Assembly: GCA_025399215.1 (NCBI GenBank)
Contig: MU621197.1
Coordinates: 1 to 53,937, forward strand
Direction: 5' to 3'
Origin: Globomyces pollinis-pini
Lineage: Eukaryota > Chytridiomycota > Chytridiomycetes > Rhizophydiales > Globomycetaceae
Length of the DNA stretch: 53,937 nt
In this document: in pieces, positions 1 to 53,937 of the stretch
Layout: each line of letters starts with the position of its first letter
How positions within the stretch are numbered: position 1 is the stretch's first letter
Position numbers and translations under genes: made by a program
The notes under the pieces: generated by a model
The model's input: the letters and a program-made list of their open reading frames with translations, nothing else
The model's database searches: none
Told to the model about the DNA's origin: nothing

Positions 1-457
1 AAACCAGAGTCTGGAAAGTCTTCAGATGTGATGGAGATTAAAGCTTTACAAACTTCATCAACACAGCTATCATTCTTTAAAGTTTCAGCATAGTTGCGAT
101 ATTTGTGAAGAGAGTCATTGGTAGTCTCTCTGAATGTCCCTATTACTACCATCAGCTCTACAATACAATACCTTCTTTTGTGTTATTGGAATCAATTGTA
201 GCAGTTGGTTGAGAGGATATACCAACAACAACACAAGAGCCTCCTTCAGTAATATACTCTTCAGGGATGTTATCGAAGTCTGTAATAAGCTGCCCTTGCT
301 CGTCATAGAGTTGTAGTTGAGGTGCGTCAACATTTGCAAGAGTGTTGGAAAATGCTGCCTTGATAGCATCGCGCGCTTCACTCAAGTCTTCCATATTGGT
401 GACGTTGATTTCAGTTTTAGTTCCATAGTATTCAACATTCAAGAATCGTTTTGGCAT
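1..457 (-). CDS. Crinkler-like / ubiquitin-fold N-terminal protein, partial at left edge
   Basis: Seen: an open frame on the minus strand starts at the ATG at 457 (an in-frame ATG at 505 is possible) and begins MPKRFLNVEYYGTKTEINV. It continues with LQLYDEQGQLITDF and a TEGGSCVVVG turn. An intron at 146-171 (26 nt, GT-AG) restores the frame into a second exon that runs off the window. The alternating hydrophobic pattern over about 90 residues looks like a beta-grasp (ubiquitin-like) fold. Known: similar N-terminal domains head Crinkler (CRN) type proteins in zoosporic fungi and oomycetes, where the C-terminal part carries the activity. Inference: this is the N-terminal part of a CRN-like protein whose C-terminal domain lies outside the window. 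A decayed inverted copy lies at 1057-1330. The family call is from memory of the pattern and is weak; that the frame is coding is more secure because the two copies conserve protein sequence. Confidence 0.5.
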
Positions 458-505
458 CAAGGAAAAAAATATAGATAAAAGTACCTTTAATTCACCAGCT
501 TTCAT

Positions 506-1056
506 GATCGTTTCTGAATGTTAGAAATCCACGATACGTTCACTATGGTTTATTTGGCATATTGCAGTAGTAATTAAGAGAAGATTAACACAAGATATCT
601 ACTTAAATTAGTAACTAATAAAGTTGTTATCAAGTATCACTCCATTGAGAACTCATATAAGATATTACTTGTAACTAATAAAATTGTTAGTCCAGGGCTA
701 AACAATAGTCTCCATAGCCCCACCATTAGCATCGAAACCTATGGAGCGCGTTCAATGGGGAACAGGAGGGACTAATGATTTTGAGGGTGATTTTGGAGAT
801 TTCAAGGGAGGGTGAATGGAGAGTCCAAGAAAGTGAATAAGGGAGGATGGACATCATTTGAATAAAATGTTTTGAAAGAAACCACATTAAGGTCAGAATG
901 AGAATAGGAATATCTTTGGCAAGTCTCTTCCTCATACCAAATTGACCAAATAGACTTCTGTAAAACCAAATTGACCAAATAGACTTCTGTAAAAAAATAG
1001 ACTTTTGTAAAAAGTTCAAGTAAATGATCCACAAAGAAATATATCTTTTCCTTGAT
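506..1056. other. intergenic spacer between inverted CRN-like copies
   Basis: No convincing gene was seen. The stretch is AT-rich, with two short near-repeats around 610-640 and 665-695 (both contain GTAACTAATAAA) and the 29-bp tandem repeat at 936-1012. The two copies share the sequence just upstream of their ATG (TTTTCCTTGATGCC), so some 5' flanking sequence was duplicated too. Confidence 0.5.
936..1012. repeat. 29-bp tandem repeat, about 2.6 copies
   Basis: The unit beginning ACCAAATTGACCAAATAG occurs at 936-964 and exactly again at 965-993. It is followed by a truncated, slightly changed third copy (AAAATAGACTTTTGTAAA) to 1012. It lies in non-coding DNA just upstream of the decayed CRN-like copy. 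Confidence 0.85.
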
Positions 1057-1330
1057 GCCAAAACGATTCCTAAATATTGAATACTATGGAACTAAAACTG
1101 AAGTTGATATTACTACAGCTGGAAGGCCTGGTGAAGTACAGCTAGAGCTTTTTCTATTGATGTTGGTTTTGGTCTTATTCAACTCTATGACCAACAAGGG
1201 CAGCATATAGACAAATGGGCCTTGTTAAACTCCCTCCATCTAGATTACTTTACTGAAGGAGGTGCTTGTGTTGTTGTTGGTATTTCCTCTCAACCAACTA
1301 CTATCATGCAGTCACTTCAAGGCGTTGGAA
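1057..1330 (+). pseudogene. decayed inverted copy of the CRN-like N-terminal domain
   Basis: The frame from the ATG at 1057 reads MPKRFLNIEYYGTKTEVDI, nearly identical to the intact minus-strand gene. The alpha-helical segment that follows is scrambled (TTAGRPGEVQ), and the frame is then lost near 1130. In another frame the homology resumes with LIQLYDQQGQHI and TEGGACVVVGISSQPT, ending about 1305. At least one frameshift is therefore needed, and no GT-AG intron of plausible length repairs it. The copy is inverted relative to the intact gene. What follows to about 1680 has short open stretches on both strands but no recognised protein. Confidence 0.6.
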
Positions 1331-2278
1331 ACGATGGTAATGCTGCGCTCATTGTTACATCCCCATTGTTTGCTCTGCTTACCGATGATACTTCTGTAAG
1401 AAGTCTGTTGGTTGGACAAATTTACTATTCGCTCTGGTTACCAGAGTAAATTGATGAGGAAACACCTTACACCATGTTAAAGTTGGTCCAGCTACATCAA
1501 GGCCTTGTATTGTTCTCACTGTTAATCCAAGACATGTAATGCCATTTCCTGAAGAGCCTCCAAGTATAACAATTGTGTTGATTACTGGATTCAGTGGGAA
1601 ACCTGTAAATGAAGTCATGGCTGAAGAAGAATTTAAGAGGGTTCATTGCTCCTACATCTGGTCACCTTAAAACTGCTTCACCAATCAGCACCTAAAAATC
1701 ATTCGGTCATTGTGTGGTACTCACCTATACAAAACAAACAATAAAGAATGCCATGATCTTGAAATTGTGTATTTTAAAATCTGAATCTGTGAAGAATTTC
1801 AAAACGCGAATCTGTGATGAACAATATCCATTCTTTCCAGCATTGTGACGTGTTTTTTTGAACTCGAATTGAAATGTACTTTAATAAAGTAAGTGCCACA
1901 GTTTAGCATCTTCTTTATGTGGTGGATTAGAATTTTGGAGTATTTTAAATGGAATTGTTATGAGTGGGAAAGAATGAGCGATTGATGACCAAATTCCAAA
2001 TTAGCAAGAGTGTCGTGAAATTCCACATAAGGAAGATTGTCGTAACATGCACCCAAAACTAAAAATGGCAATTAGTATGCGTCCTATCATTATTTTGGAA
2101 TTGGCAGTTCTAGGTCTCTAGTGATATTAATCGTATCCAGTCTCTGACCACAACAGTTGTGAGCTCCTGAGTTCGCCGTTCTAGAATCGCATAATATGGT
2201 CATATTATATTAACACTATATTCATTTTATTATATTTTAGAAGTAAACGCGTTCTGTTGTTTTCTTTTTATAAACTAG
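1331..2278. other. intergenic region, remnants only
   Basis: No gene can be supported. Open stretches at 1379-1618 (minus) and about 1470-1670 (plus) overlap each other, lack an ATG in good context and match nothing recognised; they may be the eroded C-terminal part of the CRN-like copy. The last 100 bp are the presumed promoter of the coiled-coil gene and contain an ACGCGT box. Confidence 0.4.
2247..2252 (+). promoter_or_regulatory. ACGCGT (MCB-like) box upstream of the coiled-coil gene
   Basis: ACGCGT lies 27 bp before the ATG at 2279. In other fungi this hexamer is the MBF (MluI cell-cycle) box of G1/S genes. A single short site is weak evidence. Confidence 0.3.
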
Positions 2279-3116
2279 ATGAATGAATCAAAGAAACAAA
2301 GCTTGGCAGAGCGATTAGAAGGATCATTTAATTTTAATTATGGTAATGATAAAAAGCAAACGTCAAATCATTCCAATAAAAAGGTTTAACTTAAAAATAT
2401 TAACGATTAGTCTCAACCAATTGAAGAAAGAATAGACCAAATTAAAAATGGAATTCGATATTACAATGAGGTACATGTAATTGATTTTAATTTTAAACTA
2501 GACGCTTAAAAACGCGAATGAAATGAAAGGAAAGCAAACAAAGGAGCAATTGATTTCGATTGAAAGCAACGAATCTTCTGATACAGTTTTAATATCTAGA
2601 TCAGTAGTAACCAGTTTGAAAAAACACATGGAAGACTTGAATGCCAGTAATAAGCATCACGTTTTACATTCTTACAAACTACAAAAAAGTTTAGAAGAGA
2701 TTCAATTAAAAGAGAAACAATCTTCAAAGATACTTAAAGAAAAGACTGAACAATATGAGCAGAAAATTGAATCATTGAATAATTTAATTGGACAATCTAA
2801 GGTCAAATATGTACAACAAAATGTGGAAACTAGTAAGATGTACAAGGATAAAATCCGAGAATTAGAATTGAATTATTATAAGGAAAGATTAAAGAATCAA
2901 GAATTAGAGGAAAGAATGAGTTTATTACAACAGAAATTGATAGATAATGAACAACAAATGTCCATAATTTTAACACAACAAGTTGATAATATGAAGATTA
3001 TGAAAGAATTACAAGATGAGAAACAATTAGAGAATAAGAAGTTACAAAATCTGGTAGGAATGTTAACAGGAAAGAACGTGATTGTGAATGAGTTACTTTC
3101 CCATACAAGACAATAG
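2279..3116 (+). CDS. coiled-coil protein of unknown function
   Basis: Three exons are seen. The first starts at the ATG at 2279 (MNESKKQSLAERLEGSFNF). Introns of about 27 and 31 nt near 2383 and 2471 lead into a long last exon ending at 3116. From about residue 75 the protein is almost continuous charged heptad sequence (KSLEEIQLKEKQSSKILKEK, then YYKERLKNQELEERMSLLQQ), predicting one long coiled coil of about 180 residues. There is no signal peptide, membrane segment or known catalytic motif. I do not recognise the family. Because CFAP44 and PCM1 lie nearby, a centriole or flagellum role is conceivable, but nothing in the sequence shows it. Exportin-4 follows 137 bp downstream on the same strand. 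Confidence 0.75.
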
Positions 3117-3253
3117 TTGATTCCTTTTTAATATAAGACAAGTTACTTTTGGATACTTTGTTTCCTTTCACTTGTACAGATGCCAACACTAATGGTAATG
3201 GGACTGCTTTTGACGCTGTACTCTCCCTGTACTTTTTCAACTTTTTAGGTACC

Positions 3254-6200
3254 ATGAGTTTAGTTCAAGATTTTGAATTAGCGACAAAGAATGTCCAAGT
3301 AACTGATGAAAGACTTTAATCCTTTATTAGAATCCAAATGCTAAAATTAGAAGGGAAGCGGAAGTGATTTTAAAAAACTTTACTAATCATCCCGATGCTT
3401 TAAATGTTTGTAAACAGTTATTAGGTATTTCAATTACACTATTAACAAATGAAGAGAATTCTACTGATTCAAATGTTCAATTTCATGCTGCTACAACCAT
3501 AAAAGAAATTGTCACTAGAAACTCTTTTAAACAAGCATTAGATGAGAGAAAGAATTGGGTTCATTACTTGATAGAATATTCTATCAATAGATATGCAAAG
3601 TATCATCATCAGTCTTATTTATCTTAGTATTCTTCACCATGTTAGAGGTGCAATCTTACAAACTATCGCTATATCTACAAAATTATCATGGTTGGATTCA
3701 AATGATCTTATTAAAGTCGATGTTATGAATACTATATCAAATCTTATGGCTAATCCAACTTATGTATCAAGAAAATTGGGTTTAGCGTTCCTAAGTGCAA
3801 TATTGATCGAATTCGAATCCACAAAAGCATCATCTATTGGTCTTTCTTTAGATTTTCATCATTCGTGTCAAACTTCTTTCCAAAAATCTCATATGATTCC
3901 AATATTTCAAATGGTTTTACAATGTTTACATGATAATGTTCAAAGTCGATCAAACCCAAATGCTTCTGGAAATACACCACATCAAATTGAAGAATTGATT
4001 GGAAGTTCTTTGCATTGTGCCGATAAGATATTGTGTTGGGATTATTCTACAAATGCTACTTCTCTTTTCAAAAACAAAGATGAAATTTATTTAGATAACC
4101 AAACCCCATCACTAAAACTTTCTATTGAATGGAAGAATGTTTTACTAACCCCAGAGGTCCTTCACCTTTTCTTCCAGGTATAATTTTTTATTCTCTACTA
4201 AATGCAAATCCTTTTTCATTCAATTTTAATGGTCAACTAATGTTATATAGCTTTCTGCAATCTATTTTAACGAACCTGCAATGTGTTCTAGACCTATTAA
4301 ATGTTTAACACAATTGGCTGGTGTTCATGGATCTGTATTTGAAACAGAAGAAGTACAACGATCTTATATTACAACTTATATGGCAGGATTCAAAGTGTAC
4401 CTTTCCAAGTAATGATTCAGCAGTGCTTAATATCTTGTTTGTAGTGTGTTCCAAGCTATTTCTACCTCCAACTCTCCGATAGATATGGCTGATAAAATCT
4501 TTGGTTTATCTCAAATCGCAAAGCAGTTGTTCCGACGCACTAGCTTCAAGCTATTGTGTTCTATTCCAGATATTCTTTGTGTGCTTCGAGACCTTGGAAG
4601 TGTTGCCATCCTTTGCCTAAAACTAAAACCCGAGAATGAGGATGACACATGGTTTTTGGATGCAACGGATGATATGCTTCTCATGTGGGCGTCGTTTGGT
4701 ATACTTAATACTTTCTTTAATCCGTTATAGTTGAGAAATTGGAAGCCTTTTCAGCAATTGAGATCCAAGAAATGTTATCTAACCCAGAAATCAGCGCTGT
4801 AATGACATTAATAGCTCAAGTATCATCCGAGATTTCAAAGATTTACATCGATACACATGTTTTATTAATCCCAATCAAACCTGATGATGAAGATTCATTT
4901 GAATACGAACAAAAAGATTTGGACATTTGTTCTGACCAGCTTTTAAATATCGGAGTACTTGCTAGAGTTCAACCTACTGATATTTTGATCCAATTGATAA
5001 ATTTAATTAATGAGAAGCATCAACAATTAAAAAATTTGTTGGCGATTCCGTCAAATACTGATGTTTTGGATTTGCAAGAACAGATTCATTGGGCTGTAAT
5101 TATATCGGGACATATTTTAGCAGATTCCGGAATTGGTGAAACCCCAATGATACCCAGAAAAATCCTGGAGGTTTCGGTATAAATCAAGGTTAATTAACAT
5201 GCTAGGCGGGATCACAACAAGGCAGTGATCCAGTTACCACCTTACCATCCATTATTCTATCAATTTTAGGCACTCTGACTGTTTCTAGCGATTCAATTGA
5301 GGTATAAATTCACTCTAATCAATTTAGTACCAAAATTGCAGCCCTTTATTACTGGATTCTTTGCTTTGGTTTGTAGAGCGATGGTCAGCATCGTACTTGT
5401 TTGCCCAACCTTCTGATTACAGTAACTTAAGTCTCAGCCTTCAGCAATCTTTTGGAGAAGCTGCAGGAGGATGTCAAGTTCTGGATTATTTGCTCGTCAA
5501 TATTGAACTTCAATCTAAAAATTGGATTGCTGAAATAGATATTATGAGTCAAATTATCATCGTGTTACAAGGTTTGTCAAAAAATAGAGCGGCCTTAAAT
5601 TTAATGGTTCAAAATGGTTTGAAAGTGTTTCTAAAAAGTCTAGCCGCATTTTCTCGCATTGTAGAATTTCTACTTTTTAACACAGCTAAACTTCCCGCAT
5701 CCACACATAGGTATATCTAATATTTCTTATTTCAGTCCTATAGTGCAAATGATTGCTTTTGTTGCAACTCGTGCAACGGATCCAACTGTGAAATCAAACT
5801 ATTTTAAGTGTTTAAGTGATGCTATCGAGGTAATCTAACGCATTGAACCTCATATTGAATAGAATTCATTAAATTCGATACTTCATCATCCCGAATTCTC
5901 CAAAAACCATCAACATACCCTCACACGTGAGCAAATCATAATCTCATTGGAAATGTTTGACGGTTTGGCTCTGTCTATTGAAGACGAAACTACTGTACTT
6001 ATTTTTGAAACTATTGGACGTAATTTTAATTCGTTCATCAAACTTTTGGATATTTACCATGAATTTCCAAACATGGAAGTTTACATTCTACAAATTTTTA
6101 AAAATCTTATAAGATTACAAGTATATTTTTTTTTACTTTTACAATTTTAGAATTTTGATACTTTAACAGTACAACATCAAGCAATTTTACACCAGAGTGT

Positions 6201-7171
6201 CCACGATTTGATTCAAACATACGCTAAACATGAAGTGGGTAGACATCGAAAAGTAAATAGTGAAGAAGAGGAAGAATTATTTGAAGATCTTTGCATTTTG
6301 CTTCAAACTCTATCTGGTCTGATTTCATGTGAATATGAAGGTTATGGTAAGTTTTATCTTCTGATTGATTCAATAGAAAGGGATACAGTACTTGCCAGAA
6401 AGCAAAATAATCAAGGGGAAGTGGACGTTTCTAAAGTTGTATTTGTGGGTGTTAATTCTCTACTTCCTCTGATTACCAAGCCCATGTTAGAGGTATTTTC
6501 GTTTTGAAATTCTTATCGTAGTTTCCAAAATTATGTTCAGAGTATATGACTTTAGTTAGTCTGTTGATTGAATATTTCCCTGATCGACTTTCCCAGTTAC
6601 CTAGCTCCTTACTAGATAGTTTAATTCAATCATTATTATTCGGTATGCATAAAATTTTAACCAATTAGGGACACAACAAAACTTCTCTGGGATATCGGAC
6701 ATCTCATTCAAAGCCATTCAATCACTAGCACTCTATGCATGGGCTGAATCCATGATGAGTAATTTAATTCATTTAAATTGATGTTTAGCTCAAAATGATA
6801 TGTCATATTTGACTACATCTATTGATGGAATGTTACAACAAATCATGCACGCATTATTATATCAACCATTAGATTCTAGTATTTTGAATGATGCTGCCAA
6901 TGCCATTTTTGCTTTATCTTTATGTAAACCCGAACTTTTTTTCAATATTTTAAATTCAATTTTAAATCAACATCAAATGATTGATATCATCAATAAGCTT
7001 TATGAAAATTTTTCAAATCTTTCAACGATTCAAAAACAAAAATTATTTGATGGAAAATTTTCAATTGGTTGGGGTTCACCTGGTTTAGAAAGGTTACCAT
7101 CTTTGAATTCTTTTAGAAAATTATTCATTACATTCGTCATGGATAGTCGAACAACTGTGATTATAAAATAA
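3254..7171 (+). CDS. XPO4: Exportin-4 (importin-beta family nuclear transport receptor)
   Basis: Known: exportin-4 is a RanGTP-dependent karyopherin made of HEAT repeats that exports cargo such as eIF5A and Smad3 from the nucleus. Seen: the ATG at 3254, then about 15 exons separated by short introns (for example 3302-3333, about 3610-3637, 4177-4251, and others near 4700, 5180, 6350 and 6490), to a stop at 7171. The reconstructed protein of roughly 1100 residues follows the family from end to end. It has the N-terminal helix pair with QFHAATTIKEIV, the segment SSIGLSLDFHHSC, the highly characteristic HWAVIISGHILADSGIGETP block about midway, then LWFVERWSASYLFAQ, and the C-terminal block with KVVFVGVNSLLPLITKPMLE. 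Exon joins at each intron restore the family sequence, so the gene looks intact. It converges with PCM1 on the other strand, with about 150 bp between the stops. Confidence 0.92.
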
Positions 7172-7323
7172 ACAACTTGGCACAAAAACAAACCACCCAA
7201 TTTTTGGATTCAATTTTAATTTATTTATAGTCAATTGAATCCAGTTCAAGTAAAGGAAAGAAGATTAAAAAATTGGAGAATATTATAAATTTGTTGTAAT
7301 TTGTTCAGACTAAAAACAAAAAA

Positions 7324-10300
7324 TTAAGCAACAGCTTGTCTAAAAAAAAATTAGAGAAATAAATTATTACCTTTGACAAGTTCCCAAATCAAGAGATTGC
7401 AATACACTACTTTGATCATCCCAACCAAATATATGATCAAAAAATTTGTTCAAATCATCCACTAATTTCATCCAAGAATCTTCAATCACTCGACCAACAT
7501 AACCAATCAATACTTTTTCCAAAACTTTTGTAAAACTTTCAATCATTGGTAAAGCCACGTCAGGATTATAATTTTGATTAGTAATCAAATGATTATAAAT
7601 AATGGAATTGACATGTAGTTTTAAATTTTGAACCACTTTCTCGTCGTAAACTTTAAATTCACCCGAAACTACGATTGAAGCAATGTAAGTTTGATTAGAA
7701 ATCTATAAAATGAGAACCAAAGTAACGGTATACATGAATATTGGATCTACTCAAGTCAAAATCGTTGATGATTGAACCATCTACTTCATCATCACTTCCT
7801 TCTTCAAATTCATCTTCCTGTTGTTCTTGAATTAATTCATCCAATAGGAATTGCAGTTGTTGTCTTGAATATTCATTCTCAGATAACGTTTTTAGCTTTT
7901 TGAATACTGACAAAATGAAATGAGGTTGCGATTCATATGCAGCAATCACAGAAGCAGCACTTTGATAGATTTCATCTTTGTGCTTGTGAAATAATCTATT
8001 GTCAGTAAAAATTTTCGAGTACTTTTTTAATTTTGGAGATTTCTTTGTTCTTGATCTATCAGTTCCTTGACTCATAGAAACACTAGTTACAGATGGAGAA
8101 GATAGTTTCCCACGTATTTTTAACAAATCATTATGAATGGTAGACTCTAACGTGGTCTGCATGGAATACAATGGAATATAAGCCGACGTAGAATTGATAT
8201 TCAAGTTATTCTCATTCTTTTCTCCCATAGAATTTTGAGAGTTATTGCCCTTCGTTTCCAAATTAGGTGGTGGAGTAGGATCGATTACAGATTCTTTTTG
8301 TTCATCGCAATCATTATTTTCTTCTTGGGCTTCAAGGGATTCTTCACTCAGTTCACTTAGTGATCCAATATCTGAAAGCTGCTCTTCCAAGGCTTCCTTT
8401 TCAAGTTCACTAAAAGTACCTACATCTTCTAGCAATGATTCTTTTTCAACATCCTCCTCACCACTGTTATCTTTGATATCATTTCCATTTACCAATCCTT
8501 TGAATGAATCCAATTTATCCTTAAATTTAATGTTAATTTTCATACTTTATATTCACATAACTCCAACAGTTGTTCGGTAAGTTTCTTTAACACAGTTTCA
8601 TAACACTCCCTTTCTTGCTCTGTGGTGATCAAATGTTCTGCTTCACGAACAGTTTCAACTTGCTGAGAAATTTGCTATAAAAAAATTAAGGTTTCGTTTC
8701 GATTATACAGAAATTGCGTAGTCAACTGTATCAATTGTCTTCTTGAGTTCTTTCTGTTCTGGTGTCTCGATAGCTTCAGCGGTGGATTCTTCTACTTCAT
8801 TGTTCTGCAGGGTAGTAAGCCGCTTTTCCAAGGCTTCTAAAGCTAACTGTTCTTGTCTCTGTTGATCCACTTCGATTTGATGTAACGTTACATTGGTCTA
8901 TTTAAGTTACTCCAAAACACATGGTACCTGGATATCCTCTAATTCGGTAAGTTGAGCATTCAATTTGATTAGAGTTCTATTGAAGAATAACTCATCATCT
9001 CTATCAGTGACATTTTCACGACATTTCTCAAAATTAGCTATTTGGCCTTTGAGTTCCTGTTGATTAGAGTAAACAGAAAATACCGTAATGGAATGGTTTA
9101 CTTGGGAAAGAGTAGTATTGATCTGTTGCTCATGATTGGCATAGACATCTGATAAGTTTAGCTTTGGATCAGTTGTTGTTTCTGGTAGCTCTTGATCTTG
9201 AAATGAATTTTCTGCAACAAGATTATCAACCTGGTTTAAATTTTCATTCACTTCACTTGAATTTGTAACCCTTTCTGGGGTTTCATCATTCTCCACCTTT
9301 TCATCAAGCCTTTCAATACTAGCTTCAAATAGTCTGCTCATCAATTGATCAATGAGTTCTGCACGATTTTCACTATCAGAATGTTCAACAGACTCTTGGG
9401 TTTGAATATCTCTTTCACGACGTGATGCCTCTCTTGATGCTAATTGTTGACTCATCGCTTCAATTGCAACCAACAACTCTGTATCTAATTGCTGATCTCT
9501 AAATTCCTCAGAACCATCAAAATCTTCTTCGGTTAATGTCTTTGCAGATGACTGTTGCTCAGCGGTAAAGAATGATGGGCGTTGAACGTTTACATTTTCA
9601 ATTGTCACATCAAGCTCTTCAACTATTACGTCATCCACTTGTTGATCTGGCAGCTCAGGTGAGCTATTAAGTCTAACATATCCATTATTAGTATGCTGGT
9701 AAGAATGATCTTCCTTTTGGGGATCACCTTCATTCATCAATTCTTCTTCTTTAGCGCCAACCTCATCATTCAATTGTGCCAATCTTAATTTCAACCCTTT
9801 CAATAGCTTCAAACCAGCAGCATAAGAGTCTTCGCCATCCGAATTTAATTCACCAGCGTCCGTTTCAAGATTATTGGTGTTATTAAAGATATCAGTAACA
9901 TTAGGTTCTTCAACAGCACAAGGAATTTGAGGAGTTGACTGATCAATTTCTAATTTGTTGAGTTGATCATTCATATTATCTAACAATGTTTGAATGTCTA
10001 TTTGATTATCTTCTAAATCAGATATTGGTTCTAATTCCTTAACTGACTGAAACAACGATTGCAATGACTCCTTTTGATCTTCAATTGAAAAAGACACCGA
10101 TTTATGTTCCGAGTATCGATCTGCAGATTTAGCTACAGTTGGGATTTCTTTTAATGCTGATTGTAATGGTAATTTCTCAGCTTGGTTTTTTAAATTCAAT
10201 AACAACAATTGCTTCTCTTTCATTTTCTCTTTGATCTCCTTCAAGTTATTTAATTGATCTTGTAAATAACTTAATTCTTGATGTTGAACTTTCAAGTGAT

Positions 10301-10583
10301 TCAATTTGTCTTTTAAATTGTCATCCAACAAAGATGGATCAAATCCCAAGAGATCATCCTGTAGATGAGACTGGAATAAAGGAGTAGAAATAGTATCTTC
10401 AGTTGAGTAATGATTTAGAGTAGACTTGGAATCTTCATTCAACAACGCAAGTTTATCAGACAACTTTGAAGCGTAATCATTTTTGGCAATCAAGGATTCC
10501 ATTTTCTTTTGAACTAGTTGCATATACAGATCTTTTGTATTGTCTACCTTCTCTGATAGTATTGGTTGTGCTTTGGTTTCCAT
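7324..10583 (-). CDS. PCM1: PCM1-like centriolar-satellite protein
   Basis: Known: PCM1 scaffolds centriolar satellites and supports centrosome and cilium assembly. Seen: the ATG at 10583 (METKAQPILSEKV), a long exon rich in coiled coil and acidic stretches, then five short introns (near 8900, 8680, 8540, 7690 and 7345) and the stop at 7324. Near residues 780-840 the segment DEIYQSAASVIAAYESQPHF with RQQLQFLLDELI matches the conserved PCM1 C-terminal block (TIYSEVATLISQNESRPHF in human, from memory). It is followed by a helical tail with LITNQNYNPDVALPMIESF and VGRVIEDSWMKLVDDL, in the same order as in PCM1. At about 1000 residues it is half the length of the animal protein. Two copies of a 40-residue helical motif (nt about 9047-8929 and 8672-8565) are each followed immediately by a phase-0 intron. 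A protein at 41-43 kb shares this motif. Confidence 0.82.
8565..9047 (-). repeat. two copies of a 40-residue helical unit in PCM1
   Basis: Copy 1 (nt about 9047-8929) contains RDDELFFNRTLIKLNAQLTE-LEDIQ; copy 2 (nt about 8672-8565) contains QERECYETVLKKLTEQLLEL-CEYK. The shared pattern is E..FY...L.KL..QL.EL.xxK/Q. Each ends exactly at a phase-0 GTA intron. Confidence 0.65.
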
Positions 10584-10663
10584 AACAAACAAACGTGAAA
10601 CTTTTTCACTCAAACAACAAAAAATACCATTTTAATAAAACATTTATAATTTGAAATCAATAT

Positions 10664-13600
10664 CTAATTCAGAGTCGCAATCACTACTTTCACTACGTCA
10701 GTTACTCGGTTGGTGCTGGTGGGTGTCAACATATCAGCGACAACTGAAGTTAGTTGATCTGGTGATTGTGTCGTTGAAAATGTTATCATACCTTGTTGAA
10801 CTCCCATTTCATAAAGTGATACATTTTGTAGCGTAAGTGCAAAACTGACCGTTTTGTACTCGAAATTTATAACCACATTCGTATCCTTGGGGGTATTGAG
10901 TGTATAAGTTAACGAATGCTCAATCTTTAACTGCTGCAGCTCGCTTTCAAGAGTTGCCATTCCAACTTTACTTTTCTTGTCAACAGGGTTACCCGTCTCC
11001 ACATCTTCTTCTCTTCCTCGTTTCTCTTTCTTCGGCTCTGTTGTGATTGTTTCAAGTATAGAGTCAGTTCCAGTTCCAGCATCTGGGTTGTACTCAAAGT
11101 CAAAAAAGTTATCAAACAAGTTGGAATCTACATTTAATTTATCCCAGTTATTACCTTCATCTTTGTTATCGGCTCCTTGGGTTCCTGCAACCATATCAAA
11201 ACCTTCCATCCACTTGTCGTGACTGATGGAGGATTTTGGTTGTGATGGTTCACGACTCATTGCCACACCTTGAGTGTTAATACCTTGGACAGAGTTCTGC
11301 AGAAATAGATCAGATCCATTAGTTGCATTAGTTTTGCTTTCAGTTGCGTTGTTTGTAGCGGAAGAAGGCCGATTTGGAGTTGAAGATATAGTAATTGGAG
11401 ATGGATTAGCCCCATTGCCCACTTGATTTAAACCATTTCCAAGAGTATTTCCTTGATTCGACGCAGGCGACTTGTTTTGTTGTGCCATGTTTGACATTGG
11501 ATTTTGATTTTGATTACCCATTTGGTTATTCATGCCATTATTTTGATTGCCATTGGGTACAGCTCCTTGATTCATCATATTCATCATGTTTGCATTCATA
11601 TTCATATTCATTCCATTCATATTCATATTATTTCCATTTATATTCATAGGGTTTTGAACCATACTCATTCCATTTTGGTTCATACCATTTTGATTCATCA
11701 TCATTCTATTTTGGTTTGCCATTTGTTGTTGATTCGCAGAATTTTGATTATTCACATTGTTGTTTGCATTCATTGCGGCCATCATAGCATTTTGATTCAT
11801 TAGATTTGCTTGATTCATCATATTACCAGCCATTCCCATACTTTGTTGAAAGAATTGATTGTTTTGTAGCATATTATTACCATTGCCTCCGGGTTGATTT
11901 TGAGGAACGTTTGGAGTTAGCTTTGGTGTGCCCTCTTTCTTCAGAGTATTTTCCACTGGATTACTTGGGGATTTCGGTTTGGAAACTGACATATTATTGA
12001 GAACAGCTGGGGATCCCTGCTGTGAAGCATTATCACCCTGGTTTAGAGTAAATTGTTGGTTAGGATCAGTTTGTGGTTGTTGGCCCAATAAATCTTCGAG
12101 CTGTTGTGGAGCGTTTTGGCTTTGTTGCTGGTTAGCAATCTGTTGTTGAAGCATCATTTGCTGTTGGCGTTGTAACTGCTGCTGTTGCTGAATGTACAAA
12201 GACTGCTGTTGTGGTGACATCTGTCGAGCCTGCAATTGATTTGGATGCATACCAAGCTCACCACCCATCATTCCATTTTGTGGCATTTGACCAGGGGCAC
12301 GAACCATACCCATGTTGGGGTTACGAGGATTCATGACTTGGCCACGATTGAGAGCCATCATCTGACTTTGTAACATTTGCTGATTTCGTAAGAGTTCTTG
12401 TTGCTTTGCTTGGATAGTCATCATTTGTTCAGGAGACATAGCACCACCTTGACTCATTGCATTTAATTGCTGAAGCTGCTGTTGAATATTCAATTGACGG
12501 ATTTGAATGGCTTGTGCTTGCTGCATTCTAAAATTCTGGTCATTTGCTTGTGCTTGGTTCATCCCATTCATCGGTCTAGCCATTTGGCCGACTGGCCCAT
12601 TAGGACGAACTTGGGGTGAAACCATTGGCATAGGTCTAACGTTTGGTGATCCTTGAAGCATTGCTGGGGACATATGTGGTGATCCATTGTTAGGATTCAT
12701 TCCTTGGTTTACAGACGGTTGCATTGCACCAGCTGCCATCATAGGACTACCATTCAGTCCTCTAGGAGTCATCTGCATTGGATTTTTCATTTGGTTCATC
12801 ATGTTAGGATTGCCCATGTTTGTCATTCCCTGAGACATAACGTTCCCCATTTGATTGGCCATTTGATTTCCCATCATTTGATTACCAACCATCTGTTGTC
12901 CACCATTCATAGGTGGTCCCATTGAGGTATTGTTACCCATCATCATTTGACCACCCATGGCTACGTTTCCAGCAATTCCGGCACCTCCATTTTGACGCAA
13001 ATGGCCATTCACCAACAAATCAGAATACTGAAAGTATTGGTTAAGTGAAGGAAGCAATTGCTGTAGTGTATCGGGACGAATAAAGTATATATCTTGATGT
13101 AGAACGTCTAATTGAGCACCCAACATTTGTTTCTAAAAGTCCATCAATAAACCAAAAGCATACCATCCCAGTTAATTTTCGAACCTTGTCAAACTCTCGG
13201 TCGCCACCAAATCTAAGAAGTGTTTGAATTAAAGTGTCAATTTTCAAGTATGTTGGTCTGATTTGTTCAATCTTATTTCGAACATTGTCCTTTTCAGATT
13301 CTGACAAGTTCAAAAGAGTAACTCGCATGCCTATAGAATCAGCTATTGCAAATAAGATACAAACCTCTAATAATTGTTGGGTTTTCTTGTCCATTGACGC
13401 TTTTATCATCAACACCACCAGTTCCTACAGTAGACAACGCTTGATTAGCATTTGCACCCGCTTGCTTAGCAGATCCAGGTCTATTGGCATTTGCAGTTGA
13501 ATCAGCTTGATCAGATGCCAATGAATTGCCAGGGTTTTCGGTAGTTTCACCTGTAATACTCTGCTTTTTAGGTGATTGTGGTTGACCAGGTGGGGTAGGA

Positions 13601-14766
13601 GCTGGAGTTTGGTTTTGAAGATTATTCACAGGTAAGGATTGATTAGCATTGTTGACAATTTGGTTAGAATTTTGATTTTGATCAGTTTGAGGGGTCCCAG
13701 ATGCACCACTCTCGTTTGTTAATTCTAACCCAGTAAGAGGAGAGAAAGAATTTGACTGCTGGTTAAATGACTGAGATGTGTTTGGGTCTAATAAAGACTG
13801 TAAGGCAGATTGGTTGTTAGGTGACTGTGTGGCGTTCGTACTGGACATGTCCAGTTGATTTTGCATAGGTTGATTTGGTTGACCACCATTATTCATTTGA
13901 AAGCCGCCCATATTTCCAAATAGCACTGAGTCTTGTTGGCCAAAATTGTTGTTCTGATTCGTTGGACCAGCAACGTTTGGTGGAGAGCCCAAATTCTGTG
14001 GGGGAGAACCAGAACCGACAGGGTTATTACGAACTTGTACAGCTGCTTATAAGTTTCAAGGAAAATATTAAATACCTTTACGTTGAATATTTGCTAGCTG
14101 TTCCTTAATTTTTTCAAGGTAGTTTGCCTACATGATTAGCAAACTATATCATATATATAGTTGGGATAAATATCCAATATTGAATTAGAAAAGGTTTATA
14201 CAATCACTTTAGCAATGAGCTGAATATATGGGAGTGCAAAACATAGTTTTACAAGGTTAGAAGAAGGAAGAGAAAATAGTGATATAAATGCAATATAAAT
14301 ACATACTCTAGAGTCTGCAGTTTCGTAGATGTGTTGTTCGAGACCTCTTGCCAAATTGTCCACCTTTGGGCCAGTTTGTTGAGGGGCACCAGCTAATGCT
14401 TGATGGACAGCACGACCACTACAGTTAGTTTTGAAAGCATTACAGTTGGTTGATGACATGATATCTATCAGTAGCACTCAAATGACTTCTCCAATCAGCG
14501 GATTGATTTCTTATTTGATTAAAGTTCACTTGTTGATTATTATTGAATTGATTTTGGATTGCCATATCCTGCGACTGAATTTGCTGGTTTAAATTCATAG
14601 CAGGGTTATTTTGATTATTATTTTGCAGGAAAGACCCCATCATATTTGATTGATTAAAGTTGTTTACCATCATAGGATTAGTGAATTGCTGAGATTGGAA
14701 TTGCTGGAAATTAGGGGGGAATTGAGAATTATTCCCCTGACTGAATTGATTTCCAGTCTCGTTCAT
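10664..14766 (-). CDS. MED15: Mediator complex subunit 15, KIX domain, Q/N/M-rich
   Basis: Known: MED15 (Gal11) is the Mediator tail subunit whose KIX domain binds activators. Seen: the ATG at 14766, a Q/N-rich leader, then a KIX-type domain (SADWRSHLSATDRYHVINQL, after an intron GRAVHQALAGAPQQTG, after a long intron at about 14130-14309 ANYLEKIKEQLANIQRK). Further introns of about 33, 34 and 31 nt (near 14045, 13364 and 13132) lead to a helical segment, LLNLSESEKDNVRNKIEQIR. A single long exon from about 13126 follows: about 600 residues of low-complexity Q, N, M and P, then an acidic DEGNNWDKLNVDSNLFDNFF segment, a KKEKRGREE basic patch and a folded-looking C-terminus (VVINFEYKTVSFALTLQNVS). 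The stop is at 10664. The domain order and composition fit fungal MED15. The very high methionine content of the tract is unusual. The exact identity of the C-terminal domain is not recognised. Confidence 0.85.
11500..11760 (-). repeat. Asn-Met-Asn low-complexity tract in MED15
   Basis: The coding strand here is a degenerate run of short N/M/G units (GMNQNG, NMNMNG, NMNMN, NANMMNMM). On the DNA this appears as repeated TTCATATTCAT-like blocks. It is probably slippage-prone and length-variable between strains. Confidence 0.8.
12130..12220 (-). repeat. polyglutamine-rich tract in MED15
   Basis: Mixed CAG/CAA codons give Q-rich runs (YIQQQQQLQRQQQMMLQQQ), typical of Mediator tail subunits. A second, looser Q tract lies around 12360-12530. 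Confidence 0.8.
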
Positions 14767-15031
14767 TAGGGAAAATGTGAAAATTCTATTCTATTGACAA
14801 TGTAACGACTGGTGGCGTCATAACAAAACAGCCAATTCTTGACTTTCTTACTGCTTCTCATTCAATCAATTCTTATATAAATCAATACTATTACTTATTA
14901 TATACTTCATTGCTTGCACATTATAAACTCATCTTGTATTTTTAACGCGTACTTGATCAATACTATCGTAAATCTTAAAGTACCTTGTTTTTTTTTTATA
15001 ATTCCTCCTTTTGTCTATCTTTTGAAATCCA
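14767..15031. promoter_or_regulatory. MED15 promoter region with an ACGCGT box
   Basis: This 265-bp gap lies between the MED15 start and the acyltransferase-like stop, both on the minus strand. ACGCGT occurs at 14945-14950, about 180 bp upstream of the MED15 ATG, and the region is otherwise AT-rich. A single hexamer is weak support for regulation. Confidence 0.3.
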
Positions 15032-16658
15032 TCAACTTATTTTCATATTCAAATTACGAACACTCTGATTCAATCCCAATTGAAATTGGCTAGCAAACAC
15101 CCGAACGTCACTGGCCTTTATCACCTCTTCGTTAAAAGATATCATGGTATTCATCTTGTCTCGGATTGTAACAGTTGTGACTTGGATAACTTGACGGTCT
15201 GCTTTACCAATTGTCAATCCCCCATAGATATTACTAATACTAAACATATCTTCCTCAAACTCCAAATCTTGCCAAGAAAGTTCCCCTAAATTAATAACTT
15301 TTACACTATAATCGTGCATATCACGGCCTTCCACAAAATATTGATTCAATTTGTAGCCCATAAAGAGTTTCTTCACTGTCATAAAACCTTTTGAATTTTT
15401 GATTTGCTTATTTATAATTTTCTGCATTGTATGTACATGGTTCCAAAATGATTGCGATTCCGTTATTCGATATCCAAAGCAGCCAAAAGCTTGTCTACGG
15501 GTTTCTAGGTTTCCTTGTGTGGTAAGGGACAAATCATAAGCCACATTCTGTCTTTCAGGTAATCGATTTATAAATATGAAGCTAGGCAACCATTTCATGA
15601 ATAGTACCAGAAAGAAGCCGGGAACCCATGAGAAAGAATTTAACCCGTATTGTAATAGCAAGGCTCCCATAAGCAGTAGAGGGGCAACCTTATAGGCGAA
15701 AAGCAATGCGGTACGTGTTGCTGAAGGAATTGGCTTTGGAACAAAAGATTTTAACATCATTCTATAGGCAACCATTGACAAAACTATAAGGTAGGCCGAG
15801 AAAGAGACTTGAGTTGCTTTTATCTCTTCCTTTATCAATTTAATTTCCTTTGGTTGTATTGCAAGGGTTAATAAGCCCGTTTCGGCAAGCGGTCGAGAAA
15901 CATCCGCTGTTGGGTTGATACCAGCCTCTTTGCGGTTCACGCATTCCATATCTTCTTTTCTTTTGACTGGAAAGTCTTCATGTGCATTCTTGATTTTATT
16001 GTCGTATCTGCGAACAATTTTATAATCACGACTTTGAGAATACCGCAAAGTTTGTACCAACATAAACAATCCCATCAACATTTCCCATAATTGAACAGTT
16101 GCTGCTTTGGGTTCATCAGGTAACGTAAGTGCTCCAGCACTTGGCAAGCAAGATGTTAAGGATACTCGTTTACTGCCTTTCAATACACCCGCAAGTGATT
16201 TCATAAATGTTTTAGTTATTGCCCAAACTTCTCTATTATTACCTAGCATCTATATATTAGATTTAATGCCATACCGAATCTATGGAGAAAATTAAATGAA
16301 TTGTGATTGTAGGCCGACAGTCTTTAATCCAGCGAGTTCCCACAAATGCCATAAGCTTCCATCCTAAAGAATCTTTACCTAAAGGAGTATTCAAATTCCT
16401 TTTCAAGTAATTTTCAAGTTCTTCAACGGTAAGGTTGCGATAATAAACCATCAAAGGGATATCAATATCTTCCAATTTATGTGGTTTTAAAGGGTCTTTA
16501 TCAGATATTTTTGAAGTTAAACATTGATGTGATAACATGGTCAAACGAACAGCATTCAACAGATCCAACTTTACAATTTCATCAGTCCAATGTAGATCAA
16601 AGGATATCGACCCAACCAAATACTTTGATTCATCATCCAAATCCTTGCAACTTTCCAT
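15032..16658 (-). CDS. membrane-associated CoA-dependent acyltransferase-like protein (condensation fold)
   Basis: Seen: two exons. The first starts at the ATG at 16658 (MESCKDLDDESKYLVGSISF) and ends IHLIFSIDS. A 25-nt intron at about 16250-16274 joins it to a second exon beginning MLGNNREVWAI; the stop is at 15032. The N-terminal helix (LDLLNAVRLTMLSHQCLTSK) and the place where a catalytic HHxxxDG loop is expected fit the chloramphenicol-acetyltransferase or wax-ester-synthase fold. The two histidines are absent, leaving only HLIFSID. The middle contains hydrophobic segments (FSAYLIVLSMVAYRMML; TALLFAYKVAPLLLMGALLL; VPGFFLVLFMKWLPSFIFI) likely to sit in or on a membrane. Inference: a lipid or alcohol acyltransferase relative, possibly catalytically altered. 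Without a profile search this is a fold-level guess. About 535 residues. Confidence 0.5.
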
Positions 16659-16986
16659 TGAAATTCACGTAATTGTTTAAAAAAAAAACAGTTTAAACAA
16701 ACATCAAATATGAATTTTTTACAAAAGATTTCTGATGAGAATTTGTTGTGTCTAAATACTCACGATGAATTGCCACCGAGATCACCATGCTAATTGTTTG
16801 ATGGCTTAATATTACAATCGGAGGTATTTTGGTCCATCCACGAAACACTACGTGGATTTTCGTATACCATCCACGTAACCTTATCGTGTTTATTGTGATA
16901 CTAGCAACAGAAATAAACTATGTAAATTAAGTTTTTATGACAGTTAAAACAAGGTTTAATACTGACGACTATATAATAATCAAAAA
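16659..16986. promoter_or_regulatory. upstream region of the acyltransferase-like gene with ATCCACG motifs
   Basis: No gene was seen in this 328-bp gap. It holds three copies of the heptamer ATCCACG: 16836-16842 and 16869-16875 on the plus strand, and 16851-16857 inverted (CGTGGAT). The first and inverted copies form a perfect 7-bp stem with an 8-nt loop. Such an arrangement could be a dimeric transcription-factor site for the gene starting at 16658. Confidence 0.4.
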
Positions 16987-19900
16987 TTATATTTCTTGAG
17001 ATAAGACAGACTCTGTTTGACCATCCATTGCCGAATAAGGTGCCAATTGTTCTTCTTGAACAGCATTGGAAATAACCACCAGACTTTTATTGCGTGATTG
17101 ACCATGATTATACTGTTTGGAAATTGGTTTTCGAATTAGATTCTCAATCTCTGCTTTCAGTTCATCAATTTGCATTGCTTGAGTTTGAATTAGGATGATC
17201 AATTTCTCGCGTTCTTTGATATCTTTCTTTTGTAATCCTGATAGTTCCGTGTTCTACTATGAATAATAAAAATAGATACCACAACTGTTTGACTCATGTT
17301 CAATGAAGTTTCCAGACTGTTTTTCTTTTCTTGTAATTCAACCAAATTCTCCAAATTGTTTGAATTCTTGCGAATAACATCTGTCAATCGGGATTTATGT
17401 TCTCGAATTTTTTTCTAGCGGTTAGAAAACCAAAGATTACATTCATTTCAGCTACTTCTTTAATTCTTCTCAAATCTTCTTTTTCAATCTTTTCCTTCAA
17501 TTCATCTGCTGTTTTATTGGATCCCAGTTTTTCAAGTTTCTCCAGATCAATGATTTGTCCAAATTTAAGCATTTGTACATCTCTTGCTCTGGCTGTAAGA
17601 TCTGCGACCTTTTCTAATCAGCAAACGTTCATTTTTACCTTCTGTTGTTTCTCTTTTTTGCTTTTGTTAAAAGAAACATGCTGTTTTTTCAATTCTCGAT
17701 GTTGCTTTTTGATATCTGATTTTTCTTGTTGAATTTCTTTGATTCTACGTTTCAATTGAACCAACCCTTCGTTGAAAAATACTAGTGATGAATTCAAATC
17801 TTTAGGGATCTGATCATTCTCTAAATGTTGTACTTGACTAAATTGAAGTGGAACCTACCATTACAAATATATATTTACCAATACATCCAATTCATTCAGT
17901 TTTCTTTGCTTTAATGTTTGAAACTCTTGAATTTCAGCTTCCGCATTTTTCAATGCGACTCCAATAATCTTCTCCTTCTTCAATAATGAATCATTTTCTT
18001 TCTTTAAAGCCTACCATTTAACCATAACTTTCCTTTACCTCAACTGCTTTTTGCACTTCCCCAAGAATTTCTTCTTGATCTAATCTCTTTTCTCTTATAT
18101 TCAAGATTTTTTGCCATAGACCAGGATCACAATCACTTGGGATTATTTCATCGAATTCCTCATCGCCTTCATCATCTGAATTGTAGCTTGAAGCTTCCGA
18201 TTCACTATCTTCCTAAAAAAACTTAATACTTGGTTGAACATCATACCTCTTCTTCTTCCTCCTCTTCAGCATTTTGGCCACCTTCTTTCACTTTTTTCTG
18301 TCCGTTAGGAATCGATAATAGTTATACTTTCACTCTTTTGATTTTTCTTCTGAAAACTTTACCCAAAAATTCTTCATTCTTATTATTTTCACCAATAGAT
18401 TTTCTATAATCTTCATGAATTTCTTTTTCTTTTTGAATAACTTGTTCAATCTCAACCTTTTTGGCCGCCAATTTTTCTCTGTACTCAGCAATCTAGATTC
18501 TTAATTCAATCAATATTAACTTTTGCTTCAATTTCATTCTTCTCTGCTTTTTTTCCATTCAACTTATCAGCTAAAGCATTATCAGTTTGTTCAAACTCTT
18601 TCAACAGCATCCATTCTCGGAATAACAGTTGTAATTTGATATCTGCATATTTTAAATCTAATGTTAAATGATCTTTTAGTTTACCAGCCGATAAAAGTAA
18701 TTGTTCTTGGGCTAGTACTATTAGAGTCTTATCGAATTGACTAATAGATCTTTCCATGAACTACAATAAAAAGGGTTGAATCGTTACCCGCAACAGTCTA
18801 TCTTTTTCATATTTCAAAGCAGTTTTCTTTACTTTCAGATTCTGTAACTCCATCTCTGTTAGTTTCACTTTATTTTTTGCAGTAGCGTTTTCTGAAACCT
18901 TTTCAACTGTTTCCTTTTCAGTTTTGACAGTTTCTTTTGGTTGAACCTTGGGTTCTGGTTTAGGAGCTGGTGCAGCACCACTCCCAAATCCCATCAAATC
19001 ATCACCCCCTTTAGCCTTTCCAGTCAATGCATTTTCTGCATCCTCTTTCTGAAGAAGGTTGATATCATCTTCAGTTACAATATTTCGATGTTCAGGAAAA
19101 ATATTTGTCTTTTACTTATTAGTTTCAAAGAACCAAACCTCCAATACTGGTTCATATTCTGTATAAACTACTGGTTCATCCATATTTTTCAAATCTTCAT
19201 TAATCTTTCTAATTCTTAAATTATTTTCTTTGAATTGTGAGACCAATCGAACTTTTTTATCCCTGAGACCAATGACCTTATCATTGAATTGCTATGTATA
19301 AAGCCAAAGGGTATAATACCTCTTTTAATGTTTTGATACTTTCATTAAGTAATAGTACCTGACGCTTTTTCTTATCAGCATCTACTCGTTCACTTTCCGG
19401 AACGATATAGTTTTCTGACGATTTTAGTTTATAGTCACCCATATGTGCAATTGCATAACGAATGGCGGCAACATCTCTAGGATCTTGATATTTATCATCT
19501 GGTTTAGAATCCAATAGTTGTTTCCAAATCGCGGCTCTCTCTGCTCGAAGTTGTTTTCGTTGTTCTAATTTTTTCATTGAAGATTGATTCTAAATAGAAT
19601 GAGACATAAAGTATAATACTTTGCTCTTGGACTGATGTGAAGATTGGCCATTTGCACCAGTATTCTGATTATTCCCTATTCCATCTTTGTCAATTCCCTA
19701 ACTTTAAAAATGACTTTTTATACATCCACTTGGTTATCACCATTTAGCGCATTGTTTTTTTCATTCGAACTGATCATTTGTTCAATCAAAGCGTCAATTT
19801 GCTGAGTTAATTTCAACGTTCGAAAAGTAGATACACAGTAATTAGCCTATAAAAGGATAAGAAAAAACCCGAGATTAGGTAATACCTTGAAGGTTTTTAA

Positions 19901-22900
19901 TTCGATTCTTTCGGTTTGAACAGGATCTAAAAACTTTTTATAGAGTTTTGTTGGACCAATAGACTCCTTTTCGGCTGTCCAAGCCAACTCTCTCAATAAA
20001 GTTTCTTTCTTTTTAATCGCATCTGCTTCAATATCATTCCTTAAATATAAATCCACAGATAATTCAGTTCTATTTAGTTTTACATTTTTACTTGCTGTTT
20101 CATTTTCAGAAACAATGTGTAAAAATTCATTTCTCAAATCTTGAATTTGAGATCTTACAATGAATTTCCTATTTTCCGCAATTTCAATCTCTCTGTCTTT
20201 CTCGGATTTCACTTTAGCTTCCTGAATAGAATATGCGTTTGAATCAGTAATATCATCTGGTTGTCCAAATTGGTTGATTTGGTCCAAATGTCGATCATCA
20301 AATTCTATATTTTCAATTTGACGTAGTGAGTTTCTCCAAATAAATATACCACCATCAGCACCTGATGACATCATAAACGAGAGATCCGGACTTGTGACAA
20401 CACTGGTCACTTTTCCATTTACTACATCGTGTAAATTTCCTGTCCATTGCTGTCCGGTATAAGTTAGATTTGCTGGAGGTGGTGATTGTGGATTGTAATT
20501 GGGCATTTCATTTTGTAGTAATAATAAAGCTGCATTCAGTTGACTCTCTAAAAATTGATCATAGTCCTCATACGTTTGATGGCATGTGATTGTTTGCAAC
20601 GTCTTCAAATAGTATGCGACATTAAACTGTATAATATAAGTGGATCCATTAATGCAACCAATTAGTATGGCACTTTTCGTCGCATCCAATGTTAACACAG
20701 ACAATTTATGGGGTATAACAGCTAGGAGATAACTGAAGTGAGAAGCATTTATATCGCACAGCCTAATTTCAATCTCTTTATCTTGATTTTCGATTGCCGC
20801 TAAAAATTGTGTACCACTGAGAAAGTAAACATGAGATATCATAGACTCTGACACAATCACTAGTCCGCGCTGCTTTCTAAGGGAGTTGATAGAATTAGAT
20901 ACTTCCTTGGCTTTGACTAACGGATGTGGGTGCTCGCCTTCTTTTGATTGTCCCTGTTCGTCGTTGTCTTTAGACTTGTCTTTATCTTCTTCTTTTTCCA
21001 CCACTTTTTCCTTCTCAGATTCACTATTTGGTTGAACGGGCTCAATTTCAGCTTTTTTTGGAACGTTCAATGACCATCGTTTCAACTTGATATAAGATTC
21101 TGGAAGTTCAAATGTAGTTGATACATCCACATCAGCTTCCGTTGGAATGACGGTAGTAAATAAGCATCCATTATCTAAAGCAAGTAGCAAAGTATACCCA
21201 GTAGTTTTCTTTTTGGGGGTGATAGATATTTCAACGGTGTCTAACCCAAAAGATAAAGATCTGATCGGAGATTCCAGAGTAATGAATCCAATAGGTTGAA
21301 ATCCAGTGTTAGCTTTAGTGAATGCTAATGGTTTTCCGTGTGAGTCTTTCTTGATTTTAATACTGAACAAGAAAAGAGTTCTATCTTCTGATGCTGTTAT
21401 TAATCGATTGCCATCATGATTTAATACAATGTTATTTATAGCCGCTTTATGAGGCTTCACTACAAACTGAAGTACAAATCCATTTGGTATGATAGATATA
21501 ACTCGAAGCACTCCATCTTGAAATCCAGCAATAACAGTAGATCCAGATTCGTCCAAATGCTAAACTTTCAGTATTTTGTTAGCATACCGCAGGAACAAAT
21601 ATCATAGCGCTTCCTCCTTGTGGATATTTGACTTTGTTAATGACTGTTCGATTGAGGTAATCATAAAGACGTAGGTTTCCGTCTATTCCCAAACTTACCA
21701 GCCGATGTATCAATGGACTGCATGCAATAGCTACAACTGGACCAGAATGGTATGCCAACAGCTTATCAGTTGATCGTTTATTCAAATCTAATTTCATTAA
21801 GAACCCCTGTTGATCCTGTATGAGATAATCATGTGTACTATTTGGAAATCTGACAACCGATTTAATCTTTGAATCAAACATTGGATTTTCATACCTTCAC
21901 ATCTTTTGCAATCAGCAACTCATCAATTGGCTCCAATTCAAATATTCGAGGTGTAGATACACTAGAGCCACTTGATTCTCCTGAGCTAGTGGTTACATCT
22001 GCATTATCAATTGTTTCCAAATCCCACACGCGAACAAATCCATCCTCGCCTCCAGTAATAATCTCCCCTTCGGCAAGAATAATAGACTCTATTCTGCCTT
22101 GATGACAAGGTTTTTTCCCCTTGATTCCTATTTCACATTTGATCATACCACCATCCCATAATAACATATTCCCTGTCTCGGTACTCGTCAATACTATGTT
22201 TAATTTATCATTCATTTACCTTTCCCATCTGGAAGTTGTATAAAGGCTGCAATATCTGTCAATTCAGAGGCTCCAAATTTCCCAATGTAACCTTGTAGCT
22301 TTAAGCCAGTAAATGTCAAAGACATTCTCCAGAATTTGATGTGTCCCATTCCAGCCGAAGTTAGTATACCATCATTTTCAGGTGAAAAATTGACACGATA
22401 AACATCCTAAATATGTTAAATACAAATTGATACTTGAGAGAAAGCCTTACTCCGAAGTAAAATGGATTCCTCTTTCCAATTCCAAATAGTCAACATGTAG
22501 TCTGGATCACCGGCAACACTAGCGATTTTTGTTCCAGAACTATTAAAGCAAATATCCGAGTAACCTCTCACGGCTCCACCGCGTAAAATACGATGTATTA
22601 ACATTGATGGGTATTGATAGATGTAAATATTTGGATCCTTTTCTGAAACTTCAGCAAATGCAATATATTTCTTTGTTGGATGAACGGCGATAGCCCCAAC
22701 CGAACCAATCCTTACTCCTTGGACGTAAATTGGTTCCCCAGTTTTGATATTAAGAAATACCAATACATTACCAATTGAAGATACCACTACGTGTTCCTCA
22801 ACAAAATGTACGTTGGACCTTTTATGAGATTGGAAACCGAATGAGTAACTATATAAGTTTAGAAAAGTTCATAAAACCTCAAACGATAGTTATGCGGATA

Positions 22901-23176
22901 GGCATCTCTGAAAGTCAATTTCCGTTCGAATTCTTTCACAAACTCATGATTCTTCAACTCATCTTCAGTAGATGCTCCATTTCCAATTAATGGTTCAGTG
23001 TTTTCTTCATTTGTATCGTCCATTTCTTGTTCATCAGTAATTTGCTCAGTTTCGTTTGCGTTCAAATTATCATTTGCGATTTCAGTATCTTCTGGGACTG
23101 GTTGGTTTGCGGTTTCCAAGCTTTCCGATACATTTGTCGGTTGGTTTTCTGGTGAGTTTCCATCAGTCTCCTCCAT
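16987..23176 (-). CDS. CFAP44: Cilia- and flagella-associated protein 44 (WD-repeat, axoneme)
   Basis: Known: CFAP44 with CFAP43 forms the tether/tetherhead linking inner dynein arm f to the axoneme. Seen: the ATG at 23176 (MEETDGNSPENQP, an acidic leader), then LTFRDAYPHNYRL and WD40 repeats carrying the family blocks GDPDYMLTIWNWKEESILL, LPDGKV (after a 26-nt intron) LTSTETGNMLLWDGGMIK and VWDLETIDNADV. A second WD set to about residue 900 includes FMMSSGADGGIFIWRNSLR, and the long C-terminal half is coiled coil to the stop at 16987. About 18 introns, mostly 25-36 nt, join without loss of homology. The length (about 1850 residues) equals that of the human protein. The gene is intact, so the organism builds a motile flagellum. 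Confidence 0.95.
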
Positions 23177-23252
23177 ATTTGCTGTTGAAAATTATCGTGT
23201 TGATTTTTTCGCGTTTTTGTTCACATTCAACATAGTTCAAAATATCATTATA

Positions 23253-26200
23253 TTATAAATAATCGTCTAAATCAATCAAGTCATCTATTTGAAAGTCGCA
23301 TTGGCTTTCAGTAGCATCTTCGTTTTTTACTCTTTCCATCTTCGGAATTGGTTGGGTATCATCAATAAAACGATGCTCATCTGATTCATATTCTATCTCT
23401 TCATCACCGCAAACAAAATCTACTAAACTTGATGGGTCTTCATCTGTTGATATAAACCTAAATGGCTTTTTGAATTTTGTATCTGGGACAAATTCGCAGG
23501 CTATTGCTCTGCCGAAACCTCCTTGCTCTGGACTAAGTAGCGATTTTCGATAAAAATTCATGTTGTTTGGTGACACATTTGCTGACCCGTATTCGCTCTG
23601 AGAAGCAATAAATCCACTTAAATCACCATCGGGTTCAACATCTTCATCACTACTTATAGACTCTGTATCAGCTGAAAGTTCTGCTTCCAAATCAAAGAAT
23701 CGGCTATTATTTTTACACACAGGTTTCATTTTTTTGGATACTTTAGTGACATTTGACTTTTTCTCTGGCATTACAGGAGTTCCCCTCTGTTTAGGAGCAT
23801 TACGAGGCATCTTTTTTCTAGCTAACCTTACCATTAATGGCGTATTACGCATATGCAAAGGCGATTCATCCTCTAGTCTCTGCATTGGTGATTTGGATCT
23901 TGGACTAGATATAGTTACTGGAGTATTAAATGCCTGTGTCAAAACAACTCGATTTCGTCTGCGCGCTTTTGGCATCAAAAACACTGGAGAGCTACTTTGC
24001 ATATTTTCGTTTGCTAGATCATTGACTTTTACTTGAGGTTCATTGTTACTTTTCACCGATGGCAAGTTGTAAAACTGATCCGTGTGAATGATAGCAGTAC
24101 TGAACCCAGCAGCCTTACTATCAGATTTAACCTCCAGGTTATCTATATAGTCCCAATCAACTTTCGCAATATCTTCCTCCGAAAAATCGTCAAAATCAGA
24201 CCCAGATTGGTTGATTGGCTTCTTGGCCTCTTCATTGAGCACCACTTGATCACTGACATCTTCTTCGTCGAACGAATCAGCCCAATCGATTCCCTCCAAA
24301 AGGTTTGCATGCGCTTCACTGTCAATACATGCGTTTTCGTTGTCTAAGTTACTCTCTGTCTCGTCGCTGCATAAAACTGGATTGAATGCAGAAGCTAAAC
24401 TTTCGACCGGTTGGATCTGTGATTCAGCATTATCACTTTCAATTTGATGGATGTGCGATTCAGAAATATCATTTTCCATTTTTTGGATACGTGATTCGGA
24501 AATATTACTTTCAACTCCTAGAACAGATGATTCAGAATTATCAATTGCTTCATTGGTTTTATATTTTCCCAATGCAGTTTTGATAGGAGTGATTCTTTCA
24601 CTACGATCCTCCAAACCAATATCATTACTAAATACTTCTTCTAATACTAAACTGTTATAATCCTGAGAAATATCATCCATGTCGATATCTGTAGCGTGAT
24701 CCACTGTAATGTCAATGATTGGCGGTTGTATTTCTAAATCCGACATTGTATGATCACTGCTGGAAGAAATCTTGTCAATTTCATGATTGGGCCTCACAGA
24801 GCAGCGCTTATTGTTTTTGAATTTATCATAATCAAAGTCTTGTAAAAACTCTGTCCCAAAATCATCGGCTTCCGAGTCCACCAAAATGGTCGAGGGTTGG
24901 ATTTGGCCAGTTTCAAATTCTTCCTTAGATTGATGTTTAGGTTCCGTCGTTGTGGACAAAATACCCTTTGATAAGACAGGAGAAAAATCCACTTCCAGAT
25001 CAGATAAATCACTTAATAGTTTCAGCTTCCCACGTTTGGTAGTATCAAAATCACAATCAGAAGAATCAGGTAACTCCTTTAATTCATTAAATGTTCGTTT
25101 CACACCACTATTTTGTACCAGTTTACCATCCACCGACAAGATCGATTGTGATTGTATTTCATGGACCGGTGGGATTTCTTTTTCTCGAAGAGTTTCAAAT
25201 CGAGCCATGAGCTTGGAGAATGTGAGTGATCGAGATGATCGTGGGATGCTTTTTAATGGCAGCGGTGTGGTCTGCCAATGATTGTGTTTATTGATTGGTA
25301 CTGTAATAAAAGCATCTAATGGATCTGCAAGATGCGCAAAAAACTTTGACTCATAATCTTGCTGTTGAGCTGTCGATAAAAACGGTCCAGAAGTATTTTT
25401 AGTAACATTCAGAGTGACTTTTTTTAACGGGGCATTATCGAGTTTGTATTCCGGTACTTCTATCACAACCTGTTCACAAACAGGTCGACAGTGCTGAGGA
25501 AGTACAGCCGCCAATTCACCATCATACATCTGGATCTTTTTGGCATCAGCCAAAGAATTCTGAATTGACTTGTAATTATTGCGTGCTTTTCGAACACTTT
25601 GTTCTTCACTTCCCTTGTTGATCAACAAAATAATCTTGCCCGCACGTTTCCTCCCCGTACGACCACAACGCTGTAACATTTTAATGGATGAACTTTGATT
25701 ATCGTAACAAATGATTAAATCAACTTCTCCAATATCCAACCCTTCTTCTGCAATAGAAGTCGCTACCAACACATTAAATCGTCCACTTTTGAAATCCAGG
25801 ATGGTCTAGGAAAATTAAATTGATATTCAATTAACCTGATGTTGCTGTTTTTGTGTCATACCCGCCTTAGATTGACCAACAAAAATAGTAGGACGAATAG
25901 TTGGTGAATGCAATTGTAAAAGTTCCACGATTTCATTCACACTTGATCGATGAGTAGAAAATATCATTATTTTTGTGGTAGACTCAACTGTCCCATCGTT
26001 ATTTCTAAGAGAGTGATTCAATCGAGCCTGATGGCTTCGGAAGTGATCTTGAACAACAGATACTAAACGTTCCAGTTTTGGATGAGAATAGAAATCAGGT
26101 TCGTTACACTTGAGCTCGATTTTAGTCATGAGTTTTGTGAATTTTGGATCTTTGATCAAATCCAATTTGTACTTTGATGGTTTTTTATCTTGTTTTGTTT

Positions 26201-27793
26201 CAGTAATAAATGTCGATAATTTTTCATAAAAGCCTTTCATTCCTTCGTTTTTTAAAATTTGAAGATGTGCAGAGAGTTTGGATGCCATTGCGAAATCAGC
26301 TTCGATTCCATTCTGGACTGAAATTGGAAGTGAATGTTTATGAACTAACCACCGTTTTCGTGCTTCCATTAGTCCAAACGGCTTTGTCAAAAGTGGATCA
26401 TTGGTATAATAAATTTTTTTCTGATATAAGCGAGTCAAAAACGGTGAAATAAATTGTGCAAAGTCATTCATTAATTCCTAAGATTTAGAAATGATGGATT
26501 ATGAATTACAGTTAAAAAGGGTGAAGGGGGTAATACAATTTCTTCGATTTGCTTATTGAATACATAAGGTTTCACATCTGGACTATCTTCCGATCGTACT
26601 TCAACATTTTGAATCAACAAATTTTGAACAACCATTTGAACTGAACTTTATGAGATTGAATTTAACAAACCTAAAATGTTAGTTCCTCAATTGACGAGAC
26701 ACCTTTTTTCATATCAGATCCAGGAGTGGCAGACAATGCCAATACTCTAAACACAGCCGATTTTTTCTCTAATATTTTAATTGCATCACAGTAAGCATAA
26801 TTTCCAATTGCTCGATGCGCCTCGTCTACAACCACCAATACAATCTGGACAAAAATTAAAAAAAGATAGGAGATGGGAACCATCTTAATTGGTATTAGGA
26901 TTAGATAGGAAGCTATTATAGTTTTTGATTGAAACTATAAAGCAAATAGTAGTACATTTCATGGTGTTATTGAAGTGTACCTTATCAATAGGACAAATTT
27001 CCTTTTGTAGATCATTCGCTAATGTTTGTGGTGTCATAAAAAATATCCTTTTCGAATTCCATTCTTTCTTTCGTAGGTATGCATCTGTAGTCCCTGTCAG
27101 TTCAACCGTCACATCCTAAAGAGTTAGAAACGCCTATTTATTAGACAATTGTGTTTTTGAGATTATCCGTGAGTTGTAAACTATATTGAAATGTACCTGA
27201 GGGATAGCGGTGATGTTAAAACATGCTTCAATTTGTTGATTGACCAATGGTTTGGTAGGTGCCATAAAGATGATTTTACCATCTGGAAACCAACGAAAAT
27301 AATTGAACATCACTACAGCAGCAATGAACGTCTTTCCCAAACCCTAAAGTAAAGATATGGGAATACATACGGTTGGAAGACACACGAGGGTATTTGAAGC
27401 CAATGCCGCGAGACATATCTTGTACTGATATTCTCGCAAGGAATAGTTAATTGGGTAAATCCAAGTTTTCAGATTATTCTCATCGTATTGATGATTAGGT
27501 TGTAGAGCATTTGCATTGGATATTTGCTCCAGATAAAGATGATCTTTGGAGAACGGAACGATAGAAGATATACGATCATCTTTTGAGGATAAGTTCACCA
27601 CAGCATCTTTCTTAAAATCAAAGAGAGTACGTTGTCTTTTAAGACTGGTATTTTTAGTGGTATTAATAGTGGTATTTGTACTAGAAGATTGGTGATCAGT
27701 GTTTAAGAAACTGGTAGGATTAGTAGAATTATTTATAGTATTTTCGTTCTGAATGATGGTATCCCAATCACAATCGTCATAATCTGAATCCAT
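23253..27793 (-). CDS. FANCM: FANCM/Mph1-family DNA helicase (fork remodelling, crosslink repair)
   Basis: Known: FANCM/Mph1/Fml1 is a 3'-5' translocase that remodels stalled forks and D-loops. Seen: the ATG at 27793 and SF2 motifs in order. These are Q-motif region [19 protein letters not shown]; motif I CLPT-GLGKTF, completed across a 27-nt intron; [25 protein letters not shown]; motif [17 protein letters not shown]; motif [16 protein letters not shown]. The exon then continues [15 protein letters not shown], and motifs V/VI follow ([34 protein letters not shown]). The C-terminal half of about 600 residues is acidic and low in complexity, with no visible ERCC4 nuclease fold, as in fungal Mph1. 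Introns include ones of 136 nt (26845-26980) and about 81 nt (27112-27193) and a two-unit stack at 26641-26702. The FANCM versus Mph1 name is only a matter of orthology convention. Confidence 0.93.
26641..26702 (-). other. two-unit stacked intron in FANCM (GT-AG|GT-AG, no exon between)
   Basis: On the minus strand, unit 1 is 26702-26671 (32 nt, GTGTCTCG...AACATTTTAG, with CTAAC near its end) and unit 2 is 26670-26641 (30 nt, GTTTGTTAAA...GTTCAG). Each has its own GT and AG and they abut with no base between. Removing both joins ...[10 protein letters not shown] to [15 protein letters not shown], which aligns without gap to the FANCM family (SATPGSDLKAVQQVITNLL in human, from memory). Removing only one unit leaves stops or 8 or more foreign residues. 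Confidence 0.8.
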
Positions 27794-27901
27794 TAAACCA
27801 GTGGGTATTCGTAAATCCAGTAAGTTTGTTCACAAAGTTAAGGAAGTAAGGAATTAACAGTGAATTGAAGATGAGTTGTAGTGGACAAAAGTTAACTTTT
27901 T

Positions 27902-29849
27902 ATGATCAGACAAAAACAGAGAGGACTAAGGGATGAGAAGCCGACTCAGCAGAACTCAATGCTGAAGGCCATTCAAGCTGCCCGTGGTTCTGGGAAACTC
28001 AATCTAAGTTGTCAGTCTTTGTCTGCTTTACCTTCTCAGTTGTTTGAGTCCAATACTTCAAATGATGTTTCCTTTGATCGTCCCGTTGCGTGGTGGGAGG
28101 TATTGCTGTTCATTATATGTCGACCATTCACTAACTTTCCTATTCTTAGCCATTTAAATTTTTGTTACTCATTGTTTAGGAAGTGGATTTAACTCGTCTC
28201 GTTGCTGCTGATAATAACATCCAGGAAATAGATCCTCGAATTGAACTTCTGCATGCCCTTTGTGTATTAGATGTACTAGCTTCTTTCTCATTGTAGTTAC
28301 ATGGCAACTCCATCACGTTTCTACCCACTCAATTAAGCTCCTTACTTCAACTACATTCCCTCAATGTTGCTCACAATGCAATTACCAGTCTTCCCAACGA
28401 AATTTGTTCATTGCCATTGTTAGAATTGCTGTTACATAACAATCAATTATCTAGTCTACCTGACAACTTTGGACAACTCTCTCGAATCACAACATTGGAT
28501 CTATCTAATAACTCCATTTCTACTTTACCACCATCTTTTCATTCTCTATCGTCGCTGCTCAAATTGGATTTGTCTCACAATAACCTATCACACCTGTCCA
28601 TTCAGATACTCAATGGACTACAAGATTTACAATCTCTTTCCCTTTCAAACAACAATCTTAAATCTCTTCGTAGTAATAGCGATGAAGGAACACTTACTGG
28701 GTCAAATGACACTTTAACTCTTCCAAAATTAACATTACTAGACATCAAATCAAACCAATTGACCGAATGGGACATAATTCTAGAATGCCCACGATTAAAA
28801 GATTTTGCATGTGCGTTCAACAGAATATCCAATATTCATGAAGGCACCCTTATCCCCTCCAAAAATCTTGAAATATTGGATATTCGTGATAATAATATTG
28901 GCCAATTTTGTCCTGATATTTTAACACTTAAATCACTCAAACGTTTGGATTTCACCAACAACAGTATCGCTTCCATACCACCAGAGTTGTCACTCATCAA
29001 AACATTATCTGTGATTCATTTAGCTGGAAATCCCCTTCGTGGACTACCTGCTGCAGGTGGGACTGTTCGATTGTTACAGCATCTGGCTAAGAAGCTACCA
29101 CAGGGAGAAATGCAACCAGAAACTATCCCTCAGTCTCGCTCTCGATCATCAAGTCAGAATGCAACGCCCTTATTGTCGGATTTAGTTAATATTGACTTAA
29201 GCCAGACTGGATTAGTGGAATTTGACATTTCTTCGATTCAAGATCAACAGGCATATCCTGTCAGCATTAATTTGTCAAATAATCGTTTAATGGCTCTACC
29301 GGATCTAGAATCTATTTCTAAGCGTCTTACAACTCTTATTTTATCAAAGAATAAGGTAATCGGAAGTACAATTGATTTTTAGTTGACTGAATTTCCATCT
29401 TTATCGTGTATGAGTCTTACGGTACATGAACAAGAAATTAATGTTGTAGACGTTAGATTTATCTAACAATGGTATTCGATCCATCCCAGCTACCATTCAA
29501 CCACTTCCAAATCTAAATGAGTTGAACTTGAACGGTAATCGATTGACCCAACTTGGAACGTTACCTTTCGAATCATTGTCCATCTTACTTGTATCGGGCA
29601 ATTGTCTTACTGATATTGAAGTTCCACTCCTGCAAAGCTTATCACAACTTCATGTTTTGGACCTATCTAATAATGATATTGGTATGGTCCCTCCTGCACT
29701 TGGACTACTGAATCTGTCAAATCTACAACTACTTGGCAATCGGTATATGTTTGTGACTCATGATTAGATTTCGAGTTCCTCGTCCAGACCTATTGATGAA
29801 AGGAACTCAATCGATTTTGGATTACTTGAAGAGTAGAATTGTAACATGA
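27902..29849 (+). CDS. LRRC40: Leucine-rich repeat protein, LRRC40 family
   Basis: Seen: the ATG at 27902; the LRRC40-specific N-terminus with MLKAIQAARGSGKLNLSCQS and a WWE motif; then about 20 leucine-rich repeats of the LxxLxLxxNxLxxLP type from 28200 to 29740. It has the characteristic last exon FRVPRPDLLMKGTQSILDYL ending KSRIVT. Introns: about 80 nt at 28098-28178, 24 nt near 28270, and three of 24-28 nt near 29355, 29423 and 29741. The length of about 610 residues matches the family. Known: LRRC40 is a soluble, widely conserved LRR protein without a settled function. Its 3' end lies 42 bp from the convergent CMC2-like gene. The first ATG at 27902 lies 18 codons before the conserved MLKAIQ, so a start at 27959 is also possible. 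Confidence 0.92.
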
Positions 29850-29891
29850 TTGAAAGAATATACTTTTTATTGTTTTGTTGGAATGATAAGA

Positions 29892-30222
29892 TTATTTCGG
29901 TATATTAAGTTCCTCATTTGCTTTCTCCCATTTCTTTAATCTCATCCTTCCCAATTCTAAATTCTTTTTCATACGTAATTTAGTCTATGATAAGAAAACA
30001 ATTATGATACATTTGCTTTTACACATTCCTCTAGTTTATCATGAAAAGGTTCACATTTTCCAGTTAGACTAAATTATTATAAAGAAATGTAATACCGGTC
30101 CGTGAAAGTGATTCCGGTAGCACATTGTTGGAATGCTAATTTGAATGCAGAACAACTATTGTTAGTTTTTGAATTTGTTACTCTATTGGTTCCTGTTCTT
30201 GAATTGATTTTTCTTTTGACAT
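29892..30222 (-). CDS. CMC2: CMC2-like twin CX9C mitochondrial protein (COX biogenesis)
   Basis: Seen: a four-exon gene too fragmented to show as one open frame. The ATG at 30222 gives MSKEKSIQEQEPID; a 26-nt intron with a CTAAC branch site leads to CSAFKLAFQQC (first CX9C). An intron of about 27 nt leads to LTGKCEPFHDKLEECVKAN (second CX9C), and a 26-nt intron leads to TKLRMKKNLELGRMRLKKW, ending NIPK at 29892. About 75 residues. Known: CMC proteins are imported through Mia40 into the mitochondrial intermembrane space and assist cytochrome c oxidase assembly. CMC2 has the same spacing of cysteine pairs and a basic C-terminal helix. CMC1 or another small CX9C protein cannot be excluded. Confidence 0.72.
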
Positions 30223-30414
30223 CAACTTTTTTTTCGATTAAATTCTTAATAAAATCATGAATGGATATTGATAGAATGATACTAGTAGTAGATGAAATAG
30301 ATTGTATTTTGATCTACTTTACTACTAGTTACTCTGAGTAAATTCACGTTAAATGATAGGTGTTGTGTAGGTACTTCTATCACAAAAAACGTTTGAATTT
30401 TTGATTTTTAAACA

Positions 30415-31393
30415 ATGACTAAAATGGATGATTCCATGATTCAAACTTGGTTTGCAAAAACGTAAATCAAAAGAATTTGATCTTTAGAATCCCAAATTTC
30501 ATTAAAGAATTGGAATCTTGTATATCAAATACTAGAAATCTAACAACTCAATCAAACCCTGTCACTTTAGCTATTTCTTCTCAAAAGTATATACATTCTA
30601 TTGATGTGATAGTTCTTCAAAATTAAAAGGATTTGTAACGTTATCAAATACTTGTATCACGAAAGGAGTTCGTTTATAATAATAATGTACAAATGAAATC
30701 AATTAATAATAACCATAGTTAATTATAGGATGTAATTCAATTCATTATATTGATCTCAAGTTAACTTTCAAATCATCAAACTACAATCGTGGAAATCCTG
30801 TTAAATTCGTCTTGGATTCCACAAAAGCAATTGATATGACTCAAGTAGATTATTAAATTATTAACAGACTAGTTGAAAATGGTTCATGATTGTTTATCAA
30901 TGGCTTTGACCATCGCGTCACGATTGGATCCGATGGTGATACATTCAATTGTTGATGTAATCTCACTAATACTTAACCTAGTCTCTTTCTCATATCACCC
31001 TTTTAGCACAACAAGCTTTAATTTCGTTATCAGATCAAGATCCTTTGAGTATTTTCCCAATTTCCCATTTTCCACATTTAACAAATGCTCCTCCTGATTG
31101 TGCCGTTGATTTTGGTATTCAAGATATCAATCTGATTGTCACTATCACTTGTTTCGTACCCCCAGACTCGAATCCATTGGAACAGGCTCTTTCTACATTA
31201 AAGCAAAGTAATACTGTTCGGTAACTTGAAGATAACTCATATAATGACTAGTTACCAAGGAAAAGATGTTTCGATTTTAGATAAAGTGATTGTGGAAACT
31301 TGTTTCCCAACGCTAGTTAAAATCAAACAAGGATTAGGAACCATTAGTGCTCTATGTGAAGATTTTATCAACAAATACAATGTAATGCATTAA
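30415..31393 (+). CDS. RAV2: ROGDI / RAV2, RAVE-complex subunit (V-ATPase assembly)
   Basis: Seen: the ATG at 30415 (MTKMDDSMIQTWFAK) and seven exons joined by introns of 26, 26, about 51, 28, 25 and 31 nt. The product of about 255 residues contains LKGFVTLSNTCITKG, IDLKLTFKSSNYNRGNPVKF, LKMVHDCLSMALTIAS, then a serine- and proline-rich loop with FPISHFPHL, and the C-terminal ILDKVIVETCFPTLVKIKQG. The order and character of these blocks follow ROGDI/Rav2 (human LPGSGT..KGVLTLQGD, VHKVECVIPWL, from memory). Known: Rav2 is a subunit of RAVE, which reassembles V1 on Vo of the vacuolar H+-ATPase. The overall identity is low, so the call rests on block order. It ends 65 bp from the NCKAP1 stop (convergent). 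Confidence 0.7.
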
Positions 31394-31458
31394 AACCGCT
31401 AAACTAATATAACTATCATATGCGAATTTAATTCCATTTTGAAAATAAATATTAATAT

Positions 31459-34400
31459 TTAAAGTGTTAACCCATCCTCACGCGATTGAGTCATGATTCC
31501 CTTGGAAATGGTATCATGAGAAACACTAAAAGATTCCCATGCACTATTAAACAAATTAAAAGGAAACGCAAAATCAATTCGATCAATAGTCAATCCTGAA
31601 TCCTTTTGAATAAACTAAAATCAATGAGTAAAAATGAATTGTAAGCATTACCTTTAATAGTGTTAGGAATATGGAATGAATAGATACGATCATCAATTTT
31701 GAATTCACTTTATCAATTTGATTGGATTTCAATTGTGATTGTCTTTCGAGTTGAACTGACCAATCAGGGATTAGCAATATTCCACTCAATTTCCAAAATT
31801 CATCTAATGATTTTGATTGGAATTTTTCAAATGATAATAATCGATAAATAGGAGACAAGATTTTACTAAAAGCAATGGAAAGACAATGTCCATTGTTTTC
31901 AAGTCCTAGAGTCAATCAAATGAAATTTACCATCTAACTGTGTATTATAGATTGATTGTTCCATTTGACTTAATTGCCAAAAACCAATGGCAAACAAGAG
32001 TGGTAAGTTCAACCATGTTTGAATATCCTTTTTATCAGCTATCATAATAAATTATTCAGTAATTTTACCAGTTAATGCTGATAATGCCCATTGTAACATT
32101 CCATCACTTTTATCAATCTTTCCAATCTGATTAGCCAATATCTTGGCTGCTTGGATATCTCCTTCAGATTTCAATATTACATTCACCAATGAATCAATTT
32201 CAGTGAATTGATTTTCAAACACCTTTTTAATCCATTAATATCAATAGTGGATATACCTTGGAAATAGCTTGATGAAGTAACTGTCTGAAATGTAGAATAA
32301 ACCCAATACTTTTGGCAGATGTAACGAATTCAGATTTATCTACCATAAATCTCTTTTACACTTACAAGCAAGAGATTCAATCAAATTACGAACTAGAATA
32401 TTATCCATCAAAGATTGACGAATATCATCCAAAACATGCTGATTAATATGTAAAATTTCCTAGTTTTCAATTAATTTCGTTAAACAATTACATGAACAGT
32501 TCCTGTGAGAATGGTAACCATTCTTGTCAACTTTTCATCCATAAATTGTAATCCTTGTAATCCAATCAATTCACAAAGTGCTTTCATTTCTAAATTTCAA
32601 TATGATTAAATGTTACCATGAACATCCGTGTACAATTCTGCTTGAATAGATGAATTATGAATTGTACAGTAACATTGTTGTGAATATGAAAACATTGTGG
32701 TATTTGTATGTGATTTACTGGCTAAAAATTCAGTATACCATTGAACCAAAGTAATCAAGAATGGTTGATTTGGACTATATTGACAAGATTTCCCTTTAGC
32801 ATCTCTAGGAACTTTTCGTTTAATATTATATACAAGTTCATTTTCCATTGAACTAGAGTATCGTTTAATTCTAAAATTAAAATGAGTTTTAAAAACATAA
32901 TTACTTTTCTAAATCTATACAGTCTGCCCATACATCACGTAATAATCCAATCAAATTAATTCCAGTAATATGGTTACAAAACATGATGGAATTGAAATAT
33001 TGTTTGATTTCATTTAAAAATACTGTTGGTCGTTTAATATCAAAAGACATGATATCATCTTCATTTATCAAATATTCTTTGGAAACAATAATATCCAATT
33101 CATATACTTCACGATTTAGAAATCTAAAATATTTTAATATTGAATCTGAAATACGTTCGAAATTGTGTACATAGTGAATCAATAAAGAATTCAAATGGAT
33201 TGAATTCTACATCCTGTAATTGTATTCCAAGGTAATTAGAAGTTTGTAACAATATTTGAATCATGCCCTTATCCGATTCAATACTATAAACAATTATTCA
33301 ATAGTTACTTGTATACCTTGTTATTAACGATTCCATTGATTTGATGATATTATCAGTTCCAACGGTATTTTGTGGTTTAAAAATAGTCTTTCGTTGATCT
33401 TTTTCATCTGATTCACCAACCTTTTCAGTTGTATTTTGCAATCTTTCCAACTGAATGGTTGACATGGCTAATGAGTTGACCAGTATAGCTGCGTATTGAC
33501 CAATAATTGAAAACATCTCGGTAGCATAACATATCGAATGATTGGTAATATCATCTCCCTAATAAATAATTAGTTGATGTAATTTGAATAAAATACTTCA
33601 GCTGGCCATGTTAAAGTCATATTATCATTAAAATCAGATGAAATTAATCCTAAACCATATAAATATCTACTAGATGGATCATTCTCTTCAATACAAATTT
33701 TCAAATGTTGGAATAATATAGGTTGAAAATAATACAATTCTTTTAGGGTAGCATGATTAGATAAAATATGTTCGAAATGATTTAATAAATCCAAACTTTT
33801 CAAGATTTGATTAAATAATTTCACAATAGATTGAATTTTCAATTGAGTATCCGCACGTAACATCAACATTTGAAATACTAACCAATGAGTTTGAATAGGA
33901 TAGTATTGTTTGATTTCAATACATTCTAGAATAGATTCTAATGATTCAATTTGTGAATTTTCCAATAATAAATGTGATGATTCCAATAATTTTTTGATTT
34001 CAATGGATACTTGTTGAATGATGGGGGATACTTGTTTCATCAAACTTTCCAATATATCTATGTATTATAGTCAATTATCAATACCATTTTTTAACATGAA
34101 TATTAGATTCCATAGATGTTTATGATGATAAATCAAATCAATGATTTGTAAATCAATCAATTTAGTTTCTTTTTTCCCAGATTTACATTCTCCATATAAA
34201 TCCTTGTCAAAATTCTTGAAATACCAATAAATTTCTTCTTTGACTACATTTAACGTATCCATAATATTCTATTTTTGGTTAATGATTTGAATATACCAAT
34301 ATTCCATCCAATCCTTTTCGAGATGAAAGTAATCGAAACATTGTTTGTAATTCATTATTGAAGAATTTACGTCGTTCTCGATGTAAATTCCATGAAGATT

Positions 34401-35620
34401 GGAAAGCAAATTGAATATCAGGTTTGAAAACTTTTAATTTCGATAATTTTGGTAATTCTTTACAAATCAAATCTAATTCTTCTTGGATTGAAAATACCTA
34501 ATAATTGTGAGAATTACAAAATGGTTACTTCATCACGATGTAATGAAATCAAATATCCATATTCTAATACAGATTTGAAAAAGTCAATAGTGGATGGTGT
34601 ATCCGATGGAAATATTAAATACGTTAATACACAGATTTCATGTAATTTTGTACATGATTCAGGTGAAGTTAACGTCTGTACAGTTCCATAAAGTTCTGGT
34701 ATTGCTTTCCACATTCCTTTAAAAATTAAAGATTGATTAGGATATTACCTCTTCTTTTTAAAACATTTTTAGATGGAATCACTCGTTGTTGTATTAAGCT
34801 TTCCAATGAAGGTAACAATTTGAAAACAAAGCTAGATACTTGATTCAATTTCTTTTGTACAAATTGAATAGGAGTTTTAGTATAGTTAAAAAAGTCAAGG
34901 ATACTATGATCAACGATACAAATACATTACTTTGACCAACGTGGTTCCATTTGCTCTTTGGTTTTAAATTGATATGCCCTACTATACAAAAACACTACTG
35001 TCTTTTTGTTTGGTCCTATTCTTGAAGCCAACAACAATAACTTTATAACTCCAATGAATAAATCAAACCAAATCATTGTTAATTCTGGGTATAGTTCAAA
35101 CTAGATCAATTAAATTGTATATACAAACTTACAGTGATTTTAAACTTACTTAAACTATTGAGTTCATGTAATACTTTATCAACAAAGGTTGGTATGATGA
35201 CAAACAATTCATAGAATTTCCCTAATTCTTCTATAATTTCATCCGAATTGGTTTGAAATATCGTTAATCCCTAGATATCAATTCTTTACTTTTATATACT
35301 TTTCCAACATCAGTTAGATCTGGAAATTTCTTCATTTTATTACATAGTGATGAGATAGTAGGATCAGATAGTAAGGCAATATTTGAAAAAGCTGGTCTAC
35401 TTGGACATTCTGGATTAATTGTTTGTCCTCGAAAATTAATACTTTCTACATTGCTTGATGGTATTGATTGAATATCTAAACATTTTTTCGTATGGTAGCA
35501 AGCATTGCATAATTCATTGGAATAGTTTGCTAAATGTTTTATATCTAGCATCCATTGTTCAAATTCTGTTCTCATTAAACTAAAAACGCGTGGTAAAAAC
35601 ACTCTCTGTGTTGATAACAT
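31459..35620 (-). CDS. NCKAP1: NCKAP1 (Nap1/Hem), WAVE regulatory complex subunit
   Basis: Known: NCKAP1 is the large alpha-solenoid subunit of the SCAR/WAVE complex that activates Arp2/3 and drives lamellar protrusion. Seen: about 18 exons separated by 26-37-nt introns. The N-terminus has MLSTQRVFLPRVFSLMRTEF and LCNKMKKFPDLTDVGK. It continues with the diagnostic LISLHRDE-VFSIQEEL join and WNLHRERRKFFNNELQTMFR (human SMHRERRKFLRSALKELA, from memory). Later come FNPFEFFIDSLCTQF, MKALCELIGLQGLQFMDEKL, GLENNGHCLSIAFSKIL and the end FIQKDSGLTIDRIDFAFPF. The start is uncertain: the same frame stays open to 35689 without an ATG, and a short upstream exon is possible (ATG near 35724). The gene looks intact at about 1120 residues. 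Presence in a flagellated fungus fits the crawling motility described for chytrids with WAVE. Confidence 0.92.
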
Positions 35621-35780
35621 TGGTGGTTGAACAATCCCATAGTTTAAATCAATGGGTATGAATAGTAGTACAACTCGAAAATCACACAAGAGTAGTCACA
35701 TCAATATCTACCATAAATTATTTTTTATTGAGTAAATCCACTGGTTTTAATTATTGTAACAAAAATGCACATTGAACGAT

Positions 35781-36370
35781 TTAATTATGTCTAGTTTGAT
35801 GCATATACGTTTCAATTGCAGCAGAAAAGGCAGCAAACCCAGCACAACCAAGTCCCATTGCTTGTATTCCACCTAAAACTATATGAATTTATCTTTCCAT
35901 ACCGTGACGAGCTAGTACAGCTCCAGCAATACATCCTGAACCGATTCTATTATAGATATCATCTTTTGCACGTATACTTTCTACAATACATTCCGTTCCC
36001 ATAATTAAACCACCCACGGTAGCAAAATTCTTTGCTAAAATAGAAAATAAATCCAATAATTGAAATACCAGTTGATAATGACCTTTCACCCATTTGTTTC
36101 AATGTAATTTTAGTTTGTTCCTTTACAGTCAATCTTAAAAATTTATCATCCAAAGCAGTATCTGCAGACCTGAAAAGTATTAAAGAGATTACAAGATAAT
36201 ACGACATGAATAAACCGAACACACCACCCAACACAAACCCACCACCAACAGCCAAAGTAGCCTAGGAATGAATGATTGAAGTTGCTTACTTTAGCAGGAC
36301 AAGATGTGATGAGTTCTTGGAACATGAATTGGTTTACTTTCTGTTGAAATTCAAATTCTGCGTCTTCCAT
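35781..36370 (-). CDS. TIM22: TIM22, inner-membrane carrier translocase
   Basis: Known: Tim22 forms the channel of the carrier-import complex in the mitochondrial inner membrane. Seen: four exons. The ATG at 36370 gives MEDAEFEFQQKVNQFMFQEL and TSCPAK; a 28-nt intron leads to the GxxxG-rich ATLAVGGGFVLGGVFGLFMS. A 34-nt intron then gives AKNFATVGGLIMGTECIVES with DDIYNRIGSGCIAGAVLARH, and a 30-nt intron gives GGIQAMGLGCAGFAAFSAAI before the stop at 35781. Four hydrophobic stretches, the paired cysteines and the LGCAGFAAFSAAI block are typical of Tim17/22/23 proteins of the Tim22 branch. About 165 residues, normal length. Confidence 0.92.
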
Positions 36371-36431
36371 GAAAAAAAATGAAAAGTTTGTGGATGGAAA
36401 GGAAAGGAAAGAGACTATCAAAGAGAGAGAA

Positions 36432-36475
36432 GGATCCTAATCATGGTTGTACTGAGAGGGGGATCCTAATTAGGA
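36432..36475. repeat. GGATCCTAAT direct repeat and ATCCTAATTAGGAT palindrome upstream of TIM22
   Basis: GGATCCTAAT occurs at 36432-36441 and 36461-36470. The second copy continues into the perfect 14-bp palindrome at 36462-36475. Both lie 60-105 bp upstream of the TIM22 ATG and could be a homodimer binding site. Confidence 0.5.
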
Positions 36476-36573
36476 TTGTATTGTGAAAGATGAGGAGCAT
36501 TTTACCAAGTTACTTGGAGTATTTTACTCCATAAAAAATGAATTACGATTGGAACTAGTTCAATTGAGGTTTA

Positions 36574-37009
36574 TTAAGATGCTCTAGTTAACCAATACAG
36601 TAAAAATATCACTACAAATCCACCTACAATCATCAGCATTCGTCGTCCATGAGGTGTATCCATCACTAATGCCAATTTCTTGCCTGTCCTTTTAATATCA
36701 TCCGAAATATTATCAAATGAACTACCCATATCATCCAGCATTCTAAAGTTATTAATCACCAAGTTACATATGCTCTTCATCCAATGATCCTTGCATTTGC
36801 AATGTAATCTAATATAAGTCCATAAATTCTACAAACTTGTTTAATTTTTGATACTTTATCATGCAGTGTATCTGCCAATCCATCCGTCTGAGTTTCAATT
36901 AATCGGTCTTGTTGTTCACGATTCCTAGCATCATTATTCCTTGATGGTAAGAAAGTAATTCCCAATCCTTACCTGGTTGTTATGAAATCCAGTATTTTTA
37001 CCATGACAT
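36574..37009 (-). CDS. Bet1/Sft1-type Qc-SNARE with C-terminal anchor
   Basis: Seen: exon 1 is only 8 nt (ATGTCATG, 37009-37002), followed by a two-unit intron stack (37001-36940). Exon 2 reads NNDARNREQQDRLIETQTDG, with LADTLHDKVSKIKQ. After a 28-nt intron comes ITLQMQGSLDEEH, and after a 25-nt intron come IMLDDMGSSFDNISDDIKRT and the tail anchor MLMIVGGFVVIFLLYWL. The stop is at 36574. About 115 residues. Known: Bet1 and Sft1/GS15 are short Golgi SNAREs with exactly this layout. Odd: aligned on the conserved M..SSFD, the zero-layer glutamine is replaced by glutamate (in LDEEHI). Which of the two orthologues it is cannot be decided by eye. Confidence 0.82.
36940..37001 (-). other. two-unit stacked intron in the SNARE gene
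   Basis: Unit 1 is 37001-36973 (29 nt, GTAAAAATAC...CATAACAACCAG) and unit 2 is 36972-36940 (33 nt, GTAAGGATTG...CCATCAAG). They abut exactly. Only removal of both joins the 8-nt first exon in frame to NNDARNREQQ (ATG TCA TG|G AAT). Removing unit 1 alone gives an immediate stop (TGG TAA is not formed; the reading is TG|G TAA). Confidence 0.7.
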
Positions 37010-37185
37010 TTTTGTATTGATTCCAGTATGTGAACCTAAATGAGGAGAAAATTGACACACAATGAAATGACAGCATACGTGGCAAGACAGTGAGTTAAAG
37101 AGTAACCATTATCAATAGACTATCACTCATCTCTAATGAAAGTACACTCATAATACTAACAGTATCAACTGTGATTTTTTTATAT

Positions 37186-38632
37186 TCAAGCTATAACTTG
37201 CATTGTGCCATCATCAAGTGTCTTGGTAGACCAAACTCCATTTTTCACCAAAATGTTGATCCCATCTTCAATAATTCCACCAGCATCTGAAATCAATTCA
37301 ACAGGATATCCATCATCCTTTGATATTCTAAAACTTTCACGTGCGACAACTGGTCGATTTTCGATTTGGATTCCTGTTTGTTCATTGATAAATGTCCCAA
37401 TTCGTTTTAATGCAAATCTAGAGAATTTATCAATCAAGCAAAACATTTGGAAAACGTGTGATGACTCTGAATAAATTTCTAATCGAATGTTTGAATTCTT
37501 GAATGGACCTTCTGCGAAATAAATCCCATCATCACGAACACGTTCTGTTCCGCCTACTTGAATCAGCATTGGACAGATTGGAGTATCATCAATTTCATTT
37601 GAAAAAATTGGACTTACGTATGGATTTACTAAATCAGTGTCATGGTCCACATACAAGTTGTGTCTCGTATCTGATTGATATTTTGGGTCATCACTACCAA
37701 CAGGAAGATAATCAAACTGTTCATTCAAATGCCATGCAGGTAGTGATTGAGTTAGATCCAACTAGAATAAAATAAGTTGGTTATAATCATTTACCCATGG
37801 TGATAAACCAACACAAGCTCCAGGCATTGGATATTTTCCATTACTATCCCTACAGAATAACATACAGGCTACTGCTAAACATCCACCTGCACTATCACCT
37901 GCAAACGTGATTTGAGATGGTAAATATTTCTGATTTGAATCCACTGGATCAATCAAGTACTGATAGGCAGAAATAGCATCAATGATCGAACTTGGAAATG
38001 TATGTTCTGGTGCTAAACGATAGTCTATAGCTAGTAATCTAGCATTGCTGTATTTGGCTAATCGCCAAGTAAATATCCGATGTCCTCGTCGATTTCCAGT
38101 AACAAAAGCCCCACTATCGCGTTAATAATATAAATGATTACCCATGTAAATACAATATGACTCGTTCCATTTTTGCTGGGTTACCATTTGGATTATAATC
38201 AATCCACTCACCATTAAAAGAGCCATCATAATTATGCTTACCCACCGTACCTTTCACTACAATCCCATCTCTGATAGGAATCTTGACTTTAGTAATGGAC
38301 ACATTCAATGGAGTAGGGCATGTTGTTTTCCTACCAGATGTCAACTTTTTGGAAAAATCCACATTGTCTTTGAAAGTAAATAGAAAAGTTCTTAATCCTC
38401 TTAGAGTAATATAAATTGGCATAGGAGTAGAAGGTAAACGTGATTTTACTACATCACTCTCTGATCGTTCTTTCATAATTCGTCTTGCAGTAGACATTCC
38501 TATATTCGAATCATTCTCAATCAAATCCAAGTCTGGTGAATTTGTATTTGAATGAGCAGAAGATATTTCTAATGAATCCAATAACTTTGATTGAGTGAGC
38601 GTTGTTGTTAATTTGAATTTCTTATTGTCCAT
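37186..38632 (-). CDS. alpha/beta hydrolase, hormone-sensitive lipase (bHSL) type
   Basis: Seen: the ATG at 38632 and an N-terminal serine-rich extension of about 65 residues. Then comes an oxyanion-hole motif VILYLHGGAFVTG, completed across a 28-nt intron at about 38104-38131, and YRLAPEHTFPSSIIDA. The nucleophile elbow FAGDSAGGCLAVAC follows, then a 33-nt intron after GLSPW. An acidic loop and a candidate catalytic histidine in YSESSHVFQMF precede the stop at 37186. Known: HGGAF plus GDSAGG define the HSL family of esterases and lipases. Substrate is unknown; neutral-lipid or acetyl-ester hydrolysis is usual. No signal peptide, so probably cytosolic or lipid-droplet associated. About 460 residues, intact. 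Confidence 0.85.
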
Positions 38633-38796
38633 TATTATTCTTGTTTTAAAGATTTTAAACAGTGGTCAGTGTATTAGATGGAAGGCGTCAGTGAAACTGA
38701 ATGGGACAAACTAACTGGATTCATCCGCATGTTGATTGCATGTTGATGCATTAAATCTTAGGCGAAGGTACACGAGAGTCATTCTAAGTCATGGTC

Positions 38797-38809
38797 TTCC
38801 AGAATATTC
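38797..38809 (+). promoter_or_regulatory. heat-shock element (three alternating units)
   Basis: TTC-CA-GAA-TA-TTC is a perfect TTCnnGAAnnTTC trimer, the canonical HSF1 site. It lies 45 bp upstream of the Hsp20 ATG at 38855, with a TATTTAAAG TATA-like stretch between them. Confidence 0.8.
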
Positions 38810-38854
38810 TATGGCAAGTATTTAAAGAATTCTAGTTTGATTCCAGTTTCAATC

Positions 38855-39463
38855 ATGTTCAACGAAACCTCTCCCCTTTTTAAACGATCACACGATGCAG
38901 TTTCAAAGCTAGATGTGAAAGATTGTCAGTCTTGTTACCAAGTAAAGATTGACGTGCCAGGATTCAAAAAAGATCAATTAACTGTTAACGTTACTGATGG
39001 ACTTTTGGAAGTCCATGGATGCAAGTCTGTAACGAAAGAAGATACTTCTAATTATCGGATGATTATTCAAGAGAGATACACTGGCGATTTTTATTGTTCC
39101 ATACGATTAGCAAATATAGTGTCAGGGAACGTTACTGCATCTTTACGTGATGGTGTTTTGACAGTGACTATTCCAAAAGCTGAACCGAAGAAAATCAATA
39201 TCACACTCCCTAGTAAATTGTAAATGGAGGTCTGATTAATCCCAATAAAATTTGTATGTAGTTCATACCCTTTTGCTTTTTTTCCGTACGACATCAAGCG
39301 AGCTGAACCAAGCTTGTACAAAAATGTACATCAACAGTTGGAGCAAATACAAGCATATACTGGTTTCTGTCATGCTAGAGCAAATTTGATGGATTGGGAA
39401 AACCCATTTCAAACCTCAAAGTTAGTATGGGATGGTATTCAACAAGAGAGAAGAGTCAAATAA
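38855..39463 (+). CDS. small heat-shock protein (Hsp20/alpha-crystallin) with spliced C-terminal extension
   Basis: Seen: the ATG at 38855 (MFNETSPLFKRSHDAVSKLD) and an alpha-crystallin domain: YQVKIDVPGFKKDQLTVNV, LLEVHGC, then the signature SGNVTASLRDGVLTVTIPK with A-EPKKINI. Without splicing the frame stops at 39223 (ITLPSKL). A GT-AG intron at 39220-39261 (42 nt) splits the codon before that stop and enters an open exon, SYPFAFFPYDIKRAEPSLYK, then QAYTGFCHARANLMDWENPF, ending at 39463. This downstream exon has no ATG of its own, so it is best explained as an alternative tail. Known: sHSPs are ATP-independent holdase oligomers. The HSE upstream implies heat induction. The tail of about 68 residues is not recognised. 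Confidence 0.85.
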
Positions 39464-39599
39464 TAGATTTATCAATCATTGATATTTATCTCAAATAATA
39501 TATCATTTACAGTTTAACATCTGTTTTAGGACTCCTCTGAAAACGTGTAAACAGCTACACTTTCACATTGTATATTCTATAACCATCATACTAATTCTA

Positions 39600-40638
39600 T
39601 CAATAGCAAACACCATCCCAACCATAGTACTGACTATGAGCTGCGCGATTCCACTTTTTAGCATCTGCATTTAAACATTCATCACTTTCCCCAGCTGGTC
39701 CTGAAACAACACATTTCTTTGTGGTATAAATCTGTTTAATTTGATCAGATTGTAATGTGTATTGTTGACCAGAATGAAAGTAACCCATTTTTTGAAATGG
39801 AATCTGTACAGCTAATATTTAATGTTAAAATTGTGATACCTGGATCCCCAAAATGTTGAATTCGATACGATCTTTGCATGAATGGTAAATTTTGAACGTA
39901 ATCTGCCCACTCTTTATTTCCAATTCGCGGTTGTCCATAGGTATATAACGATATTCTAGATGCATATTCGTATCCATACAGTTCAATAAAATCTACAGCT
40001 GCCATTGTAGCTATCGCACCCCCAAGACTATGTCCAGTGAAAATGATTTCAAAATCCGGATATTTATCAACCAAAGTTTTTAATGTTGGTTGAATTTTGA
40101 TACGTAATCCAGCATAAACGTCTTCAAAACCAGCATGTACCTAACCACCATCAAATAATTATTTTTTAAACCTTGACATTATTTGGTACCAAATTTTCTT
40201 CTTGACTAAGTTTTGGTACTATTTGTTGCCAATTGACTTCTGTCTTCCAAAAGAAGATGTTACTCATGAAATTCGAAAATGAATCGGATCCACGATTAGA
40301 CACGACAATGATCTTGTGCTTTTCATTATAAGCTAGAAATCTAGAGGTTAATTTATAATGATTTACGCTCTACCATCGGTATCGTCATCGATAAAAGTAT
40401 CTACTATAACTGTACCAGTTGCATTTCCTTCACAATGTCTACCACATTCAAATTTCTTTGTTGCGTAAATTTGTTTACAATCTATAGATATTAAAATGAT
40501 TCAATTACATGATGTTGCAGCATATTGCATATAGAATGAAAACTTGTCAGATGGATCGTTTGATAAATCAAGTAACGACGTTGGAATGGCATTCAACTGT
40601 GTCAACAGAAACAAAACTTGAAATAGTTTTTGAATCAT
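39600..40638 (-). CDS. secreted class-3 lipase (Rhizomucor-type triacylglycerol lipase)
   Basis: Seen: five exons from the ATG at 40638. MIQKLFQVLFLLTQLNAIPT is a good signal peptide. It is followed by YCKQIYATKKFECGRHCEGN, which holds a likely disulfide, then IIVVSNRGSDSFSNF (oxyanion region), VHAGFEDVYAGL, and the catalytic serine in IIFTGHSLGGAIATMAA. YTYGQPRIGNKEWADYV comes next, then the catalytic aspartate in HFGDP-AVQIPF across a 28-nt intron, and the catalytic histidine in MGYFHSGQQY. The stop is at 39600. Introns are about 27, 41, 31 and 28 nt. Known: fungal lipase class 3 hydrolyses triacylglycerols or feruloyl esters outside the cell. The triad is complete. Confidence 0.9.
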
Positions 40639-41166
40639 ACCTAATCGATTGTAATTCTCCATGTAGTATTTATACAACTACAGAAACGTATTACCTAAGC
40701 ATCCTCGTGCTCTCCGATTCCTGTTTAAGCAATTTGTGTTCAATGCAATACCGATTTGGGTAGACTCTACCAAAGAGAATCGCTTTTCATTGTAGATTTT
40801 CTTGGTTCTTAGTTTAAACTTGACCACGATAGTGCAAACAGTAGATTATCATAATGGTCATGTCATTTTCTTCGGTTAAATGACATAGATTAAGTCCAAT
40901 TGCCTAAAGTCTGTTGTTGTACATAAAGATAGTGTGGCGAAGTTGTTCGGTAAGTTACCAACAATTGGAATTGGCAACATTAATGGTAGATTACCCAGCA
41001 TAACTGATGCATGTAGCTTGCAAACCTTGAAGGTTCTATGCTAGATTTATGAATATTCGAATTGCTTTTTCAGAGCACAAAGGGGGTTTGCCCCCACGTG
41101 ACAGAGTACATGAATACAAAAGCGGTTAATAGACTCAATACAGATTGCAACTAAACATATGGTTTA
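40639..41166. other. intergenic region with a G5/C5 hairpin and CACGTG box
   Basis: No gene was seen in 528 bp. At 41082-41095 GGGGG-TTTG-CCCCC can form a hairpin, directly followed by the E-box CACGTG at 41095-41100. This GC island stands out in AT-rich DNA, about 70 bp past the stop of the minus-strand gene at 41167 and 450 bp upstream of the lipase start. It could serve 3'-end formation of the one or control of the other. Confidence 0.4.
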
Positions 41167-43393
41167 TTAAACCACAAAGAGTGAATAAATGAAGGCAAAA
41201 CATACGCCGACGTAAACAAGAAACAAAGCAAAAAGAACACCTTTGGCAAGTTTTACCTTGAGGTCAACAACGTCGTCCAAAGGAGTCGGTTTGGCATCCG
41301 TCATTACTTCTCCCAAAGGGTCTTCAAACGTGACAGTTTTGTTTTCATCTTTTTTGGCACGCTTTCTCAATCCCTAAAAGTTCAATCAGTAAAAGATAAT
41401 ACACTTTCTTCTTGCATTGGACTATCTTCTTCGCTATCGTCCTCAATGAATTTGACAATTCTTTCTTTCAAAGACGTTTCAACATTAGCATCATCCATTT
41501 CTGATTCAGAAGTAAATGTTGAATCTTTAACACTATCTGAAAACGCATTGAGCTTTTTATCCACAACACTTTCAAACTCTTTCTCACAAGTATTATTTAA
41601 GTCGTTGCTTCTATGATATTTAACATCAATTAATTTACAAATCGTCCGATTTTGACGTTTCCATCTCCATGGTGTCATCTGAAAGTGCCATTGAATAAGT
41701 ATCCAGTTGTATCTGATGGTTTAGCTTGTGTTTATTACCTTCAAAAAGTCCAATTCCTCCAATTGTTCAGTTAACTTGAATACAATTGAATTATAGTGTT
41801 TTTGCTCAGTGTCATTTTGAATCAAATGTTCCGCCTTCTTCAGATTATAAAGTTGATTTTTGATATCCTGAATGGTAAATGTATCTTTTGGATTATACCT
41901 CAATAGATTGGTTGACTTTTTGATGAGTGTTTGATATTTTACGACCAGTATTCCCAACTGGAAACACAAACTTTGCATCTGTGACTTCGTCACTTGAAGT
42001 CTCCAATTGTTTTGTTTGAGACAGGGTTTCTGCGAATTTGGTCATATCAATCTTGTACTCTTCAATCATTTTTGAAGTAAGTGGTACTTGAATGCCTGAG
42101 GATGTTAAACAAACAAGAATTCCAGCTTGAGTTATCATCACTTGATTGTCATTGGACATTAATTTGAACTCAGTCGAGATATCAAAAGGTGATGATGGAT
42201 CGTCGGGGGTTAACATATCATCAGTCACTGGAATAGATTCACCCCATTCGTTTTGAATAAATAAGTCTCCAGTCGCAGCTGTAATGAAATCAACTCTTAT
42301 CAATTTATTGATATCAGTTCGCTAAATGTTATTGTCAACGTTACTTACCGATTGCTTATTTTCGTTCATCAATCCAATGTCAAGTGATTCCTACCATCAA
42401 TTAGCGTGTCAATTTTTAAAATACTTTCATTTCTTCCAAATTTTCTAGCTTTTCACCCAATGTTGCTAGTTTATCATGAAACGACTCATACTCCTCAAAA
42501 CTTTCATCAGTTGCAAATTCATCATATCCCATCAATACATTCAGTCGGTTTTTTAATTCCTGAAAATTAAATTGAATGATTACATTAATTGATAAGGAGA
42601 CTTTATCAGAGAGGTCGCTGTCGATATCACTTGGTAGATCTGGTTGAGAAGATTCCATAGCATCATCCAAGTCTTTAAGTGGTTCATCCCTGCCTTCCAC
42701 AATTGGCTTTTCAATTGGCGCTTTCATTTGACCATCCGACACGACATCTGTTTGCTCAAATTCATTGATGGTATTTAATGTCTTGAATTGACCTATTGAA
42801 GCTTTCATGTCATCCATTAAATTGTTTGCAATAAGACTGTCCACCACGCCATCAGATGGTACAGTAGTAGTATTCAACGACTTTAATTGACCTAACGAAG
42901 CTTTCATATCATCCATTAAATTATTTGCTATAAGAGATGACTCTAAAGTCATTAATGATGCTAATTCATCGAAATCGTTTATGTTTAGCTGATCTGAGTT
43001 TTGGATTTTTGATGATTGATTGTCGATTTCTTCAGGTTCATACGCTTCTGCAGCTTTAGCGACTCCATCAATAACAGGATCTTCCATTAACAAGTTATCA
43101 AAATCAAGATCTTGATCATGAATTTTTTGTTTTTGTAAACGTAATTTTTGTAAATCCAATAGTTGTTCTTTTAAATCTTCAAGAGAGGTTTTCTGTACAA
43201 AATGAGAGTTTCTTTCAGCATTATCTCTAATATCTTTTTCGGAAAGAATGTCATCATCCGTTAAAGCTAGATCAAGCAATTCTTTTGAGAATGGTACTGA
43301 AGAGATCTTTGATTTACTCTTATTGAATAACGTTTGTTCCAGATCTTTGATAATTTCACCAAATTCTGTGTCAGTTTGAAAGTTTGAATCCAT
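41167..43393 (-). CDS. tail-anchored coiled-coil protein sharing a repeat with PCM1
   Basis: Seen: the ATG at 43393 (MDSNFQTDTEFGEIIKDLEQ) and a long acidic exon with an internal near-duplicate (LIANNLMDDMKASLGQLKSL and LIANNLMDDMKASIGQFKTL). A helical unit ends EKLENLEEMK, followed by an intron. A beta-rich middle comes next (VDFITAATGDLFIQNEWGES with SDNQVMITQAGILVCL-like sequence). A second helical unit, AEHLIQNDTEQKHYNSIVFK with LTEQLEELDFLK, is again followed by an intron. After a linker and a 29-nt intron the protein ends with the hydrophobic tail AKGVLFALFLVYVGVCFAFI. The second unit closely resembles AEHLITTEQERECYETVLKK in PCM1. The family is not recognised. Inference: a protein anchored by its C-terminus, perhaps linking satellites to a membrane. 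About 660 residues. Confidence 0.75.
41742..42560 (-). repeat. two copies of the same helical unit in the tail-anchored protein
   Basis: Copy 1 (nt about 42560-42417) contains ESFEEYESFHDKLATLGEKL-ENLEEMK; copy 2 (nt about 41860-41742) contains TEQKHYNSIVFKLTEQLEEL-DFLK. Both end at a phase-0 intron, as in PCM1. Confidence 0.65.
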
Positions 43394-43670
43394 GGATTGA
43401 AGTGAAAAAAGTTAAAAAGGATTCAACCAAACAATGACTTTCCATAGTTTTCTAAGCTTTGGATTTCCAGAAAATAAATTGTTGTAAAGTGTTTACGTTA
43501 GAGTGAATATCACGTCCATTGAGAAGCACGAATTACTATGAGATCTTCCTTAGTACTTTCTAATTGTACATATCTAATGAATCATTCATAGAAACTAGTC
43601 TATTGATTTTATTAACATTCCATTAGTTTATTGGTATTGACTTCAATTCTTTCTTCATCAATTTTCAAAA

Positions 43671-45175
43671 ATGGATAATCAGGATACCAAACCAAAGAAA
43701 GAGAGTTACTTTGGAAATAATCCTTATGAAAAGCAAGATCAAGACCGAATTGCTTTCAATCTATCAAAGGAATTAGGTCCAGAATTCTTAACTGAAAGAA
43801 AAGGCCCTGGTAACTGTATTTCATCAAGTGATTTCATTCTATTTTCTTAGCTAAATTAAAGTATGTGGAAGGTTGGAAATTGGTCAACTTGGCAAATAAT
43901 ATATTGGATTTTAATGGTTGGTCAAGTGAAATCATCAAACAAACGGTAGATTATGTTGATGTAGATCAAGGAAAGTATTCTGTTGGAGTTTCTACAATTG
44001 TTAGAGTGACTCTGAAAGATGGGTAATTATAAAATCAATGTTAAACTATAGTGCATTTCATGAAGTAAATTGAACTGGTTAATGTAAAAGGATGTTGGAT
44101 ATGGTAGTGTAGAAAACAGTAGGTCTAAAAGTATGGCATTTGATAAATCAAAAAAGGAATCAGTTACAGATGGCATTAAAAGGGCCCTAAAGGTAATACC
44201 ATGATAAGTATTTATAATAGCACTTTGGAAATAGTTTAGGAAATTGTGTATACAATCAAGATTATCTTAAAAGAATGAGTAGAATGCCAGTACCAAAGGT
44301 TAATCTGTAGTAATTGACAAACAGACTGTTCCAAAATCCAATAATGAATTATATCACTTTAATGATGTTAAAATTGAACCAGTAAAATTAGAACCAATCA
44401 AACAAACTACATCAAATAACATAGTGGATGAATATGATGATGGTAAATAGTCAATCTCATTTATACTCTTAGAGGATGATTCAATCTATTTAGCGGCAGA
44501 TTTAGAATGTATCGACCCAAAACTGTTAACAGACACGTTTGTTTCTACTTTTTAATAGTAGAACCCATCAACATGTAAACAGACCAGTTTCAACTTCACG
44601 GATCCAACCAGCAGTCGAAGCACCAACTAACAATGTAAATACCGGATCGTCCAAACAGAACCATGTCGCAATTGATTTGAAAAAAGCACCCGAGCCTATT
44701 AATAATCCTTCATCAAGTGCAAGACGAGAAGTGATAGTTAGTTATACCAATGGAACTCATAGACCACTTACTAACAAATCGAGTGCACCCAACAGTAGGC
44801 CAGAAATTACGACTAAACCAACAACAACTATCCAAAAACCATCAACTTCAAATCCTATGCTTAGCGCTAATAGACCTTCAGATTCAAAGGTATACCCAAA
44901 CCCGACCGCCAATACTGGAAATCGACAACTAGGCACTCCTTTTCAACCACAATCGATGCAAAATACCCCTAACCAAAGTAAGCACCATATTTCTGACGGT
45001 AGTACCTCCTTATATAACTCCTATCACAGCCAAACGTATCAATAACTTTCATGGCACTTTTCAACAAACTCCCGTACCCTATAATAGTAGACCTATTGTA
45101 GTTGCCAACAGTCTTGTGAACAATAATCCTGTTGACAATAAAAATAAGCGACCAAGAGTAAATGAAACTGGATGA
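43671..45175 (+). CDS. RAD52: RAD52 homologous-recombination mediator
   Basis: Known: Rad52 forms rings that anneal single strands and load Rad51. Seen: the ATG at 43671 (MDNQDTKPKKESYFGNNPY) and the N-terminal domain with YVEGWKLVNLANNILDFNGW, IIKQTVDYVDVDQGKYSVGV, RVTLKDG-AFHE-DVGYGSVE, VTDGIKRALK and HFGNSLGNCVYNQDYLKRM. The C-terminal half is proline-, serine- and asparagine-rich and ends NKNKRPRVNETG at 45175. Nine or so exons include a 13-nt microexon at 44052-44064 coding the end of DG and AFHE. The others join over introns of 22-44 nt. The conserved annealing domain is complete. It is divergent from the tail-anchored gene, with a 277-bp shared promoter. Confidence 0.95.
44052..44064 (+). 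other. 13-nt microexon of RAD52
   Basis: It is flanked by introns 44023-44051 (29 nt) and 44065-44090 (26 nt). Including it gives LKDGAFHEDVGYG, matching the invariant KDG-(S/A)(Y/F)HEDVGYG of Rad52. Skipping it breaks the frame. Confidence 0.9.
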
Positions 45176-45290
45176 AGATAGGTACCATGATAAAAATAAA
45201 ACTTGCAATCCCTTTCGTCTAATAAGTATGCAACAAATATAAGCTGATTTGTTTTATTTCATAAAAAAAAAAGTAGTTCAAGTAAACCAG

Positions 45291-46754
45291 TTAAATGTTT
45301 TGATTGTACGAGAATAAGTTCAAAGGATCATACTGTTGCTTGATCTTCTTCAAACGATCATGATTAGGACCAAAGAAATTTGCCGATTCAGATTTATCAT
45401 TTTGAATTTCACCTACAGCTTGATACCTAGCTGATCCATACACTTCCAATTCCTTTACGGCTTTACGACACCATTCAGTGGATTTGATTTTTTGTTCCGG
45501 GGTACCATCGAATTTACTCATTACCAATACCCATAACTTTGCGTTACGATGTGGGAAAGCAGTTGCATCTGGTTTGACGGATGAAAATTTACCACCAAGG
45601 TAGAAAATGACAATACTACATTCAGATGGTTGATCCACATGAGTTAATTCCCAAATTTTTTCAACAGCTGTATCTGGAAGTTCATCAAGTAAAACACTTT
45701 TTTCATAATAATATCCAGTTGATTGACCTTTTCCATCTTTTCCTAAAGCAAGTGATTGTACACCTTTATGATAATCAATTGGCTTTAAAGTATTTGCAAT
45801 TGGTGATCCCAAATTAGCAGATTTAATCAATTTTTCACCTTCTGAAGGATCCCCATTATACGTATAAACTGCAATAAATGGCCCTCCACCAGCAGCAACG
45901 GTCATCAAAATCATTTCATCAGGTAAAGTTAATGAAAAATCTCGATGAAGTTTAAAGGCATCTAATGGAGCAGTTTGAATTAAAGATAATAATCCAAATG
46001 GTAAATAAACCATGGCACCAGCATACATGATACTATCTTTTGGTAGATCATGTAATTGATAAGTTATCTCAATGACAACACCAAAATTACCACCTAACAA
46101 TCAATTTCACAAAACCTTACCTCCACCACGTAATGCCCAGAAAAGATCTTGATTCTCATTTGCATTTGCATTCACGATACGACCATCCAAAAGAGCAATT
46201 TTAATTGATAATACATTATCAATAGTCATCCCATAAGATTTTGCTAAAAATCCTAATCCACCACCTAAAGTCAACCCAATCAAACCAGTATCAAAATTAG
46301 TTCCACAAGTAGTTGACATGTTGTATGGAGCACATGCAGCATCAAATTCACCCAATTTGACACCAGCTTGAGCAGTAGCAGTTTTTTGTTCTTTATCAAT
46401 ACTGATGTTTTTCAATAATCTTGTATCGATAGAAAGGGCATTATTAATAGATGAATAATGAGAATGTTTTCCACCCGAAATACATACTTTTAATTGATGC
46501 TTATTGATAAATTTGAGAATATCAGCAATTTCAGTTTCATTAGCTACTAGAGCAATAGCAGAAGGAGTACCTGATACATCCCAATTCCAAGTAGTTCTAA
46601 TTTCTTGATAATCTGAATCTGTTGGAAGAACCAATCTTCCTTGTTTTAAAATAGATTTCAAGTCATCTACAGGAACTGCCAAGGGTTTTATCGTAGTAAT
46701 ATCACAAGTAGGTGGAGTAGGTTCGGTAGTAAAGAACGCTTTAAAAAATGACAT
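45291..46754 (-). CDS. FAD-linked oxidase, berberine-bridge-enzyme (BBE) type
   Basis: Seen: the ATG at 46754 (MSFFKAFFTTEPTPPTCDIT; the open frame extends upstream to 46826 without an ATG), then a PCMH-type FAD domain: SAIALVANETEIADILKFI, VCISGGKHSHYSS with the histidine usually bound to FAD, AQAGVKLGEF, TTCGTNFDTGLIGLTLGGGL and FWALRGGGGNFGVVIEITY. The glycine run is completed across a 27-nt intron at about 46101-46127. The C-terminal BBE motif is KQQYDPLNLFSYNQ, with the stop at 45291. Known: these enzymes oxidise alcohols, sugars or alkaloids with O2. The substrate cannot be inferred. Members are often secreted, but the N-terminus here is not a clear signal peptide. Confidence 0.85.
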
Positions 46755-46900
46755 TAAAGAATTTCGGGTCAATGTTTTTGTCAAGTCATTCGTGAATAAT
46801 GAAAACGTGTAAACAATCCAATCCAATAAAATGGTTGAAAAAAAGCAAGTATTTTAGTTGATAATAAAGAAAGAAAGAGTTTGATTTTTTTCAAGTATTC

Positions 46901-47937
46901 ATGGAAGTGTTACCAAACATCAAACGATTGAGCTCTAGAGTGATTGTTATACTAGGTCAAAATCCTGGCAAATTCACTTTACAAGGAACGAATACTTATT
47001 TAATTGGAACTGGGAAAACTAGAATATTGTTAGGTTGTCATTCTATTACCTAATGGTAGACCCTGGTGAAGGTATACCAGCATATGCTGAATTACTTCAA
47101 AAATCATTGGTACAAGAAAATGTATCGACGATTTCCAAAATATTATGTACTCATAGACATAAAGGTTTGTTGATTTCATTAAACATTCAAAAGGTAAACA
47201 ATCAACTGGATTTGAATCATGAAGGTAGTTGAACTAGATCTGATTCATCTTGTAGGTTTCCCTTATTCAATAACAGATTCAGATCATGTAAAAGGTGTAC
47301 ACCAAGTTAGAGATTTGATGGGATATCAAATACCTGCTTATAAAAGATTAGTACCATCAGACACAAATGATGAATACAATTTCATTGATATTCCAGACAA
47401 CCAAATATTTGATATTGAAGGAGCAACTTTACGTGCTATTCATACTCCAGGTAATTATTGATTGAATTCTTAATTTTAGGACATACAGATGACCATGTTT
47501 CCTTTTTATTGGAGGAAGAAAATGCAATATTTACAGGTGATTGTGTACTTGGTCAAGGATCCGCTATCTTTGAGAATTTATCAGATATTATGAATTCACT
47601 CTCATCATTGTTAACCTTAAACCCCAAAATACTATATCCTGGCCATGGTCCAACCGTATTTGATGGTCCAAAAAAGATTACAGTACTTGATTGTTTTAAT
47701 AACTATTTTAGGAATATATCAACAATCGACTGGACAGAGAAAAAGCTATAATCCAATTATTACAAACAAATGATATGACCAGTGGTGATTTAACTAAAAC
47801 GATTTACAAAGGTTACCCTGAAAGTATACTAGAAGCAGCTGAAAGAAGCGTTATCCTTCATCTTCAAAAATTAATGGAAGAGAAACGAGTGGTAGTAAAC
47901 CAAGATACATATCGTTATCTCCAGTAAATAATTTCTT
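46901..47937 (+). CDS. LACTB2: LACTB2-type metallo-beta-lactamase-fold endoribonuclease
   Basis: Known: LACTB2 is a zinc-dependent mitochondrial single-strand endoribonuclease. Seen: the ATG at 46901 ([20 protein letters not shown]), [18 protein letters not shown] and LDPGEG (across a 26-nt intron). The zinc motif is THRH-K-DH, which is formed only by removing the 118-nt stack at 47165-47282. Then come [16 protein letters not shown] and, after about 28 nt, [20 protein letters not shown] with [20 protein letters not shown], and after a 29-nt intron [18 protein letters not shown], ending DTYRYLQ at 47937. All metal ligands (HxHxDH, H, D, H) are present. The length of about 280 residues equals the human protein. 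Confidence 0.92.
47165..47282 (+). other. four-unit stacked intron in LACTB2
   Basis: Four intron-sized units abut: 47165-47193 (29 nt), 47194-47224 (31), 47225-47255 (31) and 47256-47282 (27). Each begins GT, ends AG and is separated from the next by nothing (AG|GT three times). Removing all 118 nt makes CAT AGA CAT AAA G|AT CAT, the HxHxDH zinc site, continuing [11 protein letters not shown] as in LACTB2. Partial removal leaves stop codons or foreign residues within the catalytic motif. Confidence 0.8.
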
Positions 47938-48030
47938 GACCAAAATCGATATGATCAAATCAAATTGAACTTCAATATAATTCAATGGGTATCAAGAGTA
48001 TTGTGTGAAATTAGTTTATGAAGTTGTTTA

Positions 48031-48867
48031 TTACAATTCATCATTTGAAAGGAAAGCTGGAACAAAATTTGGAAAGAAATTGAAGAATACAATCACACCA
48101 ATTACAGCAATGAATATAATTGAAAAAGAGAGTTTTTTAGATTGTGATGGATACAATTTGACTTTTTTATGATGTAAAGTAGCAATAATGGGATCGATTG
48201 CAGATAACAAGATATGAGATATCCAATCACCATGAGTAAATGGAAACCCTGGTCCTTGAAATCTTCTTATGAGTTTCTTTTGAGATGAATACGTATCCGT
48301 AAAATGAAATCGTTCTTGTTTATGATTCCATCTAAAAAACATTTTAATTGTTGAATCATCCATTCCACAATTGACCATTGAAATAGACGTACTTTGATCC
48401 CGTTTATATTTGAAAAGATCTTTGATGATTTTGGTATCCATTATAGTAGAATCCCCACATGTCAATATGATCAACAGTAACTGTTTTTGATTGGATTCTT
48501 TACGACTACGATCTAGAAATATTTTATCAATCAATTGAGTTAATAAATTATAACCAATTGGATTTGAATTGAAGATTGTATCCAATTGTTTTAGATCATT
48601 CAAGATTTGTCCAGGTCGATTTATAAATTGAATTTGGATGTTTGGATGACCTATTGAATCAAGTAATTTCCATAATGAAGAGACAATTTCTTTCATATCC
48701 AACCATCGATTTTGGGATTGATAGTAAGAATCCACAACAGGGGTATTCATAAATGTGGAATCATCACAAACAATTATGATATCCTGATCATTCAATAGAC
48801 ATAGTTTTTCAATCATTACTGGTTGAAGATTGAATTCCTTTAGATTTTTGACATTGATTTGATTCAT
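48031..48867 (-). CDS. vWA-like protein with C-terminal membrane anchor, ends NDEL
   Basis: Seen: an uninterrupted frame with ATG at 48867 (MNQINVKNLKEFNLQPVMIE; the frame is open to 48918 without ATG). A beta-strand/MIDAS-like start, DIIIVCDDSTFMNTPVVDSY, is followed by WLDMKEIVSSLWKLLDSIG, LLLIILTCGDSTIMDT and SISMVNCGMDDSTIKMFFRW, an order typical of von Willebrand A domains. The MIDAS DxSxS is imperfect (DDSTFM). Near the end, LSFSIIFIAVIGVIVFFNFF is one membrane span, followed by 13 residues ending SNDEL. Inference: a tail-anchored protein with a cytosolic vWA domain; if in the ER, the NDEL end would face the lumen. No close family is recognised. About 278 residues. Confidence 0.65.
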   Translation of the reverse strand: MNQINVKNLKEFNLQPVMIEKLCLLNDQDIIIVCDDSTFMNTPVVDSYYQSQNRWLDMKEIVSSLWKLLDSIGHPNIQIQFINRPGQILNDLKQLDTIFNSNPIGYNLLTQLIDKIFLDRSRKESNQKQLLLIILTCGDSTIMDTKIIKDLFKYKRDQSTSISMVNCGMDDSTIKMFFRWNHKQERFHFTDTYSSQKKLIRRFQGPGFPFTHGDWISHILLSAIDPIIATLHHKKVKLYPSQSKKLSFSIIFIAVIGVIVFFNFFPNFVPAFLSNDEL

Positions 48868-48954
48868 CAAAGATTTTCGCACACACACAAGTTCAGTATG
48901 AATACAAGAGTGAAGCAAATGAAGTAAACATTTTATTACGTTGTACTATGGAAT

Positions 48955-49493
48955 TCATTGACCAACAAGATCATCATCAATGATATCATTCGATTCCAAA
49001 GCTAATCGCATCGAGATTTGTTTAGCAGTTTCACCAATAATATCATGAATCTCCTTCTCATCAATCTCATCCTCCTACAATTAAAAAATATTATAGTCAT
49101 GTTACATCAGAACTTATCGATACAGTATCATCACCCTCTTCAAATTCATTATAATCTACATCCTCTTCATCACTTTCAAACGTTTGGTTAATGAATGCTT
49201 GATCTCGATATTCATTGAATTCTTTACCATTTCGAAGTTTTTGTTTTTGTAATCGAAGTGCTTCAATTGCAATATCAGTAACCTATTCATAAGAATGAAT
49301 GAATTGAAACCTCATCAATTGGAATATTATCATCTAAATCATCTTCAGAAATATCTTCATTGATGTCTTCAACGGTAAAGTCTTGATCTGCTTCATCTTC
49401 ACTTGGTAAGTTATCACTTAACAAGATTTTGGTTGAATAGGTATCATTCTCTGTGGTGAGATTGGTTGCATCTGTGGGATTGGTAGTTAACAT
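48955..49493 (-). CDS. acidic protein of unknown function
   Basis: Three exons from the ATG at 49493 (MLTTNPTDATNLTTENDTYS). The first is strongly acidic (PSEDEADQDFTVEDINEDIS). A 28-nt intron leads to VTDIAIEALRLQKQKLRNGK with FESDEEDVDYNEF, and a 49-nt intron leads to EDEIDEKEIHDIIGETAKQI, ending DDDLVGQ at 48955. About 150 residues, no membrane segment, short helices only. The family is not recognised. The composition resembles small nuclear or chaperone-like acidic proteins, but that is a guess. Confidence 0.65.
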
Positions 49494-49685
49494 GGACAAA
49501 TTTTTATCTGTCCAAATTGTCCATTAAAGTACACAAAAAATTGATGTTCAATTCCAGAATCAAAACAGAAAAATACCTGATACTAAAATGAATGTTAATA
49601 TTCATTGGAGTATCAGTTGAAAGAATTCTGTGTAGTTCGCGGTAGATCATACACGTAATTAAGATACTCAAAGAGTTTGTTGATT

Positions 49686-51313
49686 TTATTTGACAAAAGA
49701 TTTTGGAAATATCCCTTTTAAACCATTCAATTCTCCTTCATACCAATTTTCATCAACTATCAATCAAATATTTCATTAAACTATACCATCTCCAATGACG
49801 GTGATTTTATCTCCAACACGAAATCCTAAATCATCAGCTTCTGATGCTTCAAAATTCTTTATAGCCGTCACAGTATTCTTGGATGGTCTTGTGATGGGTG
49901 GTGGTAATCCAGGTGGAACTTTGATGCCTGATGTAAACACTACAATGATATCAACATGATCAAACTTACCTCTAGGTGGTGGAGATCCTAATCCTGATAA
50001 TATTCCTCCACCTCTGGATTCAGAATGAGAGGTGGATTCGCTATCTTTATTGGTTGAACCATATCCAGGAAGTCGAACTGGAGCTTTTCCTTGCGTACTG
50101 ACAGACATTCCACTGGCTAACTCTGATGTTGCGCCTGTAGAATGGAGAGTCTTTGCAGCCTGTGAAGCAGCTTTTGGATCTACACTATCACAATGATTAA
50201 TAATCTATGATATCATCTCTTAAAAAGGTAAAAAGTATTTACGAATAATATCAAGAATGTCAATACCTGAAACCAATACTCCCATCCGCTCCTCTACTTG
50301 GTTTAACACCAGCAAAGAATTGACTTGCAGCACCAGAAGTAGCCGCTTTTTTAGCAACCGAAAAAGCAACATCGCGATCAACAGACACTGTAGTATCTGG
50401 TGGTATATAATTTGCATAAGGTGTATCTTTTGCAAAAGAATTGATTGGGACTCCAATTTGAGGTTTGGACGCAACTGTATGTTATACAAAAAACTGTTCA
50501 ATACCTGAAATAAATGATTAAATATTTTGTAATGGATACATACCTATATTCATTAATATATAAGATATCCATCATCAAGATACCAGGTGGTTTGGCTGGT
50601 GTAGGAGGTTGTGCAGTATACCTAGGAAGTGATTCGGACTCACCAGGTCGTCCCGGTAAACTGGGTTTGAATGCCGGTTGATCTCTACGTGCTGTGGTAG
50701 GTGGATCTCTTGAAGGTAAACCAGGTTTGTTGATTGATTTCCGTGATGTTATTGGTGAAGTTGGTTTTGGCATCAAAACTGGAGGTGGCATTGATGATCC
50801 ATGAGAAGATGATACAGTTGATGCTATCGGTTTTGGTGTTAATGTTGGTGGACCTTTGATGAGTCACTTCCCTTACCAGTCTGACGTTGAGTGCCAATTT
50901 CAGGGAATACATTTGAAAATGCTGTTAATGTTGAAGATTCAATCCAGTTTCGTTTATCCAATTCTGTAGTTTGTGAGTATTATGAATGACAAACCTATTC
51001 CTTGTAAATAAGTAATGATTACCTGTGGAGATTAAAAGAATTGTAGTTAGTACCTTTAAGAGAAGATTAGGAACTAATAGAAGGTACCTATGCATAAGGA
51101 ATTGCAAACAATTTGTACCTAAAATCAACTCCTGAACTCTATGAGTGCAATACCCTTGTAAATTCATTTGAATGTAAAAATACAAAAATCCACGGATAGA
51201 CAGAGTAAGGGAAAGATTGCTTCAGATACCGTTGTAGTCTTACTTACGGAGTTGTCATTGATGAACTCTACTCGGTTTTCGTCATCACCAGCAATTAGAG
51301 TATGAGGTGTCAT
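49686..51313 (-). CDS. SH3-domain adaptor with proline-rich linker
   Basis: Seen: a likely start at the ATG at 51313 (MTPHTLIAGDDENRVEFIND). Then comes QSFPYSVYPWIFVFLHSNEF and, beyond an intron stack, ELDKRNWIESSTLTAFSNVF. A proline-rich region follows (SSMPPPVLMPKPTSPI, NKPGLPSRDPP, FKPSLPGRPGE, TAQPPTPAKPPG), then a low-complexity segment (VAKKAATSGAASQFFAG and SVDPKAASQAAKTLHS). The C-terminal SH3 domain is TAIKNFEASEADDLGFRVGD, KITVIGD-VDENWYEG (across a 30-nt intron) and GLKGIFPKSFVK, with the stop at 49686. ALYDF-, WYEG- and FPxxYV-like SH3 positions are all recognisable. Inference: an actin or endocytic scaffold. ABI, the WAVE-complex SH3 subunit, was considered, but its N-terminal homology is not visible. 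5' exons are uncertain. Confidence 0.65.
50964..51118 (-). other. five-unit stacked intron in the SH3 gene
   Basis: Five GT...AG units of 31, 34, 31, 28 and 31 nt abut without exon bases: 51118-51088, 51087-51054, 51053-51023, 51022-50995 and 50994-50964. A putative 13-nt microexon (51131-51119) and a 22-nt intron (51153-51132) precede it. Removing all five joins G to AA TTG GAT (ELDKRNWIESS) in frame. The protein here is not a recognised family, so the exon call is inferred from phase alone. Confidence 0.6.
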
Positions 51314-51884
51314 TCGAAATCGTGCCTCCGAATGAAAATAATTATTTACACCACAAAATACCCACTACAATTTTAAAATTTAGTATAGATTCCAGCATGA
51401 ATAAAGATGAATTCTTACAATATCATATTATATAGTACAAATTATGAAATATATAATTGAATTGTTGTTATTATATCTAGTGAAGGTATGTGAACTATTT
51501 TTATGCCTTGAACAAGCTTGATCAACAAGGGTATCAAATAGTTTGATTTATTGTTAACCATATTGTTCCATTCAACCATTAATATCTGATTGAATCATAT
51601 ACAATTTGGTAATATGAAAATGGTCTTTTATAAGACTCTTTTTTCAGAGAAAAGTTCTTTCCGTTCAAAATTCATTGCTAAGGAGGTTTGTAAAAATCTT
51701 ACCATTTGTAAGATTCAATTATACACTATCCAGAATAATTTAGTCAATCACATTTGATATTTACTAATGCAAGTAAGTAAAAGAAGCAAGTTGAGCTTAT
51801 TCAGATTAATTTGAAATAAGGACTAATTCAACAGGTTAACAATACTTTTAATACTAAAAATTAAGTCCACAGTTTATTATTATT
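51314..51884. other. AT-rich intergenic region
   Basis: No gene was seen in 571 bp between the SH3 gene start and the SRPBCC gene stop. A GT-free open stretch just upstream of 51313 (reading GVNNYFHSEARFR) could be part of a 5' exon of the SH3 gene but has no supporting start. Confidence 0.4.
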
Positions 51885-52367
51885 TTAGACAGGTTTCTCT
51901 GCTACTTTGGATTCTGCAAGTTTCTTCAAAGCTTCATTCATTGAAATAAAACCCTTTTTGGTATTTTCAACTGAGGTCATAAGTTTGAATAAACCAACTC
52001 CAACACCAGTAAAACATTCTCCTTGGACAAAACGAGTTTTTGTTCCATTTTCTAATGGTAGAAATTGAAACCAATGTTCACCAGCAAGTAACCATTTTGC
52101 TACGACAGTACCAACCCATCGAAATTCGGTTGGACTATTGATTAATACTTGTGGAGTAAAAGTCATAGGAGATTGTTTTTCGATATTGATAATGACTTTT
52201 AATTGAGCATATGAGGTAGTAGGATTATTAAAATCACCTTTCAATGATGACATTGATGTGATGAAAGGATTCCAATCTGGATATTTGGACCAATCCATGA
52301 ATATAGATTTGACTAATTCCGGCGGACAGTCAATAACAATTTCCGTTTCTAAAGTATTTGAAGGCAT
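51885..52367 (-). CDS. SRPBCC (START-like) domain protein
   Basis: Single exon, ATG at 52367 to stop at 51885, 160 residues. Seen: ETEIVIDCPPELVKSIFMDW, YPDWNPFITSM, then alternating beta strands (YAQLKVIINIEKQSPMTFTP; FRWVGTVVAKWLLAGEHWFQ; GTKTRFVQGECFTGV) and a C-terminal helix MNEALKKLAESK. This is the pattern of the polyketide-cyclase/dehydrase branch of SRPBCC proteins (helix-grip fold with a hydrophobic cavity). Known: members bind or act on small hydrophobic ligands. The ligand is unknown. Uncharacterised fungal proteins of this size with a YPxWNPF motif are common. It is unusual here in lacking introns. Confidence 0.82.
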   Translation of the reverse strand: MPSNTLETEIVIDCPPELVKSIFMDWSKYPDWNPFITSMSSLKGDFNNPTTSYAQLKVIINIEKQSPMTFTPQVLINSPTEFRWVGTVVAKWLLAGEHWFQFLPLENGTKTRFVQGECFTGVGVGLFKLMTSVENTKKGFISMNEALKKLAESKVAEKPV

Positions 52368-52889
52368 TTGAATTCAGTTTTTAATTTTCTGGTTAAAGAA
52401 CTCGTTCTTTTTAAAGACAAAATCATGGAACGCGGCATTTTGTAATCAACAATTTTCCATCAGCCACGACTTTTGTTTATACCGTTGTCTTGCGTAAATT
52501 AACAGTTACAAACGCACTTTAAAATCAAGCAAATTAATAAATGAACCTACAGCATTTAACCTCTCGCAGAACTATCCCAAAATGCAGTTATCAAATGGTA
52601 GAAATTCTCATCCCAACAATAACCGGAAGTGGAAGTGGAGGTCCCTTTTTTTTTCACCACAATCATTGGTTACACTTCTATATGGGTGGAAGTAACCATT
52701 TTCCATTCACAAGCAAAGCTGCGTCAGTTCAAGTGGTTTGACCTTAATTCATAGCCTTTCAATGCTAACAGTTTGTGTGAGAATACCATTTTTGAATTAA
52801 CAAATTCCATTATCAACTTCTAACCAAAATTGACTGTAGAAAGGATCAGCAATATGTATAGCCAGCCAAAGAATCCTCATTTTATAGAA
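52368..52889. other. intergenic region between SRPBCC and HMG-box genes
   Basis: No supported gene. An open frame at 52541-52741 (plus) has no family resemblance and a histidine/phenylalanine-rich composition typical of chance frames. The first 150 bp should hold the promoter of the SRPBCC gene. Confidence 0.4.
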
Positions 52890-53937
52890 TTAATAGGTGC
52901 TGAATTGGTTTTTGTTGTCAACATGGTCGTTTACATCCACATACACATGGGATGATTCCTTCAACAGCGTCGCCATTTGGTCTTGATACTCTGGTTTAAC
53001 TACTACAGTAAATGTTGATGAAAACATTGATTTTGAAACTGAATTTTCGTGGTGTTTAAATAGAAACTTCGGTCGGGATATTTTGGAATAGTTTTCCACA
53101 TCGGGGTTTTGGGGGAATTTTGATGGTCTATTTGAAACCATTCTTCCGATCATTAGATGGGTTGTATTCCTCAATATGTACATTTTAATATCAAGTCGCC
53201 AACTCTGACCAACATACAAGTACAAGTTTACAGAAATTTATTGAACCAGAAATACCATTTGGATTTACAATCCAGTTTCTATCAAACAGTGCAGCAACAA
53301 ATCAAAGTTATACAGCGGTTCTTGTTCAAACATATTTTCTAAAGGGTATACAAAATGACTCCAATGTTTTGGAACATAGTAATAGTACATATCAGAAGTA
53401 TCATGGTTTAAGGTAGGCGAATCAGAAGTGGAACTGATCATTGAATCTGATCGTGGTTTTTTGAACGCAAAGTCATTGGAAGTTACAGAATGTTGTATAG
53501 GGGTTGAATGCATAAAATAAGGCTGTTGTGATAGTGATTGATTATTCTGTCTGTGGATTTTTGAACCATTTGGGATAGATTGCTTGACATTTCCCTGTAG
53601 CGTGTTGCTAGAAGTCAACCATCCCAACTTTTTAGAATCAAATGGCTCCACGTTTGATGGTTGTTGCGCGTCCTTACTTTCTAAATCCTTTGATCCACTT
53701 CCTTTGGTATCATGAAAAACAGTTAATAGAACCGTTTCATCAATTGGTCTGAATCGGTTTAAATCTTCAGATTCAGAATTAGTTTGATACAAGTTTGACA
53801 ATTGACAATAATATTTTCGGATATGAGATGGTTCTTTAGTCCAACAAATCCCCGCGATTTTGGAAATTTCTTGACTTTTGATGACCTTGAATACTTCAAT
53901 GATACGTTTCTTCATTATCTTTCGATAAATAAAGAAT
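52890..53937 (-). CDS. HMG-box (MATA-HMG type) DNA-binding protein, partial at right edge
   Basis: Seen: the frame is open from the window end. FFIYRKIMKKRIIEVFKVIK then SQEISKIAGICWTKEPSHIR and KYYCQLSNLYQ make up the middle and end of a MATA-type HMG box (family pattern FxxYRK...NxEISKxxGxxW..E...V...Y). The N-terminal residues lie outside the window. A serine/asparagine-rich region follows (SDSMISSTSDSPTLNHDTSD). The 3' end is uncertain. An uninterrupted reading stops at 53265. Alternatively a GT-AG intron at about 53274-53308 and another of about 65 nt lead into the open exon at 52890-53195 (WRLDIKMYILRNTTHL, then VKPEYQDQMATLLKESS). Known: such boxes occur in fungal mating-type and Ste11/Rox1-like regulators. 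The specific role cannot be told. Confidence 0.75.

Follow-up and report, generated by a model that had tools for sequence, protein, structure and literature searches.

Can several complete introns stand end to end at one position of a gene, and if so, are they removed one at a time or together, and how did they accumulate? The question is raised by a stretch of 53,937 nt of the small aquatic chytrid Globomyces pollinis-pini (contig MU621197.1, assembly GCA_025399215.1), referred to below as the window. A sequence-only reading had described stacks of 2, 2, 4 and 5 minimal introns in it, within genes labelled FANCM, SNARE, LACTB2 and SH3. The window sequence bears out the coordinates, strands, unit numbers and unit lengths at all four loci: each unit is delimited by GT..AG and abuts its neighbour as AG|GT. 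A fifth stack (50475-50583; 40+39+30 nt), absent from that reading, was located in the SH3 gene by a gene finder. The individual units, together with an unstacked insert given for contrast, are distributed as follows.

26671..26702, minus strand: FANCM stack unit 1, 32 nt, GT..AG, CTAAC branch-like motif
26641..26670, minus strand: FANCM stack unit 2, 30 nt, GT..AG, abuts unit 1
26845..26980, minus strand: contrast, unstacked 136-nt FANCM insert without internal AGGT; upstream peptide ICPIDK^; surrounding stretch putatively FANCM-like
36973..37001, minus strand: SNARE-like gene stack unit 1, 29 nt, GT..AG
36940..36972, minus strand: SNARE-like gene stack unit 2, 33 nt, GT..AG
47165..47193, plus strand: LACTB2 stack unit 1, 29 nt, GT..AG
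47194..47224, plus strand: LACTB2 stack unit 2, 31 nt, GT..AG
47225..47255, plus strand: LACTB2 stack unit 3, 31 nt, GT..AG, also called as an intron by a naive gene finder
47256..47282, plus strand: LACTB2 stack unit 4, 27 nt, GT..AG, open in frame
51088..51118, minus strand: SH3-gene stack 1 unit 1, 31 nt, GT..AG
51054..51087, minus strand: SH3-gene stack 1 unit 2, 34 nt, GT..AG
51023..51053, minus strand: SH3-gene stack 1 unit 3, 31 nt, GT..AG
50995..51022, minus strand: SH3-gene stack 1 unit 4, 28 nt, GT..AG
50964..50994, minus strand: SH3-gene stack 1 unit 5, 31 nt, GT..AG
50544..50583, minus strand: SH3-gene stack 2 unit 1, 40 nt, from the gene finder
50505..50543, minus strand: SH3-gene stack 2 unit 2, 39 nt, from the gene finder
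50475..50504, minus strand: SH3-gene stack 2 unit 3, 30 nt, from the gene finder

Upon removal of both units, the small SNARE-like gene encodes 106 aa, starting with MSWNNDARNREQQ. The label 'SNARE' itself is not supported, as no Pfam match was obtained and the best PDB match, syntaxin 8, is weak (E 0.011). The SH3 gene devoid of both stacks encodes 360 aa with an SH3 domain at the C-terminus. The coding content of the arrays is zero where tested. The spliced protein is gapless at the junction in eight of the nine stacks displaying a significant homology match, namely those of UBE2G1-like (5 units), SAMHD1-like (5), PHYHD1-like (10), an RRM protein (4; best match poly(A)-binding protein, next CSTF2), kinesin-8-like (2), LACTB2 (4; a few residues read from unspliced intron stood at the start of the query peptide), FANCM (2) and a HIPK/CLK-like kinase (5), the query peptides of the last two being joined by hand. 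The FANCM junction obtained with both units removed, GSDMKK^VQMVV, is aligned without gap to FANCM 9el5_A (E 3.9e-23). The ninth case, a VPS35-like stack of 3 units, shows a one-residue gap beside the junction. It is very improbable that some units are real short exons adding residues to the protein. This explanation draws on LACTB2, whose units 1, 2 and 4, 87 nt together, can be read through in frame and were kept by the naive gene finder; the deposited model P0121 also retains unit 4, which contributes 9 aa to it. The LACTB2 insert is nevertheless positioned among H76, H78, D80 and H81, residues invariant in an 8-sequence alignment which the units would split, and no extra residues are left in the other eight homology-tested stacks. 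Gene models can be disrupted by arrays of this kind, as in the LACTB2 model deposited for this contig, which displays a nine-residue insert in a conserved metal site.

Stacks are not confined to the window and recur across the genome. TAGGTA pairs in the whole Globomyces pollinis-pini genome number 333 at a spacing of 26-35 nt versus 22 at 13-22 nt, with 50 at 46-55 nt, 124 at 56-65 nt and 26 at 66-75 nt, and TAGGTA triples amount to 88 versus 5 in the reversed control. Over 334 kb of genome, one AGGT is found per 363 nt on each strand, the rate being one per 452 nt in predicted exons, one per 1145 nt within predicted short introns and one per 255 nt in longer inserts. A chance-level AGGT frequency in longer inserts had been named in the sequence-only reading as one half of a joint condition that would reduce the stacks to ordinary longer introns, the other half concerning RNA; the frequency observed is not at that level. 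When genes were predicted by a finder blind to AGGT, 4 of the 8 inserts of 42-66 nt could be tiled fully into AG|GT units (22-41 nt), compared to a mean of 0.22 and a maximum of 3 upon shuffling, none of 1000 rounds reaching 4. Predicted inserts of 67-130 nt tile in 3 cases out of 25 (1 of 1000 shuffle rounds reaches 3), and those of 131-260 nt in none out of 10. These spacing, tiling and homology results render it extremely improbable that chance AGGT in ordinary introns was selectively read as stacks. Chance AGGT in ordinary single introns predicts no preference for unit-length spacing, and such a preference is present. The same explanation can invoke the weaker count restricted to the window (19 AGGT pairs at unit spacing where 10.6 are expected, a count attained in 3 of 100 shuffles), as well as chains of other spacing or of permuted words. 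In the 334 kb, AGGT chains of at least three number 11 at 24-36 nt (shuffle mean 2.7), 7 at 37-49 nt, 6 at 50-62 nt and 4 at 63-75 nt, and chains of at least five are found twice for ATGG, once for GATG, once for GGTA and four times for AGGT, one of the latter being an exonic repeat. The AGGT chain at C1:106155-106304, an exonic repeat, was rejected as a stack.

A set of 28 stacks was assembled in which, by construction, every unit runs from GT to AG and meets the next one as AG|GT. The set takes in 13 of the 20 pattern loci L030-L049, which were hand-picked, mostly as chains, among the first TAGGTA-pattern matches listed. The remaining loci (L033, L035, L036, L037, L040, L048 and L049) were excluded on visual inspection because their coding flanks were poor, doubtful or absent; no fixed cut-off was applied, and L037 and L049 outscore the retained L038. 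Three ambiguous cases (C1:141885, window 1666-1724 and C3:6399) were set aside. Total stack length in the set ranges from 58 to 285 nt, the longest stack found comprising ten units (285 nt; contig C12:42085-42369). Another stack lies at contig C1:20692-20829. A 27-nt segment of L030 (VLQSMLIFK) is an exon and not a unit, so that L030 is counted as ten units and not eleven.

The stacks are best explained, with good probability, as complete minimal spliceosomal introns arrayed in tandem at one position, each probably excised alone, the arrays having grown partly by duplication. The proposed mechanism can be summarized as follows. Each array would occupy a single intron position and consist of units of ~25-40 nt separated by zero-length exons. 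Most units possess a donor (GTA or GTT), a YTNAY branch motif and an AG acceptor of their own. The spliceosome would pair near sites across short introns. Since most units carry this full set of signals, one-by-one removal appears most likely and could proceed in any order. An AG|GT or exon|GT junction would be restored upon each excision, leaving the reading frame unaffected.

Splicing signals are found in individual units. The YTNAY motif is found in 65 of the 77 non-last units of the 28 stacks versus 341 of 395 single introns, the mean over 500 shuffles being 44.5 and the maximum 55. In 12 stacks not originating from the pattern or chain search, 16 of the 19 non-last units contain the motif, a count reached in 21 of 2000 shuffles. 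The mean unit length is 30.2 nt versus 29.0 nt for single introns, and predicted single introns centre on 28-29 nt. Five of the predicted inserts of 55-69 nt are stacks and one is unsplit. No excess of lost junctions is observed among double-length TAGGTA intervals, as an internal junction splits 32 of 50 at intron length and is missing from 18 at 46-55 nt, and splits 12 of 26 and is missing from 14 at 66-75 nt, neither number being above the 22 counted at 13-22 nt, a spacing into which most units would not fit. All four observations argue against arrays being spliced only as one longer intron, from first donor to last acceptor, with the internal AG|GT as relics of growth, a possibility considered unlikely. 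It finds some support in unstacked inserts of the same genome, of 75 nt in DOHH and of 136 nt in FANCM, and size would therefore be no bar to one-step removal of a whole stack. A looser run of the finder points in the same direction, since its 68 inserts above 41 nt include 9 that tile and 53 unsplit inserts of at least 67 nt, some of which are false bridges. Two site comparisons also weigh against the best explanation. Internal sites score below those of single introns in the first set of 10 stacks (p 0.013 for donors, 0.0026 for acceptors), the single introns having been chosen by the same matrices, which inflates their scores. Where stacks had not been chosen by pattern (12 stacks), only 5 internal junctions out of 19 read TAG|GTA. 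Excision of each unit alone is in keeping with the stepwise, recursive-like splicing suggested in the sequence-only reading, which is supported only indirectly, at the level of sequence, by the per-unit signals and the absence of a lost-junction excess.

As anticipated in that reading, no description of a class of tandem abutting minimal introns was found in the open-access literature. Recursive splicing at ratchet points with zero-nucleotide exons is known in Drosophila and human (PMC8605326, PMC6110457). It has in common with the chytrid stacks the juxtaposed AG|GT in an intervening sequence and a possible stepwise removal leaving no exon; ratchet points cut long introns into segments, whereas the chytrid segments are complete minimal introns of ~25-40 nt, with as many as ten following one another. 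At the lengths given above, none of the 28 stacks lies in a long host intron. Stwintrons, the spliceosomal twin introns of fungi (PMC9024468, PMC8469720, PMC12403724), likewise combine two U2 introns at one position of a fungal gene with consecutive splicing, which for the stacks is putative. In a stwintron, a splice element of the external intron is split by the internal one, whereas chytrid units, up to ten, are complete and merely abut; internal introns interrupting a donor, branch or acceptor do not occur within the 28 stacks, by construction of the set. Introners and introner-like elements (PMC4457414, PMC7789003) resemble the stacks by the numerous introns gained within a single lineage. 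They are similar in sequence across many loci, whereas similarity between units of the chytrid stacks is restricted to members of one stack.

The way in which introns are gained has long been a puzzle, as few gains are caught while still recent, and stacks of two to ten complete introns end to end are a good place to study intron multiplication. Many positions of this genome carry extra copies, some of them nearly identical, and others a single intron, which makes the steps of gain, divergence and loss readable and testable. The arrays also test site choice among equivalent neighbours by a spliceosome tuned to ~28-nt introns.

An array would grow, in part at least, when one of its units is duplicated in tandem where it stands, the repeated AGGT providing a possible micro-homology, and duplication may represent the general growth route. 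In the AGGT-segment model of tandem genomic duplication, an exon segment with AGGT borders reportedly becomes one intron, whereas whole introns would be copied beside themselves in the chytrid. Border AGGT and tandem copies, both counted for the stacks below, would be the features in common with intron gain by tandem genomic duplication (PMC4974935). We lean slightly towards a wider view in which an intron position behaves like a minisatellite, with AG|GT acting both as splice site and as seed for duplication or insertion. Individually spliced introns would then multiply in place, up to ten per position and in ~700 stacks per genome by extrapolation, and would not affect the protein, all units being spliced out.

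A different origin, which bears on growth and not on splicing, is conceivable though rather doubtful: unrelated introns would insert repeatedly into AGGT proto-sites in an introner-like manner, each making a new AGGT target and without any duplication. In favour of this origin, most within-stack unit pairs are dissimilar, 162 of 188 being not above the 99th percentile of between-stack similarity. Exon borders were counted in 12 stacks not found via such borders (the 4 window loci of the sequence-only reading plus 8 stacks from the finder), KIN, C1_425 and C2_66 being left out as they were found by AGGT chains including the exon border. The exon before the stack ends with AG in 8 of 12 stacks versus 139 of 395 single introns (p 0.03), in favour of proto-sites, but the exon after it starts with GT in 2 of 12 versus 37 of 395, which is not significant (p 0.32). 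Growth past two units, favourable to repeated insertion as well as to the best explanation, is disproportionately common: a third unit is present in 3 of 9 finder-only stacks versus 1.9% of positions with a second unit (p 5e-4), or in 2 of 8 (p 0.007) once an ambiguous case is set aside. A higher count, 6 of 15 stacks with at least three units (p 3e-6), was discarded as inflated, some of these stacks having been found via AGGT chains or picked by the reader. No sequence family is common to different stacks over 5272 between-stack unit pairs (maximum score 0.37), yet plain tandem copies are found inside some stacks, which speaks against insertion without duplication. Of the 188 within-stack pairs, 26 lie above the percentile threshold given above, where 1.9 would be expected, an excess which becomes modest without L030 (p 0.009). 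Tandem duplication, already proposed from the sequence alone, is plain in at least two stacks (L030, which contains two identical units, and DOHH), and some arrays contain recent duplicates. The other 24 of the 28 stacks have no pair above the 99.9th percentile, copies being weaker in L038 and L041; tandem copies within the stack are also seen in C68.

The inserts at the four window loci (FANCM and SNARE-like, two units each; LACTB2, four; SH3 gene, five) were confirmed to have exactly the ends and units described by the sequence-only reading. The assembly amounts to 18.5 Mb in 459 contigs, and 334 kb of it (the window, C1:1-210000 and seven further contigs, each represented by its first 10 kb) was submitted to an AGGT-blind gene finder. 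This program combines a codon-position Markov model with splice matrices and accepts introns as long as 260 nt, lengths above 40 nt being mildly penalised. Introns of 22-41 nt represent 395 of the 438 predictions, with a peak at 28 nt and a predominance of GTA at donors and TAG at acceptors. At window 16987-23176 (-) lies a large WD40-like gene, predicted to have 19 introns of 24-39 nt; we take it to be CFAP44-like (flagellar), which would suit a zoosporic fungus.

Inserts longer than 41 nt numbered 43. Full tiling into AG|GT units of 22-41 nt was obtained for four of the eight inserts of 42-66 nt (dinucleotide-shuffle mean 0.22, with four reached in none of 1000 rounds) and for three of the 25 inserts of 67-130 nt (shuffle mean 0.17, with three reached in a single round of 1000). 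None of the ten inserts of 131-260 nt could be tiled (shuffle mean 0). A looser run of the finder returned 122 genes and 544 introns, 476 of them of at most 41 nt; stacks accounted for five of seven inserts at 52-66 nt, and nine of the 68 inserts above 41 nt were tiled. Predicted inserts of 55-69 nt comprised five stacks and one unsplit insert. The lengths of predicted unsplit inserts are sparse at about 50-69 nt and more frequent again from 70 nt, as if two intron classes were present.

Annotation-free counts are much clearer in the whole genome than in the 334 kb or in the window. AGGT pairs are only weakly enriched in the window alone (19 vs 10.6 expected; 19 reached in 3 of 100 shuffles). 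Chains of at least three AGGT at 24-36 nt spacing number 11 in the 334 kb vs a shuffle mean of 2.7, control spacings giving 7 (37-49 nt), 6 (50-62 nt), 4 (63-75 nt) and 0 (11-23 nt). Chains of at least five number four, one being an exonic repeat, vs none in 20 shuffles; permuted words also yield such chains (ATGG two, GATG one, GGTA one), and the controls are not all clean. The AGGT chain at C1:106155-106304 (-) consists of a G-rich repeat that is interpreted as exonic; for the chain counts it is a false positive.

Throughout the genome, TAGGTA pairs number 333 at 26-35 nt, 124 at 56-65 nt, 50 at 46-55 nt (32 with an internal junction at intron length), 26 at 66-75 nt (12 split) and 22 at 13-22 nt, the latter including two 21-nt units of an array on C270. 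The reversed pattern gives 183 pairs at 26-35 nt, 148 at 56-65 nt and 169 to 179 at other spacings; it is a poor pair control, since it spells ATGGAT, a word frequent in coding DNA, and the spacing series is the better one. Three TAGGTA in a row occur 88 times, vs five for the reversed control.

Twenty small loci around TAGGTA chains were fetched and 13 were retained for coding flanks in compatible frame. Test peptides were obtained by removing all units of a stack and were then aligned to solved structures.

Spliced peptides at stack junctions (^)
UBE2G1-like, 5 units: EIWHPN^VHENGDV, gapless at junction, E 5.7e-35
SAMHD1-like, 5 units: QLGVSYY^VYLGATH, gapless at junction
PHYHD1-like (L030), 10 units, 285 nt: VLQSMLIFK^QPDIGGEV, gapless at junction
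RRM protein, 4 units: gapless at junction, aligned to poly(A)-binding protein, next CSTF2 at E 1.6e-22
Kinesin-8-like, 2 units: VFAY^GATGAGKT, gapless at junction
LACTB2, 4 units: THRHK^DH, gapless at junction
FANCM, 2 units: GSDMKK^VQMVV, gapless at junction
HIPK/CLK-like kinase, 5 units: HDLG^LIHTDLKPEN, gapless at junction
VPS35-like, 3 units: one-residue gap adjoining junction

The deposited model of the deoxyhypusine hydroxylase (DOHH) is continuous across its 29+29 stack. The protein translated from C300 shows 97% identity to this deposited Globomyces pollinis-pini protein and is ten residues longer, owing to a missed intron. Direct annotation contrary to zero coding content is provided by the deposited LACTB2 model (P0121, window 46901-47927 (+)), which lacks the conserved N-terminus and retains unit 4 as nine residues. 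These fall among the metal-site residues H76, H78, D80 and H81, which do not vary across an eight-sequence alignment, and the model appears to be wrong. Units 1, 2 and 4 of LACTB2 are by chance open, and for this reason the naive finder, too, treated them as coding sequence.

Signals of individual units were assessed in 28 stacks (105 units). The YTNAY branch motif is present in 65 of the 77 non-last units (mean 44.5 and maximum 55 under 500 shuffles), in 23 of the 28 last units and in 341 of the 395 single introns. Position +3 is A in 69/77 internal donors and position -3 is T in 60/77 internal acceptors, counts that are biased because 13 of the 28 stacks were selected by the TAGGTA pattern. 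Mean unit length is 30.2 nt, vs 29.0 nt for single introns. When only the 12 stacks found by neither pattern nor chain search are considered, YTNAY occurs in 16 of 19 non-last units (reached by 21 of 2000 shuffles), A at +3 in 13 and T at -3 in 10.

If stacks were removed only whole, internal junctions should decay and leave double-length units. No excess of junction-less double-length intervals was found genome-wide: 18 at 46-55 nt and 14 at 66-75 nt, compared with 22 at 13-22 nt. Two unstacked inserts argue against stepwise removal being necessary: a 75-nt intron of the hydroxylase (C300:2701-2775), with the same N-terminus in the deposited model, and a 136-nt AGGT-free insert of FANCM (window 26845-26980 (-)), located exactly between ICPIDK and the eleven residues that follow. 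In the way it works, the arrangement resembles ratchet-point recursive splicing at the scale of minimal introns, but the long-intron feature is lacking; with its splice elements uninterrupted, it is not a stwintron. Paper searches in an open-access library listed no description of minimal introns stacked in this way; an earlier one may exist among subscription papers.

Similarity between units is displayed by several arrays.

C12:42085-42369 (L030, locus 186-470): PHYHD1-like stack with five successive similar units of 27-28 nt, two of them identical; units 1 and 8 also similar to each other
C68:15928-16041: near-identical tandem 27-nt units bounded by TAGGTA, from the whole-genome matches
C270:11346-11419: near-identical tandem units of 21 and 26 nt bounded by TAGGTA

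Plainly similar units are also found in the hydroxylase stack, with weaker similarity in L038 and L041. Among 188 within-stack unit pairs, 26 are more similar than the 99th percentile of the 5272 between-stack pairs, where 1.9 would be expected, and the excess is modest once L030 is removed (p 0.009). Similarity is absent in most of the 188 pairs, compatible either with independent insertions or with old duplicates in sequence that changes quickly. At least three units are present in three of the nine finder-only stacks, vs a second unit at 1.9% of intron positions (p 5e-4), or in two of eight when the ambiguous C1:141885 is left out (p 0.007). A frequent third unit is as expected if further copies are seeded by repeated AGGT. 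The exon before the stack ends in AG in 8/12 cases vs 139/395 for single introns (p 0.03); GT at the start of the following exon (2/12 vs 37/395) is not significantly enriched. Ten curated stacks outside the window, in about 269 kb of non-N sequence, would by proportion correspond to about 690 in the 18.5-Mb assembly. The ten-unit L030 stack is a good candidate for copy-number polymorphism.
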